Shown piece by piece: positions 1 through 64,000 of a DNA stretch of 64,000 nt (positions within the stretch are counted from its first letter, which is position 1; every line of letters starts with the position of its first letter). The notes beneath the pieces are model-generated. The model worked only from the letters and a program-made list of their open reading frames with translations, was not told the DNA's origin and made no database searches. The position numbers and the translations under genes are program-made. This stretch comes from Aeromicrobium flavum (GTDB taxonomy: Bacteria; Actinomycetota; Actinomycetes; Propionibacteriales; Nocardioidaceae): positions 1 to 64,000 of the forward strand of contig NZ_BJZQ01000007.1 of the NCBI RefSeq assembly GCF_007992115.1, read 5' to 3'.

Positions 1-251
1 CCCGCCATGAAGCCCACCAGAGCCAGCACCGGTCCGAGTACCGGCAGGTCCTCGGCGCCGACGACGGCCATGCCGAGGATGACGACGTTGCCGGTCATGT
101 TGCCGGTGAAGACGCGGTCGAGGCCGAGGTAGCCGACGGCGTCGACGATGCCGGTGGAGAAGGTCAGGGCCAGCATCAGGACGAGGTGCTGGCGGTCGGT
201 GGGGAGGCGTCGGATCACGCCCTGATCGTGCTGCACGGCGGCGACGGGCAC
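1..251 (-). CDS. DUF1275 (YoaK-family) membrane protein, 3' part missing
   Basis: Reading the minus strand from a GTG at 251 gives a hydrophobic N-terminus containing TGIVDAVGYLGLDRVFTGNM followed by TGNVVILG. This is the signature of the YoaK/DUF1275 family, small multi-pass inner-membrane proteins whose substrate is not established. Only about 83 codons lie inside the window; the rest runs off the left edge. A second in-frame GTG at 218 is a possible start and neither has a convincing ribosome binding site. The gene is divergent from the amidohydrolase at 301, and the GlnR-like site described there lies in the shared region. The family call is fairly secure; the start is not. Confidence 0.7.
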   Translation of the reverse strand, partial: MPVAAVQHDQGVIRRLPTDRQHLVLMLALTFSTGIVDAVGYLGLDRVFTGNMTGNVVILGMAVVGAEDLPVLGPVLALVGFMA

Positions 252-294
252 GTCATCGGTGCGTCACGGCGGCGTTACACGACCTCCCTACGCT
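241..294 (+). promoter_or_regulatory. Promoter with GlnR-like box for the fmdA-like operon
   Basis: The -10-like TACGCT lies at 289-294, exactly 6 bases before the GTG at 301, an arrangement typical of leaderless transcripts. Ten bases upstream of it is GTTAC (274-278), with GTCAC (263-267), GTCAT (252-256) and GCGAC (241-245) at 6-base intervals. This resembles the GlnR layout of GTnAC and GAAAC pentamers. The stretch GGCGTTACAC, 8 bases, then TA recurs in near-identical form before uraD. Confidence 0.5.
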
Positions 295-300
295 CAGCGC

Positions 301-1353
301 GTGACCGTCCTGCACCCCGGCGTCGACGTCCCGCACGGGGCGACCTACCTGCCCTCCACCGTCGACCACCTCCGCTGGGGTCGCCTGCCCTGCGCGGCCG
401 ACGACCCCGTCCTCACGGTCGACCCCGGCACCGAGGTCGTGTTCGACACCATCAGCCACGAGGGGATCCTCGAGGACCAGGGCCGCGACCCGCGCTCGTT
501 CTTCTCGCCGTACGACGTCGAGGTGCTCGACGACGCGGTCGCGCTGGCCGCCTCCGACGTCGAGCGGACCTTCGGCGCCGACGGCCCGCACGTGGTGACC
601 GGACCGGTGGCGGTGCGCGGCGCCCGCGTCGGCGACCTGCTGGCCATGACCGTCGTCGGGACGACGCCGCGCGTGCCCTACGGCGTCGTCTCCAACCGAC
701 ACGGGCGCGGAGCACTGCCCGAGGAGTACCCGGCGTACGGCGACGTGATGAGCGTCTTCGCCCGCGTCGAGGACGGCCGGGGCGCGATGTCCTACGGACC
801 CGGCGACGACCGCGCGGTGCGGTTCCCGCTGGCGCCGTTCCTCGGGATCATGGGCGTCGCCGTCGCCGGCGACGAGCGTCCCCACAGCGTCCCGCCCGGC
901 CGCCACGGCGGCAACATCGACATCAACCTGCTGACCGCGGGCTCGACGCTCTACCTGCCCGTGCAGGTGGACGGCGCCCTGGCGTACGTCGGCGACCCGC
1001 ACTTCGCCCAGGGTGACGGCGAGGTCGCGTTGACCGCCATGGAAGCCTCGCTGCGCGCGACGGTGCGGTTCGACGTCGTGGCTCGCGAGGACGCGGTCCG
1101 TGAGTTCGGCGAGGTCGTGGGGCCGCTGGCGCAGACCCGCGACCTCCTCGTGCCGACCGGCATGGATCCCGACCTCGACGTCGCGGTGCAGAACTGCGTG
1201 CGCGCCGCGATCGGGCTGCTGCAGGCGCGGTACGGGATGCACCCGGCGCACGCCTACGCCTACCTGAGCGCCGCCACGGACTTCAACATCAGCCAGGTGG
1301 TCGACCTGGTCAAGGGCGTGCACGCACGCATCCGGATCGAGGACTTCGCGTGA
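301..1353 (+). CDS. fmdA: Acetamidase/formamidase (FmdA/AmdA) family amidohydrolase
   Basis: This 350-residue protein has the layout of the FmdA/AmdA family, zinc-dependent cytosolic enzymes that hydrolyse small amides to acid and ammonia. Typical stretches are FDTISHEGI, GPVAVRGARVGDLL, GGNIDINLL, YLPVQVDGALAYVGDPHFAQ and the C-terminal AYAYLSAATDFNISQVV. The GTG at 301 is preferred over an upstream in-frame codon because it follows TACGCT by 6 bases and removes residues outside the family alignment. Its stop overlaps the start of the amidase (GTGA). As first gene of a ureide cluster it may process a late amide such as oxamate or formamide, which is inference; the true substrate is unknown. 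Confidence 0.82.
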   Translation: MTVLHPGVDVPHGATYLPSTVDHLRWGRLPCAADDPVLTVDPGTEVVFDTISHEGILEDQGRDPRSFFSPYDVEVLDDAVALAASDVERTFGADGPHVVTGPVAVRGARVGDLLAMTVVGTTPRVPYGVVSNRHGRGALPEEYPAYGDVMSVFARVEDGRGAMSYGPGDDRAVRFPLAPFLGIMGVAVAGDERPHSVPPGRHGGNIDINLLTAGSTLYLPVQVDGALAYVGDPHFAQGDGEVALTAMEASLRATVRFDVVAREDAVREFGEVVGPLAQTRDLLVPTGMDPDLDVAVQNCVRAAIGLLQARYGMHPAHAYAYLSAATDFNISQVVDLVKGVHARIRIEDFA

Positions 1354-2870
1354 CCGCGGTGCTGGGCGATCCGGCGCCGGCCGGGCTCCTCGACGCCTTC
1401 TGGGCGTACGAGCGCGCGCTCATGGCCAACGACCTCGAGCAGCTCGACCGGCTGTTCGCCGACCGCCCCGACACGCTGCGCGGCGACGCAGCCGGACTGC
1501 TCGTCGGGCACGAGCAGATCCGCCGGTTCCGCGGCGGGCGCGGGGGAGCGCGACTCCGGACCGTGCTGGACGTGCACGTCCGCGTGCTGGGTGCCGAGCA
1601 TGCCCTCGTCGTGGCGGTCACCGAGCTCGAGCGAGGCGGGCGGGGCCAGCAGACCCAGGTCTGGCAACGCGGTGCCGACGGCTGGCAGGTCACGGCGGCG
1701 CACGTCACCGTGCCGGCCGCCGCACACGACGCGCGGATCTGGCGGGTGGTCGGCGACCCGCTCGTGCGCCCCACCGGCGCCGGTCCGCTCGACGGGCTCG
1801 ACGTCGCGGTCAAGGACCTCTTCGCCGTGGCCGGGCAGCCCGTCGGCGCGGGCAACCCGACGTGGCTCGGCCATGCCCCGGTCGAGACGACCCATGCGTG
1901 GGCCGTGCGGACCCTGCTGGGCGCCGGTGCCGCCGTGCGCGGCATCGCGCGCACCGACGAGTTCGCGTACAGCCTGGCCGGTGCCAACGCGCACCACGGC
2001 TCGCCGCCCAACCCCCGCGCCCCCGGCCGGATCAGCGGGGGTTCGAGCTCGGGTTCGGCGAGCGCCGTCTCCCTTGGGCACGCGGCGATCGGCCTCGGCA
2101 CCGACACCGGTGGGTCGATCCGGGTGCCCGCCGCATACCAAGGCCTCTTCGGCATCCGCACCACGCACGGGGCGATCCCGACAGCGGGGGTACTGCCGCT
2201 GGCGCCGACATTCGACACCGTCGGCTGGCTGACTCGCGAGGCCTCGCTGCTCGCCCGGGTGGGCGACGTGCTGTTGCCGGAGGTGGCGCCCCGCCCCGTG
2301 CGCGAGATCGTGGTGGTCCCCGAGCTGCTCGCCCTGGCCGAGCCGGACGTCGCGGAGGCCGTCGGGGCCTTCGCTGCGAGCGTGGACGCCACAACCGAGT
2401 CGTGGGACCTCGCGCACCTCGAGTCCTGGCGCGAGGCGTTCCGCGTGCACCAGGCCGCCCAGGCCTGGGCAGCCCACGGACCGTGGCTGCGCACGCGCCT
2501 CGACTCGCTCGGACCCGACGTGCGCGCGCGGTTCGAGGCCGCCGCGGAGATCACCTCCGCGCAGGCCGTGGCCGCCGCGATCGGCGTCGCCTCGGCGGGC
2601 CGCACGATCCGCCGCCTCGTGGGCGACCGCGTGGTGGTGCTGCCGTCCGCGTCGTCGGTGGCGCCGTTGCTCGCCGAGGACGTCTCGGCCGTGCGCGACG
2701 CGACGATGCGGCTGACCTGCCTGGCCGGGCTCGGGGGCCTGCCCGCGGTGACCGTTCCCCGCGCGACGGAGGAGGGCCTGCCGTGCGGGGTCGGCCTCGT
2801 GGCCGGTCCGGGCCGCGACCGCGACCTGCTGGGCTTCGTCCGGGACCGGGAAGAACGTTTACGCCGCTGA
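1350..2870 (+). CDS. AtzH/HpxZ-like domain fused to an amidase-signature hydrolase
   Basis: Residues 1-130 look like an AtzH/HpxZ (DUF3225, SnoaL-fold) domain. Residues 140-500 are an amidase-signature hydrolase with the catalytic set visible: Lys155 in VAVKDLF, the serine loop SGGSSSGSA (229-237) and GTDTGGSIR (250-258). In Klebsiella purine catabolism HpxZ and the amidase HpxY are separate neighbouring proteins, and AtzE and AtzH appear in cyanuric acid breakdown; here the two are one chain. No AtzG/HpxX-like small subunit is visible nearby. The gene overlaps the preceding amidohydrolase by 4 bases. Position beside an oxalurate-forming pathway suggests hydrolysis of oxalurate or another N-carbamoyl or amide intermediate, but the substrate is inferred only. 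Confidence 0.83.
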   Translation: MTAVLGDPAPAGLLDAFWAYERALMANDLEQLDRLFADRPDTLRGDAAGLLVGHEQIRRFRGGRGGARLRTVLDVHVRVLGAEHALVVAVTELERGGRGQQTQVWQRGADGWQVTAAHVTVPAAAHDARIWRVVGDPLVRPTGAGPLDGLDVAVKDLFAVAGQPVGAGNPTWLGHAPVETTHAWAVRTLLGAGAAVRGIARTDEFAYSLAGANAHHGSPPNPRAPGRISGGSSSGSASAVSLGHAAIGLGTDTGGSIRVPAAYQGLFGIRTTHGAIPTAGVLPLAPTFDTVGWLTREASLLARVGDVLLPEVAPRPVREIVVVPELLALAEPDVAEAVGAFAASVDATTESWDLAHLESWREAFRVHQAAQAWAAHGPWLRTRLDSLGPDVRARFEAAAEITSAQAVAAAIGVASAGRTIRRLVGDRVVVLPSASSVAPLLAEDVSAVRDATMRLTCLAGLGGLPAVTVPRATEEGLPCGVGLVAGPGRDRDLLGFVRDREERLRR

Positions 2871-2910
2871 AACGATCGTTGCAGCCGGCGTAACACCGCC
2901 CGCCTAGCGT
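2857..2910 (+). promoter_or_regulatory. Dyad operator, GlnR-like box and -10 before uraD
   Basis: The -10-like TAGCGT lies at 2905-2910, 8 bases before the uraD ATG. Ten bases upstream is GTAAC (2890-2894); TTTAC (2858-2862) and GAAAC (2869-2873) stand 6 bases apart further up. The whole stretch 2857-2894 is also a near-perfect dyad centred on CGATCG, with inner arms CTGAAACGAT and ATCGTTGCAG. It may bind GlnR, the RpiR regulator encoded downstream, or both. It overlaps the 3' end of the amidase gene. Confidence 0.55.
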
Positions 2911-2918
2911 CAGGTCGC

Positions 2919-3410
2919 ATGGACATCACGACGTTCGACGCGGCCGACGCGGCCACGGCGTCCGCGCTCGTGCGCACGTGCGCCAAGGTCGATTCGTGGG
3001 TCGCCGCCGTCGTCGCGGGACGGCCGTACGGCACCGTCGACGCGGTGCTCGCGCAGGCCGACGCGCTGGCCTCGGGGTGGGGCGCGGCCGAGGTCGCGGA
3101 GGCGCTGGCCGACCACCCCCGCATCGGCGAGAAGCCGCACGGGGACGGCGCGAGTGCCGAGCTCTCGCGCAGCGAGCAGTCGGGGGTCGACACCGATCGC
3201 GACACCGCGGTGCGCCTCGCCGCGGGCAACCGCCGCTACGAGCGGCGGTTCGACCGCATCTTCCTGGTGCGGGCCGCGGGCCGCAGCGCCGAGGAGATCC
3301 TCCAGCACCTCGAACGCCGCCTCGAGAACGACCCCGAGACCGAGCTGGCGGTCACCGCCGGCCAGCTCCGCGAGATCGCCGCCCTGCGGCTGGAGGGAAT
3401 CCTGTCATGA
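2919..3410 (+). CDS. uraD: 2-oxo-4-hydroxy-4-carboxy-5-ureidoimidazoline decarboxylase
   Basis: OHCU decarboxylase performs the last step from urate to S-allantoin. At 163 residues the protein has family length and carries the active-site HPRIG (His66) and SRSEQSG (83-89, with Glu86 and Gln87). It is the first gene of a tightly packed operon and is followed by HIU hydrolase with a 4-base ATGA overlap, so the two labile intermediates 5-hydroxyisourate and OHCU are handled by translationally coupled enzymes. A promoter with an unusual dyad lies directly upstream. The protein is expected to be cytosolic. Confidence 0.93.
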   Translation: MDITTFDAADAATASALVRTCAKVDSWVAAVVAGRPYGTVDAVLAQADALASGWGAAEVAEALADHPRIGEKPHGDGASAELSRSEQSGVDTDRDTAVRLAAGNRRYERRFDRIFLVRAAGRSAEEILQHLERRLENDPETELAVTAGQLREIAALRLEGILS

Positions 3411-3712
3411 CCACCCTGTCCACCCACGTCCTCGACGCCGCGCGCGGCCGGCCCGCCGCCGGCCTGGTGGTCACGCTCGACGGCACGCTCGCCGCCACCA
3501 CGGACACCGACGGCCGCATCGCCTTCGACGGCGAGATCGGGGCGGGCCCGCACGCCCTCGAGTACGCGACCGGCGCCTGGTTCGACGACCAGTACCGCGA
3601 CACGTTCTTCCCCTCGGCGCACGTGGCGTTCGTGGTCGAGCCGGACCGGCCGCACCTGCACGTGGCCCTGCTGCTGGGCCCGTTCTCCTACACCGCCTAC
3701 CGAGGGAGCTGA
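3407..3712 (+). CDS. uraH: 5-Hydroxyisourate hydrolase (transthyretin-like)
   Basis: This 101-residue protein belongs to the transthyretin-related family that hydrolyses 5-hydroxyisourate to OHCU. The N-terminal LSTHVLD carries the conserved active-site histidine (His7), and the chain ends in HLHVALLLGPFSYTAYRGS, whose terminal YRGS is the family signature. There is no signal peptide, so it acts in the cytosol; active members are homotetramers. The ATG at 3407 overlaps the uraD stop, and the urate oxidase start follows 3 bases after its own stop, giving the order uraD-uraH-urate oxidase. Confidence 0.94.
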   Translation: MTTLSTHVLDAARGRPAAGLVVTLDGTLAATTDTDGRIAFDGEIGAGPHALEYATGAWFDDQYRDTFFPSAHVAFVVEPDRPHLHVALLLGPFSYTAYRGS

Positions 3713-3714
3713 GC

Positions 3715-4620
3715 ATGGCGCAGGGCGACATCATCCTGGGGCCGAACCAGTACGGGAAGGCCGAGTGCCGGCTGGTGCGGGTCACGCGCGACACCCCGGT
3801 CCACCGCATCGAGGACCTCAACGTCACGACCCAGCTGCGCGGCGACTTCACCGACTGCCACGTCGTGGGCGACAACTCCCACGTCGTGGCGACCGACACC
3901 CAGAAGAACACGGTCTACGCGTATGCCCGCGAGCACGGGATCGGGTCGCCCGAGCAGTTCCTGATGACGCTGGGCCGACATTTCGTCGACGACTTCGAGC
4001 AGGTCACCGGCGGGCGCTGGGAGTCGCAGCTGTACGCCTGGGACCGGATCGGGGTCGACGGACGACCGCACGACCACGCGTTCGTCCGCGAGGGCCGCGA
4101 GGTGCGCACCACCCTGGTGCAGAAGGACGGCGACGAGACGTGGGTGCTCGCGGGGTTCACCGACTGCACCGTCCTGAAGTCGACGGGCTCGGAGTTCCAC
4201 GGGTTCCCGCGCGACCGGTACACGACCCTCGTCGAGACCGACGACCGGATCCTGGCCACGTCGGTCACGGCCTGGTGGCGCTACACGTCAGCCGACCTCG
4301 GCGACTGGAACGAGCGGTACGCGGCCATCCGCGACCTCATGCTCGAGACGTTCGCGAGCCTGCACTCGCTGGCGCTGCAGCAGACGATCTTCGCGATGGG
4401 CCGCGCCGTGCTGGAACGGTTCCCCGAGGTCGCCGAGGTCAAGCTCTCGTGCCCGAACAAGCACCACTTCGCGGTCGACCTGACGCCGTTCGGCCTCGAC
4501 AACCCGAACGAGGTCTTCCTCGCCGCCGACCGTCCGTACGGGCTCATCCAGGCCACCGTCCAGCGCGAGGGCGCGCCCGAGGCGCCGCAGGCCTGGGCCA
4601 CCGTGCCCGGGTTCTGCTGA
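3715..4620 (+). CDS. pucL: Urate oxidase (cofactor-free uricase)
   Basis: Urate oxidase converts urate and O2 to 5-hydroxyisourate and H2O2 without a cofactor. The 301-residue protein shows the T-fold hallmarks: TDTQKNTVYAYA (60-71) with the catalytic threonine region, an N-terminal lysine in YGKAECRL, SEFHGFPRDRYTTL in the middle, and the urate-binding signature LSCPNKHHFAVDL near the C-terminus. Length and motif spacing match bacterial uricases. It starts 3 bases after the HIU hydrolase stop and ends 10 bases before allantoinase. The xanthine-dehydrogenase-type enzyme downstream in the same operon would supply its substrate. Confidence 0.95.
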   Translation: MAQGDIILGPNQYGKAECRLVRVTRDTPVHRIEDLNVTTQLRGDFTDCHVVGDNSHVVATDTQKNTVYAYAREHGIGSPEQFLMTLGRHFVDDFEQVTGGRWESQLYAWDRIGVDGRPHDHAFVREGREVRTTLVQKDGDETWVLAGFTDCTVLKSTGSEFHGFPRDRYTTLVETDDRILATSVTAWWRYTSADLGDWNERYAAIRDLMLETFASLHSLALQQTIFAMGRAVLERFPEVAEVKLSCPNKHHFAVDLTPFGLDNPNEVFLAADRPYGLIQATVQREGAPEAPQAWATVPGFC

Positions 4621-4630
4621 GCGGCGACGC

Positions 4631-5980
4631 ATGCGACTCGAGGCGGTCTCGGCCCGGCAGGTGCTGGTGGACGGCGCGTTCCGGCCGGCCACGGTGGTGC
4701 TGCGCGACGGCCGGATCGCGTCGATCGACCCGTTCCGCGACGTCTCCGGCGACGGCGTCCTGCGCGTCCCCGACGCGGCCGTCGTCGTGCCCGGCGTCGT
4801 CGACACCCACGTGCACGTCAACGAGCCGGGACGCACCGAGTGGGAGGGGTTCCGGTCGGCCACCGAGGCCGCCGCGCTCGGCGGGGTGACGACGCTCGTC
4901 GACATGCCGCTCAACGCGATCCCGCCCACCACCACCGTCGCGCACCTCGAGCTCAAGCAGCAGGCGGCGCAGCACCAGCTGCTGGTCGACGTCGGGTTCT
5001 GGGGCGGGGCCGTGCCGGGCAACGTCGGCGACCTCGAGCCGCTGTGGGACGCCGGCGTGTTCGGCTTCAAGTGCTTCCTGTCGCCGTCGGGGGTCGACGA
5101 GTTCCCGCCGCTCGACCGTGCCGAGCTCCTGGCCGCGCTGCGCGAGATCGCCCGGTTCGACGGGCTGATGATCGTGCACGCCGAGGATGCCGCGATCCTC
5201 GAGTCGACCCCCGCACCCGCCACGCGGTCCTACCGCGAGTTCGCCGCCTCGCGTCCCGACGCCGCGGAGGCGGCGGCGATCCGGCAGGTCGTCGACGGGG
5301 CGCGCGAGACGGGCGCGCGGGTGCACGTGCTGCACCTGTCCAGCGCCCGCGCCCTCGACGTGATCGCCGAGGCCCGCGCCGAGGGACTGCGGCTCACCGT
5401 CGAGACGTGCCCGCACTACCTGTGCTTCACCGCGGACGCGATCCCCGATGCCGCGCCTGAGTTCACGTGCTGCCCGCCGATCCGCGACGCCGGCAACCGT
5501 GAGGCGCTGTGGCAGGCGCTCGACGAGGGACTGATCGACTGCGTCGTCAGCGACCACTCGCCGTCCAGCCCCGCGGAGAAGTACCGCGGCGACGGCGACC
5601 TGATGCAGGCGTGGGGCGGAATCTCGGGCCTGCAGGTCGGATTCGCCGCGATGGCGCACGAGGCACGGCGCCGGGGGATCGGGCCGGATCGGGTCAGCGC
5701 GTGGATGTCGCGGAACACCGCGGACCTCGTCGGCCTGGGCCGCAAGGGCCGGATCGAGGTGGGCGCCGACGCCGACCTCGCCGTGTACGACCCCACCACG
5801 CCGTACCTCGTGGAGGCCGCGAGCCTGGCGCACCGCCACCCGATCTCCGCGTACGACGGCCTCCGCCTCGACGGGCGCGTCACCACCACGGTGGTGCGCG
5901 GCGAGATCGTCGACGCCGCCGCGCCCGACCCCACCCACGGCCGTCCCCTGACCCGTCCCGACCTCGGAGAGCACCCATGA
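4631..5980 (+). CDS. allB: Allantoinase
   Basis: Allantoinase opens allantoin to allantoate. The 449-residue protein is a cyclic amidohydrolase with a binuclear metal site: DTHVHVNEPGR (metal histidines 60 and 62), the carboxylated lysine in FGFKCFLSPSG (Lys147), MIVHAED, LHLSSARAL, ETCPHYLCF and SDHSPSSP. PHYL and the asparagine-glutamate-proline after the first histidines favour allantoinase over dihydropyrimidinase or dihydroorotase. It sits between urate oxidase and pucG and overlaps pucG by 4 bases, consistent with one polycistronic message. Confidence 0.92.
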   Translation: MRLEAVSARQVLVDGAFRPATVVLRDGRIASIDPFRDVSGDGVLRVPDAAVVVPGVVDTHVHVNEPGRTEWEGFRSATEAAALGGVTTLVDMPLNAIPPTTTVAHLELKQQAAQHQLLVDVGFWGGAVPGNVGDLEPLWDAGVFGFKCFLSPSGVDEFPPLDRAELLAALREIARFDGLMIVHAEDAAILESTPAPATRSYREFAASRPDAAEAAAIRQVVDGARETGARVHVLHLSSARALDVIAEARAEGLRLTVETCPHYLCFTADAIPDAAPEFTCCPPIRDAGNREALWQALDEGLIDCVVSDHSPSSPAEKYRGDGDLMQAWGGISGLQVGFAAMAHEARRRGIGPDRVSAWMSRNTADLVGLGRKGRIEVGADADLAVYDPTTPYLVEAASLAHRHPISAYDGLRLDGRVTTTVVRGEIVDAAAPDPTHGRPLTRPDLGEHP

Positions 5981-7191
5981 CGACCGCGTCCGTGAACCCG
6001 CCGCCCCGCCTGCTGATGGGCCCCGGCCCGATCACCGCCGACCCGCGCGTCCTGCGCGCGATGTCGGCCCAGCTCGTGGGCCAGTACGACCCCGCCATGA
6101 CCTCGTACATGAACGAGACGATGGAGCTCTACCGCCACGTCTTCCGCACCTCGAACGAGCAGACGCTCCTCGTCGACGGCACCTCGCGCGCCGGCATCGA
6201 GGCGGCCCTGGTGTCGCTGCTCGAGCCCGGCGACCGGGTGCTCGTGCCCGTCTTCGGCCGCTTCGGCCACCTGCTGGCCGAGATCGGCGAGCGGTGCGGC
6301 GCCGAGGTGCACACCATCGAGACGCCCTGGGGCACGGTGTTCACCCCCGAGCAGGTCGAGGAGGCCGTGCTCGCCGTGCGGCCGAAGGTGCTCGCGGTCG
6401 TGCACGGCGACACCGCCACCACGATGTGCCAGCCGCTCGACGACCTCGGCGAGATCTGCCGCCGGCACGACGTGCTGCTGTACTGCGACGCGACGGCGAC
6501 GCTCGGCGGCAACCGGTTCGAGACCGACGGGTGGGACGTCGACGTGGCCTCGGCCGGCCTGCAGAAGTGTCTCGGCGGTCCGTCCGGCAGCGCCCCGATC
6601 ACGATCGGTTCGCGGGCGGTGCGGGTGATCGAGGGTCGGCGTCACGTCGAGGCCGGCATCGCCGAGTCCGGCGACGTCGGACGGGGCGTGCGGATCGCGT
6701 CGAACTACCTCGACCTCGCCCAGATCATCGACTACTGGGGCCCACGCCGGCTCAACCACCACACCGAGGCGACGACGATGCTCTACGGCGCCCGCGAGTG
6801 CGCGCGGCTGCTCGTCGACGAGGGGGTCGACGTGGCCGTCGAGCGCCACCGCCTGCACGGCGCCGCGATGCTGGCGGGCGTGCAGGGGCTCGGGCTGCAG
6901 GTGTTCGGCGACGTCGCGCACAAGATGCACAACGTCGTCGCGGTGCACATCCCCGACGGCGTCGACGGCGACCGCACGCGCGCGGGACTCCTGACGGACT
7001 TCGGCATCGAGATCGGCACGTCGTTCGGGCCCCTGCACGGCAAGGTCTGGCGGATCGGCACGATGGGCCACAACGCGCGCAAGGACGCGGTGCTGGTGAC
7101 GCTGGCGGCGCTGGAGCAGGTGCTCCGGGCCGCGGGCGTGCCCGTCACCGCCGGCGCCGGCGTGGGCGCGGCGCAGGAGGTCTACGCGTGA
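5977..7191 (+). CDS. pucG: (S)-Ureidoglycine--glyoxylate aminotransferase
   Basis: PucG is a fold-type I PLP aminotransferase that transfers the amino group of ureidoglycine to glyoxylate, giving oxalurate and glycine. The 404-residue protein begins with PPRLLMGPGPITADPRVL, typical of the alanine-glyoxylate/PucG group, and has the Schiff-base lysine in SAGLQKCLGGPSG (Lys197). Its location between allantoinase and allantoate amidohydrolase separates it from ordinary serine-pyruvate aminotransferases. With this enzyme the pathway ends in oxalurate instead of ureidoglycolate and urea. It overlaps its neighbours by 4 bases on both sides. Confidence 0.9.
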   Translation: MTTASVNPPPRLLMGPGPITADPRVLRAMSAQLVGQYDPAMTSYMNETMELYRHVFRTSNEQTLLVDGTSRAGIEAALVSLLEPGDRVLVPVFGRFGHLLAEIGERCGAEVHTIETPWGTVFTPEQVEEAVLAVRPKVLAVVHGDTATTMCQPLDDLGEICRRHDVLLYCDATATLGGNRFETDGWDVDVASAGLQKCLGGPSGSAPITIGSRAVRVIEGRRHVEAGIAESGDVGRGVRIASNYLDLAQIIDYWGPRRLNHHTEATTMLYGARECARLLVDEGVDVAVERHRLHGAAMLAGVQGLGLQVFGDVAHKMHNVVAVHIPDGVDGDRTRAGLLTDFGIEIGTSFGPLHGKVWRIGTMGHNARKDAVLVTLAALEQVLRAAGVPVTAGAGVGAAQEVYA

Positions 7192-8423
7192 CGACCGCCG
7201 CCGAGGTCCTCGCCCGCTGCGCCGAGCTCGACCGGCACTCGGCCCATCCGACCCGTCTCGAGCGGGTGCACCTGACCCCGCAGCACGCGGCGGCCAACGC
7301 GCGCGTCGCCGGGTGGATGGCCGACGCAGGCCTGCGGACCTGGCAGGACGCCGCCGGCAACCAGTACGGCCGCCGCGAGGGGCGCGCGCCCGGCCTGCCC
7401 GCCCTGCTGCTGGGCTCGCACCTCGACACGGTGCCGGACGCCGGCTCGTACGACGGGATGCTCGGTGTGGTCATGGCCATCGCGGTCGCCGAGCGGCTGG
7501 GCGACCGGACGGCGGCGCTGCCGTTCGCGCTGGAGGTGGTGGGCTTCGGCGACGAGGAGGGCACTCGGTTCGGGAAGGCCCTGCTCGGCAGCTGCGCCGC
7601 CGCCGGCACGTGGGATCCGGCCTGGTGGGACCTGGCGGACGCGGACGGCGTCACCCTGCGGCAGGCGTTCGTCGACTTCGGCCTCGATCCCGCGCACGTC
7701 GGCGAGGCGGCCCGCCGCACCGAGGAGCTGGTCGGCTACCTGGAGGCGCACATCGAGCAGGGCCCGTACCTCGAGGAGGCGGACGTGTCGCTGGGCTACG
7801 TCACCGCCATCGCGGGGGCGCGCCGCTTCGTGGTCAGCGTCCTCGGTGAGGCCCGGCACGCGGGCGGCACGCCGTACGAGCGCCGCAAGGACGCGCTCGT
7901 CGGCGCCGCGGAGTGCATCACGGCGATCGAGCGCCTGGTGCGCCCCTCGGGCTGCATCGCGACCGTCGGCCGGATCGCGGTCCGCCCCGGCGCCGTCAAC
8001 GTCATCCCCGGCCGCGCCGACTTCACCCTCGACCTGCGCGCCGCCACCGACGAGGACCGCGACGCCATGTGGAAGCGGCTGGACGTCGAGCTGCACGAGC
8101 TGTGCACGGCGCGAGGACTCGGCCTCGAGGTTGTCGAGAACCACCGCGCCCCGGCGATGCCGTGCGCTCCGTGGCTGACCGAGGCCGTCGTGGAGGGGAT
8201 CGCGGCCGCCGGAGATCCCGCACCGATGGGCCTGTGGAGCCGGGCCGGCCACGACGGCATGGCCGTGGGCGCCGTCACCGACGTCGCGATGCTGTTCCTG
8301 CGGTGCGCCGACGGCGTCAGCCACCACCCCGACGAAGAGGTGCGCGAGATCGACGTGGCCCGCGGCCTCGACGCGCTCGAGCACGCGGTGCTGGCGGTGG
8401 CCGAGCGGGTGGAGCGGCGATGA
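7188..8423 (+). CDS. allC: Allantoate amidohydrolase (M20/HyuC-type)
   Basis: This 411-residue metallohydrolase of the M20 amidohydrolase/carbamoylase group removes ammonia and CO2 from allantoate to yield ureidoglycine. Metal and substrate motifs are visible in order: SHLDTVPDAGSYDGMLGV (His78, Asp80, Asp89), GDEEGTRFG, EAHIEQGP, GEARHAGG in the dimerisation domain, SRAGHDGM and VSHHPDEEV. The same family includes ureidoglycolate hydrolases and N-carbamoyl amino acid hydrolases, so specificity rests on context. The GTG start sits in a GTGA overlap with pucG, and its own stop overlaps the RpiR regulator. Confidence 0.87.
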   Translation: MTTAAEVLARCAELDRHSAHPTRLERVHLTPQHAAANARVAGWMADAGLRTWQDAAGNQYGRREGRAPGLPALLLGSHLDTVPDAGSYDGMLGVVMAIAVAERLGDRTAALPFALEVVGFGDEEGTRFGKALLGSCAAAGTWDPAWWDLADADGVTLRQAFVDFGLDPAHVGEAARRTEELVGYLEAHIEQGPYLEEADVSLGYVTAIAGARRFVVSVLGEARHAGGTPYERRKDALVGAAECITAIERLVRPSGCIATVGRIAVRPGAVNVIPGRADFTLDLRAATDEDRDAMWKRLDVELHELCTARGLGLEVVENHRAPAMPCAPWLTEAVVEGIAAAGDPAPMGLWSRAGHDGMAVGAVTDVAMLFLRCADGVSHHPDEEVREIDVARGLDALEHAVLAVAERVERR

Positions 8424-9259
8424 CCGGCGCGGTGGACGCCCGGCCCATCGAGGCGCGGATCGCCGAGCGCTACGCCACGCTGTCGCCGCAGGAGCGCCGC
8501 GCCGCCGACGCGCTGCTGGACCACCTGGACGACCTCGCCCTCTACCGCGCCGCCGAGCTGGCCGACCTGGCCGGCGTCTCGAAGGCCACGATGAGCCGGC
8601 TGTTCCGCCGTCTCGACTACGACGACTTCACGCAGCTGCGCGAGCAGCTCCGCGCCCTGCGCAGCTCGGGCGTGCCCGTCACGATCGACGGCACGCCCTC
8701 GATCGAGCAGCACCTGGAGGCCGAGACCGAGCACCTGCACCGGGTGCTGCACTCGGCCGAGGCCGCGATCGAGCGCGCCGCCTGCCTGCTGGCGGCGAGC
8801 GCCTCCGTCACGGTGGTGGGGCTGCGCAACAGCTACCCGGTCGCGCTGCACCTGGCCCAGCAGCTGGGCCAGGCGCGCACCGGCGTGCGGGTCTCGCCGT
8901 CGCCGGGCCAGTCGCTGTCCGACGACGTGGTGGGCCTGGGACCGCAGCACGCCGCGGTCGTCGTGGCGTTCCGTCGTCGTCCGCCGCAGCTCGGTGGGCT
9001 GCTCGCCCTGCTGCGCGAGCAGGGCACGCCCGTGGTGCTGCTCGGCGACCCGTCGGGGCGACGGCTCGCCCACAGCCGCGACGTGTGGCTCGAGTGCGGG
9101 GCCTCCACGCAGACGGCGTTCGACAGCTACGCCGCGGCGATGAGCGTCGTGGCGGCCGTCTCGGCCCGCGTGCTCGACCGGCTCGGCGCCGACGCCTCGG
9201 CGCGGGCGTCCGCGATCGACGCCTCGTACCGCCTCGTCGGCGAGATCGAGGGCGGCTGA
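8420..9259 (+). CDS. MurR/RpiR-family transcriptional regulator
   Basis: The 279-residue protein has an N-terminal RpiR-type helix-turn-helix (about residues 10-75, with LADLAGVSKATMSRLFRRLDYDDF split as two helices) and a C-terminal SIS domain (about 110-265, with VTVVGLRNSYPVALHLAQQL and VVLLGDPSG) of the kind that binds sugar phosphates or other small effectors. RpiR members often control adjacent catabolic genes. Its position inside the ureide operon makes it a likely local sensor of a pathway intermediate, possibly acting on the dyad before uraD. It could be activator or repressor; the effector is unknown. Confidence 0.88.
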   Translation: MTGAVDARPIEARIAERYATLSPQERRAADALLDHLDDLALYRAAELADLAGVSKATMSRLFRRLDYDDFTQLREQLRALRSSGVPVTIDGTPSIEQHLEAETEHLHRVLHSAEAAIERAACLLAASASVTVVGLRNSYPVALHLAQQLGQARTGVRVSPSPGQSLSDDVVGLGPQHAAVVVAFRRRPPQLGGLLALLREQGTPVVLLGDPSGRRLAHSRDVWLECGASTQTAFDSYAAAMSVVAAVSARVLDRLGADASARASAIDASYRLVGEIEGG

Positions 9260-9260
9260 C

Positions 9261-10037
9261 GTGGACCTGCACACCGTCGAGACGTTCCGGCCCGCCGCGC
9301 CCGACCTGGCGATCGGAGCAGGCGAGGCGTGGGTGGCCGGGGGCACGTGGCTGTTCTCCGAGCCGCAGCCCGGCGTCCGCGGCCTCGTCGACCTCACCGC
9401 GCTGGGATGGCCGGCCTGGGAGCGGTCGGAGTCGACGCTCACCATCGCCGCCACCTGCACGATCGCCGAGCTGGTCGCCCGGGCGGAGGCGTCCGGCCTG
9501 CCCGCCCTGGCGGTCGCGCGGTCCTGCGCGGAGTCCCTGGTGATGTCCACGAAGATCTGGGGCGCCGCCACCGTGGGCGGCAACGTCTGCCTCGCGCTGC
9601 CGGCCGGCGCGATGACGTCGCTGCTCGCGGGGCTCGGCGCCACCGCCGTCGTGCTCGGCCCGGCGGGGGAGCGGCGCCAGTCGGTGGCGTCGTTCGTCCG
9701 GGGCGTGCGGGCGACGTCGCTGGCACCCGGCGAGGTGCTGCGTGCCCTGGAGCTGGACCTCGACGTCCTCGCCCGGCCGGCCGCGTGCCGTCGCTTCTCA
9801 CTGACCTCGATGGGCCGTTCGGGCGGCGTCGTGGTGGGCCGTCGCGTCGGCGACCGGTTCGTCCTCACCATCACCGGCTCGACCGCGCGGCCGTGGGTGC
9901 TCGACGTCGATCCGGAAGCAGTGGATGACGCCGTCGACGCCGTCGCACCCTGGTACGACGACCTCCACGGCGCGCCCGACTGGCGCGAGGCCCAGACCCG
10001 GCGCTGCGTGCGCGAGATCGTGGAGGAGCTGTCATGA
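9261..10037 (+). CDS. Xanthine-dehydrogenase-type FAD-binding subunit
   Basis: This 258-residue protein matches the FAD-binding (CoxM/XdhB) subunit of molybdenum hydroxylases, which passes electrons from the iron-sulfur clusters to FAD and then to NAD+ or another acceptor. The flavin motif [13 protein letters not shown] replaces the usual AGGTDL, and [19 protein letters not shown] is the second FAD loop. It is shorter than the common 280-300 residues, and the C-terminal CO-dehydrogenase flavoprotein domain looks reduced. The GTG follows the regulator by one base and the gene overlaps the catalytic subunit by 4 bases. Confidence 0.85.
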
Positions 10038-12760
10038 CCGTCGTCAACGGAGCCCCGGTCGACGCGCAGCCGTGTCCCGGCCAGTGCCTGCGCACCTTCC
10101 TGCGCGAGCACGGCAACCACGACGTGAAGAAGGGCTGCGACGCGGGCGACTGCGGTGCCTGCAGCGTCCTGCTGGACGGGCGGGCCGTGCACGCGTGCGT
10201 CACCCCGGCCGTGCGGGCCGTGGGTCGCGAGGTCACGACGGCCGCGGGGCTCGGCACCCCCGACGCCCTCCACGAGACCCAGCAGCGCTTCGTCGACGCG
10301 GCCGGCTTCCAGTGCGGGTTCTGCACCGCGGGGATGGTCGTCACCGCCTCGACGCTCGACGAGGGGCTGGAGGGCGAGTCGCTGTGCCGGGCGATGAAGG
10401 GGAACCTGTGCCGGTGCACGGGGTACCGGTCGATCCGCGACGCGCTCGCCGGCACCACCAACGTGGAGGCCGCGGCCGACGGCGCCGCGTTCGGCACCTC
10501 GACGCGCTCGCCGGCTGCCACCCGGATCGTGAGCGGTCAGGAGCCGTACACGCTCGACCTCGCGGCGCCGGAGGGCCTGCTGCACGTCGCGGTGCTGGGC
10601 AGCCCGCACGCCCACGCGCGCATCGTCCGCATCGACGCGAGCCGCGCAGTCGCGGTCCCGGGGGTGCACCTGGTGCTGACGCACCACGACGTGCCGGACG
10701 TGCTCTTCTCGACGGCTCGCCACGAGAACCGGCTCGACGACCCGGACGACACCCGCATCCTCGACCCGGTGCTGCGCTTCCACGGCCAGCGCGTCGCGGT
10801 GGTGGTGGCCGAGTCGGTGGGCCTGGCGCAGGCGGCGCTCGAGCTGGTCGACGTCGAGTACGAGGTGCTGGACGCCGTGTTCGACCCCGACGAGGCGCGG
10901 CAGCCCGGGGCTCCGCTCCTGCACGCCGACAAGGACCCGGTCGCGTCGCGGATCGCCGAGCCGGCGCGCAACGTCGTCGCCCGGCTGCACGACGAGCACG
11001 GCGACGTCGAGGCGGCGCTCGCATCGGCGCACGTCACCGTCTCCGGCACGTGGCGCACGGGCCGGGTGTCGCACGCTCAGCTGGAGACCCACGGCGGCAT
11101 GGGCTGGCTCGACGCCGACGGCACGCTGGTCGTGCGCACGAGCACCCAGGTGCCGTTCCTCGTGCGGGCCGAGCTGGCCCGGATCCTCGGCCTGCCGGCC
11201 GAGCGGGTGCGGGTGCTGGCCGCGCGCGTGGGCGGCGGGTTCGGCGGCAAGCAGGAGCTGCTCGTGGAGGACCTGATCGGTCTGGCCGTCCTGCGCACCG
11301 GTCGCCCGGTGCAGTACGAGCTGAGTCGTGAGGACCAGTTCACGATCGTGCCGTGCCGGCACCCGATGCGGGTCGGCGTCACGCTCGGTGCCGACGCGGA
11401 CGGGCGGCTCGTCGCGATGAGGCTCGACGTCCTCAGCGACACCGGTGCCTACGGCAACCACGCCGTCGGCGTGATGTTCCACGGCTGCCACGAGTCGGTC
11501 GCGCAGTACCGGTGCCCGAACAAGCGCGTCGACGCCGAGGCGGTCTACACCAACCAGCTGCCGTCGGGGGCGTTCCGCGGCTACGGGCTCGGGCAGGTGA
11601 TGTTCGGGATCGAGTCGGCACTCGACGACCTCGCCCACGAGCTCGGGATGGATCCGCTGGAGCTGCGTCGTCGCAACGCCGTCGTGCCCGGCGACCCGTT
11701 CATCGTGACGGCGGACGAGCCGGGCGACCTCGAGTACGGCGGCTCCTACGGCCTCGACCAGTGCCTCGACCTCGTGGACGAGGCGCTGTCCTCGGGCCGG
11801 GGCCTGCCCGCGCCGGCCGGCTGGCCGACGGGCCGCGGCGTCGCGATGGCGATGATCGCCACGATCCCGCCGCGCGGGCACTTCTCGCACGTCACGGTCT
11901 CGGTCGACGCCGACGGCGTCTACACCGCAGCGGTCGGCACCGCGGAGTTCGGTAACGGCACCACGACGGTGCACGTCCAGCTCGTCGCGACCGAGCTGGG
12001 CACGACGCCTGACCGGGTGCGCGTGCGACAGAGCGACACCGCGGCGTCCGGCTACGACACCGGTGCCTTCGGCTCGGCCGGGTCGGTCGTCGCCGGCCAG
12101 GCCGTCCACCTCGCGGCCGAGCGACTGCGCGCCGAGCTGCTGACCCTCGCCGCGCGCGCGGCCGGCGTGGCCACCGGGCACTGCTCGATCCATCGCGACG
12201 GGGTGGTGCTGCCGGACGGGAGGCTGGTGCCGTTCTCCGAGATCGTCCCGGACGGCCTGACCGCCGACGGCAGCCACGACGGCACGCCCCGGTCGGTCGC
12301 GTTCAACGTGCACGGCTTCCGCGTGGCGGTGGACCCCGCGACGGGCGAGGTGCGCGTGCTGCAGTCCGTCCACGCGGCCGACGCCGGGGTCGTCATCAAC
12401 CCCGAGCAGCTGCGCGGCCAGATCGAGGGTGGCGTCGCCCAGGCGGTCGGCTCGGCGCTGCAGGAGGAGATGGTCGTGCGCGAGGGCGAGGTCGCCACCC
12501 GGACGTTCCGCAACTATCGCGTGCCGCAGATGGCCGACGTCCCGCCCACCGAGGTGCTGTTCGCCGAGACGTTCGATGCACTCGGGCCCCGCGGCGCGAA
12601 GTCGATGAGCGAGGCGCCCTACAACCCCGTGGCTCCGGCGCTCGCCAACGCGATCACGGACGCCCTCGGTGTCAGACCGACGGAGCTCCCGATGACGCGG
12701 GACCGGGTGTGGCGGCTGGCCCGGCGGGTCAGCGGTGGATCGGTCCCGGCACCCGGCTGA
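10034..12760 (+). CDS. Xanthine-dehydrogenase-type catalytic subunit, [2Fe-2S] and molybdopterin domains fused
   Basis: The 908-residue chain joins two parts. Residues 1-150 are a two-cluster iron-sulfur domain: CDAGDCGAC (Cys35, 40, 43 and Cys55) for the plant-ferredoxin cluster, CGFC (94-97) and CRC (126-128) for the second. Residues 165-900 are the molybdenum-cofactor domain with [30 protein letters not shown] and the probable catalytic glutamate in [13 protein letters not shown]. The order resembles D. gigas aldehyde oxidoreductase and E. coli XdhD, with FAD on a separate gene here. Cluster context points to xanthine or hypoxanthine to urate, although another N-heterocycle is possible. 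The 3' end overlaps convergent xdhC by 32 bases. Confidence 0.88.
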
Positions 12761-13658
12761 GCGGCAGGCCGGTGGCGCCGTGCCGGACGGCGAGGATCTC
12801 GGCCACGATCGCGACCGCGGTGTGCTCGGGCGCCGAGCCGCCCAGGTCGAGGCCGATGGGCGAGCGCAGGCACGCCAGCTCGTCGGTCGTGGCGCCGAGG
12901 GCGGCCAGTGCCTCGACGCGACGCTCGTGCGTGGTGCGCGAGCCCATCGCGCCGACGTAGCCGGCGCCCCCACGCAGCGCCGCGAGGATCGCCGGGGTGT
13001 CGTGTGCGAGGTCGTGGCCCAGGACGCAGATCGCGTCGTCGTCGCTCCAGTTCCGGGCGGCGATCCACCGCGCGGCCCGCTCGACGACGACCGCGGTGGC
13101 GTCGGGGAACCTCTCCTTCGCGGCGAAGGTCTCACGGTGGTCGACGACCGTCACGGCGAACCCGGCCCGGGCCGCCAGCGCGCACAGGGCCACCCCGAAC
13201 TCGACCGCACCGACGACCACGAGCCGTCGCGGCCGCCGGACCGTGAGGGTGACGACGGGATCGGTGCACGGGCGGCCGTCGGCACCCAGGGCCAGGGTGG
13301 CGTCCAGCCCCGCCGCCGCACGCTCGACCTGGTGCCAGGCGGGCTCGTCGAGCACGGCGACGTCGCTGATCAGCACGTCGATCGTGCCCCCGCACATGAG
13401 TCCCGGCTCGAGCCAGTCGCCGACGCCGTACCGGCACATGCAGGCCGGGCCGCCGGCAAGGACCCGCTCGCACTCTGCCACGAGGTCGGCCTCGACGCAG
13501 CCGCCCGAGATGCTGCCGGCGACCCGGCCCGTGTCGTCGACGGCGAGGGCCGCACCCACCGCGCGAGGGGCGCTGCCGTCGACCGCGACCAGCGTCGCCA
13601 CCGCGACGCGACGGCCCTCGGCCGCCCAGGTGCGCAGGGTGGTGGCGAGCTCCAGCAT
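12729..13658 (-). CDS. xdhC: XdhC-family molybdenum cofactor insertion/sulfuration protein
   Basis: XdhC proteins bind molybdenum cofactor, support its sulfuration and insert it into xanthine dehydrogenases. The 309-residue protein has the N-terminal XdhC domain ([32 protein letters not shown]) and a C-terminal Rossmann domain ([39 protein letters not shown]). It is transcribed against the dehydrogenase operon, with a tail-to-tail overlap of 32 bases. Its promoter (TAGTGT 6 bases before the ATG) shares a regulatory region with guanine deaminase on the other strand. Confidence 0.92.
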
Positions 13659-13664
13659 GCGGCG

Positions 13665-13734
13665 ACACTAGGGAACGCGTGTTTCACGGGAGGGACAGCG
13701 ACGAAACGGACAGGAAACACCTGCTTGCGACGAT
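13665..13734. promoter_or_regulatory. Divergent xdhC/guaD promoter region with shared GlnR-like box
   Basis: Four pentamers at strict 6-base spacing are visible on the plus strand: GTTTC (13681-13685), GGGAC (13692-13696), GAAAC (13703-13707) and GAAAC (13714-13718). The last lies 10 bases before GACGAT (13729-13734, guaD -10). On the minus strand the complement of 13681-13685 reads GAAAC and lies 10 bases before TAGTGT (complement of 13665-13670), which is 6 bases before the xdhC ATG. The outer GTGTTTC and GAAACAC form an inverted repeat. This is the cleanest GlnR-like array in the window. Confidence 0.6.
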
Positions 13735-13765
13735 GGCGCTCCCGACGGCCCAGGAGGAACCCCGC

Positions 13766-14242
13766 ATGACGCGACAGCACGACACCCGGTGGTTGACGAT
13801 GGCGATCGACCTCGCCGTCGAGAACGTCGGCGCCGGCGGTGGGCCGTTCGGTGCGGTGCTCGTCCGGGGCGAGGAGCTGGTCGCCACGGGGCAGAACCGC
13901 GTCACCCGCGACCTCGACCCGAGCGCCCACGCCGAGGTCGTGGCGATCCGCACGGCGTGTCAGGCGATCGGCGACTTCTCCCTGGCTGGACTGACGCTGT
14001 ACACCTCGTGCGAGCCGTGCCCGATGTGCCTGGCCACGTCGCTGTGGGCGCGCGTCGACAGGGTCGTCTACGCCGCCGACCGCGACGACGCCGCGCGCGG
14101 GGGCTTCGACGACCGTGAGTTCTACGAGCTGTTCGCCCGCGACCGCGCGACGTGGGCGACGCTCGTCGAGGCCGCGCGCACGGACGACGCGGACCGACCC
14201 TTCGACGCCTGGCTGACGCACGCCGACCGCCTCGCGTACTGA
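13766..14242 (+). CDS. guaD: Guanine deaminase (CDA-fold nucleoside deaminase family)
   Basis: This 158-residue protein has the zinc motifs of the cytidine-deaminase fold: HAEV (zinc ligand His55, general acid/base Glu57) and SCEPCPMC (Cys85, Cys88). Length and the C-terminal FYELF region resemble Bacillus GuaD-type guanine deaminases, which convert guanine to xanthine and ammonia. Other nucleoside deaminases or TadA share the fold, so the guanine call leans on context beside the xanthine dehydrogenase. The ATG at 13766 is chosen because AGGAGG lies 8 bases upstream; an upstream in-frame start would cover the regulatory array. Confidence 0.82.
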   Translation: MTRQHDTRWLTMAIDLAVENVGAGGGPFGAVLVRGEELVATGQNRVTRDLDPSAHAEVVAIRTACQAIGDFSLAGLTLYTSCEPCPMCLATSLWARVDRVVYAADRDDAARGGFDDREFYELFARDRATWATLVEAARTDDADRPFDAWLTHADRLAY

Positions 14243-14253
14243 GCGCCCGATGA

Positions 14254-14307
14254 TTAACGCCCGCGTCATCTGCCGCGTCGGGTGATGAAACGAACCGTCC
14301 ATAACGT
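14254..14307 (+). promoter_or_regulatory. Promoter with GlnR-like box for the NMT1-type ABC operon
   Basis: GAAAC (14287-14291) is followed after exactly 10 bases by TAACGT (14302-14307), a TANNNT -10. TTAAC at 14254-14258 is in register, 33 bases upstream of GAAAC. The leader would be about 60 bases and contains a GCAGCC/GGCTGC stem (14336-14351) just before the GGGAG ribosome site. No TPP-riboswitch signature was recognised in it. Confidence 0.45.
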
Positions 14308-14371
14308 CACGGCCTGTAACGGGGGTTTCGTCGCCGCAGCCGTCCGGCTGCTCGGACTAGGGAGTTCACAC

Positions 14372-15433
14372 ATGAAGTTGTCGTTCCGTCGAGGTCATGC
14401 TGCGCGGTTCGCCGTCGTGCTGTCGGCCGCAGCACTCACCCTGGCCGCGTGCGGCTCGGACTCCGAGGAGGACGCAGGGTCCGGCTCCGGCGAGAAGGAC
14501 TTCGGCGCGCTGACCGTCCAGCTCTCGTGGGTCAAGAACGCGGAGTTCGCCGGTGAGTTCATGGCCGACTCGAAGGGCTACTTCGCCGATGCCGGCTTCT
14601 CCAGCGTGAAGCTGAACGCGGGTCCCGGCGCCACCGAGAACCTGGTCGCCTCGGGCAAGGCGGACTTCGGCCTGACGAACGCCGTCACCGCCGCGCAGGT
14701 CATCACCGAGGAGGACGCGCCGCTGAAGATCGTCGGCACGACCTACCAGAAGAACCCCTTCACGATCCTGTCGCGCAAGGACACCGGCGACATCGCGACG
14801 CCGGCCGACCTGAAGGGCAAGAAGATCGGCGTCCAGGCCGGCGGCAACGAGATCCTGTTCAAGGCGCTGCTGGCCGCGAACGACATCGAGGAGTCCGAGG
14901 TCACGATCGTCCCGGTCGAGTACGACCCGGCCCCGTTGGTCAACAAGGAGGTCGACGGCTTCGTCGCCTACCTGACGAACGAGTCGATCCTGGTCGCGAG
15001 CCAGGGCATCGAGGTGACGAACCTGCCGATGGCCGACAACGGCCTGCCGTTCGTGGCGGAGTCGATCATCGCCACCGAGCAGACCATCAAGGACAAGCCC
15101 GACATGGTCAAGGCGTTCCTCGAGGCCGAGATCAAGGGCTGGAAGGACGCCTGCGCCGACCTCGAGGCGGGCGCGAAGCTGGCCGTCGACGAGTACGGCA
15201 AGGACCTCAAGCTCGACCTCGAGAAGGAGATCGAGCAGAACACCGTGCAGTGCGAGGACCTGATCAACACCGACGAGACCGCCGAGAACGGGATCTTCAC
15301 GATCAGCGACGAGCTGCTGGCCGAGAACCTGAAGTCGCTCGCCGGTGCCGGCATCGACGTCGAGGCCGACGACGTGTTCGACCTGTCGCTGCTCGACGAG
15401 CTGTACGAGGAGAAGCCCGACCTCAAGGGCTGA
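14372..15433 (+). CDS. NMT1/THI5-like ABC transporter substrate-binding lipoprotein
   Basis: The protein starts with a lipoprotein signal peptide ending in the lipobox LAAC (Cys27). It continues with [20 protein letters not shown], typical of NMT1/THI5-like binding proteins that capture pyrimidine precursors, riboflavin, nucleobase-like or sulfonate ligands. The mature protein of about 325 residues would be anchored outside the membrane. The ATPase and two permeases follow directly, making a complete importer. Location between guanine deaminase and a MocA-like gene, with a GlnR-like promoter, suggests import of a purine or ureide; a thiamine-precursor ligand cannot be excluded. ATG 14372 is preferred because the signal peptide starts there. 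Confidence 0.86.
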
Positions 15434-15441
15434 GCACACCG

Positions 15442-16278
15442 ATGAGCACGCCAGAAGTGCTGGCCGCGTCCGGTGCCGGGGGAGTCGCAGGCTCCCTCGG
15501 CACCGGCGTCCGCCTGCAGAACCTGACCAAGACGTTCACGATGGGGCGCACGAGCGTCACCGCGCTGGAGGACGCCACCCTCTTCACCGACCAGGGCAGC
15601 TTCCTGTCGCTGCTGGGGCCCTCGGGCTGCGGCAAGTCGACGATCCTGCGGATCCTGGCCGGCCTGGAGAAGCCCACCAGCGGCACCGCGCTGGTGGACG
15701 GGAAGTCGCCGCTGGAGCTGCGCCGCAACCACGAGCTGGGCATCGCGTTCCAGGACTCGGCCCTGCTGCCCTGGCGCAGCGTGATCTCGAACATCCGGCT
15801 GCCGTTCGAGGTGTCGGGGCGCACGGCCGACGACGCCCTCGTGGCCGAGCTGATCAGGCTCGTCGGGCTGGAGGGCTTCGAGAAGGCCAAGCCGGCGCAG
15901 CTGTCGGGCGGCATGCGCCAGCGCGTCTCGATCGCGCGGGCGCTCGTGGTGAAGCCGTCGGTGCTGCTGCTCGACGAGCCGTTCGGCGCGCTCGACGACA
16001 TGACGCGCCAGCGGCTGAACGTCGAGCTGCTGCGGATCTGGACCGAGAAGCCGGCGACCACGCTGATGGTCACGCACGGCATCTCCGAGGCGATCTTCCT
16101 GTCCGACCGGGTCGCGGTGATGAGCGCGCGGCCAGGGCGCATCGCCGAGGTCATCGACGTCGACCTGCCGCGACCGCGGGTGCCCGAGATGATGCGGACC
16201 CCCGAGTTCCACGCGCTGCACGACCACGCGTCGGAGTTGCTGTTCGGCGCTCACGGAGCGACGGCCGATGGCGACTGA
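15442..16278 (+). CDS. ABC importer ATP-binding protein
   Basis: This 278-residue nucleotide-binding subunit belongs to the nitrate/sulfonate/NMT1 transporter group. Visible motifs are Walker [10 protein letters not shown] (about 59-67), Q-loop [10 protein letters not shown], signature LSGGMRQR, Walker [12 protein letters not shown] and switch MVTHGISEA. The Q-loop followed by LLPW is characteristic of the SsuB/TauB/ThiZ branch. It lies 8 bases after the binding-protein stop and overlaps the first permease by 11 bases, so it energises the two downstream permeases from the cytosolic side. Confidence 0.92.
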
Positions 16279-17056
16279 GTCGCGCGGCCGTGCCGTCCTC
16301 ACCGGCACGATCGGTCTCGGGGGGATCGTGCTGGTGTGGGCGGTGACCGCCGCGACGGTGTTCGCCGACAAGGCGATCCCGACGCCGTGGGGCGTGATCA
16401 CCGGGTTCGGCGACGACGGCTTCGAGTTCTACCGCAGCAACTTCGCCGGCACGATCCGCGAGGCGTCGATCGGCTTCCTCTGGGGCAACCTCATCGCCCT
16501 GGCGATGGCGGCGGTCGTGCTGCTGGTGCCGGCGTTCGAGAAGGTCGTCACCCAGATCGCCGTGATCAGCTACTGCGTGCCGATCGTGGCGGTCGTGCCG
16601 ATCCTCTACATCATCCTGGGCCCGCCGGAGACCGCCACCGACCCGTCGCCGACGGCGGTCGTGCTGGCCGGGGTCTCCGTGTTCTTCACGACCGTGGTCG
16701 GAGCCGTGCTGGGCTTCCGCTCGGCGGACGTGACGAGCCTCGACGTCGTCAGCGTCTACGGCGGCGGACGCTGGAAGCAGATGACGAAGGTCCAGCTGAT
16801 GTCGGCCGTCCCGTCGATCATCTCGGCGCTGCAGGTCGCGGCCCCGGCGGCCTTCCTCGGCGCGATCCTGGGCGAGTACATCGGCGGCCTCGATCGCGGG
16901 GTCGGCCCGGCCCTGGTCAACGCGCAGCAGAACCTCGACGTCGAGCGCGCGTGGGGGATCATGTTCGGCTGCGCGCTGGTGGCGGGTCTGGCGTACGCGC
17001 TGCTCGGACTGCTGGGGCGCCTGTTCGCCTCGTGGTCGTCCGGAGCGACGGCGTGA
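16268..17056 (+). CDS. ABC importer permease (first of two)
   Basis: The 262-residue protein has about six hydrophobic segments and a binding-protein-dependent transport fold of the SsuC/ThiX kind. The coupling loop [25 protein letters not shown] corresponds to the EAA motif (split here as [13 protein letters not shown] then [12 protein letters not shown]) that docks on the ATPase. The start ATG lies inside the 3' end of the ATPase gene (11-base overlap), and the stop overlaps the second permease by 4 bases. Two different permeases imply a heterodimeric channel. Confidence 0.9.
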
Positions 17057-17853
17057 CCGCGCTCGCCATCGGCCGTGGGGTCGGCAAGGCGCTCGGCAAC
17101 GCACTGCTGGTGATCGTCATGGTCTACCTGCTGTGGGTCGTCGTGGTCGAGCTGGTCGACAACCCGTTCGTGGCCAAGGGCCCGGGCGACGTCGCGGAGT
17201 TCCTCTTCACCGGCGAGGACGCGACGGAGAACCGGTCCGCGGTGTTCGAGCAGTTGGGCGTGACACTGCGCGACGCGGCGATCGGGTTCACCGCGGGGAT
17301 GCTCGCGGCGATCGTGCTGGCGGGCGCCATCGTGCTCTCGCGCGGCGTCGAGTCGACGGTCATGCCGGTGGCGATGATCCTGCGGGCGGTCCCACTGATC
17401 GCCATGGCGCCCGTGATCGTGCTGATCTTCGGCCGGGGGATCTCGGCGGTGGCCGTGATGAGCGGCATCGTGGTGCTGTTCCCGGCGCTGGTCGGCATCG
17501 TGTTCGGCCTGCGCTCGTCGAGCAAGCAGATGCACGACGTCGTCCACGTGTACGGCGGTTCCGACCGCGACGTGCTGCTGAAGGTCTCGTTCCCGGCGGC
17601 GCTGCCGTCGCTGTTCGCGGCGATCCGCATCTCGGTGCCGGGCGCGATCACGGGCGCCCTCATCGCCGAGTGGCTCGCGACCGGCCGGGGCATCGGCTAC
17701 GCGGTGGTCTCGGCGGCCGGGCAGTCCAAGAACAACGAGGTCTGGGCGCTGGTCATCGTGGTGACGGTCGTCTCGCTACTGCTCTACCTGCTGGCGCAGG
17801 TGTTGGAGACGTTCGTGCTGGCGCGGTACGGCAAGGACGCGGGCCGTGCCTGA
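17053..17853 (+). CDS. ABC importer permease (second of two)
   Basis: The 266-residue membrane protein is a second SsuC/ThiX-like permease. It has about six membrane segments and a coupling loop reading VVHVYGGSDRDVLLKVSFP, close to the YGG-type loop of its neighbour, which supports a heterodimer. The GTG start at 17053 is in a GTGA overlap with the first permease. The stop at 17851-17853 overlaps the start of the MocA-like gene by 8 bases, so all five genes from 14372 to 18397 are probably one transcript. Confidence 0.9.
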   Translation: MTALAIGRGVGKALGNALLVIVMVYLLWVVVVELVDNPFVAKGPGDVAEFLFTGEDATENRSAVFEQLGVTLRDAAIGFTAGMLAAIVLAGAIVLSRGVESTVMPVAMILRAVPLIAMAPVIVLIFGRGISAVAVMSGIVVLFPALVGIVFGLRSSSKQMHDVVHVYGGSDRDVLLKVSFPAALPSLFAAIRISVPGAITGALIAEWLATGRGIGYAVVSAAGQSKNNEVWALVIVVTVVSLLLYLLAQVLETFVLARYGKDAGRA

Positions 17854-18397
17854 TCGGGTGGTCGGCCTGGTCCTGGCGGCGGGGGAGGGGTGCCGGTTCG
17901 GCATGCCGAAGGCACTGGCCCGATCAGCGGACGGCACGCCTTGGTGCGCCCGCGCGGTCGACACCCTGGTCGCGGGAGGCTGCGAGGACGTCGTGGTGGT
18001 GCTGGGCGCGATGGGCGAGGCGGCCCTTCACCTCGTGCCGCCGAGGGCCGAGGTCGTGCTGGCGCGGGACTGGGCCGAGGGGACCGCGGCGTCGCTGCGG
18101 GCCGGATTGCGGGCCACGGACGCCTCGGTCGCGCTCGTGACGCTGGTCGACCTGCCGGGGCTGGTGCCGGAGGCGGTGGCGCGGGTGCTGGCGAGGTCCG
18201 GCGAGGCGACGGTGGCCCGGGCCACCTACGCCGGACGACCCGGTCATCCCGTCGCGATCGGGAGGCGGCACTGGGACGCGTTCACCGGAGACCGTCGTCC
18301 CGGCGAGGTGCTCGCGGGGCTGGGGGCCGTCGAGGTCGACTGCACCGCGCTCGGCGGGGGAGACGACGTCGACCACTCACTCGTCGCGCTCGGGTAG
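17846..18397 (+). CDS. mocA: MobA/MocA-like molybdenum cofactor nucleotidyltransferase
   Basis: The 183-residue protein begins GLVLAAGEGCRFGMPKALA, the LAAGxGxRxGxxK loop of the MobA-like NTP-transferase fold, followed by VTLVDLPGL in place of the usual DMP metal motif. MocA attaches CMP to molybdopterin for xanthine-dehydrogenase-family enzymes; MobA attaches GMP. The association with a xanthine-dehydrogenase-type enzyme and XdhC favours MocA. It overlaps the second permease by 8 bases at the start and the convergent YciI gene by 21 bases at the end. Confidence 0.83.
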   Translation: MPDRVVGLVLAAGEGCRFGMPKALARSADGTPWCARAVDTLVAGGCEDVVVVLGAMGEAALHLVPPRAEVVLARDWAEGTAASLRAGLRATDASVALVTLVDLPGLVPEAVARVLARSGEATVARATYAGRPGHPVAIGRRHWDAFTGDRRPGEVLAGLGAVEVDCTALGGGDDVDHSLVALG

Positions 18398-18718
18398 GAA
18401 CTCGCGCACCTCCTGGTGGCACCGGCAGGCGGCCGAGATCCGGGCCGCCCACTCCAGGGCGTCCTCCATCGAGTCGACGTCGATGACGGCCAGCCCGGCG
18501 AGGTGACCGCGCCGGTCGGGATGGGCGCCGTCGGCGACGACGCCGTCGGGCCCCACGGTGTACGCCTCCTCGTGGTGCAGCAGGCCGCCACCGAAGACCC
18601 AGGTGCCGGCCTGCTTGGCCTCCTCGACGATCGCGTGCGCCGCTCCGGTCACGGCAGGTACGTCCTCGTCGGGGATCTTCATCGCGCCCTCGGCGAACGA
18701 GATCAGGAACTTCGACAT
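18377..18718 (-). CDS. YciI/DGPF-domain protein
   Basis: This 113-residue protein has the ferredoxin-like fold of YCII-related/DGPF proteins. It opens MSKFLISFAEGAM, has TWVFGGGLLHHEEAYTVGPDG in the middle, where the histidine-rich loop is the likely active region, and VIDVDSMEDALEWAARI near the end. In actinobacteria such genes often neighbour ECF sigma factors, but none is seen here. A good ribosome site, AAGGAGA, lies 9 bases before the ATG. Function is unknown beyond the family fold. Confidence 0.8.
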   Translation of the reverse strand: MSKFLISFAEGAMKIPDEDVPAVTGAAHAIVEEAKQAGTWVFGGGLLHHEEAYTVGPDGVVADGAHPDRRGHLAGLAVIDVDSMEDALEWAARISAACRCHQEVREFLPERDE

Positions 18719-18831
18719 CTCACGTCTCCTTTGCGGCTTCCGCCTCCGGCCGGGACGGGCCGCTTCTGCCCATTGTGGACCCGCGGAACGTCCGGATGGT
18801 CGTTGAAGTCGACAGCGACCGCGCGCGGGGT

Positions 18832-18837
18832 TAGACC
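18832..18837 (+). promoter_or_regulatory. Leaderless-type -10 before the glutamate synthase-like gene
   Basis: TAGACC is followed by exactly 6 bases and the ATG at 18844. No Shine-Dalgarno sequence fits between them, so translation is probably from a leaderless or nearly leaderless message. Confidence 0.4.
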
Positions 18838-18843
18838 TGAGGG

Positions 18844-20430
18844 ATGGAACCAGGCACAGGGACGGGACGTCGGACGGGCGCGAAGATCGCGGGAGTCGCG
18901 GCAGCCGCGCTCGGCGGGGTCGTCGTGCACGACCTCACCCAGAAGAAGCACGCGATCCTGCGCAACTTCCCGATCATCGGCCACTTCCGGTACTGGGTCG
19001 AGACGGTCGGCCCCGAGCTGCGGCAGTACATCGTCACCAGCAACGACGAGGAGCGCCCGTTCTCGCGCGACCAGCGACGCTGGGTGTACGCCAGCTCCAA
19101 GGGCGAGAACAGCTACTTCGGGTTCGGCACCGACAACGACGTCGAGCGGGTGTCGGGGTACCCGATCATCAAGCACCGCACGTTCACCGGGCCCGGCGCC
19201 ACGACCTCCCGCCACGGCAGTGAGGGCGTTCCCCTGCCGTCCGCGAAGGTGCTGGGCGGGCCGCGCGGACGGCGTCTGGCGTTCCGGCCACAGTCGGTCG
19301 TCAACATATCGGCGATGAGCTTCGGGTCGCTCTCGGCCCCCGCGCTGCAGGCGCTGAACCAGGGCGCGGCGATCGCCGGGTGCATGCAGAACACGGGGGA
19401 GGGGTCGATCGCGCCGGCCCACCTCAACGGCGGCGACCTGATCTTCCAGATCGGCACGGCGTACTTCGGCTGCCGCGACGAGCAGGGGCGCTTCGACCTG
19501 GGCCGCCTCGTCGACCTCGTGCAGTCGGCGCCCGTGCGCGCCATCGAGATCAAGCTGTCGCAGGGCGCCAAGCCGGGCCTGGGCGGCATGCTGCCCGGCG
19601 CCAAGGTCGACCGGACCATCGCCGAGATCCGCGGCATCCCCGAGGGCGTCGACTGCGTCTCGCCGAGCCGGCACACCGCCTTCCACGACGTGGACTCGAT
19701 GCTGGACTTCGTCGAGACCGTCGCCGACGCCACGGGCCTGCCCGTCGGCATCAAGTCGGCCGTCGGCAACCTGAGCTTCTGGGACGAGCTCGTCGAGCAG
19801 ATGCTGCCGCGCACCCGGGGCGTCGACTTCGTCAACATCGACGGAGGCGAGGGCGGCACGGGCGCGGCGCCGATGATCTTCGCCGACTCGGTGGCCTACC
19901 CCTTCCGGATCGCGTTCACCGAGGTCCGCAAGCGGTTCGACGCCGCCGGCTTGTCGGACGACGTCACCTTCATCGGGGCGGGCAAGCTCGGCCTGGCCGA
20001 GAACGCGCTCGTGGCCTTCGCCCTCGGCGCGGACATGGTCAACGTGGGCCGCGAGGCGATGCTCTCGATCGGCTGCATCCAGGCGCAGAAGTGCCACACC
20101 GACCATTGCCCCGTGGGCGTCGCCACCCAGAACCCGCGCTACACCCGCGGGCTCGACCCCACGCTCAAGAAGCAGCGGCTGGCGAACTACGTCCTGTCGC
20201 TGCGGCGCGACCTGCTGAAGGTCGCCGAGGCCGTGGGCGTCGTGCACCCGGGGATGATCACCGCCGACGACATCGACATCCTCGAGGGCCAGCGTTCCGC
20301 GGTGTCGCTGCGCGAGCTCTACGGCTACGAGCCCGGCTGGGGCGAGCTGGGCCCGCACCTGCAGGACGAGCTCGTCAAGGTCATGGCTGCTCAGGGCGAG
20401 GACCAACGGGAGGGCGAGAACCGCTCCTGA
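18844..20430 (+). CDS. FMN-binding glutamate synthase-family protein
   Basis: The 528-residue protein corresponds to the central and FMN-binding domains of glutamate synthase without the glutaminase domain. A short hydrophobic N-terminal segment (about residues 14-30) may anchor it. FMN and substrate loops include ISAMSFGSLSAPALQALNQG, NTGEGSIAPAH, VNIDGGEGGTGAAP and GADMVNVGREAMLSIGC. The cysteine set CIQAQKCHTDHCPVG (about Cys411, 417, 422) matches the [3Fe-4S] site of GltB. Such stand-alone proteins are common, but their reaction is not firmly established. It is transcribed alone. Confidence 0.88.
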   Translation: MEPGTGTGRRTGAKIAGVAAAALGGVVVHDLTQKKHAILRNFPIIGHFRYWVETVGPELRQYIVTSNDEERPFSRDQRRWVYASSKGENSYFGFGTDNDVERVSGYPIIKHRTFTGPGATTSRHGSEGVPLPSAKVLGGPRGRRLAFRPQSVVNISAMSFGSLSAPALQALNQGAAIAGCMQNTGEGSIAPAHLNGGDLIFQIGTAYFGCRDEQGRFDLGRLVDLVQSAPVRAIEIKLSQGAKPGLGGMLPGAKVDRTIAEIRGIPEGVDCVSPSRHTAFHDVDSMLDFVETVADATGLPVGIKSAVGNLSFWDELVEQMLPRTRGVDFVNIDGGEGGTGAAPMIFADSVAYPFRIAFTEVRKRFDAAGLSDDVTFIGAGKLGLAENALVAFALGADMVNVGREAMLSIGCIQAQKCHTDHCPVGVATQNPRYTRGLDPTLKKQRLANYVLSLRRDLLKVAEAVGVVHPGMITADDIDILEGQRSAVSLRELYGYEPGWGELGPHLQDELVKVMAAQGEDQREGENRS

Positions 20431-20434
20431 CCGC

Positions 20435-20827
20435 TCAGACCAGCCGGAACCAGATGCAGACGGTCGTCTCGTCGTCCTCGACGGGGGTGCCGAAGGACGA
20501 CCAGAACTCCCGGTGACCCGCGCGCCACTGGTCGATGTCGGCGTCACCCTCGCCCTCGGCCGCGGCGAACTCCCACGGGACCTCGCCGAACGGGTGCTGC
20601 TCGACCCGGGTGACCTCGATCGTGGCGATCTGCCGGCCGTCGTCGTCCAGCAGGGCGAGGCGCTCGCCGACGTGCTCGAACTCCTCGTCCTCTTCGCGGT
20701 ACTCGCGCAGGAGTCCGGCGGTCGCGCGCTTCTGCCCGGCCAGCACGAGGCCGTTGAGGCGGGCGCGCATCTCACCGGGTGCGCCGAGTTCGAGTGAGCG
20801 CAGTTCTCCCACGCGCGGCCAGGTCAT
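20435..20827 (-). CDS. ASCH-domain protein
   Basis: This 130-residue protein has an ASCH (PUA-like beta-barrel) domain, recognised from MRARLNGLVLAGQKRATAGLL near the N-terminus (GxKxxT-type loop) and IATIEVTRVEQHPFGEVPWEFAAAEGEG in the second half. ASCH proteins are thought to bind RNA or modified nucleotides, and some act as amidohydrolases on acylated cytidines; no specific role can be assigned. The start at 20827 is favoured over a longer reading because TAGCGT sits 7 bases upstream on the minus strand. The gene is divergent from the TIGR03086 gene at 20887. Confidence 0.78.
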   Translation of the reverse strand: MTWPRVGELRSLELGAPGEMRARLNGLVLAGQKRATAGLLREYREEDEEFEHVGERLALLDDDGRQIATIEVTRVEQHPFGEVPWEFAAAEGEGDADIDQWRAGHREFWSSFGTPVEDDETTVCIWFRLV

Positions 20828-20886
20828 GGTGGCGACGCTACCCGCCAGAACTTTCGCCGACCATCGTCTCGGGTCAGACTGCCACC

Positions 20887-21468
20887 ATGACGACCATCGA
20901 CCTGGGACCGGCCGGACTGGCCCTCCTCGCACCGCTGTCCCGGGTGAGCGACGCCGACCTCGACCGCGAGACCCCCTGCGAGGGCCGCACCGTCGGGCAG
21001 CTGATCCAGCACCTCGTCGGACTGTCGCTCGCCTTCCGGGCGGCAGCCGGCAAGGACTTCGGCCCCCTCACGGACACGAGTCCCGACGGCGACGGCTGGC
21101 CCGAGCTGGAGGACGGCTGGCGTGAGGCCCTGCAGGAGCAGGTGCCCGCGATGGTGGAGGCGTGGCGGCGCACGTCCGCGTGGCAGGGAATGACGCGCGC
21201 CGGCGGCATCGACCTGCCGGGGGAGGTGTGCGGTCGGGTGGCGCTCGACGAGCTGGTGCTGCACGGGTGGGACCTCGCCCGCGCCACCGGGCAGTCGTAC
21301 GAGCTGGACGACCACACCGCCGAGGCGTGCCTGGGGTTCGTCAGCACCTTCGAGGCGTCGGGGACGCCGGGACTCTTCGGCCCGGCGGTGGAGGTCGCCG
21401 ACGACGCGCCGCTGCTCGACCGGCTGGTCGCTCGCGCCGGCCGCGACCCGCAGTGGGCGCCGAGCTGA
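20887..21468 (+). CDS. TIGR03086-family protein (DinB/mycothiol maleylpyruvate isomerase-like), copy 1
   Basis: The 193-residue protein belongs to the metal-binding, DinB-like four-helix family that includes mycothiol-dependent enzymes. Key segments are CEGRTVGQLIQHLVGLSLAF with the first metal histidine (His43) and [17 protein letters not shown] with the second. It ends GRDPQWAPS. TIGR03086 members are actinobacterial and mostly of unknown function. A second, clearly related copy starts at 21887. CAGACT lies 6 bases before the ATG, suggesting a leaderless message. Confidence 0.82.
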   Translation: MTTIDLGPAGLALLAPLSRVSDADLDRETPCEGRTVGQLIQHLVGLSLAFRAAAGKDFGPLTDTSPDGDGWPELEDGWREALQEQVPAMVEAWRRTSAWQGMTRAGGIDLPGEVCGRVALDELVLHGWDLARATGQSYELDDHTAEACLGFVSTFEASGTPGLFGPAVEVADDAPLLDRLVARAGRDPQWAPS

Positions 21469-21469
21469 G

Positions 21470-21811
21470 TCAGCGGCGCAGGACCTTCTCCATGGCCTTG
21501 CCCTTCGCCAGTTCGTCGACGAGCTTGTCGAGGTAGCGGATCTTCTGCATCAGCGGGTCCTCGACGTCCTCGACCCGCACGTGGCACACGACGCCGGTGA
21601 TCAGCGAGGCGTTCGGGTTGACGTCCGCCGCCGCGAAGAACTCCTCGAACGTCGTCCCGGCGTCGAGGTGCTGCTGCAGGGCCGACTCGTCGAAGCCGGT
21701 GAGCCACTCGATGACCTCGTTCAGCTCGGCCGTCGTGCGGCCCTTCCTCTCGACCTTGGTGACGTAGTGGGGGTACACCGACGCGACGCTCATCGTGAAG
21801 ATCCTGCTCAT
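21470..21811 (-). CDS. DUF2200-family protein
   Basis: This 113-residue soluble protein matches DUF2200. It begins [21 protein letters not shown], contains [10 protein letters not shown] and [19 protein letters not shown], and ends with a basic helical stretch ([18 protein letters not shown]). The family is widespread and uncharacterised. Minus-strand TACACT is 6 bases before the ATG at 21811. The gene lies between, and opposite to, two paralogous TIGR03086 genes. Confidence 0.82.
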
Positions 21812-21886
21812 CTGGCGAGTGTAGGCCGCGCCGTCGCGACGGACTGAGGGTTCCCTTGAGCACGTTCGCGGGCGAGACTGCAAGAC

Positions 21887-22477
21887 ATGACCCATCGAAT
21901 CGACCTCGAACCCGCCGGTACCACCCTGCTGACGATCCTCGCCGGGGTCCGGGACGAGCACCTCGACCGACCGACGCCGTACCACGACCGCACCGTGGGG
22001 GAGCTGCTCCAACACCTCGTCACGGTGACCCGGGTGCTCCGAGCCACGGCGGAGAAGGACTTCGGTCCGCTGACGGAGGTGAATCTCCACGTGAACGACT
22101 GGCCCGGGCTGGAGGACGGCTGGCGCGCCGCGATCGAGGAGCAGGTGCCCCAACTGGTGCAGGCCTGGCGGGAGGAGTCGGCGTGGGGGGGGACGACGAG
22201 GGGAGGAGGGCTCGAGGGACCTGCGGAGACCGCGGGGCGGATCACGCTCGACGAGCTGGTGCTGCACGGCTGGGACCTCGCTCGGGCTACCGGGCAGGAC
22301 TATCCGATCGACTCGATCGACCCCGAGGTCTTCGCCGCGTCGCTGGAGTTCCTCGAGGCCGTGGAGCACGACGAGGTGCCCGAGGGGCAACCGGCTGCCG
22401 GGGCCGATGACGACGTCTCCGTCTTCAACCGCATGGTCGCGCTCTCGGGGCGCGATCCGCAGTGGTCGCCGAGCTGA
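21887..22477 (+). CDS. TIGR03086-family protein, copy 2
   Basis: This 196-residue paralogue of the protein at 20887 shares the order of motifs: [19 protein letters not shown] with the first metal histidine, [23 protein letters not shown] in two parts, [19 protein letters not shown], and a terminal GRDPQWSPS. The shared C-terminus and [12 protein letters not shown] core indicate a local duplication followed by divergence, with DUF2200 left between the copies. It is probably a mycothiol- or metal-dependent enzyme; the substrate is unknown. Confidence 0.82.
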
Positions 22478-22481
22478 CGCG

Positions 22482-22895
22482 TCAGTCGTCGATGTCCCAG
22501 TCGCCGGTGCGCCGGCGCTCGGCGAGCATGTCGAGCATGTGCTGGAGCACCTCCGGCGCGTGACCCTCCCACTCCGGGACCTCCTCGAGGACACGGACGG
22601 GGTCCTTGCTGCGGTACGAGCGCGTCGGGTTGCCCGGGAACTTCTTGTCCGTCAGGTTCGGGTCGTCCTCGAACGGGCCCGTCGGCTCCACCCGGTAGAC
22701 GTGCCCGCGTCCCGCCCCGGCAGCCAGCTCCGCGCCCCAGACGGCTGCGTCCAGTGTGGCGGCGAAGTAGAGGTGGCCCGCGGTGCGGTTCTCACCGAAG
22801 TTCGAGGTCCGTCCCGGCACGAGGAGCGTGCCCGGCGCGAGAGCGGCCTTCGTGCCGTGGAAGAACGGTCCGTCATCGGGTCCCAGAGCAGTCAT
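22482..22895 (-). CDS. arr: Rifampin ADP-ribosyltransferase (Arr)
   Basis: Arr transfers ADP-ribose from NAD+ to the ansa-chain hydroxyl of rifamycins and so inactivates them. The 137-residue protein shows the family hallmarks in order: [20 protein letters not shown] (catalytic-site histidine), [37 protein letters not shown] and GNPTRSYRS. Length matches chromosomal Arr proteins of mycobacteria and other actinobacteria. No mobile element flanks it, so it looks like an intrinsic chromosomal gene. It converges tail to tail with the second TIGR03086 gene (4 bases apart). Confidence 0.93.
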
Positions 22896-22938
22896 CCAGA
22901 GATGATGTCCCAGGACTCGAGACGCCCGCAAGGAATGC

Positions 22939-22983
22939 TTGCCCTGTTGGGCCCAACCGCCTAGTCTTGGAACATCAGTTCGA
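22939..22983 (+). promoter_or_regulatory. LexA (SOS) box overlapping a sigma-A-type promoter
   Basis: TTGCCC (22939-22944), a 17-base spacer and TAGTCT (22962-22967) form a good housekeeping promoter. Immediately downstream, TGGAACATCAGTTCGA (22968-22983) matches the actinobacterial SOS box TCGAAC-N4-GTTCGA with one mismatch. Bound LexA would cover the start point. The box ends 17 bases before the GTG of the DUF222-HNH gene. Confidence 0.68.
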
Positions 22984-23000
22984 AGGAATCGGGGGATTTC

Positions 23001-24269
23001 GTGGACGTCATCGGCGGGCTCAGGTCGGGACAGCGGTTCCTGGCTGAAGCGCGCTCGCGTGACCTGAGCGTCCTGACGCCGGAGCAGCTGACGGAGGAGG
23101 CCGCGGCCGTCCAGGCGATCCGCCGTGAGGCGGATGCGCTGAACCTGGCGCTGTTGGCGGAGGCGGGCCGTCAGAAGGCTCACCGCGTCACGGATGCTTC
23201 CGATCTGACGGCCCTGGTCGCCGACGGGTCGGGGGTGACGCGTCGTGAGGCGGCACAGCAGATCCGGCTCGCGAACCGGGTCGAGGACGCACCCCAGGTC
23301 AAGAAGGCGCTGGCCAAGCCGGGGATGTCGACGCGCAAGGCGGCGATCGTCACCGATGCGCTGGAGGAGCTGCCCGCGGGGTTGACGCGTGGGCAGCGCG
23401 ACCAGGTCGAGGCCGACCTGACGGCCGCAGCTCAGGTGATGTCGGCCGAACAGCTCACCCGCAAGGCCAAGCGCGCGATCGAGATCATCGACGTCAAGCG
23501 CGCCGATGCGATCGAGGACGCCGCGCTGAAGCGTGAGGAGTCCGCGCAGCGGCACCTGAGGGAGTTCTGGATCGGCCGCCCCGACGAGCACACCGGCCTG
23601 GTGTCGTTCGGCGGCAAGACCGATGCCGTGACGGCCGACATGCTGCGCGCGGTGATCGACTCCAAGACCAGCCCCCGTAGGCGCGCCCTCACCGAGGCCG
23701 CTGCTGACGATGCGGCCTGCACCCCGCGGGAGAGGGCCGGGGAGGCGTTCGCCGAGGTCATCCGGCACCTGCCCCGTGACTGCTACGGCAACCACGGCGG
23801 TGTCGCCGCCACCCTCGTCGTCACGGTCGACGAGGCCACGCTCCGTGGCGAGACCGACCGCGCCGGCGTCACCGAGTTCGGCACCAGCATCTCCGCCGGG
23901 CAGCTCCGCAAGCTGGCCTGCGACGCCGGGATCCTGCCGGTGGTCATGAACGGCCAGTCCCAGGTGCTCGACGAGGGCCGAGCCAAGAGACACCACACCG
24001 CCGCCCAACGGATCGCCTTGGCCCAGCGCGACCACGGGTGCGCGTACCCCGGCTGCGACCGGCCACCGGGATGGACCGAGGCGCACCACACGATCCCGTG
24101 GTCACACGGCGGACCCACCGACCTCGACAGCGGAGTCCTGCTGTGCAGCCACCATCACCACCGGGTGCACGACGTCGGCATCCCCATCCGCTTCACCGAC
24201 GGCATGCCCGAGTTCCGCCTCAAGGGCAGCTGGCAACGCAACCACCGCTACCGACCCCTCGCCGCCTGA
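23001..24269 (+). CDS. DUF222 / HNH endonuclease-domain protein (13E12-repeat type)
   Basis: The 422-residue protein has an N-terminal DUF222 domain (about 1-290) and a C-terminal HNH nuclease domain with CAYPGCDRPPGWTEAHHTIP, SHGGPTDLDSGVLLCSHHHH and RVHD (from about residue 347), where paired cysteines and histidines bind metal. This is the 13E12/REP13E12 protein family, which occurs in many copies in mycobacteria and Nocardioidaceae and whose biological role is unsettled. GGGGGA precedes the GTG start. The SOS box upstream agrees with the LexA control reported for M. tuberculosis members. Lysine and arginine content in the middle is high. Confidence 0.87.
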   Translation: MDVIGGLRSGQRFLAEARSRDLSVLTPEQLTEEAAAVQAIRREADALNLALLAEAGRQKAHRVTDASDLTALVADGSGVTRREAAQQIRLANRVEDAPQVKKALAKPGMSTRKAAIVTDALEELPAGLTRGQRDQVEADLTAAAQVMSAEQLTRKAKRAIEIIDVKRADAIEDAALKREESAQRHLREFWIGRPDEHTGLVSFGGKTDAVTADMLRAVIDSKTSPRRRALTEAAADDAACTPRERAGEAFAEVIRHLPRDCYGNHGGVAATLVVTVDEATLRGETDRAGVTEFGTSISAGQLRKLACDAGILPVVMNGQSQVLDEGRAKRHHTAAQRIALAQRDHGCAYPGCDRPPGWTEAHHTIPWSHGGPTDLDSGVLLCSHHHHRVHDVGIPIRFTDGMPEFRLKGSWQRNHRYRPLAA

Positions 24270-24278
24270 CGAGGTGAG

Positions 24279-27600
<3,322 letters not shown>

Positions 27601-27604
<4 letters not shown>

Positions 27605-29388
27605 AGGCTATCGGTGAGGTCCGTCCGGTAGACGGACCGCTCACGCTCGGAGCGGGCGACGAAGGCGGTGACGGCCTCGCGGAAGGCCTCGATCGTGCGC
27701 TGCTCGGGCGGCCCGAGCAGGTACGTCGCGAGCTTGGACCGGTACTCCGAGAGCTGGTCGGGCCCGCGACCCGTGACGACCTCGAGGAGCTCGTCGACCC
27801 CGTGCGCGTCGCGGTCGAGGAGGGTCGCGGCGGCGCTCGACGGGTACTCCTCGCGGAACTGCTTGGTGCTGACGCCGGTGTGGTTGAAGACCGCGTACGG
27901 CTTCTCGCCGGCCAGCCAGTCCGACAGCACGCTGGAGATGTCGCTGACCAGGGCGGTGGACTGGTTCATCCAGTCGGTCAGCGAGCCCTTCATCACGACC
28001 CGGTGGTCGATGCCGGTGCGCAGCTTCGCCTCGTCCAGGCGGCGGACGAGCGCGGCGTGCGCGGCCCGGTACTTGGCGTCGCGCTGGCCGGTGAACGGGT
28101 GCGGCTTGTAGACGACGCGCACCGAGCCGTCGGCGAGCAGGGCGTCGACGAGCTTCACGCCGATGGCGCGCAGGGACGAGTACTCCTGGTGCTGGTTCAC
28201 GCCCTCCCAGGTCGGGGCGTAGAGCACGGTCGGGACCTCGGCGTCGCCCACGCGCGGGGTCGGCCGGATCGCGTGCGCCTGCGGCCGCCCGACGAACCGG
28301 AACTGGTCCTCGGGGATGTGCAGGCCCGATCGGCGGTAGCGGTCGGCGCCGGCCTCACCGGCGACCCAGAGCTCGTCGTAGACCCGCGAGAACGGGTTGT
28401 TGGAGGCGCTCTTGTCGCTGTCGCCGTGCCCGATGAACGCGCTCATCATCGTGGGCAGGCGCAGCAGGTGGATGTTGTTGCCGGTGTTGGCCGGGTAGAG
28501 CGCGACCTTGGCCATCGAGAAGTCGAGCATGAGCAGCTCGCCAGGCGCCGGCAGCGACAGCGTCGGCAGGGTGGAGGCGGCCATCTTCTCGAACAGGGGA
28601 TGGTCGCGCAGCACCACGAACACCCGCTGGTCGAGCGCCTCGAGCGACTCGATCCACGTGTTGATCTGGTAGGCCGCGGTGTCGGGACCCGAGAGGTGGA
28701 CGATGACCTCGGGCCGGTACTCGTCGAGGAACGCCTGGACGGCGGACAGCTGCGGGGTGAACCCGGTGGCGCGCTTGGCCGTCCGCATCCGCCAGCTGGT
28801 GAGGAAGTCGGGGATCGTGCCGGCCAGCAGGGCGGCGAAGGCGGCCACGCCGACGAGCAGCACCACCCACCACGTCGCACCGAGCACGGCGGGCGCGAGG
28901 GCGGCCAGCTGGACCAGCGTCGCGAGGGCGGGCCGGCTGGTCGGCTCCTCGTCGATGCGCGTGGCGCCGGGGATGTGCCGGGTGCGCATCGGCTTGAGGG
29001 GGCCGATCCGGCGGTACTCGGCGTGCAGGGCACGGCCGCACAGGCCCGAGACGACGAGGATCGCGACGACGGCGAAGGCGTCCTGCGCCGCGCGGTCGTG
29101 GAACTGCGTCGTCGCCAGCAGCGAGATGAGCACCCGCACCGCGAAGCGCAGCGGCGGTCCGGCGGTGGCCTGGCGCAGCAGCATCGCCGACACGGGGGAG
29201 TGGCGCTCGAGCCACCACTCGGCCGCGGCGGAGGCGAGCACGGCGATGACGGCGGCGAGGTCCTGTCCCACGATCACCAGCAGCAACGCCAGGAGGGGCA
29301 GCACGTTGACCAGCAACAGTCCCGGCAGCTCCGAGCTGTGACCCACTCGAGACGCGAGGACACGCAGGAATCGAGCCGGGGAAGCCAT
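27601..29388 (-). CDS. Membrane-anchored CDP-glycerol glycerophosphotransferase-like protein
   Basis: The 595-residue protein has about five N-terminal hydrophobic segments (within 20-190) and then a TagF-like GT-B domain with MSAFIGHGDSDKSASNN, VLYAPTWEGVNQ, VRVVYKPHPFTG and ALVSDISSVLSDWLAGEKP. It shares the HGDSDK and PHP motifs with the smaller homologue at 24279, so the operon encodes two related transferases, one membrane-anchored. The first gene of the operon, its ATG overlaps the trkH-like start on the opposite strand within CATG. Polymer identity is unknown. Confidence 0.8.
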
Positions 29389-30793
29389 GGCGGCAATCTA
29401 CCGCGTCGGTCCCGACGGACCCGTGTACCGTCGGGGCGTGCCCTGGCGCCGTCGTCTTCGCCTCCCGGCGTCGATCGCCCACCCCGTGCGATTGCTGCCG
29501 CTGGCCTTCCTCTCGCTCATCGTGCTCGGCACGTTGATGCTCCTCATGCCCTTCGCGCGTGAGGGAGAGCGCGATCCGTCGTTCATGGACGCCTTCTTCA
29601 CGGCCACCTCGGCGGTGACGGTGACGGGCCTCGCCACGGTCGACACCGGCAGCTACTGGTCGCCGATCGGCCACGCGATCATCCTCGTGCTCGTCGAGAT
29701 CGGCGGCATCGGCATCATCGCCATGACGACCGTGCTGGGCCTGTTCGTCGGTGGGCGCCTGGGCCTGCGCACCCGGCTCGCGGCCCAGACCGACATGCAC
29801 GTCGTGAGCCTGGGCGACGTCGGCCCGCTGTTCAAGCGTGTCGCCTTCACGATGCTGGTGTTCCAGGGCGTCACGGCGGTCGTCCTCACGCTGCGGTACT
29901 CGACGCACTACTTCGACTCGTTCGCCTACTCGCTGTGGCACGGCGTGTTCGACGCCGTCATGGCCTTCAACAACGCCGGCTTCTCGCTGCACGCCGACAG
30001 CCTCACCGGCTACGCCGGCGACTACGCGGTGATCCTGCCGATCTCGGTGGCGGTCTTCGCCGGCGGCGTGGGCTTCCCCGTCCTGGCCGAGCTCTACCAG
30101 GAGTGGCGCTCGCCCAGGACCTGGACGATCCACACCCGCCTGACGGTGTGGGGATCGCTGTTCCTGCTGGTCGTGGCCTCGACCCTGTTCGTGGCGGTCG
30201 AGTGGAACAATCCCGCGACGATCGGCGGCCTGAGCCCGATCGACAAGCTCGTCACCGGCGTCGAGGGCGGCATCATGCCGCGGTCCGGCGGCTTCAACAG
30301 CTTCGACTGGGGCCAGGTCGAGCCGGTCACGCTGTTCACCGCGGTCATCATGATGTTCATCGGCGGCGGCAGCGCCTCGACCGCGGGCGGCATCAAGGTC
30401 ACGACGTTCCTGCTGCTGGGCTACGTCATCCTGGCCGAGCTGCGCGGCGAGGAGCAGGTGCGCATCGGCAGCCGGGCGATCAACTCGCGCACGATCCGCA
30501 CGGCGCTGAGCATCGCCCTGATCGCCGTGGGCCTCGTGACGGCCGGCGCGATGCTGCTGATGATGTTCTCGGCCGTCACGTTCGCCGACGGACTGTTCGA
30601 GTCCGCGTCGGCCTTCGGCACCGTGGGTCTGTCGACCGGCCTCACCCCCGACCTCAATCTGCCCGGACGCCTGGTGCTCATCGTCTTGATGTTCATCGGC
30701 CGAGTGGGCACGATTACGGCAGCCTCCGCGTTCGTGCTGCGGCGACGCCAATCCAGGTATCACCTTCCCGAGGAGCAACCGATCATTGGCTAA
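29387..30793 (+). CDS. TrkH/KtrB-family potassium uptake channel subunit
   Basis: This polytopic protein of 468 residues (451 if translation starts at GTG 29438) carries the four-pore-loop architecture of Trk/Ktr K+ translocators: TATSAVTVTGLATVD, FNNAGFSLHADS, RSGGFNSFDWG and ASAFGTVGLSTG, each with the filter glycine. KtrB-like length favours partnership with the single-domain RCK protein encoded next. The ATG at 29387 overlaps the start of the divergent wall gene, which would leave no promoter space. GTG 29438 lies in the same frame and may be the true start. It overlaps the next gene by 8 bases. Confidence 0.88.
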   Translation: MAAIYRVGPDGPVYRRGVPWRRRLRLPASIAHPVRLLPLAFLSLIVLGTLMLLMPFAREGERDPSFMDAFFTATSAVTVTGLATVDTGSYWSPIGHAIILVLVEIGGIGIIAMTTVLGLFVGGRLGLRTRLAAQTDMHVVSLGDVGPLFKRVAFTMLVFQGVTAVVLTLRYSTHYFDSFAYSLWHGVFDAVMAFNNAGFSLHADSLTGYAGDYAVILPISVAVFAGGVGFPVLAELYQEWRSPRTWTIHTRLTVWGSLFLLVVASTLFVAVEWNNPATIGGLSPIDKLVTGVEGGIMPRSGGFNSFDWGQVEPVTLFTAVIMMFIGGGSASTAGGIKVTTFLLLGYVILAELRGEEQVRIGSRAINSRTIRTALSIALIAVGLVTAGAMLLMMFSAVTFADGLFESASAFGTVGLSTGLTPDLNLPGRLVLIVLMFIGRVGTITAASAFVLRRRQSRYHLPEEQPIIG

Positions 30794-31460
30794 CAACGAC
30801 TCCCTCACCGCGCCCGTCCTCGTCGTGGGACTGGGTCGGTTCGGCTCCGCCGTCGCGCGGTCGCTGGTCCGGCTCGGCCACGACGTCCTGGGCGTCGACG
30901 AGGACGCCAACCTGGTGCAGCGCTTCGCCAGCGAGTTCACCCACGTCGTGTCGGCCGACACCACCGACACCGAGGCCCTGCGCCAGATCGGCGCCGAGCA
31001 GTTCGACCGCGCCGTCGTGGGCATCGGCACCGACATCGAGGCCAGCGTCCTCACGGTGCTGAGCCTCGTCGAGCTGGGCGTCTCGGAGGTCTGGGCCAAG
31101 GCGATCAACGCCAAGCACGCCCGCATCCTCGAGCGCGTCGGCGCCACGCACGTCGTGCGACCCGAGTCGGCCATGGGCGAGCGTGTGGCCCACATGGTCA
31201 CCGGCGCGATGATCGACTACATCGAGTTCGACGACGGCTTCTCGATCGCGCGCACGCGCGCACCGCGGCTGGCGGCGGGGCGCACCCTGCTCGAGTCGCA
31301 GCTGCGGGCGCGGTTCGGCGTCACGGTCGTCGGCGTCAAGCGCCGCGGCGAGGACTTCACGTACGCGCGGCCCGAGACGTCGATCGCGGCGTCCGACGAG
31401 CTGATCGTGTCGGGGCCCACCAAGAAGGTCGAGACCTTCTGCGCACTGGGCAACTCGTAG
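30786..31460 (+). CDS. TrkA/KtrA-family potassium uptake regulator
   Basis: The 224-residue cytosolic protein has an RCK_N Rossmann domain (LVVGLGRFGSAVARSLVRLG, DEDANLVQRFASEFTHVV) and an RCK_C domain near the end (ASDELIVSGPTKKVETF). It gates the membrane subunit encoded upstream in response to NAD(H) or ATP/ADP-type ligands, as known for KtrA. The start is an unusual TTG at 30786, supported by GAGGAG about 10 bases upstream and by the position of the Rossmann strand. It overlaps the channel gene by 8 bases. Confidence 0.88.
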   Translation: MANNDSLTAPVLVVGLGRFGSAVARSLVRLGHDVLGVDEDANLVQRFASEFTHVVSADTTDTEALRQIGAEQFDRAVVGIGTDIEASVLTVLSLVELGVSEVWAKAINAKHARILERVGATHVVRPESAMGERVAHMVTGAMIDYIEFDDGFSIARTRAPRLAAGRTLLESQLRARFGVTVVGVKRRGEDFTYARPETSIAASDELIVSGPTKKVETFCALGNS

Positions 31461-31509
31461 GAGGCGACGGACGACGCGGAGCGCGCGCGGGAGCCGGGAG
31501 GCCTGCGGA

Positions 31510-31515
31510 TAACCT
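31510..31515 (+). promoter_or_regulatory. Leaderless-type -10 before leuS
   Basis: TAACCT is followed by exactly 6 bases and the GTG at 31522, with no Shine-Dalgarno sequence. No GlnR-like pentamer stands at the 10-base position. Confidence 0.45.
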
Positions 31516-31521
31516 TGACCG

Positions 31522-34335
31522 GTGAGCAACCAGGACAGTGTGGAGGGCGCGGCACCGGAGGGTGCGGCACATCGGTACACCAGTGAGTACGCCGGCCGGA
31601 TCGAGACGGCGTGGCAGGACCGCTGGGAGGCCGAGGGCACGTTCGAGGCGCCCAACCCCGTCGGCGAGCTCGCCACCGACGACCCGCGGCACAACGCGCA
31701 CGGCTCCAAGTACTTCCTGATGGACATGTTCCCGTACCCCTCCGGTGCGGGCCTGCACGTCGGCCACCCGCTGGGCTACATCGCCACCGACGTCGTCGGC
31801 CGCTTCCGCCGGATGCAGGGCGACAACGTGCTGCACGCGCTGGGCTACGACGCCTTCGGCCTGCCGGCCGAGATCTACGCCGTCCAGACCGGCCGCCACC
31901 CGCGCGAGACGACGCTCGAGAACATCGCCAACATGCGGCGTCAGCTGCGCCGGCTGGGCCTGGCCCACGACAACCGCCGCTCCTTCGCCACGATCGATCC
32001 CGAGTTCATGCGCTGGACGCAGTGGATCTTCCTGCAGATCTTCAACTCCTGGTACGACGCCGACCAGGGCAAGGCGCGCCCCATCGCCGAGCTGATCGAC
32101 GAGCTGGGCACCGACGACCCCGCGGTCATCGACCAGTACCGGCTGGCCTACATCAGCGAGTCGCCGGTCAACTGGTGCCCGGGCCTGGGCACCGTGCTGG
32201 CGAACGAGGAGGTCACGGCCGACAACCGCAGCGAGCGCGGCAACTTCCCGGTCTTCAAGCGCAACCTGCGCCAGTGGCAGATGCGGATCACGGCGTACGC
32301 CGACCGGCTGATCGACGACCTCGAGCGGGTCGACTGGCCCACGCCGGTCAAGATGATGCAGCGCAACTGGATCGGCCGCTCGCACGGCGCGCAGGTGCGC
32401 TTCGAGTCCGCCGCCGGGCCCGTCGAGGTCTTCACGACGCGTCCCGACACGCTGTTCGGCGCCACGTACATGGTGCTGGCGCCCGAGCACCCGCTGGTCG
32501 ACGACCTGGCCGCCGAGACGTGGCCCGACGCCGTCGACGAGCGCTGGACCGGGGGCGCTCCCGACCCGATCACCGCGATCGCGCAGTACCGCCGCACGGC
32601 CGCCGCGAAGACCGACGTCGAGCGCCAGGAGAACAAGGAGAAGACCGGCGTCTTCACCGGCTCCTTCGCCACCAACCCCGTCAACGGCGAGGCCGTCCCC
32701 GTCTTCATCGCCGACTACGTCCTCATGGGCTACGGCACGGGCGCCATCATGGCCGTGCCCGGGCACGACGAGCGCGACTTCGAGTTCGCCACCGAGCTGA
32801 GCCTGCGCATCGTCCCGGTCGTGCAGTCGCCCGAGGACGAGGTCCTGCCCTGGACCGGCGACGGCGTCGCGATCAACTCCGACAACACCGACACGTTCGG
32901 CGACGAGGGCGTCAGCCTCGACGGCCTGGGTGTCGACGAGGCCAAGAGCGCGATCATCGCGTGGCTGGAGCAGCGCGGGCTGGGCGAGGGCACCACGACG
33001 TACCGGCTGCGCGACTGGCTGTTCAGCCGGCAGCGCTACTGGGGCGAGCCCTTCCCGATCGTCTACGACGAGGACGGCCGCGCCATCGCGCTGCCCGACT
33101 CGATGCTGCCGGTCGAGCTGCCCGAGGTGCCCGACTACTCGCCCAAGACGTTCGAGCCCGACGACGCCACGAGCATGCCCGAGCCGCCACTGGCCCGCGT
33201 GCCCGAGTGGGTCGAGGTCGAGCTCGACCTCGGCGACGGCCCGAAGCGCTACCGCCGCGAGACCAACACGATGCCGAACTGGGCCGGCTCCAGCTGGTAC
33301 GAGCTGCGGTACACCGACCCGACCAACACCGACGTCCTGACCGATCCGCAGAACGAGCGCTACTGGCTCGGCCCGAAGGCCCCCGGCGAGGCCGGTGGCG
33401 TCGACCTCTACGTCGGCGGCGTCGAGCACGCGGTGCTGCACCTGCTGTACGCGCGCTTCTGGCACAAGGTGCTGTTCGACCTGGGCCACATCAGCTCCGA
33501 GGAGCCGTTCCAGCGGCTCATCAACCAGGGCTACATCCAGGCGTACGCGTTCACCGACGAGCGCGGCGTCTACGTCCCGGCCGACGAGGTCGAGGAGCGC
33601 GACGGCCAGTGGTTCTTCGAGGGCAGGCCGGTCAACCGTGAGTACGGGAAGATGGGCAAGAGCCTGAAGAACTCCGTCACGCCCGACGACATGTACGACG
33701 CCTACGGCGCCGACACCCTGCGCGTGTACGAGATGTCGATGGGCCCGCTCGAGCAGTCGCGGCCGTGGGACACGCGCGCCGTCGTCGGCTCGCAGCGGTT
33801 CCTGCAGCGGGTCTGGCGTCTCGTCGTCGACGAGGAGTCCGGTGAGGTCGTCGTCGACGACAGCGAGCCCGACACCGCCACGCTGCGCGCCCTGCACCGG
33901 GCGATCGACGGCGTCACCGAGGACATGGGCGAGCTGCGCTTCAACACCGCGATCGCCAAGCTGATCGAGCTGACCAACCACCTGACCAAGGAGTCGGTCC
34001 GCTCGCGCTCGGTCATCGAGTCGCTCGTGCTGATGCTCGCGCCGGTGGCGCCCCACGTCGCCGAGGAGCTGTGGTCGCGGCTGGGCCACGAGCACACGCT
34101 GACCTACGAGTCGTGGCCGGTGGCCGACCCGCAGTACCTCGTCGAGGACCTCGTCACCTGCGTCGTGCAGATCCAGGGCAAGGTCCGGGGCAAGGTCGAG
34201 GTCCCCGCCGACATCAGCGACGAGGACCTCACCGCCCTCGCGCTGGCCGAGCCCAACGTGGCCCGCACGATCGGCGACCGCGAGGTCCGCAAGGTGATCG
34301 TGCGCGCGCCGAAGCTGGTTAGCGTCGTCGTCTGA
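31522..34335 (+). CDS. leuS: Leucyl-tRNA synthetase
   Basis: LeuRS charges tRNA-Leu. The 937-residue protein has the class I HIGH-type motif in [15 protein letters not shown] (about residue 72 onward), the CP1 editing domain with [20 protein letters not shown] and [19 protein letters not shown], and the KMSKS motif as KMGKS (710-714) followed by [12 protein letters not shown]-terminal TGS-like tail ends [13 protein letters not shown] and beyond. Length is normal for actinobacterial LeuRS. The GTG start follows a leaderless-type -10. It is an essential cytosolic enzyme. Confidence 0.97.
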
Positions 34336-34362
34336 GGACCCTCGCCGTGCCACGATGAGGGC

Positions 34363-35253
34363 GTGGCCGCAGTCGAGTTGGAGGGGGTCGTCAAGACCTT
34401 CGGAGCCGTACGCGCCCTGGACGGTGTCGACCTGACGGTCGAGGCCGGTGAGGTCCACGGCTTCCTCGGGCCCAACGGGGCCGGCAAGTCGACCGCGATC
34501 CGCGTGCTGCTGGGGCTGCTGAAGGCCGACTCCGGCCGGGCCACCCTGCTCGGCGGGGACCCGTGGGGCGAGGCGGCGGAGCTGCATCGGCGGATCGCGT
34601 ACGTGCCCGGCGACGTGGCCCTGTGGCCCGGGCTCACCGGCGGCGAGGTCATCGACGTCCTGGCCCGCCTGCGGGGAGGCCTGGACGAGCGGCGCCGCGC
34701 CGAGACGATCGAGCGGTTCGAGTTCGATCCGACGAAGAAGTGCCGCACCTACTCCAAGGGGAACCGGCAGAAGGTCGCGCTCATCGCCGCGTTGGCCAGC
34801 CGGGCCGAGCTCTACCTGCTCGACGAGCCGACCTCGGGACTCGACCCCCTCATGGAGAAGGAGTTCCAGCAGGCTGTGCTCGAGCTGAAGGACGAGGGCG
34901 CGACCGTGCTGCTGAGCTCGCACATCCTGGCGGAGGCCGAGGCGCTGTCCGACCGGATCAGCATCATCCGGGCGGGACAGGTGGTGCAGAGCGGCTCGCT
35001 GGCCGAGTTGCGCCACCTCACTCGCACGACGGTCATCGCCGAGACCGCCCGGTCCGCCGCGCACCTGGCCGAGGTCGACGGGGTCCACCACCCGCGGTTC
35101 GTCGGCGCGCGGATCACCTTCGACGTCGACTCCGTCCACCTCGACGCGGCCGTGCAGGCGCTCGCACCGCTCGGGGTGCGCTCCCTCTCCGTCCACCCGC
35201 CGACGCTGGAGGAGCTCTTCCTGCGGCAGTACGGCGAGGAGGCGACGGCGTGA
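34363..35253 (+). CDS. ABC exporter ATP-binding protein (DrrA-like)
   Basis: The 296-residue ATPase has Walker [10 protein letters not shown], a signature region [15 protein letters not shown] in place of the canonical LSGGQ, Walker [15 protein letters not shown] and switch [10 protein letters not shown], typical of DrrA/CcmA-like drug or polyketide exporters. The SKGN variant signature is common in this branch. It overlaps the permease gene by 4 bases, forming a two-gene export system. CACGAT stands 6 bases before the GTG start. Confidence 0.9.
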
Positions 35254-36848
35254 GCTCGCCCTTCACGGGGACCAGGCACCTCGTCCGGCTCATCCTGCGC
35301 CGCGACCGCTGGATCCTGCCCGCGTGGATCGTCGGTCTCGGGGGAACGATCACCGCCAGTGCGCTGGCCGTCCCATCGTTCTACGACACGCCCGAGAAGG
35401 TCGCCGGGTACGCGGGCGCGGTCGGGACGAGTCCCGTCAGCCATCTGATGTCCGGTCGTCAGGCGGGCATCGACACCTTGGGTGGCATCGTCGCCAACGA
35501 GATCTCGCAGGTGGCCCAGCTGGGCATCTGCCTCATGGTGATGTTCCTGGTGGTGCGGCACACCCGGGCCGAGGAGGAGAGCGGCCGGGCCGAGCTGGTC
35601 CGTTCGACCGTGGTGGGTCGTCACGCCGCCACCCTCGCGGCGCTGCTTTACGGCGTCGCTGCGGCGCTCGTGATCGGCCTCGTCACGACCGTCTCGATGC
35701 TCGCGGTGGATCTGGGCCTCCTCGGCAGCGTGACCTACGGTGCCGGGCTGACCCTGCTCGGCCTCTGCTACGTCGCGATCACGCTCGTCGCCGTGCAGGT
35801 CGCGACGTCGGCCCGTGAGGCGCTCGGGCTCGCGGGCGCCGCGATCGCCGTCGGGTACCTGGTCCGGGGCGTGGGCGCGATGCAGGACAACGCACTCGTG
35901 TGGGTGTCGCCGTTCGGCTGGGCGCAACGGATGGACGCGTTCGGTGCCGAGCAGTGGTGGCCGGCGGTGCCGGTCGTGCTGCTGACGGCGGCGCTGCTCG
36001 GCGTGGCCGGCTGGCTGACGGTCCATCGCGATTTCGCGGGCGGCGTGCTTCCGGCGCGCCCCGGCCGGCCGCGTGCCTCGCGCTTCCTCGGCACACCGCT
36101 GGGCCTGACCCTGCGTCTCCAACGGGGCCTGCTCATCGGGTGGGCCGTCGGCCTGACGGCGCTCGGACTGCTCTACGGCGCGGTGATGCCGACCATTCCC
36201 GATCTGGTGGCGTCGAACCCGGACATCGCCGAGGTCATCGGCGCGTCCCCGGACGTCGAGCAGGCGCTGACCGACGCGTTCCTGCGGTACATCTTCTTGT
36301 TCATGGCCGCGGCCTCCTGCGGCTTCGTGGTCACCTCCGTGCTCCGCCTGCGTGCCGAGGAGGAGTCCGGTCGCGCCGAGCTGGTGCTGGCCACCGGAGT
36401 CAGGAGGACGTCGTGGATGGCCGCGGCCGCGGTGGTCGCCTTCGCCGGTGTCCTGCTGCTGACGCTGTTGATGGGTCTGGGCCTGGCCGTGGGCTACGCG
36501 GTCGGGACGGGGGAGTGGGACCGGGTCGTCGAGCACGTGGGCGGCCAGACGAGCTACCTGCCGGGGGTGCTCGTCGTGGCCGCCCTTGCGGTCGCCGTCG
36601 TCGGGCTGTGGCCGCGCCGGTCCCTCCTGGCGTGGGCCGTGGTGGCGTTCGTCGTCGTCCAGGTCCTCCTGGGAGAGACGCTCCGGCTGCCGAGCTGGGT
36701 CGACGCCGTCTCGCCGTTCTCGCACCTGCCGGAGGTGCCGGTCGAGGACTTCGACCCGGTTCCCGGCCTGGTCGAGCTCGCCCTGGCGGCCGGCGCGGTC
36801 GGGTGGGGCCTGTGGGCCTTCCGGCGCCGCGACGTCACGACGCCGTGA
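35250..36848 (+). CDS. ABC exporter permease (polyketide-antibiotic exporter-like)
   Basis: The 532-residue protein has about twelve hydrophobic segments arranged as two halves, each carrying the same [12 protein letters not shown] stretch (near residues 105 and 367), evidence of an ancient internal duplication. This is the permease type annotated in actinobacteria as exporter of polyketide antibiotics, paired with DrrA-like ATPases. The GTG start lies in a GTGA overlap with the ATPase gene. No biosynthetic cluster or resistance regulator is adjacent, so the exported compound is unknown. Confidence 0.85.
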
Positions 36849-36858
36849 CCCGCGCGTC

Positions 36859-38184
36859 TCAGACCCGGGCCGCGTGGGTGTCGGTGCCGGGTCGGGCGTA
36901 GACGCCCCAGGCCACGACGAGCATCACCGCGTAGACCGCGGCGAAGGCCCACAGCCCGCCCGTGATGCCCAGCTCGGCGAACGTCCGCGGCACGAAGAAC
37001 GAGCCCAGGGCTCCGACGGCGCCGGCGATGCCGATGCAGCCGGCGGCGGCGCGGTGCCCGCGGGCCCGTCCCTCGACGTCGCGCACGCCGATCTGGAAGG
37101 CGATCGGGATCATCCGGTAGACCGACCCGTTGCCGATGCCCGCGGCGCCGAAGAGCAGCAGGAACAGGCCCAGGAAGAGCCCGAATCCGGCGTCGTCGAG
37201 GGTCAGCACGAGCCCGACGACACCGACGCCCATCGCGAGGTACGAGGCCATCGTCACGCGGGTGCCGCCGAGGCGGTCGGCCAGCGCGCCGCCGAACGGG
37301 CGCATCAGCGCGCCGGTGGCGGCGCCGAGGAACGCGACGGCGATCGGCACGTCGGGGTGCATGGCCTTCATCAGCGTCGGGAACGTCAGCGAGAAGCCTA
37401 GGAACGAGCCGAACGTGCCGATGTACAGGAACGAGATCACCCAGGTGTGGTGGTTGTGGACGGCCAGGGCGTAGCTGCGCAGGTCGGACGCCGCGTTGGA
37501 GAGGTTGTTCATGAGCAGGAGGGCCGCCAGCGCCGACAGGATCGCCGCGGGGATGAAGATCAGGCCGGCGCGCTCCAGCGCGATGCCGGCACCGGAGGTG
37601 ATGATCAGGGGCACGACCAGCTGCACGATGCCGGTGCCCAGGTTGCCGCCGGCGGCGTTGATGCCGAGCGCCTTGCCCTTCTCGCGCTGCGGGTAGAAGA
37701 ACGAGATGTTGACCATCGAGGAGGCGAAGTTGCCGCCGCCGAAGCCGGCCAGCGACGCGATCAGCAGCATCACGGCGAACGGGGTGGAGGGGTCGCTCAC
37801 GGCCCAGGCCAGGCCCGCGGCCGGGATGAGCAGCAGCAGCGAGGAGATGACGGTCCAGTTGCGGCCGCCGAACACCGGGACCATGAACGTGTAGAGGATC
37901 CGCATGGCCGCACCCGTCAGGCCGGGCAGCGCGATCAGCCAGTACAGCTGGTCGCTCGTGTAGTCGAAGCCGGCGTCGCCGAGGTTCGGGACGACGATGC
38001 TCCACACGCCGAGCATCATGAAGCCGAAGAACTCGGCGAAGACGGACACGACGAGGTTCCGGCGGGCGATGGCCCGGCCCGGGCCCTCCCACTGGGACTC
38101 GTCCTCGGGGTTCCAGCCGTCGATCCAGCGCCCCTTGCGGTGGACGAGGCCGGTCGAGAGGTCGGTGTTGTTCACGGTGGTCAT
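36859..38184 (-). CDS. narK: NarK-family nitrate/nitrite transporter
   Basis: This 441-residue MFS protein has about twelve membrane segments and the nitrate-signature regions of NarK/NasA carriers: GFGGGNFASSMVNISFFYP in the fifth helix and GAAGIGNGSVYRMIP in the eleventh, both glycine-rich. It imports nitrate or exchanges it with nitrite. The ATG at 38184 is chosen because AGGAG lies 7 bases upstream; a longer frame would cover the promoter. It is divergent from the nitrite reductase operon. Confidence 0.93.
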   Translation of the reverse strand: MTTVNNTDLSTGLVHRKGRWIDGWNPEDESQWEGPGRAIARRNLVVSVFAEFFGFMMLGVWSIVVPNLGDAGFDYTSDQLYWLIALPGLTGAAMRILYTFMVPVFGGRNWTVISSLLLLIPAAGLAWAVSDPSTPFAVMLLIASLAGFGGGNFASSMVNISFFYPQREKGKALGINAAGGNLGTGIVQLVVPLIITSGAGIALERAGLIFIPAAILSALAALLLMNNLSNAASDLRSYALAVHNHHTWVISFLYIGTFGSFLGFSLTFPTLMKAMHPDVPIAVAFLGAATGALMRPFGGALADRLGGTRVTMASYLAMGVGVVGLVLTLDDAGFGLFLGLFLLLFGAAGIGNGSVYRMIPIAFQIGVRDVEGRARGHRAAAGCIGIAGAVGALGSFFVPRTFAELGITGGLWAFAAVYAVMLVVAWGVYARPGTDTHAARV

Positions 38185-38221
38185 CAGCGCTCCTGACGCA
38201 GGGCGGGGTCGGATGCCGACG

Positions 38222-38276
38222 ACGGTAGGAACGGCGCGTTTCACCCGACCGCGCCTGCCGGTAACCGGGCGGGAAC
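38222..38276 (-). promoter_or_regulatory. narK promoter with GlnR-like box
   Basis: On the minus strand GAAAC (complement of 38238-38242) lies 10 bases before TACCGT (complement of 38222-38227). Upstream are GTTAC (complement of 38261-38265) and GTTCC (complement of 38272-38276), 6 bases apart, though the inner spacing is one base long. The leader to the narK ATG is about 30 bases and includes AGGAG. Confidence 0.55.
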
Positions 38277-38326
38277 GTTCTGCTCACAGCGGCCACGGTG
38301 CGGTCGTGACAGGGATGTCATCGTCC

Positions 38327-38369
38327 GTTACATGCATTGTTCGGGCCGGAAACCTGGGCCGACGACGCT
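38327..38369 (+). promoter_or_regulatory. nirB promoter with GlnR-like box
   Basis: GTTAC (38327-38331), TGTTC (38338-38342) and GAAAC (38349-38353) stand at 6-base intervals. The last is 10 bases before GACGCT (38364-38369), which is 6 bases before the nirB ATG. A separate palindrome TGACAGGGATGTCA (38307-38320) is a possible NnaR site, which is speculative. Confidence 0.5.
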
Positions 38370-38375
38370 GGAGGC

Positions 38376-40940
38376 ATGGAACGCAAGAGACTCATCGTGG
38401 TCGGTGCCGGCATGGTCGCCCGTCGTCTGGTCGAGGCCCTCGTCGAGCGGGGTGCCACCGCCCAGTGGGACGTCGACGTGTTCGGCGAGGAGAGCCGGCC
38501 GCCGTACGACCGGGTCGCGCTGACCTCCTTCTTCACGGTGGCCGACCCCGACGAGCTGCTGCTGGGCGACCAGGCCCTGTGGCGTGCCCCGGGGGTCCGG
38601 CTGCACCGCAACGCGAGGGTCACCGGCATCGACCGTGAGGCCCGCACGGTCACGGTCCACGGCAAGCAGGAGCACTACGACGAGCTCGTGCTCGCGACCG
38701 GCTCCTACGCGTCCGTGCCGCCGGTCGACGGGGCGGACCTGCCCGGCTGCTTCGTCTACCGCACGGTCGACGACGTCACCGAGCTGCGCACCTGGGTGCG
38801 CGACCGGGGGCAGCAGCTGGGCCATCCGGCCCGCGGCGTGGTCATCGGCGGCGGCCTGCTCGGCCTCGAGGCCGCGGGCGCCCTGCGCGAGCTCGGCGCC
38901 GAGTGCACGGTCGTCGAGTTCGCCGACCGGCTCATGCCCGTCCAGCTCGACCTCGCCGGCGGCCAGGCGCTGCGCCGGCTGATCGAGGGCCTCGGGGTCG
39001 AGGTGCGCACGTCCACGGCCACCACGTCCGTGCGCACCGGTCGCGGCACCAAGAAGGTCGGCCGCATGACCTTCGCCGACGGCGAGACGATCCCCGCTGA
39101 CGTCGTCGTCTTCGCCACCGGCGTGCGCCCCCGCGACGAGCTCGCCCGGGAGGCCGGGCTGGAGGTGCACCCGCGCGGTGGCGTCATGGCCGACGAGGCC
39201 TGCCGCACCAGCGACGAGCACATCTGGGCGATCGGCGAGGTCGCGTGCATCGCCGACCGGGTCTGGGGCCTCGTGGGCCCGGGCTACACGATGGCCGAGG
39301 TCGTCGCCGACCGGATGCTCGGCGGCGCGGCCGCCTTCACCGGCGCCGACCTCTCGACGAAGCTCAAGCTCATGGGCGTCGACGTCGCCAGCTTCGGCGA
39401 CGCGTTCGCCGCCAAGGGCGGCAGCCTCGAGGTCGTCTACGCCGATCCGCTGGCCGGCGTCTACAAGAAGCTCGTCATGAGCGACGACGCCTCGACCCTG
39501 CTCGGCGGCATGCTCGTCGGCGACGCCTCGGCGTACACGAGCCTGCGGCCGATGGTCGACAACGAGCTCGGCAGCGACCCGGCCGCGTGGCTCATGCCCG
39601 ACGGCGTCGAGCCGCCCTCGACCGGCGCGCTGCCCGACACGGCCACGGTCTGCTCGTGCAACAACGTCTCGGCGGGCACGATCCGCTGCGCGATCAGCGG
39701 CGGCGAGTGCACCGACCTCGCGGGGGTGAAGTCCTGCACCAAGGCGGGCACCAGCTGCGGCTCGTGCGTGCCGCTGGTGAAGCAGATCGTCAACGCTGAA
39801 CTGGAGTCCCAGGGCATCACCGTCAGCAACGCCCTGTGCGAGCACTTCGACGTCAGCCGCAGCGAGCTGTACGAGATCGTCGCCGTCACCGGCATCGGCT
39901 CGTTCAGCGAGCTGATCGAGAAGCACGGCCGGGGGAGCGGCTGCGACATCTGCCGCCCGGTCGCGGCCTCGATCCTGTCGAGCCTGGGCCGCGGCCACGT
40001 GCTCGACCGCGAGAACGCGCGGCTGCAGGACACCAACGACCACGTCATGGCCAACATGCAGAAGGACGGCACCTACTCGGTCGTCCCGCGCATCGCCGGC
40101 GGCGAGGTGACGCCCGAGGGACTCATCGTCATCGGTCAGGTCGCCGCCGAGTTCGGCCTCTACACGAAGATCACCGGCGGCCAGCGGATCGACCTCTTCG
40201 GCGCCCGCATCGAGCAGCTGCCGGCCATTTGGAAGCGGCTCGTCGACGCGGGCTTCGAGTCGGGTCACGCCTACGGCAAGAGCCTGCGCACCGTGAAGTC
40301 GTGCGTCGGCCAGACCTGGTGCCGCTACGGCGTGCAGGACTCCGTCGGGCTGGCCGTCGACCTGGAGAACCGGTACCGCGGCCTGCGGTCGCCGCACAAG
40401 ATCAAGCTCGGCGTCTCGGGGTGCGCGCGCGAGTGCGCGGAGGCCCGCGGCAAGGACGTCGGCGTGATCGCCACCGACCACGGCTGGAACATGTACGTCG
40501 GCGGCAACGGCGGGTTCACGCCCCGGCACGCCCAGCTGTTCGCCGAGGATCTCACCACCGAGGAGCTCGTCCGGGCCATCGACCGATTCCTGCTGTACTA
40601 CGTGCGCACGGCCGACCGGCTGCAGCGGACGGCGCCCTGGATCGAGTCGATCGAGGGCGGCATCGAGCACGTGCGCGACGTCGTGCTGAACGACTCGCTC
40701 GGTCTGGGGGAGGAGCTGGACGCGCAGATGGCCGCGCATGTCGAGAACTACGCCGACGAATGGGCCCAGACCCTGGCCGACCCCGAGAAGCTGGCCCAGT
40801 TCGGGTCCTTCGTGAACGCCCCGGACACGCCGGATCCCGATTTGGCGTACGTCGAGGAGCGCGGCCAGCGCCGACCCGCCGGACCCGTCGTGATCGCCGG
40901 GACCGAGCTGTCCGTCCGTACGAAGGAGGTCTCGGCATGA
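38376..40940 (+). CDS. nirB: Assimilatory nitrite reductase [NAD(P)H], large subunit
   Basis: NirB reduces nitrite to ammonium with siroheme and a [4Fe-4S] cluster, using NAD(P)H through FAD. The 854-residue protein has the first FAD motif LIVVGAGMVARRLVEAL, the second nucleotide motif VVIGGGLLGLEAAGAL (about 155), a BFD-type [2Fe-2S] domain with CSCNN and CTKAGTSCGSC (about 425-465), and the siroheme/4Fe-4S cysteines CVGQTWC (643-649) and GCARECAEA (683-687). ATG 38376 is favoured over an upstream TTG, which would add residues outside the family. It overlaps nirD by 4 bases. Confidence 0.95.
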   Translation: MERKRLIVVGAGMVARRLVEALVERGATAQWDVDVFGEESRPPYDRVALTSFFTVADPDELLLGDQALWRAPGVRLHRNARVTGIDREARTVTVHGKQEHYDELVLATGSYASVPPVDGADLPGCFVYRTVDDVTELRTWVRDRGQQLGHPARGVVIGGGLLGLEAAGALRELGAECTVVEFADRLMPVQLDLAGGQALRRLIEGLGVEVRTSTATTSVRTGRGTKKVGRMTFADGETIPADVVVFATGVRPRDELAREAGLEVHPRGGVMADEACRTSDEHIWAIGEVACIADRVWGLVGPGYTMAEVVADRMLGGAAAFTGADLSTKLKLMGVDVASFGDAFAAKGGSLEVVYADPLAGVYKKLVMSDDASTLLGGMLVGDASAYTSLRPMVDNELGSDPAAWLMPDGVEPPSTGALPDTATVCSCNNVSAGTIRCAISGGECTDLAGVKSCTKAGTSCGSCVPLVKQIVNAELESQGITVSNALCEHFDVSRSELYEIVAVTGIGSFSELIEKHGRGSGCDICRPVAASILSSLGRGHVLDRENARLQDTNDHVMANMQKDGTYSVVPRIAGGEVTPEGLIVIGQVAAEFGLYTKITGGQRIDLFGARIEQLPAIWKRLVDAGFESGHAYGKSLRTVKSCVGQTWCRYGVQDSVGLAVDLENRYRGLRSPHKIKLGVSGCARECAEARGKDVGVIATDHGWNMYVGGNGGFTPRHAQLFAEDLTTEELVRAIDRFLLYYVRTADRLQRTAPWIESIEGGIEHVRDVVLNDSLGLGEELDAQMAAHVENYADEWAQTLADPEKLAQFGSFVNAPDTPDPDLAYVEERGQRRPAGPVVIAGTELSVRTKEVSA

Positions 40941-41287
40941 GTGCCGCACTGGTGCCCGAAGCGGCGTGGATCGCGGTGTGCACGGTCGACCGGCTCTGGA
41001 TCGACCGTGGCGCAGCAGCCCTCGTCGAGGGCGAGCAGGTCGCGATCTTCCGTCTCGCCGACGAGATCCTCGCCGTGGGCCACCGCGACCCGTTCACGGG
41101 CTCGAACGTCATGGCGCGCGGGCTCGTGGGCTCGCGCGGCGACGTGCCGACGGTCGCCTCGCCGCTGCACAAGCAGGTGTTCGACCTGCGGACCGGGCAG
41201 TGCCTGGACGACCCCGAGGTCACGCTGGGCCGGTGGGACGTCCGGGTGGTCGACGACGTCGTGTGGCTGCGACGGGGTGACGCGTGA
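40937..41287 (+). CDS. nirD: Nitrite reductase small subunit
   Basis: The 116-residue protein has the Rieske-like fold of NirD. The sequence runs AWIAVCTVDRLWIDRGAAAL, VAIFRLADEILAVGHRDPFTG and SPLHKQVFDLRTGQCLDD. As in other NirD proteins, the Rieske cysteine-histidine ligand pairs are largely missing, so no [2Fe-2S] cluster is expected and the role is structural or in electron coupling with NirB. Overlaps of 4 bases with nirB and with the next gene tie the operon together. Confidence 0.92.
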   Translation: MSAALVPEAAWIAVCTVDRLWIDRGAAALVEGEQVAIFRLADEILAVGHRDPFTGSNVMARGLVGSRGDVPTVASPLHKQVFDLRTGQCLDDPEVTLGRWDVRVVDDVVWLRRGDA

Positions 41288-42426
41288 CGCCCCACGGACC
41301 CGTGCTCGCCGGCACCCGCATCCTCGTCACCGCCCAGCGCCGCGCCACCGACCTGGCCAGCGCGCTGGTCCGCCGGGGCGCTCAGGTGCACACGGCCGCG
41401 ACGCTCGGGGTCGAGGCGCACATCGACGAGGAGACGCTCGTGCGGCGCACGCAGCAGCTCATCGACGACCCGCCGGACGTGCTCGTGGTGACGACCGCGA
41501 TCGGCTTCCGCAGCTGGCTCGAGACCGCCGAGTCGGTGGGCCTGCTCGAGCCGCTGCACGACGTGCTGTCGCAGGCCCGGATCGTCGCGCGCGGGCCCAA
41601 GGCCCGCGGCGCCATCCAGGCCGCGGGGCTCGTGGCCGACTGGATCGCCGAGTCCGAGACGTCGCGCGAGATGGCCGAGTACCTCGTGGCCGAGGGGGTC
41701 GACGGCCAGCGCATCGCCGTCCAGCACCACGGAGCCGGCGACGACGGCCTCGAGTCGGCCGTGATCGCCGCCGGCGCCTCGACGGTGACGCTCGTCGTCT
41801 ACCGGTGGGGGCCGCCGCCGGACCCCGAGGCGGTCGAGCGCTCGGTCCGCGACGCCGGGGCCGGCGGCTTCGACGCCATCGTCTTCACCTCCGCGCCCGG
41901 TGCGAGCGCCTGGCTCACGGTGGTGCGCGAGTTCGGCGAGCTGCCGGCGCTGCTGGAGCTCGCGCGCACGGGCCGGCTCGTCCTCGCCGCCGTCGGACCG
42001 GTCACCGCCGAGCCGCTCGTGGTCGCCGGTTTCCAGCCGCTCGTGCCCGACCGGGGCCGCCTCGGCGCGCTCGTGCGATCGATCGTCGTCCACTTCGGCC
42101 GCGAGGACCTCGGGGTCGACGTCGTCGGGGGCCGGCTGCGGGTACACGGGACGGCCGCGACCCTCGATCACGAGGTCCTCGCCCTCTCGCCCGCCGCCCT
42201 GGCGGTGCTGCGGCTGCTGGCGTCGGAGCCCGGCGCCGTGTTCACGCGCGACCAGGTCCTGGCCGTGCTGCCGCGGGCCACCGCCGACCCCCACGCCGCC
42301 GACGTCGCGGTGGGTCGGCTGCGTGAGGCGCTCGGCGACCGCGAGCTGGTCAAGACCGTCGTCAAGCGGGGCTTCCGCCTGGCGCCGCTCGAGCGGGAGG
42401 AGCTGTCATGGTCGTCCGTCCGATGA
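41284..42426 (+). CDS. nnaR: NnaR-like regulator: HemD domain fused to a winged helix
   Basis: The 380-residue protein joins a uroporphyrinogen-III synthase-like domain (about 1-265; [31 protein letters not shown]) to an OmpR-type winged helix (about 285-375; [53 protein letters not shown]). This architecture matches NnaR of Streptomyces and mycobacteria, described as a co-activator with GlnR for nitrate and nitrite genes, and Rv0260c of M. tuberculosis. It sits in the operon it probably controls. The alternative, an active HemD serving siroheme synthesis, is less likely but possible. Confidence 0.86.
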
Positions 42427-43127
42427 GTCCGGTGCTGATCGCCTGCAGCCACGGCACCCGGTCGGCCCGTGGCGCCGCCGCGGTGGCCGACCTCGTGGAG
42501 GCCGTGCGTCGTGCGATGCACGGCACCGAGGTCGTGGGGACCTGGGTCGACGTGCAGGAGCCCGCACTGCCCGAGGTCACGGACCGCGTGGCCGACCGTC
42601 CCGCCGTGGTCGTGCCACTGCTGCTGTCGGCCGGCTACCACGTCCACCACGACATCGCGTCCGCCGTCGCAGCGCGCCCCGGCCATGTCGCCGCGCGGCC
42701 CCTCGGACCCGACCCCGTCGTCACCGACCTGCTCGTGTCCCGCCTCGCGGAAAAGGGACTCGCCGCCGACGACGTCGTGGTCCTCGGGGCGTCGGCGTCC
42801 AGCGATCCCCGCGCGCTCGAGGACCTGCGCGCCACCGCCGCGGCCCTGTCGGCCCGGCTGCGCCGTCCGGTCGAGCTCGGGCACGTCGGCCACTGCGGTG
42901 CGCAGCTGTCGGACGTCGTCGCCCGGGTGCGGCGGCATGGCCGTCGCGTCGTCGTCGCCACCCACCTGCTGGCCCCGGGTCACTTCCACGACGCCATCGC
43001 GCGCACCGGTGCCGACGCGGTCACCGCGCCGCTGCTGGACGAGCGTCGCCCCGACCCGCGGCTCGTCTCGCTCGTGGTCCGGCGGTACGCCGAGGCGCTG
43101 GGGCGCGGGCTGGCGGCAGCGGGTTGA
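42408..43127 (+). CDS. CbiX/SirB-type sirohydrochlorin chelatase
   Basis: The 239-residue protein contains two CbiX-like halves. The first opens [14 protein letters not shown] with the metal-binding histidine, followed by [17 protein letters not shown]; the second has [15 protein letters not shown]. Such enzymes insert Fe2+ (or Co2+) into sirohydrochlorin; here siroheme for NirB is the obvious product. The ATG at 42408 is supported by GGAGGAG 7 bases upstream and overlaps nnaR by 19 bases; an in-frame ATG at 42423 is an alternative. It ends 2 bases before the nitrate reductase. Confidence 0.87.
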
Positions 43128-43129
43128 GC

Positions 43130-46100
43130 ATGGTCGAGACGGTCTGCGGGTACTGCGGCGTCGGGTGCGGCCTGACGCTGCAGATCGAGCGCCGCCACGG
43201 CGAGCCGCGGGTCACGGGTGCCGTCGGCACCGCCGACCACCCGGCCAACCGCGGGCGCCTGTGCACCAAGGGCGCCACCACCGCCGACCTGCTGAACGCG
43301 CCCGGTCGGATGGAGAAGGCGTCCGTGCGCTCCGACCGCGGCTCGGACCGCGTCGAGGTGGGCATCGAGGCCGCGCTCGACGAGGCCGCCGCCCGGTTCC
43401 GCGCCGTGATCGACGAGCACGGTCCCGACGCCGTCGCGCTGTACGTCTCGGGCCAGATGTCGCTCGAGGCGCAGTACCTGGCCACGAAGTTGGCCAAGGG
43501 CTTCCTGCGCACCGTCAACATCGAGTCGAACTCGCGGCTGTGCATGGCCAGTGCCGGCACCGGCTACAAGCAGTCGCTCGGGTCGGACGGCCCGCCGGGC
43601 TCCTACGACGACTTCGACCATGCCGACGTGTTCCTGGTCATCGGGTCGAACATGGCCGACGCCCACCCGATCCTCTTCCTGCGGATGATGGAGCGGGTCA
43701 AGGCCGGTGCCCGGCTCGTCGTCGTCGACCCGCGGCGCACCGCCACCGCCGACAAGGCCGACCTGTTCTGCCAGATCCGCCCCGGCACCGACCTGGCGTT
43801 CCTCAACGGGCTGCTGCACCTGCTGGTCGAGGCCGACGCCGTCGACCGTGACTTCATCGACACGCACACCCGCGGGTGGGACGAGGTCGAGGCGATGCTG
43901 TCCGACTACCCGCCGGCCCGCGTCGCCGCGCTGACCGGGATCGCCGAGGACGACCTGCGCACGGTCGCCGCGTGGATCGCCGCGTCCGGCGACTGGATGA
44001 GCTGCTGGACGATGGGCCTGAACCAGTCCACGCACGGCACCTGGAACACGAACGCGATCTGCAACCTGCACCTGGCCACCGGCGCCATCTGCCGCACCGG
44101 CTCCGGTCCGTTCTCGCTGACCGGCCAGCCGAACGCCATGGGCGGGCGCGAGATGGGCTACATGGGACCGGGGCTCCCGGGCCAGCGCTCGGTCGTCTCG
44201 GCCGACGACCGTGCGTTCTGCGAGCAGGCGTGGGGGCTGCCGGCCGGAGCGATCCGCAGCGACGTCGGTCGCGGCACGATCGACCTCTTCGAGCAGCTCG
44301 CGGCCGGTGAGGTGCGTGCGGCCTGGATCATCTGCACCAACCCGGTGCACTCGGTCGCCAACCGATCGACCGTGCTCGCGGGCCTCGCCGCGGCCGACGT
44401 CGTGGTCGTGCAGGACGCGTACGCCGCGAGCGAGACGCTCGCCCACGCCGACATCGCCCTGCCCGCGGCGCTCTGGACCGAGTCCGAGGGCGTGATGGTG
44501 AACTCGGAGCGCAACCTCACGCTGTGCCGGCCGGCCGGGTCGCCGCCCGGTGACGCGCGTCCCGACTGGCGGCTGATCGCCGACATCGCCGCGCGGCTGG
44601 GGTTCGGCGACGCCTTCTCCTACGCCAGTGCCGAGGAGGTCTTCGAGGAAATCCGCGCCTTCGCCAACCCCGCCACGGGCTACGACCTCCGTGGCGCCGA
44701 CTACCCGCGCCTGCGGCGAGGGCCGCTGCAGTGGCCCTGCCCGCCGGGCGGGGCGCGGCGCAACCCGGTGCGCTACGTCGACGACGGGCGGATCCGGTTC
44801 GCCACCGCCGACGGCCGCGCGGTGTTCCACGCACGGCCGCACCTGGACGCCGCCGAGCTGCCCGACGACGAGTTCCCGGTCGTGCTCAACACCGGTCGGC
44901 TGCCGCACCAGTGGCACACCATGACGAAGACCGGGAAGGTCGCGCGGCTGAACCGGCTCAACCCGGACCCGTTCATCGAGGTCAACCCGGCCGACGCCGC
45001 GCGCCTCGGCCTCGGCGACGGGTCGTCCGTGCGGGTGGTCTCGCGACGCGGTGAGGCCGTCCTCCCGGCCGTGGTCACCGACCGCGTCCTCCCCGGCACG
45101 TCGTTCGCGCCGATGCACTGGGGCGAGCTGACGGGGGAGGGGCTGGCGGTCAACGCCCTCACCAACGACGCGGTCGATCCGGACTCCCTCCAGCCGGAGT
45201 ACAAGGTCTGCGCCGTCCGGCTCGAGCGCGCGCCCATCCGGCTGCCGCAGCCGCCCCCGCCCGACGCGCAGCCGACGGAGGCCGAGACGGCCTGGCTGGC
45301 GGGCTACCTGGCCGCGATCACGCACGGCGCCCCCTCGCTGCCGGCGTCCGCGCCCGTCTCACCGGCGCTGCGTGACTGGTTCGCGGAGGTGCTCGCGGCC
45401 GTCGCCCCGCCCGCGGACGCGGCTGACGAGGGCCTAGTGACGGTGCTGTCCGCGTCGCAGACCGGTCGCGTCGAGGGGCTCGTGCCCGAGCTGGTGCGGT
45501 CGCTCACGGTGGGCGGCGTGGCGGCCGCCCACCGGTCCCTGGCGACGGTGCGCCCGGGCGACCTGCGCGGCTCGGTCCTGTTCGTCACCAGCACGACCGG
45601 TGACGGCGACCCGCCCAGCGAGGCCGAGGCGTTCTGGCGCGACCTCGCCGCTGGGGACGCGGCCGACCTTGCGGGCCTGCGGTACAGCGTCCTGGCACTC
45701 GGCGACTCGGCCTACGCCGACTTCTGCGGCTTCGGGCGCCGACTGGACGCGCGCCTCGCCGAGCTCGGGGCCGAGCGCCTCGCCGACCGCATCGACTGCG
45801 AGCCGGACGTCGACGCGCCGGCCGCGCGCTGGCTCGACGCCGTGGGCCGTGCCCTGGGCGCCTCCGCCATCGAGGCACCGGTCACGGTCAAGCCCACGAC
45901 GCTGCTCACCCGGCTCACGCGCAACGAGCTGCTGACGACGCCCGGGTCCTCGAAGGAGGTCCGGCGGTTCGGCTTCCACCTGCCCGAGGGGACCCTCGCG
46001 TACGAGCCGGGGGACGCCCTCGCCGTCGCGCCGCGGGTCGACCCGGCCTACGTCGACGCGTGGCTGACCCTCACCGGCCTCGACGGCGAGGCCCCGGTCG

Positions 46101-46993
46101 ACGTCGACGGTGAGTCGGTGCCGCTGTTCGACGCACTCGCCGAGCGGTACGACCCGGTGGCGATCACGCCGGAGGTGCTGCGGCTCGTCGCCGAGCGGCA
46201 CCACGGCGTCCTTCCGGCCGGACTGCCCGACCCCGACGACCGCCAGGCGCTCGACGCGTGGTCGTGGGGGAGGCAGGCGGTCGACGTGCTGCGCGAGCAC
46301 CCCACCCTCGCCCGCCTCGACCAGTGGCTCGGCGCGCTGCGCCCGCTCGCGCCCCGTCAGTACTCGATCTCGTCGAGCCCGCTCGAGGACCCGCGCGAGG
46401 CGCAGGTGACCGTGTCGGTGGTGCGGCACCGCGTGCACGGGTCGTGGCGCCACGGAGTCTGCTCGACGCACCTGGCCGACCGGGCGGCCGACGGCGTCAC
46501 CGTGCACGTCCAGCGCCAGCGGCACTTCCGACCCCCGGCGGACCCGGACGCCGCCGCGATCATGGTCGGCCCCGGCACCGGCATCGCGCCGTTCCGCGGG
46601 TTCCTGCGCCACCGCGCGCTGGCCGGGCACGCCGGCCGGAACTGGCTCTTCTTCGGCGACCGGAACGCGGCCACCGACTTCCTGTACCGCGACGAGCTCG
46701 AGGGCCTGCGCCGCGACGGCGTCCTGACCCGCCTCGACACCGCGTTCTCACGCGACCAGGACCGGCGGATCTACGTGCAGGACCGGATGCGCGAGCACGG
46801 GGCCGAGCTGTGGAGCTGGCTCGCGGACGGGGCCCACGTGTACGTCTGTGGAGACCGGGTGCACATGGCCAAGGACGTGGAGGCGACCCTGCTGCACGTC
46901 GCCGAGCGGCACGGCGGCCTCGACCGCGAGGGCGCCCGCCGGTGGCTGGCCGATCTCGCCGCCGTCGGCCGCTACGCCAAGGACGTGTACTGA
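43130..46993 (+). CDS. Assimilatory nitrate reductase fused to a CysJ-like flavoprotein reductase
   Basis: This 1287-residue chain carries its own electron supply. Residues 1-690 are an assimilatory nitrate reductase: [4Fe-4S] cysteines 6, 9, 13 and 45 ([14 protein letters not shown]), then a Mo-bis-MGD domain with [24 protein letters not shown] and the C-terminal [16 protein letters not shown]. Residues from about 770 form a flavodoxin domain ([29 protein letters not shown]), followed from about 925 by a CysJ-type FAD/NADPH module ([36 protein letters not shown]). NADPH electrons can thus reach nitrate within one polypeptide. It is last in the nirB operon. Confidence 0.93.
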
Positions 46994-46996
46994 CAG

Positions 46997-47002
46997 TAGG
47001 GT
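46997..47002 (+). promoter_or_regulatory. Leaderless-type -10 before degV-like gene
   Basis: TAGGGT stands 7 bases before the ATG at 47010 and overlaps nothing but the 3-base edge of the preceding stop region. No Shine-Dalgarno sequence is visible. Confidence 0.45.
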
Positions 47003-47009
47003 TTCGGCC

Positions 47010-47852
47010 ATGACCGTGGCCGTGGTGACCGACTCGACGGCGTCCCTCGACCCCGACGACGCCGCCCGGGGGGGCATCACGGTCGTGCCCACGACGGTCA
47101 TCATCGGCGCCCGGGTCTACACCGAGGGCGTCGACGTGACGTCCCACATGATCGCCGACGCCCTGACCGACTCGGTCCCCGTCAGCACGTCGCGCCCGTC
47201 GCCCGAGACGTTCCAGGCGGTCTACCGGGCCCTCGCGTCCACCGGCGCCGACGCGATCGTCTCGGTCCACCTCAGCTCCAAGGTCTCGGGCACGGTCGAC
47301 GCGGCCCGGCTCGCCGCCGAGCGGGTCGACGTCCCCGTCCACGTCGTCGACACCCTGCAGGTGGGCGTCGCCACCGGGTTCGCCGCCGGGTGTGCCGCCC
47401 GGTCGGCGGCGGCCGGCGCCTCGCCCGAGTCGGTCGCCGAGGCGGCCCGCCGGTCCGCCGAGTCGGCGCGCGTCCTGCTCTACGTCGACACCCTCGAGTA
47501 CCTGCGCCGTGGTGGCCGGATCGGTCGAGCCGCGGCCCTGATCGGCTCGGCGCTGGCGGTCAAGCCGATCCTGACCCTCGAGGACGGCGTCGTGACCCCC
47601 CTGGAGAAGGTGCGCACGTCGTCGAAGGCGCTGGCCCGCCTCGAGGCCCTCGGGATCGAGGCGGCGCAGTCGCACGACGGGCCCTACGACATCGGGGTGC
47701 TGCACCTGGCCAGCGAGTCCGTCGCGATGTCGGTGGCCCAGTCGCTGGCGCGCACGCTCGGTCGCGCCGAGATCGCCGTCGACGAGGTCGGTGCCGACAT
47801 CGGCGCCCATGTGGGGCCGGGGATGATCGCGGTCACCGTCAGCGCTCGCTGA
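47010..47852 (+). CDS. DegV-family fatty-acid-binding protein
   Basis: The 280-residue protein begins VAVVTDSTASLDPDDAARGG, the DegV N-terminal strand-loop, and has STSRPSPETFQAVYRAL, VSVHLSSKVSGTVDAARLAA and LEYLRRGGRIGRAAALIGSAL. DegV/FakB proteins bind a fatty acid and present it to FakA kinase for phosphorylation. No fakA-like gene lies in the window, so this may be a partner of a distant kinase. The ATG follows TAGGGT by 7 bases. Cytosolic. Confidence 0.9.
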   Translation: MTVAVVTDSTASLDPDDAARGGITVVPTTVIIGARVYTEGVDVTSHMIADALTDSVPVSTSRPSPETFQAVYRALASTGADAIVSVHLSSKVSGTVDAARLAAERVDVPVHVVDTLQVGVATGFAAGCAARSAAAGASPESVAEAARRSAESARVLLYVDTLEYLRRGGRIGRAAALIGSALAVKPILTLEDGVVTPLEKVRTSSKALARLEALGIEAAQSHDGPYDIGVLHLASESVAMSVAQSLARTLGRAEIAVDEVGADIGAHVGPGMIAVTVSAR

Positions 47853-47931
47853 CCGTCCACAGCGGGCGGGTTCGCGGTTGCGTCGTCCACAGCCCCTTCG
47901 CGGGTGCTTCCGTGCGGTGATCCGAAGTTCC

Positions 47932-47937
47932 TAGGGT
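47932..47937 (+). promoter_or_regulatory. Leaderless-type -10 before comEA
   Basis: TAGGGT is followed by exactly 6 bases and the ATG at 47944; no Shine-Dalgarno sequence is present. Confidence 0.45.
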
Positions 47938-47943
47938 CACGGC

Positions 47944-48669
47944 ATGGCTCCCGTCCCGCCCGAGACCCGCGCCCAGGTCGCCCGGCAGCGACTCGCCGAG
48001 CTCGCCGCGACCTTCGACGCCTCCCTGCCCGATCCCGATCAGCCGCCACCCGGGCGGCGGCGTCGCCCGAGCGCCGTGCGGAGAGCGCTGCGCCCGGCGC
48101 ACGTCCGGTTCGCCGGCGTGACGGCCGGGGTGGCCGCGGTCCTCACGGTGTGGTGGCTCCTGGCCGGGCGCCCGCAGGAGGTGCCGGTGCCGGCGGCGGC
48201 ACGCGTGCAGGTCGCCGACGCCGCGCCCACCGCGAGCCCCGGTGCCGAGCTCGTCGTCGACGTCGCGGGGAAGGTCCGGCGGCCCGGGATCGTGACGCTC
48301 CCGCCGGGATCGCGCGTCCACGAGGCGATCACCGCGGCGGGCGGGCTCAAGGGCAAGGCCGACACCACCGGCCTGAACCTGGCGCGGGTCCTCAACGACG
48401 GTGAGCAGGTGGTGGTGGGCGGTCCGTCCGGAGCGGCACCGCCCGCGGTTGCTGGTGGTCCGTCGGGGACGCCGGCGGCACTCGTGAACCTCAACACGGC
48501 CGACCTGGTGGCGCTGGACGAGCTGCCCGGCGTGGGTCCCGTGACCGCGCAGGCGATCGTGTCCTGGCGCGAGGAGAACGGGCCGTTCCGATCGGTCGAG
48601 GACCTGCTCGACGTCAAGGGCATCGGCGAGGCGACGCTGGCCGAGCTGCGTGACCTCGTCTCGGTCTGA
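47944..48669 (+). CDS. comEA: ComEA-like DNA-binding competence protein
   Basis: The 241-residue protein has a basic cytosolic N-terminus, one membrane segment (about 57-74, VTAGVAAVLTVWWLL), a SLBB domain (ELVVDVAGKVRRPGIVTLPPG) and a C-terminal helix-hairpin-helix pair (LVNLNTADLVALDELPGVGP and FRSVEDLLDVKGIGEATL). ComEA binds incoming double-stranded DNA outside the membrane and hands it to ComEC. The gene overlaps comEC by 20 bases. Whether the organism is naturally competent is unknown; type IV pilus genes are not in the window. Confidence 0.92.
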   Translation: MAPVPPETRAQVARQRLAELAATFDASLPDPDQPPPGRRRRPSAVRRALRPAHVRFAGVTAGVAAVLTVWWLLAGRPQEVPVPAAARVQVADAAPTASPGAELVVDVAGKVRRPGIVTLPPGSRVHEAITAAGGLKGKADTTGLNLARVLNDGEQVVVGGPSGAAPPAVAGGPSGTPAALVNLNTADLVALDELPGVGPVTAQAIVSWREENGPFRSVEDLLDVKGIGEATLAELRDLVSV

Positions 48670-50869
48670 CCTGCGGGTCGTCCCGGCCGGGGTCGCGGTG
48701 TGGGGAACGGCCGCGGCCCTGACGCACGTCGACGTGCGCTGGGCGTTCGGCGTGGCTGCGGTGGTGGCGCTGCTGGGCACGTGGGGACGGCGACGGCCCG
48801 CGATCGCGTTCCCGGCGGCATGCCTCGTCCTGGCGGCGGTGTGCTGCGGGTGGCGCGGGGCCGCCGTGGAGGCCTCGCCCGTCGCCCGCCTGGCGGAGGC
48901 GGGACCCGTCGTCCGCGCCGAGGTCGTCGTCCGGGAGGACGGCCGGGCCCATGCCACCGCGGGTGGGACGGGAGTCGTGGTGCCCGTGACGGTCCGGGTC
49001 GTCGAGTCGGGGGAGCGGACGTGGCGGGTGCGGGTGCGCGCCACGGCCTTCGTCGACGGGCCCGCCGATCGCTTCGTCACCGGCACCCGGCTGGCGGTCC
49101 GCGCCGACCTCGAGCCCGCGGACAGCAGCGACGAGGCGGCCCTCCTCCGCGTGTTGGACTGGCGCCCGATCGGTTCGGGCCCGTGGTGGTGGCGCGGGTC
49201 GGAGGTCGTGCGCGACGGCATCCGCGACGGCGTCGACCATCGCGACGACCAGGCCGCGGCTCTCGTCCCGGCGCTCGTGGCGGGCGACGAGTCCCGCCTG
49301 ACGGACCAGACCCGGGACGCGTTCGCGCGGACGGGTCTCACCCATCTGCTCGCGGTCTCCGGGGCCAACCTGACGATCGTGCTCGGCGTCGTGCTGCTGG
49401 GCCTGCGGGCGCTGGGCGCGACACGACGGGTCCTGCTGGTGGCGGGGGTGCTGACCGTGGTCGCCTTCGTGCTGGTCGCCCGACCGGAGCCGAGCGTGCA
49501 ACGCGCCGCGGTCATGGGCTCGGTGGCGCTCGCCGGCCTGCTGGTCGGGCGGGCCGGCGCAGGCCTGCGTGCGCTGGCCTGGGCGGTGATCGTGCTCCTG
49601 GTCCTCGACCCGTGGTTGGCGACGCGACCGGGCTTCGTGCTGTCGGTCTCGGCCACCGCCGGCATCATCGTGCTGGCTCCGCCGCTGGCCCGTCGGCTGG
49701 CGTGGCTGCCGGGGCCGGTGGCCACCGCCGTCGCCGTCCCGATCGCCGCCCACCTCGCCTGCCTGCCCGTCGTGGCGTCGCTGAGCGGCGAGGTGTCCCT
49801 CGTGGCCGTGTTCGCCAATGTCGTCGTCGCGCCCGCGGTCGCGCCGGCCACCGTCGCGGGGCTGGCGGCCGGACTGGCCGACCTCGTCGTCCCGGCCGTC
49901 GGCGCCGTTCCGGGCACCGTCGCGTGGGTGGCGGCGACGGTGATCGTCGGTGTGGCCCGGATCGGCGCGAGCGCCCCCGGAGCGGCCGTCTCCTGGCCGT
50001 GGCCGGCGTGGACGCTCGTCCCGGTGGCGGTCATCGCCGGCTGGTGCTTGTGGCGGTTGGCGCGGCGGCCCGCCCTGGCGGTCGGCGTCACCCTCGGCCT
50101 CCTGCTGGCCGTGCTGCGGCCGCCGTCGCCGGGCTGGCCGCCCGACGGCGTGGTCGTGGTGGCGTGCGACGTGGGGCAGGGCGACGGCTTCGTCGTGCCC
50201 ACGGCTCCGGGCGAGGCGATCGTCATCGACGTCGGCCAGGAGCCCGCACCGATCGACCGCTGCCTGACGTCCCTGGGGATCGACCGCATCGCGCTGCTGC
50301 TGTTCACCCACGGCGACGCCGACCACGTCGAGGGCTGGCGCGGCGCCGTCCGGGGGCGGCGGGTCGACGTGCTGGCCGACGGGCCGTCGGGCGGCCCCGA
50401 CGTGCCGGCCGGACGCCGGGTCCGACTCCTCGCCGGCGACCGGGTCACGGTCCGGGGCGTCCTGCTCGAGGTGCTGTGGCCCCGCGAGGACGCCGAGCGC
50501 GTGCCGGCCGAGGCGCGCAACGACGCCAGCGTCGTCGTCCGCGCGACCGTGCGGGGCCGCCGGGTCCTGTTCACCGGCGACCTGGGGGAGGAGGCCCAGC
50601 GTGGCGTCACGCGGCTGCACCCGGACCTGGCCGCGGACGTCCTCAAGGTCGCCCACCACGGCAGCGCCGACCACTGGCCGGAGCTGGTGCGGCGGGCCGC
50701 TCCGGCGGTCGCGCTGATCGGCGTGGGCGCCGACAATCCGCACGGGCACCCCGCGCCCGCGGCCCTGGCGACCCTGGCCGACGTCGGAGCCGCGGTGTGG
50801 CGCACCGACCGGTCGGGCACGGTCGCCGTGGTCGATCGCGACGGGCGGCTCATCGTGTCGGCGCGGTGA
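48650..50869 (+). CDS. comEC: ComEC/Rec2 DNA-uptake channel
   Basis: The 739-residue polytopic protein has an N-terminal membrane and OB-like part, the competence domain with THLLAVSGANLTIVLG, and a C-terminal metallo-beta-lactamase domain with CDVGQGDGFVV, LLFTHGDADHVEGW, FTGDLGEEAQ and KVAHHGSADHWPELV. ComEC transports single-stranded DNA into the cytosol, and the C-terminal domain is proposed to degrade the second strand. The GTG start lies inside comEA. All metal-ligand positions of the lactamase domain appear intact. Confidence 0.93.
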   Translation: MTSSRSDLRVVPAGVAVWGTAAALTHVDVRWAFGVAAVVALLGTWGRRRPAIAFPAACLVLAAVCCGWRGAAVEASPVARLAEAGPVVRAEVVVREDGRAHATAGGTGVVVPVTVRVVESGERTWRVRVRATAFVDGPADRFVTGTRLAVRADLEPADSSDEAALLRVLDWRPIGSGPWWWRGSEVVRDGIRDGVDHRDDQAAALVPALVAGDESRLTDQTRDAFARTGLTHLLAVSGANLTIVLGVVLLGLRALGATRRVLLVAGVLTVVAFVLVARPEPSVQRAAVMGSVALAGLLVGRAGAGLRALAWAVIVLLVLDPWLATRPGFVLSVSATAGIIVLAPPLARRLAWLPGPVATAVAVPIAAHLACLPVVASLSGEVSLVAVFANVVVAPAVAPATVAGLAAGLADLVVPAVGAVPGTVAWVAATVIVGVARIGASAPGAAVSWPWPAWTLVPVAVIAGWCLWRLARRPALAVGVTLGLLLAVLRPPSPGWPPDGVVVVACDVGQGDGFVVPTAPGEAIVIDVGQEPAPIDRCLTSLGIDRIALLLFTHGDADHVEGWRGAVRGRRVDVLADGPSGGPDVPAGRRVRLLAGDRVTVRGVLLEVLWPREDAERVPAEARNDASVVVRATVRGRRVLFTGDLGEEAQRGVTRLHPDLAADVLKVAHHGSADHWPELVRRAAPAVALIGVGADNPHGHPAPAALATLADVGAAVWRTDRSGTVAVVDRDGRLIVSAR

Positions 50870-50871
50870 CC

Positions 50872-50877
50872 TATCCT
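50872..50877 (+). promoter_or_regulatory. Leaderless-type -10 before holA
   Basis: TATCCT is followed by exactly 6 bases and the GTG at 50884, immediately after the comEC stop. Confidence 0.45.
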
Positions 50878-50883
50878 CGGGAC

Positions 50884-51861
50884 GTGGCGAACCCGTTCGG
50901 CAAGATCCTGCTGATCACCGGCAACTCCGAGTTCCTGTCCGACCGGGCCAGGCGCCAGGCGGTCGACCAGATCCGCGCCGCCGTTCCCGCGGCCGAGGTC
51001 GCCCAGGCGGTCGCCTCGTCCCTCGCACCGGGCGAGTTCACCGCCCTCACGAGCGCCTCCTTGTTCAGCGAGGCCACCGCGGTCGTCCTCACCGACCTGC
51101 AGGACCTCGGCGAGCAGGTCGCCGGCGAGCTCCTCGCGTACGCGGCAGCGCCGTCCGACGACACCTCCGTCGTGCTGATCCACGGCGGGGGAGTGAAGGG
51201 CAAGGGCCTGCTCGACAAGCTGCGCAAGACCCCGGCCGTCTCGGAGGTGGCCCAGCAGGCCCCGAAGTACGAGCGCGACCTCATCGCCTGGGTCCGCCAG
51301 GAGTCACGCGACCTGGGCCGGGCGATCGACGACGAGGGCGCCGCGGTGCTGGTGGCCGCCGTCGGGTCCGACCTTCGATCCCTGGCCGCGGCGGTCGACC
51401 AGCTCGTCACCACGCTGGCCGAGGGCGAGCGCCTCGACGCCGCCGTGGTGCGCCGGTACTTCGGCGGACGGGCCGAGGTACGCGGCTACGAGATCGCCGA
51501 CGCCGCGCTCGACGGGCGGCTGGACCTGGCGCTCGAGCGGGCCCGGTGGGCCGAGGCGGCCAAGGTCGCTCCGCTGCTGATCACGGCGGCCCTGGCCTCG
51601 GGGCTGCGCCAGCTGGCCCGGGTGGTCACGGCCGCTCCCGGCCTGCGCGACGCCGACCTCGCGCGCGAGATCGGGGCGCCGCCGTTCAAGATCCGCGCCC
51701 TGCGCCAGAGTGCCCGCGGCTGGAACGAGACCTCGCTGCGCCACGCGCTCGACGCGGTCGCGCACGCCGACCTGCAGGTCAAGGGCGGCTCGGCCGAGCC
51801 CGCCCACGCCGTCGAGCGGATGATCATCGACGTCGCGGTGGCCCGCTCCCGCACCTCCTGA
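50884..51861 (+). CDS. holA: DNA polymerase III, delta subunit
   Basis: HolA is the delta subunit of the clamp loader and opens the beta clamp. The 325-residue protein begins GKILLITGNSEFLSDRARRQ, has VVLTDLQDLGEQVAGELLAY and VVLIHGGGVKGKGLLDKLR in the first domain and ALASGLRQLARVV with PPFKIRALRQSARGW in the C-terminal collar domain. The order comEA-comEC-holA-rpsT is a conserved actinobacterial arrangement and supports the call. The gene ends 10 bases before a strong bidirectional terminator. Confidence 0.93.
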   Translation: MANPFGKILLITGNSEFLSDRARRQAVDQIRAAVPAAEVAQAVASSLAPGEFTALTSASLFSEATAVVLTDLQDLGEQVAGELLAYAAAPSDDTSVVLIHGGGVKGKGLLDKLRKTPAVSEVAQQAPKYERDLIAWVRQESRDLGRAIDDEGAAVLVAAVGSDLRSLAAAVDQLVTTLAEGERLDAAVVRRYFGGRAEVRGYEIADAALDGRLDLALERARWAEAAKVAPLLITAALASGLRQLARVVTAAPGLRDADLAREIGAPPFKIRALRQSARGWNETSLRHALDAVAHADLQVKGGSAEPAHAVERMIIDVAVARSRTS

Positions 51862-51871
51862 GGGCATGGGA

Positions 51872-51902
51872 AAGGCCCCGCACCCAGGGGGTGCGGGGCC
51901 TT
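51872..51902. terminator. Bidirectional hairpin terminator between holA and rpsT
   Basis: AAGGCCCCGCACCC (51872-51885), a 3-base loop AGG and GGGTGCGGGGCCTT (51889-51902) form a perfect 14-bp stem. The genes on both sides converge on it, so it can serve both strands; its A/T ends are short. Confidence 0.85.
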
Positions 51903-51912
51903 GCTCAGCGGC

Positions 51913-52173
51913 TCAGAGAGCGGCGGCCTTCTTGGCGATCGCGGACTTGCGGTTCGCGGCCTGGTTCTTGTGGATGACACCCTTCGAAGCAGCCTTGTCG
52001 AGTTTCTTCGCGGTGTCGGCGGCGAGAGCCTTGGCCTCGTCGGTCTTGCCGGCCTCGAGGGCCTCCTGGAAGCGGCGAACCGAGGTCTTCAGGGCCGAGC
52101 GCACGGACTTGTTGCGCTCGCGAGCGGCCTCGTTCTGCCGGTTGCGCTTGATCTGCGACTTGATGTTCGCCAC
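51913..52173 (-). CDS. rpsT: 30S ribosomal protein S20
   Basis: The 86-residue basic protein begins [20 protein letters not shown] and contains [20 protein letters not shown] and [18 protein letters not shown], a standard S20 that binds 16S rRNA early in 30S assembly. The start is GTG at 52173; a longer open frame upstream lacks S20 similarity. Its leader from the promoter at 52262-52291 is about 80 bases, long enough for autogenous control, which is known for S20 in proteobacteria but is only a possibility here. Confidence 0.97.
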
Positions 52174-52261
52174 GGCAAACCTGTTCTTTCGTCGTTCCGG
52201 TGATGAGAAGTCTTGGTCGCGCCCGAGCCCGTCGTACGGTGGGCTGGACACGCAAGGACCA

Positions 52262-52291
52262 ACTCTACCAGCGACAGCGCCCCTGCCTCAA
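52262..52291 (-). promoter_or_regulatory. Sigma-A-type promoter of rpsT
   Basis: On the minus strand TTGAGG (complement of 52286-52291), an 18-base spacer and TAGAGT (complement of 52262-52267) form a -35/-10 pair about 90 bases before the rpsT start. It is divergent from the promoter at 52307. Confidence 0.5.
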
Positions 52292-52306
52292 ATCCGCTCC
52301 GTCTCG

Positions 52307-52312
52307 TAGGCT
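52307..52312 (+). promoter_or_regulatory. Leaderless-type -10 before the small membrane protein
   Basis: TAGGCT is followed by exactly 6 bases and the GTG at 52319. Confidence 0.42.
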
Positions 52313-52318
52313 CGCACC

Positions 52319-52660
52319 GTGCACACGTTCTACGACATCCTCGTCTGGGTCCACATCGCCTGCTGGGCCGCCGCCCTCGTGCTGTGGGCGCTCTCGCTGC
52401 GCGCCCCGCGCGTCCCGAAGGGGATGGCGCACGCCGTCGCCACCGCCCTGGTGATCGGGATCGTGCTCACGGGGATCGCCTCGGCCAGTGACGCGGTGGA
52501 CGACCCCAACAACGCCAAGGTGGGCGTCAAGCTGGTCATCGCGGCGGTCGCGACCGCACTGGCGTTCATGAAGCAGAAGCTGCCCGCGCCGAACCCGTGG
52601 GGCCACGTGGTGGCCGCGCTCGTCGTGGTCAACGTCGTCATCGCGTACGCCTGGCGCTGA
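52319..52660 (+). CDS. Small hypothetical membrane protein
   Basis: This 113-residue protein shows four hydrophobic segments (about 5-26, 38-58, 69-86 and 94-111) and a short charged loop DDPNNAKVGVK. It starts MHTFYDILVWVHIACW. Proteins of this size and pattern are common beside rpsT and lepA in Nocardioidaceae-like genomes, but I do not recognise a named family and assign no function. The GTG start is supported by TAGGCT 6 bases upstream. It is followed by a hairpin in the lepA leader. Confidence 0.7.
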   Translation: MHTFYDILVWVHIACWAAALVLWALSLRAPRVPKGMAHAVATALVIGIVLTGIASASDAVDDPNNAKVGVKLVIAAVATALAFMKQKLPAPNPWGHVVAALVVVNVVIAYAWR

Positions 52661-52664
52661 TCGG

Positions 52665-52695
52665 TTGTCACGACCCGTGCGCGGGTCGTGGACAA
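52665..52695 (+). other. Hairpin between the small membrane gene and lepA
   Basis: TTGTCACGACCCG (52665-52677), loop TGCG and CGGGTCGTGGACAA (52682-52695) form a 13-bp stem with one bulged base. It has no T-tract. The lepA ribosome site GGAG begins 2 bases after it, so it could be a terminator of the upstream gene or a leader structure affecting lepA. Confidence 0.6.
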
Positions 52696-52705
52696 TGGAG
52701 TCACC

Positions 52706-54565
<1,860 letters not shown>

Positions 54566-54589
54566 CCCCGGCCGGGCGCGCTCCTTCAC

Positions 54590-54650
54590 CACTTTTGGAA
54601 CTGGATCCACGTCGATCCGGCCGGAGAACGTGGATCCGGGACCAAAAGTG
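54590..54650 (+). repeat. 61-base palindromic element, copy 1
   Basis: Left arm 54590-54612 (begins CACTTTTGGAACTGGATCC, ends ACGT) and right arm 54628-54650 (begins ACGTGGATCC, ends ACCAAAAGTG) are complementary except for a few bases near GGGA, around a 15-base centre. It lies between lepA and the convergent DUF559-like gene, whose stop is 3 bases away. The first 28 bases are identical to the reverse complement of copy 2. Confidence 0.9.
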
Positions 54651-54652
54651 CC

Positions 54653-55612
54653 TCATCGTGCGGCTGAGCCGGAGCGCTGAGCCTTCGGGTGCCGAGCGAG
54701 CTCCTCGAGCTCCCAGGGATGGAACCGTGGCGGTGGTCCGGTGTGTCCGCGCGACGCGAGCGCGCGCCACACCCTCCCGATGAGATGGGCCGGGTGGTCC
54801 AGGTCTCCCGACACGATCACGATCACCAGCCAGCCGTCGGCCTCGAGATTCTCCCTCCGGATGAGGTCCTTCCGTCGCTGGGAGGCCGTCCGGTCGTGGT
54901 ACCAGCCGTCGTACTCGAGCACGATCCGGCGCTGGACGTAGACGAGGTCGCCGCAGGCCAGATGCGTTCCGTGTGCGTCGAAGATGTCGAGGTTGACCTC
55001 CGCCTCGGGCAGGCCCGCCACGGCGAGCAGGAGCCGCAGGTCGGTCTCGCGGAAGGACGCCACCCGCTCCCGCGTGCGACCCGCGTTCGCGCGTGACCGG
55101 CGGACACCGTGCAGGTGCCGGGTCAGGGCGAACCGCGCGAACGACTCCGGCGTCATGGCACCCGCGGCGATCAGGGCGTCAGCCGCCCGGACGATGTCGC
55201 GGTGACTGAGTTCGATGGCCGCATCGACGAGGCAGCGCTCGGGCGGGAGTACGGGGAAGCCACCGACGATCGTCGCAGCCAGTGGCGCCTGCCGGCGATG
55301 CAGCACCACCGATGCGAGCTTGCTCCGCCGAGGAGCGTTGGTCGACCAGTGTCGTCGCGACCCACCGATGTCGACGCCGTGGAGGCGCAGACCGGTGACG
55401 TGGCTGACCACCGCGTCCGGCGGAAGCACGAGTCGGTCCGCGTGGAGCAGGAACGCCAGGTCGCGCGGCTCGCCCGACGCGGCCCAGATCCCGCGTCCGC
55501 GGTGCACCGCCTCGAACCTTGGTCCCTCGAGCATCCGGCGGGTGACCCCGGCGGCCAGGGCCTCGGCCGTGGTGAAGGCGCGTCCGCGCAGGCTGTCGGG
55601 AACCGGTGGCAT
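54653..55612 (-). CDS. DUF559/Vsr-like endonuclease-domain protein with AbiEi-like N-terminus
   Basis: The 319-residue protein has an N-terminal winged-helix-like part resembling AbiEi antitoxin proteins (FTTAEALAAGVTRRMLEGPR, PPDAVVSHVTGLRLHGVDIG) and a C-terminal DUF559/Vsr-like nuclease fold with VLEYDGWYHDRTASQRRKDL followed by IRRENLEADGWLVIVIVSGD. Such proteins are abundant in actinobacteria; neither a DNA target nor a toxin partner is known here. The ATG at 55612 is favoured because GACGCT stands 6 bases upstream; a longer frame would run through the repeat. The gene is enclosed by inverted palindromes, which suggests a mobile or recently inserted cassette. Confidence 0.75.
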   Translation of the reverse strand: MPPVPDSLRGRAFTTAEALAAGVTRRMLEGPRFEAVHRGRGIWAASGEPRDLAFLLHADRLVLPPDAVVSHVTGLRLHGVDIGGSRRHWSTNAPRRSKLASVVLHRRQAPLAATIVGGFPVLPPERCLVDAAIELSHRDIVRAADALIAAGAMTPESFARFALTRHLHGVRRSRANAGRTRERVASFRETDLRLLLAVAGLPEAEVNLDIFDAHGTHLACGDLVYVQRRIVLEYDGWYHDRTASQRRKDLIRRENLEADGWLVIVIVSGDLDHPAHLIGRVWRALASRGHTGPPPRFHPWELEELARHPKAQRSGSAAR

Positions 55613-55715
55613 GACTCGAGCGTCCGAGGGCCGGGGCCCGAGCGGGAGTCCTCGCGAACGGCCTGTGGACACGGGCGCGCCGCCCGCCGTGCCTGTGCAT
55701 GCCGCTCGCCGCACC

Positions 55716-55776
55716 CACTTTTGGAACTGGATCCACGTCCCACGGCGAGATCGACGTGGATCCAGTTCCAAAAGTG
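55716..55776 (-). repeat. 61-base palindromic element, copy 2 (inverted relative to copy 1)
   Basis: Arms 55716-55738 and 55754-55776 are perfectly complementary over 23 bases, one more pair on each side, around a 15-base centre. Read on the minus strand it matches copy 1 from the first base through CGATC (28 bases) and 10 of 15 centre positions, so the two copies face each other across the DUF559-like gene. Confidence 0.9.
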
Positions 55777-55828
55777 GAGAGGGGGAGTGGGGAGGGGAGG
55801 GGTCGACGTGGGGGCGGCGTGCCGGAAG

Positions 55829-55861
55829 GTTCACCCGGGCTTCACCTGCTCCTTCCGCCAG
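55829..55861 (+). promoter_or_regulatory. Putative PHO box (PhoP direct repeats)
   Basis: GTTCACCCGGG (55829-55839) and CTTCACCTGCT (55840-55850) are adjacent 11-base units, and a weaker third unit CCTTCCGCCAG follows. This is the layout of actinobacterial PhoP sites. It ends 30 bases before the phytase-like/GDPD start, a sensible target for phosphate-starvation control. Confidence 0.6.
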
Positions 55862-55890
55862 GGTCGGGGTGATGCGGTTGCGTCGGCGCC

Positions 55891-58113
55891 ATGACGCATC
55901 TGGGGGGACGAGCAGCCCGCATCCTGCTCACCAGCAGTCTCGCCGCCACGATGGTGGCGGCTTCCGTGACGTCGGCCCGAGCGGCCGAGGCGTCGCGCAA
56001 CCGCGGCACCACGGTCGTGCCGACGCTCGTCGCCCGGGCGACGCTCTCGGCCGATCACCTCGAGGAGGGCCCGCCGTCCGGGGCGAAGGCCACCGCGGCC
56101 AACGGCCGGACCGGCCCGTTCGCCGGGCAGGTCATCCCGGGGTTCTCGGCGATGATCGAGAACCGCGACGGCACCTTCTGGGCGCTGCCGGACAACGGCT
56201 TCGGCTCGAAGGCCAACTCCGCGGACTTCCTGCTGCGGATCTACCAGGTCCGCCCGCGGTGGCAGACCGCGCAGGGCGGCGCCGGCGAGATCGAGGTCGA
56301 GCGCCACGTCTCGCTGCGCGACCCGCGGCGCAAGGCCGGCTTCGAGATCGTCAACGAGGCGACGAAGGACCGGCTGCTCACGGGAGCCGACTTCGACGTC
56401 GAGTCAATCGTCCGCGCGAAGGACGGCACGTTCTGGATCGGTGAGGAGTTCGGCCCGTTCCTGCTGCACGTCGACGCCACGGGCGTGCTGCTGGAGAAGC
56501 CGGTGCCGCTGCCGGGCGTGCAGTCGCCGTCGAACCCCGCCGGCGCGACGCCCAACCTGCCCAACAGCAAGGGGTTCGAGGCCATGGCGGCCAGTGCCGA
56601 CGGCCGGTACCTGTACCCGATCCTCGAGGGCGCCCGCACCGACGACAGCCAGCCGCGACGCCGGTGGGTGCACGAGTTCGACACCCGCCGGAACCGCTAC
56701 ACCGCGAAGCGTTGGTCGTACGAGGCCGACACCGACGCCTCGCTCGTCGCGGACGCGTTCACGGTCGGTCGGCACGAGCTGCTGGTGGCCGAGCGCGACG
56801 ACTTCGAGGGCGATCAGGCGGTCACCAAGCGCGTCTACCGGGTCGACCTCGACCGCCGCGACCGTGACGGCCACGTCGAGAAGGAGCTCGTCCTCGACGC
56901 CCTCAAGATCGCGAACCCCGCCGGGATCGGCGCGGGCGACGGCTACGGCACCGGCGATCCGTTCTCGCTGCCCGTGCAGTCGTTCGAGACCATCGTGCAG
57001 CTGCGGGACGGTCGGCTGCTGATCGGCAACGACAACAACTACCCCGGCAACGACGCCCGGGTCCCGGGCCGCCCGGACGACACCGAGATGGCCGTCGTCG
57101 AGCTGCGGCGCCAGCGGGTCGGCGCGAACGAGGCGACGATCGTCGCGCACCGCGGTGCGTCGGGGCACCGACCCGAGCACACCCTCGCGTCGTACTCCGA
57201 GGCGATCCGCCAGTGCGCCGACCTCATCGAGCCCGACCTGGTCCCGACGAAGGACGGGGTCCTGGTGGCGCGGCACGAGAACGAGATCGGCGGCACCACG
57301 AACGTCGCCGACCGGGCCGAGTTCGCCGCACGGCGCACGACGAAGACGATCGACGGCCGTGCGATCACGGGCTGGTTCACCGAGGACTTCACCCTCGCCG
57401 AGCTGCGGACGCTGCGGGCGAAGGAGCGCATCCCGGCGCTGCGCCCGGCGAACACCGCGTTCGATGGGCTGTACCCGGTGCCGACCCTCGACGAGGTGCT
57501 CGACCTGGCCCGTCGCTCGCGCACGTGCGACGGGAAGCCGGTGGGCGTCTACCCCGAGACGAAGCACCCCACGTACTTCGACTCGGTCGGCCTGTCGATG
57601 GAGGAGCCGCTGGTCGCGGGGCTGAAGCGGGCCGGCCTCGACCGTCGCGGGGCGCCCGTCGTGCTGCAGAGCTTCGAGACGCAGAACCTGCAGGAGCTGA
57701 ACCGCAGGAGCCGGGCGCGGATCGTCCAGCTGATCGACTGCAGCGGGGCTCCGTACGACCTCGTGGCGGCGGGGGACGGTCGCACCTACGCCGACCTGGT
57801 GACGGCGCCGCAGCTGCGTCGCATCGCGCGGTATGCCGACGGCGTGGGCCTGTGCAAGGACCGGATGATCCCGCGCACCGCCGACGGCAGGCTCGGGAGC
57901 CCGACGCCGGTCATCGACGACGCGCACGCCGCCGGGCTGGTCGTGCACGGCTGGACGTTCCGCCGCGAGAACTCGTTCCTGCCCGTGGAGTTCCGCAGCA
58001 GCACCGACCCGGCGGCCCCGGGCGACCTCGCCGGTGAGATCCGCAGATTCCTCGACGCGGGGATGGACGGGTTCTTCACGGACCACCCGGGGACGGCCGC
58101 GGAAAAGCGGTAA
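55891..58113 (+). CDS. Secreted phytase-like beta-propeller fused to glycerophosphodiester phosphodiesterase
   Basis: The 740-residue protein has a signal peptide (about 1-32, ending SARAAEA). Next comes an esterase-like-activity-of-phytase domain (about 45-405; GFSAMIENRDGTFWALPDNG, GFEAMAASADGRYLYPILEG, RDGRLLIGNDNNYPG). A C-terminal GDPD domain follows (from about 415; IVAHRGASGHRPEHTLASY, EPDLVPTKDGVLVARHE, PVGVYPETKHP, MDGFFTDHP) with the catalytic HRG/RPEHT set. It would release phosphate-containing products from glycerophosphodiesters outside the cell. A PHO box upstream fits. Part of the fusion may supply substrate binding only. Confidence 0.86.
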   Translation: MTHLGGRAARILLTSSLAATMVAASVTSARAAEASRNRGTTVVPTLVARATLSADHLEEGPPSGAKATAANGRTGPFAGQVIPGFSAMIENRDGTFWALPDNGFGSKANSADFLLRIYQVRPRWQTAQGGAGEIEVERHVSLRDPRRKAGFEIVNEATKDRLLTGADFDVESIVRAKDGTFWIGEEFGPFLLHVDATGVLLEKPVPLPGVQSPSNPAGATPNLPNSKGFEAMAASADGRYLYPILEGARTDDSQPRRRWVHEFDTRRNRYTAKRWSYEADTDASLVADAFTVGRHELLVAERDDFEGDQAVTKRVYRVDLDRRDRDGHVEKELVLDALKIANPAGIGAGDGYGTGDPFSLPVQSFETIVQLRDGRLLIGNDNNYPGNDARVPGRPDDTEMAVVELRRQRVGANEATIVAHRGASGHRPEHTLASYSEAIRQCADLIEPDLVPTKDGVLVARHENEIGGTTNVADRAEFAARRTTKTIDGRAITGWFTEDFTLAELRTLRAKERIPALRPANTAFDGLYPVPTLDEVLDLARRSRTCDGKPVGVYPETKHPTYFDSVGLSMEEPLVAGLKRAGLDRRGAPVVLQSFETQNLQELNRRSRARIVQLIDCSGAPYDLVAAGDGRTYADLVTAPQLRRIARYADGVGLCKDRMIPRTADGRLGSPTPVIDDAHAAGLVVHGWTFRRENSFLPVEFRSSTDPAAPGDLAGEIRRFLDAGMDGFFTDHPGTAAEKR

Positions 58114-58129
58114 CCCTCTGTGACACGTG

Positions 58130-58181
58130 CCCGGGGACGGGTAGGGTGACCTGAATCACAGCTCGCCCCACCGTCCCCGGG
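58130..58181 (+). promoter_or_regulatory. Inverted repeat around the acyl-CoA synthetase promoter
   Basis: CCCGGGGACGG (58130-58140) and CCGTCCCCGGG (58171-58181) are perfect 11-base inverted arms, 30 bases apart. TAGGGT (58142-58147), a likely -10, abuts the left arm. The right arm overlaps the GGGAG ribosome site (58179-58183). An operator is likely; the binding protein is unknown. Confidence 0.55.
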
Positions 58182-58189
58182 AGAACTCC

Positions 58190-60025
58190 ATGGCAGTGTC
58201 CGCCGCCGAACAGCTCACGATCGTCCAGAACCGCGCCCGCAACGTCGGTGAGCTGTTCTACGACCGCGTCAACGCCTCCGGGCCCCGTGAGGCCTTCCGC
58301 TACCCCGACGCCGACGAGAACTGGCACTCGATGACGTGGAGCGAGACCGGTGACAAGGTCACCAGGATCGCGGCGGGCCTCGTGGCGCTGGGCGTCGAGC
58401 CCGAGCAGCGGGTCGCGATCGCGTCCGGCACCCGGATCGAGTGGATCCTCTCCGACCTGGCGACGAACGCCGCCGGTGCGGCCACGACCACGGTCTACCC
58501 CAGCACCGTCACGGCCGACGTCGTCTACATCCTGTCCGACTCCGACAGCCGCGTCGTCTTCGCCGAGGACGACCTGCAGGTCGCCAAGCTGCGCGAGGGC
58601 CGCGCCGAGCTGCCGCAGGTCACGAAGGTCATCGCCTACGAGGGCGAGACCGACGGCGACTGGGTGATCTCGCTCGACGACCTGATCGCGATGGGCGAGA
58701 AGTACCTCTCCGACCACCCCGACGTCGTCCGCCAGCGGGTCGCGGCCACCGAGCCCGACTCGCTCGCCACCTTGATCTACACGTCCGGCACCACCGGCCG
58801 CCCCAAGGGCGTCCGCCTCGCGCACGACGGCTGGACCTACGAGGGCGCTGCCGTCGCCGCGCCCGGACTGCTGAGCATCGACGACCTCGAGTTCCGCTGG
58901 CTACCCATGGCGCACTCCTTCGGCAAGGTGCTGCTCACCACGCAGCTCGCCGTCGGCTTCGCGTGCGCCGTCGACGGTCGCGTGCCGAAGATCGTCGACA
59001 ACCTCGCCGTCGTCAAGCCCACGTTCATGGGCGCCGCCCCCCGCATCTTCGAGAAGGCCTACGGCCGCGTCGTGGGCATGATGGAGGAGGAGGGTGGGCC
59101 CAAGCTCAAGCTGTTCCACTGGGCCGAGCGCGTCGGCCTGCAGGTCTCGCGCCTCACCCGTGCCGGCAAGCCCGTGCCGGCACCACTGAAGGTGCAGCAC
59201 GCCATCGCCGACAAGCTCGTCTTCTCCAAGGTCCGGGCCCGCTTCGGCGGCCGGGTGCGGTTCTTCATCTCCGGCGCGGCGGCCCTGTCGCCCGACATCG
59301 CCGAGTGGTTCCACGCCGCGGGCATCCTCGTGCTCGAGGGCTACGGCCTCACCGAGTCGTCGGCGGGCTCGTTCGTCAACCTGCCGGACGACTTCAAGAT
59401 CGGCACCGTGGGCAAGCCGTTCCCGGGCACCGAGGTCAAGGTCGCCGCCGACGGCGAGGTCATGATCAAGGGCCCCGGCGTCATGCGCGGCTACCACAAC
59501 CTCGAGACCGAGTCGGCGTCCGCGCTGACCGACGACGGGTGGCTGGCCACGGGCGACATCGGCGAGCTGGACGCCGACGGCTTCCTGCGCATCACCGACC
59601 GCAAGAAGGACCTGTTCAAGACCTCGGGCGGCAAGTACATCGCGCCGTCGCACATCGAGGGCCGGTTCAAGGCCGTGTGCCCGCTGGCGAGCCAGATGAT
59701 CGTGCACGGCAACGAGCGCCAGTACTGCTCCGCGCTCATCACGCTCGAGCCCGACGCGGTCGAGGGCTGGGCCGAGCACCACGGCATGGCGGGCAAGTCG
59801 TACACCGAGATCGTCTCGTCGCCGGCGATGCAGGAGCAGATCGCCAAGGACATCGAGGAGCTCAACGCGAAGCTCAACCCGTGGGAGACGATCAAGAAGT
59901 GGGCCGTCCTGGACCACGACCTGACGATCGAGTCCGGTGAGATCACGCCGAGCATGAAGGTCAAGCGCCGCGTCGTCGAGGAGCGCTACGCCGACGTCCT
60001 GCAGGGCTTCTACGCCGGGTCCTGA
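58190..60025 (+). CDS. Long-chain fatty acid--CoA ligase (AMP-forming)
   Basis: This 611-residue ANL-superfamily enzyme activates fatty acids as acyl-AMP and then acyl-CoA. Motifs are in order: ATP-binding LIYTSGTTGRPKGVRLAHDG, FISGAAALSPDIAEWF, VLEGYGLTESSAGSFVNLP, TGDIGELDADGFLRITDRKK and DLFKTSGGKYIAPSHIE, ending in GEITPSMKVKRRVVEERY with the C-terminal lysine region. It most resembles FadD15-type actinobacterial long-chain synthetases. It is transcribed alone with a leader of about 35 bases. Confidence 0.93.
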   Translation: MAVSAAEQLTIVQNRARNVGELFYDRVNASGPREAFRYPDADENWHSMTWSETGDKVTRIAAGLVALGVEPEQRVAIASGTRIEWILSDLATNAAGAATTTVYPSTVTADVVYILSDSDSRVVFAEDDLQVAKLREGRAELPQVTKVIAYEGETDGDWVISLDDLIAMGEKYLSDHPDVVRQRVAATEPDSLATLIYTSGTTGRPKGVRLAHDGWTYEGAAVAAPGLLSIDDLEFRWLPMAHSFGKVLLTTQLAVGFACAVDGRVPKIVDNLAVVKPTFMGAAPRIFEKAYGRVVGMMEEEGGPKLKLFHWAERVGLQVSRLTRAGKPVPAPLKVQHAIADKLVFSKVRARFGGRVRFFISGAAALSPDIAEWFHAAGILVLEGYGLTESSAGSFVNLPDDFKIGTVGKPFPGTEVKVAADGEVMIKGPGVMRGYHNLETESASALTDDGWLATGDIGELDADGFLRITDRKKDLFKTSGGKYIAPSHIEGRFKAVCPLASQMIVHGNERQYCSALITLEPDAVEGWAEHHGMAGKSYTEIVSSPAMQEQIAKDIEELNAKLNPWETIKKWAVLDHDLTIESGEITPSMKVKRRVVEERYADVLQGFYAGS

Positions 60026-60057
60026 TCCGCAGCACCGAACGCCATCTCCCCGGCACG

Positions 60058-60063
60058 TACGCT
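60058..60063 (+). promoter_or_regulatory. Leaderless-type -10 before hemW
   Basis: TACGCT is followed by exactly 6 bases and the GTG at 60070. Confidence 0.42.
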
Positions 60064-60069
60064 GGGGAG

Positions 60070-61194
60070 GTGGCGTTCGGCATCTACCTGCACGTGCCGT
60101 TCTGCTCCGTGCGGTGCGGCTACTGCGACTTCAACACGTACACCGCCGACGAGCTCGGCGGTCCCGACGTGATCGGTGCCTCGCGGTCGACCTACATCGA
60201 GGCGGCCCTCGCCGAGCTCGCGCAGGTGCCCGAGCGCACGGTCGACACCGTCTTCGTCGGCGGCGGCACGCCGTCGCAGGTGCCCGCGGCCGACCTGGTG
60301 CGCTTCCTGCAGGCGGTCGACCGCCGGCTCGGTCTGGCACCCGGCGCCGAGGTCACCACCGAGGCCAATCCCGACAGCGTCTCCCCGCAGTCCCTGGCCG
60401 AGCTGCGTGAGGGCGGGTTCACCCGCATCTCGTTCGGCATGCAGTCGGCGGTGCCGCACGTCCTGTCGGTGCTCGACCGCACGCACGATCCCGAGCGGGT
60501 CCCGCAGGCCGTCGCGTGGGCACGAGACGCCGGCTTCGAGCAGGTCAGCCTCGACCTGATCTACGGCTCGCCGGGCGAGTCGATGGCCGACTGGCGTCAC
60601 TCGGTGGAGACCGCCCTGTCGATGGAGCCCGACCACATCAGCGCGTACGCCCTGATCGTCGAGGACGGCACCGCGTTCGCGCGCAAGGTCCGCCGGGGCG
60701 AGGTCGTCATGCCCGACGACGACGAGACCGCCGACAAGTACCTGCTGGCCGACGACCTGATGGAGGCCGCCGGCCTGCGTTGGTACGAGCTGTCGAACTG
60801 GGCCAGGGACGACGCCGCGCGGTGTCACCACAACATCGGCTACTGGAACGGCGGCGAGTGGTGGGGCGTCGGGCCGGGTGCGCACTCGTTCGTCGACGGC
60901 GAGCGCTGGTGGAACGTCAAGCACCCGGCGGCGTACGCCCAGCGGCTGACCGCGGGCGACTCGCCGCGGGCCGACGGCGAGCGCCCCGACGCGGAGGCGC
61001 GACACCTCGAGGACGTCATGCTGCGCATCCGGCTGGCCGAGGGGATCGAGACCTCCCTGCTCGGCGACGACGTCGACCGTCTCGTGGCCGCCGGCTGGCT
61101 TGATCCGGTGGGCGACAAGATGGTGCTGACCCGCACCGGACGCCTCATGGCCGACCGCGTCGTGCTGGAGGCCGTCGGCGGCGACCTGCGCTAG
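60070..61194 (+). CDS. hemW: Radical SAM heme chaperone HemW
   Basis: The 374-residue protein begins FGIYLHVPFCSVRCGYCDFNT, with the radical SAM cysteines 12, 16 and 19. It continues with VFVGGGTPSQVP, TTEANPDS and SFGMQSAVPHVLSVLDRTH. HemW binds heme and a [4Fe-4S] cluster and is thought to deliver heme to apo-proteins; it lacks features of true coproporphyrinogen dehydrogenase HemN. Position between lepA and hrcA is the standard actinobacterial context. Start is GTG 60070. Confidence 0.93.
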   Translation: MAFGIYLHVPFCSVRCGYCDFNTYTADELGGPDVIGASRSTYIEAALAELAQVPERTVDTVFVGGGTPSQVPAADLVRFLQAVDRRLGLAPGAEVTTEANPDSVSPQSLAELREGGFTRISFGMQSAVPHVLSVLDRTHDPERVPQAVAWARDAGFEQVSLDLIYGSPGESMADWRHSVETALSMEPDHISAYALIVEDGTAFARKVRRGEVVMPDDDETADKYLLADDLMEAAGLRWYELSNWARDDAARCHHNIGYWNGGEWWGVGPGAHSFVDGERWWNVKHPAAYAQRLTAGDSPRADGERPDAEARHLEDVMLRIRLAEGIETSLLGDDVDRLVAAGWLDPVGDKMVLTRTGRLMADRVVLEAVGGDLR

Positions 61195-61197
61195 TTT
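61192..61197 (+). promoter_or_regulatory. Leaderless-type -10 before arcA
   Basis: TAGTTT overlaps the hemW stop region and is followed by exactly 6 bases and the ATG at 61204. Confidence 0.42.
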
Positions 61198-61203
61198 CGA
61201 CGC

Positions 61204-62445
61204 ATGACCCGGCCGTCCGACGCCTACGGCGTGCACTCCGAGGTCGGCCGGCTGCGCAAGGTCCTGGTGTGTGCGCCGGGCCTGGCCCACGAGCGGCTGA
61301 CCCCCTCCAACTGCGACGACCTGCTGTTCGACGACGTCCTGTGGGTGGAGCGCTCGCAGCGCGACCACCACGACTTCGTCGAGATGATGCGCGGACGAGG
61401 GATCGAGGTCGCCGAGCTGCACGAGGTGCTCGCGCAGACGATGGCCGACACGACCGCCCGCTCCTGGCTGCTCGACCGGAAGATCGTCCCGAACGAGGTG
61501 GGCGTCGGGCTGGTCGAGGAGACCCGGTCGTACCTCGACGAGCTGCCGGCCGACGAGCTGGCCCGGTTCCTGATCGGCGGCCTGTCCACACGCGATCTGC
61601 CGCGCGAGCTCTCGCCGGGCTACCGCGCGCTCGTCCGCGAGGCGCACGGCGGCCACGAGTACCTCATGCCGCCGCTGCCCAACACGCTCTACACGCGCGA
61701 CACGACGTGCTGGGTGCACGGCGGGCTCACGCTCAACCCGCTGTACTGGGCCGCGCGCAAGGACGAGACGCTGCTGATGAAGGCCGTCTACGAGTTCCAC
61801 CCGGACTTCGTGGGGTCGACCGTCTGGTGGGGCGACCCGGAGCTGAACTGGGGCACCGCCACGGTCGAGGGCGGCGACGTGATGGTGCCGGGCAACGGCG
61901 TCGTGCTGCTCGGCATGAGCGAGCGGTCGTCGCGTCAGGGCATCACCCAGCTGGCCAAGGCGCTGTTCGACCAGGGTGCCGCCGAGCAGGTCATCGTCGC
62001 CGGGATGCCGAAGCTGCGCGCGGCCATGCACCTCGACACCGTCTTCACGTTCGCCGACCGCGACGTCGTCACGATCTATCCCGAGATCGTGAACACGATC
62101 CACGCCTTCACGATCCTGCCCGGCGACGGTCCGTCCGGGATCGACGTGATCGACCACGCCGACACCTCGTTCCTCGACGTCGTCGCGCAGGCGATGGGCG
62201 TGGGCACGTTCCAGGTCGTCGAGACCGGCGGCACCGAGTACGACACCGAGCGCCAGCAGTGGGACAGCGGCAACAACCTCGTCGCGCTCGAGCCGGGCGT
62301 CGTGGTGGCCTACGACCGCAACACGCACTCCAACTCGCTGCTGCGCAAGGCCGGCATCGAGGTCATCGAGATCGTCGGCGCCGAGCTGGGCCGCGGCCGC
62401 GGCGGCGGCCACTGCATGACGTGCCCGCTGATCAGGGAGCCGTGA
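61204..62445 (+). CDS. arcA: Arginine deiminase
   Basis: Arginine deiminase converts arginine to citrulline and ammonia. The 413-residue protein begins [19 protein letters not shown], with [44 protein letters not shown] and the nucleophile in [12 protein letters not shown] (Cys404); family length is about 410. It stands alone: no ornithine carbamoyltransferase, carbamate kinase or arginine antiporter lies in the window, so a full ADI energy pathway is not shown here. It overlaps the convergent DUF3097 gene by 14 bases. Confidence 0.93.
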
Positions 62446-63265
62446 CGAAGTCGATCAGTTCCTCGACCCGGCCCAGGAACGCCGGCTCGAGGTCGGTCCA
62501 GGAGTCGACGCGGCCCAGGATCGCCTTCCAGGCGCGGGCGATGTCGGCCTGGCTCTCGTGCGGCCAGCCGAGGTGGGCGCAGATGCCGCGCTTCCACTCG
62601 ATGCTGCGCGGGATCGTGGGCCACGCGTCCATCCCGAGGCGCTGCGGCTTGATCGACTGCCACACGTCGACGTAGGGGTGGCCGACGACCAGCAGGTGCG
62701 GCACGTGGGCCACCTCGTCGGCGAGGCGCTGCTCCTTCGAGCCCTTGACCAGGTGGTCGACCAGCACGCCGAGCCGGCGGTCGGGCCCGGGGGAGAAGTC
62801 GCGCACGATGGCGGCGAGGTCGTCGATGCCGTTGAGGTACTCGACCGCGACGCCCTCGGCGCGCAGGTCGTCGCCCCACACCTTCTCGACCAGCTCGGCG
62901 TCGTGACGGCCCTCGACGTAGATGCGGCTGGGCAACGCCACCTTGGCACGCGCGTCGGCGACCCGGCGTGAGCCGGAGGCCGTGCGGGTCGGTGCCGCAG
63001 GCCCCTTCGGCGTGGGGGCCACGAGCACGACGGGCTTGCCCTCCATGAGGAAGCCGGGGCCGAGCGGGAAGACCTTGCGCCTGAGCCGGCGGTCCTCGAG
63101 CTCGAGGGTGCCGAGGTCGCGCTCGACGCGCATGATCTCGCCGACGAAGCCCGTGGAGGCCTCCTCGACGACGAGGCCGGGGTCGGCGGCCAGCTCGGTC
63201 GAGCGACCGTTCCTCGGCTTGCGCCAGTCGCCGGACAGGACGTCGGAGCCGTATCGGTCAGCCAT
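62432..63265 (-). CDS. DUF3097-family protein
   Basis: This 277-residue actinobacterial protein matches DUF3097. It begins [20 protein letters not shown], has [20 protein letters not shown] (Toprim-like VEGxxD), [38 protein letters not shown] and a tryptophan-rich end. The VEG...D and DH residues suggest a Toprim-type nuclease or primase-related fold, but activity is not established. It commonly sits between hemW and hrcA. It overlaps the upstream gene by 8 bases, so the two minus-strand genes are probably co-transcribed. Confidence 0.87.
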
Positions 63266-63686
63266 GGCCGAACCACACGCCCAGGAGTCGCTGGTGGAAC
63301 GCCTCGACGTCGTCCTTGGTGCCGCTGTCGAGGGTCGTGTCGACGATGAGGCCGATCGCCAGATCGACCGCCGCCGGCCAGGAGTCGGGGACCGTGGCGG
63401 GGATGTCGTCGGTGACGAGGGCGCCCAGGGCGACGTCGGGGGAGTGGCCGGGTCGCGTCACGACCATCACGAGCTCGCCGCCCTCGGGGCCGTGGCCCAG
63501 GTGCGAGACCTCGACGAACGCCTCGCCGACCGCACCGGCCCACACGGCCGCCATCTGCCCGCCGCGCGACTCGTGCGCGACGGTCGTGCCGTCGGGGGCC
63601 GTGACGGCGTAGGGGGTGTAGACCAGGACCTGCTCACCGTCGACGACCTCGATCGTCCCGTCGTCGCGTATGGACACCTCGCTCAC
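63258..63686 (-). CDS. Hypothetical protein upstream of DUF3097
   Basis: The 142-residue acidic protein starts [20 protein letters not shown]. It contains [40 protein letters not shown] and [17 protein letters not shown], with no signal peptide or membrane segment. I do not recognise a characterised family. GTG 63686 is chosen because CAACCT stands 6 bases upstream on the minus strand; a longer frame reaches 63761 but would run through the hrcA control region. The 8-base overlap with DUF3097 suggests a functional pair. Confidence 0.72.
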
Positions 63687-63749
63687 CCGGACAGGTTGCC
63701 ATGTCCGCCGGGGGCGTTCGCGCAGGCGCACCGCCCTCCACACCGCCGC

Positions 63750-63781
63750 TAGACTTGGCACTGGACCGTGTCGAGTGCCAA
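63750..63781 (+). promoter_or_regulatory. CIRCE operator and -10 of hrcA
   Basis: TTGGCACTG (63755-63763), a 9-base spacer and GAGTGCCAA (63773-63781) match the CIRCE element with only one base off symmetry. TAGACT (63750-63755) overlaps its left edge as a -10. HrcA repression of its own gene and of the dnaJ/grpE-type heat-shock genes beyond the window is the expected control. Confidence 0.9.
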
Positions 63782-63799
63782 GTGCGTGGAGGTGACAGC

Positions 63800-64000
63800 G
63801 TGATCGAGGACCGCCGTCTCAACGTCCTGCGCGCGATCGTCGAGGACTATGTCGCGACCCAGGAGCCCGTGGGGTCGAAGGCGCTCGTCGAGCGGCACCG
63901 GCTGGGCGTCTCGTCGGCGACGATCCGCAACGACATGGCCGCCCTCGAGGACGAGGGATACCTGTCGGCGCCGCACACCAGCGCCGGCCGCATCCCCACC
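63800..64000 (+). CDS. hrcA: Heat-inducible transcriptional repressor HrcA, 5' part
   Basis: The visible 67 codons read [20 protein letters not shown], then [20 protein letters not shown] and [20 protein letters not shown], ending AGRIPT at the window edge. This is the winged-helix DNA-binding domain of HrcA. GGAGGTGA (63788-63795) is an unusually strong ribosome site 4 bases before the GTG at 63800. The upstream CIRCE element confirms identity. The remainder lies beyond the right edge. Confidence 0.96.

Follow-up and report, generated by a model that had tools for sequence, protein, structure and literature searches.

Do the purine-breakdown and nitrate-assimilation genes that lie within one 64-kb stretch of Aeromicrobium flavum DNA (the window below; 2% of the 3.09 Mb genome) share a single promoter design read by one nitrogen regulator? 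An initial annotation had claimed that seven promoters carry a G(A/T)(A/T)AC pentamer exactly 10 bases before a -10-like hexamer, and a sequence check found all seven pairs in the places given for them, with exactly 10 bases in between. The promoters and their genes are as follows.

252..294, plus strand: fmdA promoter; GTCAT 252, GTCAC 263 and GTTAC 274-278 (11-base steps), N10, TACGCT 289-294
301..1353, plus strand: fmdA-like amidase gene; Pfam FmdA_AmdA, NCBIfam FmdA below cut-off
2858..2910, plus strand: uraD promoter; TTTAC 2858, GAAAC 2869, GTAAC 2890-2894, N10, TAGCGT 2905-2910
2919..3410, plus strand: uraD, OHCU decarboxylase; TIGR03180 above cut-off
12729..13658, minus strand: xdhC-like gene; Pfam XdhC_CoxI and XdhC_C
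13665..13685, minus strand: xdhC promoter; GAAAC (complement of 13681-13685), N10, TAGTGT
13703..13734, plus strand: guaD promoter; GAAAC 13703, GAAAC 13714-13718, N10, GACGAT 13729-13734
13766..14242, plus strand: deaminase gene, guanine deaminase by context; Pfam dCMP_cyt_deam_1, NCBIfam only TadA, below cut-off
14254..14307, plus strand: ABC importer promoter; TTAAC 14254, GTCAT 14265, GAAAC 14287-14291, N10, TAACGT 14302-14307
14372..15433, plus strand: ABC importer substrate-binding protein, NMT1/SsuA-type; SsuA_fam below cut-off
36859..38184, minus strand: narK-type nitrate/nitrite transporter; Pfam MFS_1, NCBIfam NarK/NarU models below cut-off
38222..38265, minus strand: narK promoter; GTTAC 38265-38261, GAAAC 38242-38238 (23 apart), N10, TACCGT 38227-38222
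38327..38369, plus strand: nirB promoter; GTTAC 38327, GAAAC 38349-38353 (22 apart), N10, GACGCT 38364-38369
38376..40940, plus strand: nirB, nitrite reductase large subunit; TIGR02374 above cut-off

A uricase ORF comes after uraD. In four of the seven cases the hexamer precedes the start codon by 6–8 bases, which suits a leaderless -10 element; the GTG of the fmdA-like gene (leaderless-type) and the ATG codons of xdhC and nirB each begin 6 bases past the hexamer.

The pattern GWWAC-N10-KANNNT matched seven times on both strands of the 64 kb, each time at one of the seven promoters, so that every other promoter of the window is free of it; this both-strand scan also bore out the earlier by-eye statement that the leuS, degV, holA, comEA, hemW, arcA and glutamate-synthase-like promoters lack it. 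Five of the matches (fmdA, uraD, xdhC, ABC importer, narK) have a TANNNT hexamer and the GANNNT hexamers add guaD and nirB. Shuffling by a first-order Markov model (300 replicates) gave the TANNNT form 0.083 times on average and at most once (5 observed), and the wider KANNNT form 1.0 times on average and at most five times (7 observed). When the distance between GWWAC and TANNNT was varied from 0 to 30 in the window, five pairs were found at 10, one at 2, one at 27 and none at the remaining distances.

A high frequency before unrelated genes had been named as evidence against the proposal, and the genome-wide scan run for the TANNNT form gave 14 places versus three for the reversed-pattern control, with five of the 14 inside the window. 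Besides these five window promoters, the places comprised glnA, two positions before possibly nitrogen-related genes, one within a 306-aa ORF and five that were apparently unrelated or unclear. The GANNNT form, with 36 places against 19 in the control, was near background, and for this reason guaD and nirB are unconvincing by pattern alone; the 36 include guaD, nirB and one place before an ammonium transporter. Chance pairing of loosely defined hexamers with short pentamers containing A and T, in DNA that is rich in GC, is possible for the GANNNT class taken on its own. As an explanation of the whole set it is hardly credible, being opposed by the shuffles, the genome control, the spacing scan and also by the cross-species conservation and matrix ranks given below; for the five TANNNT sites these tests already speak against it.

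The claim that several promoters have further pentamers at 6-base steps (n6) held in part. Measured to the last box, upstream pentamers lie at 11 and 22 bases in fmdA and guaD, 22 and 33 in the ABC importer, 22 in nirB, 21 and 32 in uraD and 23 in narK, with none in xdhC, which has a single box. These distances indicate an 11-base period in four promoters and one-base slips in two (uraD, narK), the strict tandem n6 arrangement thus being found in 4/7. Off-register pentamers are present as well, for example at 27 in fmdA, 16 in guaD and 32 in nirB.

The spacing is kept to a varying degree in relatives. The relaxed form GNNAY-N10-TANNNT was found upstream of fmdA in all six other congeneric genomes examined, upstream of the ABC importer in 7/7 other genomes and upstream of uraD in nine of 13 other congeneric genomes (own genome's row left out), three of the remaining four carrying GTCAT-N9-TACGTT. 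The TANNNT form was kept at xdhC in only 4/9 other genomes. At guaD, GWWAC-N10-KANNNT was kept in 4/5 other genomes and TANNNT in 0/5; a universal TANNNT -10 was rejected for this promoter, where the relatives keep GACGAT or CACGAT.

An external standard was provided by the glutamine synthetase gene glnA, the canonical and validated target of GlnR, which carries the TANNNT pattern in A. flavum itself. The 10-base spacing was present in 30/30 congeneric glnA loci (own included; loci from 30 of 40 matching genomes) and in 22/24 class-wide loci, the other two having N11. For the class, loci were drawn from 30 of the 69 genomes that matched; two of these had been counted with the genus, leaving 28 new ones, and the N10 count omits four loci (L224, L225, L237, L240) with the upstream region cut or shifted by contig ends. 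A third pentamer GNNAY stood in register in 22/30 congeneric and 22/24 class-wide loci, which is the a-b-a-b box order described in PMC10704036. A matrix built from other genomes' glnA promoters, using only sites already having N10-TANNNT, placed the seven sites at ranks 1, 2, 3, 4, 6, 10 and 15 of 127,960 positions, and the corresponding full-array matrix at 1, 2, 3, 5, 6, 23 and 38 of 127,894. Upstream of the three ammonium transporter genes there are pentamers but no N10-TANNNT; one of the genes has N10-GAGGTT.

The narK-nirB region contains two further elements which had not figured in the initial annotation.

38283..38310, no strand assigned: NnaR-like palindrome CTCAC-N18-GTGAC between narK and nirB; motif from PMC6277429
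41284..42426, plus strand: nnaR-like regulator; HEM4 (HemD) domain fused to a Trans_reg_C DNA-binding domain

The latter product combines the HemD domain and the C-terminal OmpR-type DNA-binding domain by which NnaR is recognized. The consensus given in PMC6277429, c-t-C-A-C-a/c-N16-t/g-G-T-G-a-g beside a GlnR box, is matched by the palindrome with two mismatches (inner flanking C for T/G, last C for G), and the loose pattern recurs in the window at 20771 and 52466. From the palindrome it is 40 bases to the GlnR box of narK and 38 to that of nirB. Among the best 80 of 153 relatives, the 10-base spacing at nirB was found in 65 loci with a relaxed box, with none at 9 or 11–14, and in 47 with the GWWAC box, many relatives having TANNNT at this spacing; the pattern was absent in 15 of these 80, namely one Cellulomonas row, three of Brachybacterium and all 11 of Kribbella. 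In the same set the palindrome was present in 48 loci, and all 48 had a GlnR-like box 39–40 bases further on.

These observations also bear on the reading that NnaR alone governs narK and nirB and that the pentamers there are incidental. The nnaR-like gene 3' of nirB and the palindrome agree with it, as do the M. smegmatis gel shifts with msmeg_0427 and msmeg_0433, where, according to PMC6277429, NnaR bound avidly and GlnR modestly. However, the pentamer-N10-hexamer unit in 65 of the best 80 nirB loci, the box 39–40 bases on in every palindrome-bearing locus and the failure to find the palindrome at the five purine/amide promoters of the window make this reading very improbable. More room is left for MtrA, which might be the main protein on the boxes, with or without GlnR, repressing the genes under nitrogen-rich conditions. 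Its gene is present in the A. flavum genome, as judged by the NCBIfam MtrAB_MtrA score of 334.9 bits (cut-off 300), its motif is described as nearly identical to that of GlnR (PMC6277429), and in some cases it is reported to compete for nitrogen genes with GlnR, which has the deciding role (PMC10704036). Such a role is nevertheless unlikely as the main one, since a box placed 10 bases ahead of the -10, as seen at glnA, nirB and the purine genes, fits a nitrogen-gene activator; it is also compatible with action by GlnR.

A close GlnR homologue is encoded outside the window. Its best PDB match is 8hih (E 2.8e-83), with 8hig also among the best, both of them GlnR entries; it also matches 4o1h, labelled 'Transcription regulator GlnR' (E 8.5e-24). 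It scores far under the NCBIfam MtrA cut-off, and no NCBIfam GlnR model matched it above cut-off. An ECF sigma factor with GAAAC as its -35 element was rejected, because a -35/-10 pair needs a gap longer than 10 bases and the 11-base array would be left unexplained.

Activation of all seven promoters by GlnR is the preferred explanation, with a probability of about 0.88. The proposed single nitrogen-limitation regulon is supported by the GlnR homologue, the glnA pattern, the matrix ranks, the conserved spacing and the M. smegmatis literature. Under nitrogen limitation, GlnR, a member of the OmpR/PhoB family, would bind head-to-tail on G(T/A)nAC pentamers with an 11-base period. With the gene-proximal pentamer 10 bases 5' of the -10, one of its DNA-binding domains would occupy the usual -35/spacer space and might position RNA polymerase on the -10 without a good -35. 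In this way the breakdown of guanine, xanthine and urate, the hydrolysis of amides and the ABC importer would be switched on along with the import of nitrate and the reduction of nitrite, an NnaR dimer on the central palindrome probably assisting both narK and nirB.

The arrangement is ordinary GlnR-activator geometry, and the regulon is well supported but expected. The same tandem gTnAc-n6-GaAAc consensus is known from S. coelicolor (glnA, amtB, nirB), M. smegmatis and the A. mediterranei nas operon, the targets glnA, nirB, narK and nnaR are common to both sides, and the a1-b1-N16-b2 layout of the nas promoter (PMC10704036) equals that of uraD. The linkage of purine and nitrate genes under GlnR, as proposed here, is already known from M. 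smegmatis, where both groups are GlnR-dependent and gel-shift experiments with GlnR by itself were unsuccessful for nirB, narK and msmeg_1293 (PMC4222082); induction under nitrogen limitation has been reported there as well (PMC4617892). What differs is the organism and the gene order: a single cluster holds fmdA, xdhC, guaD and the ABC importer, and narK-nirB lies about 24 kb away. Mycobacterial and Streptomyces nitrate promoters under NnaR and GlnR also have a CTCAC-type palindrome close to a GlnR box, with comparable spacing and leaderless-type starts (PMC6277429), whereas A. flavum has one palindrome between two divergent promoters. SARP activators such as AfsR likewise use direct repeats at 11 or 22 bases and keep the last one at a short, fixed spacing from the -10, but that spacing is quoted as 8 bases and the proteins belong to another family than GlnR (PMC10936776).

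A bolder generalization is somewhat favoured: an Actinomycetia-wide rigid ruler may set the last GlnR box 10 (in a few cases 11) bases before the -10 and the NnaR palindrome 39–40 before the box, one palindrome serving narK and nirB in both directions. Such rigidity would imply that GlnR takes the place of the -35 element entirely, and in genomes not yet studied the transcription starts and the members of the regulon could then be predicted from the ruler alone. No statement of the 10-base rule was found in the literature searched, which is no proof of its absence. For this little-studied genus, the analysis offers start-site-level predictions for the nitrogen-starvation regulon, and the rule of a box, 10 bases and a -10 may tell GlnR sites that activate apart from the loose pentamers that abound in GC-rich genomes.

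The seven units claimed by the initial annotation, each a GWWAC pentamer followed after 10 bases (N10) by a -10-like hexamer, were all located as described at the fmdA, uraD, xdhC, guaD, ABC importer, narK and nirB promoters, and no further GWWAC-N10-KANNNT (TANNNT or GANNNT hexamer) was present on either strand of the 64-kb window. Among spacings 0 to 30 scanned in the window, only 10 was recurrent between GWWAC and TANNNT. Against 300 first-order Markov shuffles, the TANNNT form was far above chance (5 in the window; shuffled mean 0.083, maximum 1) and the wider KANNNT form moderately so (7; mean 1.0, maximum 5). In the genome (3.09 Mb, 31 contigs) TANNNT gave 14 matches against 3 for the reversed control, and GANNNT 36 against 19. 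By pattern alone, therefore, the five TANNNT sites stand out, while guaD and nirB, which have the GANNNT form, need support beyond it.

Window genes (Pfam and NCBIfam matches, several of the latter below cut-off; NnaR-like gene by domain matches)
FmdA-type amidase; OHCU decarboxylase; uricase
Xanthine-dehydrogenase-type subunits; XdhC
Deaminase, read from its context as guanine deaminase
NMT1/SsuA-type importer; NarK-type transporter; NirB (nearest relatives among the matches listed: Aeromicrobium, 77%, which marks the host as Aeromicrobium-like)
41284-42426, NnaR-like gene, HemD plus Trans_reg_C

The glnA promoter served as an independent test. The slot completing its box array lay 10 bases before TANNNT in 30/30 congeneric loci (30 listed of 40 genomes, own genome counted); across the class N10 was found in 22 of 24 loci and 11 bases in the other two (from 30 listed of 69 matching genomes). 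The 11-base spacing was seen at the same-family glnA promoters L219 and L220. The last box varied (GAAAC, GAAAT, GTAAC, GCAAC, GCAAT and similar), and the third slot was filled by a GNNAY pentamer in 22/30 congeneric and 22/24 class loci listed, in agreement with the a-b-a-b box order given in the review PMC10704036.

A matrix of last box and hexamer, trained on 44 glnA sites with the window's genome excluded, ranked narK 1, ABC importer 2, xdhC 3, uraD 4, nirB 6, guaD 10 and fmdA 15 of 127,960 positions; a nirB-trained matrix gave 1, 2, 3, 5, 7, 10 and 49 in the same order. With the full four-box glnA matrix the ranks were xdhC 1, guaD 2, fmdA 3, ABC importer 5, uraD 6, narK 23 and nirB 38 (of 127,894). 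An unassigned position at 20855 (minus) in a predicted coding stretch ranked 5 (glnA) and 4 (nirB) with the box-plus-hexamer matrices; a CTCAC...GTGAG palindrome lies nearby (20771-20798), in an order unlike that at nirB.

In the best 80 of 153 relatives, with starts re-placed, GWWAC-N10-TANNNT preceded nirB at 47 loci and the relaxed G(A/C/T)NA(C/T)-N10-TANNNT at 65. For the relaxed box, no other spacing from 2 to 25 was seen at more than 6 loci (6 at 21, 5 at 15), and spacings 9 and 11-14 were seen at none. The 15 loci lacking the pattern belonged to Kribbella (11), Brachybacterium (three) and Cellulomonas (one). Among congeners, GNNAY-N10-TANNNT was retained at fmdA in 6/6, the ABC importer in 7/7, uraD in 9/13 and xdhC in 4/9; three of the four uraD exceptions had GTCAT-N9-TACGTT instead. 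At guaD, GWWAC-N10-KANNNT was kept in 4/5 congeners and TANNNT in 0/5. The A. mediterranei nas promoter is described in PMC10704036 as having the same a1-b1-N16-b2 layout that uraD shows here. The ABC importer leader carries a conserved TGTAACGGGGGTTTCGTCG-like stretch (14315-14333), whose ACGGGGGTTTC core is kept in the seven congeneric genomes listed.

Nine of the 14 genome matches lie outside the window. Four of them (L003, L004, L011, L012) look unrelated by eye, having GATAC palindromes or another operator. The other five were as follows.

TANNNT matches outside the window
L001, glnA: GTAAC-n6-GTAAC-n17-GAAAC-N10-TAGCCT
L005, G000:C6:171946, before a luciferase-like monooxygenase gene: GTGAC-n6-GTTAC-n17-GTAAC-N10-TACGTT, by eye
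L014: Peripla_BP_6 binding-protein gene downstream of a response-regulator gene, presumably pdtaR-like
L013, G000:C13:44071, seven bases 5' of a metallo-beta-lactamase-fold gene adjoined by a partial uvrA: GGAAC-n6-GAAAC-N10-TAGGCT
L002: within a 306-aa ORF

L005, which has boxes 22 and 33 bases upstream (by eye), is a possible further GlnR target; a MocR-like gene (matches below cut-offs) adjoins the monooxygenase gene. At L012 (G000:C8:7082), inverted repeats of TTTCGAAAGAA type, probably the operator of another regulator, overlap the pattern.

Nine Trans_reg_C matches were found in the genome. One, L015, has as top PDB matches 8hih and 8hig, both GlnR structures, and also matches 4o1h, labelled GlnR; none of the 25 NCBIfam matches listed for it was above cut-off. 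Another gene, L017, is MtrA by NCBIfam, and MtrA is a possible second reader of the GlnR boxes. Should transcription begin some 7 bases past the hexamer, the last box would span about -27 to -23, in the stretch that separates the usual -35 and -10 elements. The start codon lies 6-8 bases past the hexamer in 4/7 genes, in keeping with leaderless transcripts. A rigid box-to-hexamer distance fits the complex of GlnR and polymerase as described in the review, with four head-to-tail DNA-binding domains and a receiver tetramer (PMC10704036).

The putative NnaR palindrome between narK and nirB occupies 38283-38310, with the nirB box 38 bases away on one side and the narK box 40 bases away on the other. 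CTCAC-N17-19-GTGA(G/C) was present at 48 of the best 80 nirB loci (of 153 relatives), and in all 48 the GlnR box came 39 (26 loci) or 40 (22 loci) bases downstream of it. The loose palindrome is not specific by itself, because the window has two more matches to it, at 20771 and 52466. Similar NnaR/GlnR motif spacing and leaderless-type transcripts were reported by Antczak et al. (PMC6277429), and the palindrome result is therefore a confirmation rather than a discovery. In M. smegmatis, transcript levels of uricase, a purine permease, nirBD and nnaR are reported as GlnR-dependent (PMC4222082) and purine genes as induced by nitrogen limitation (PMC4617892), so that purine and nitrate use had already been joined in the literature.
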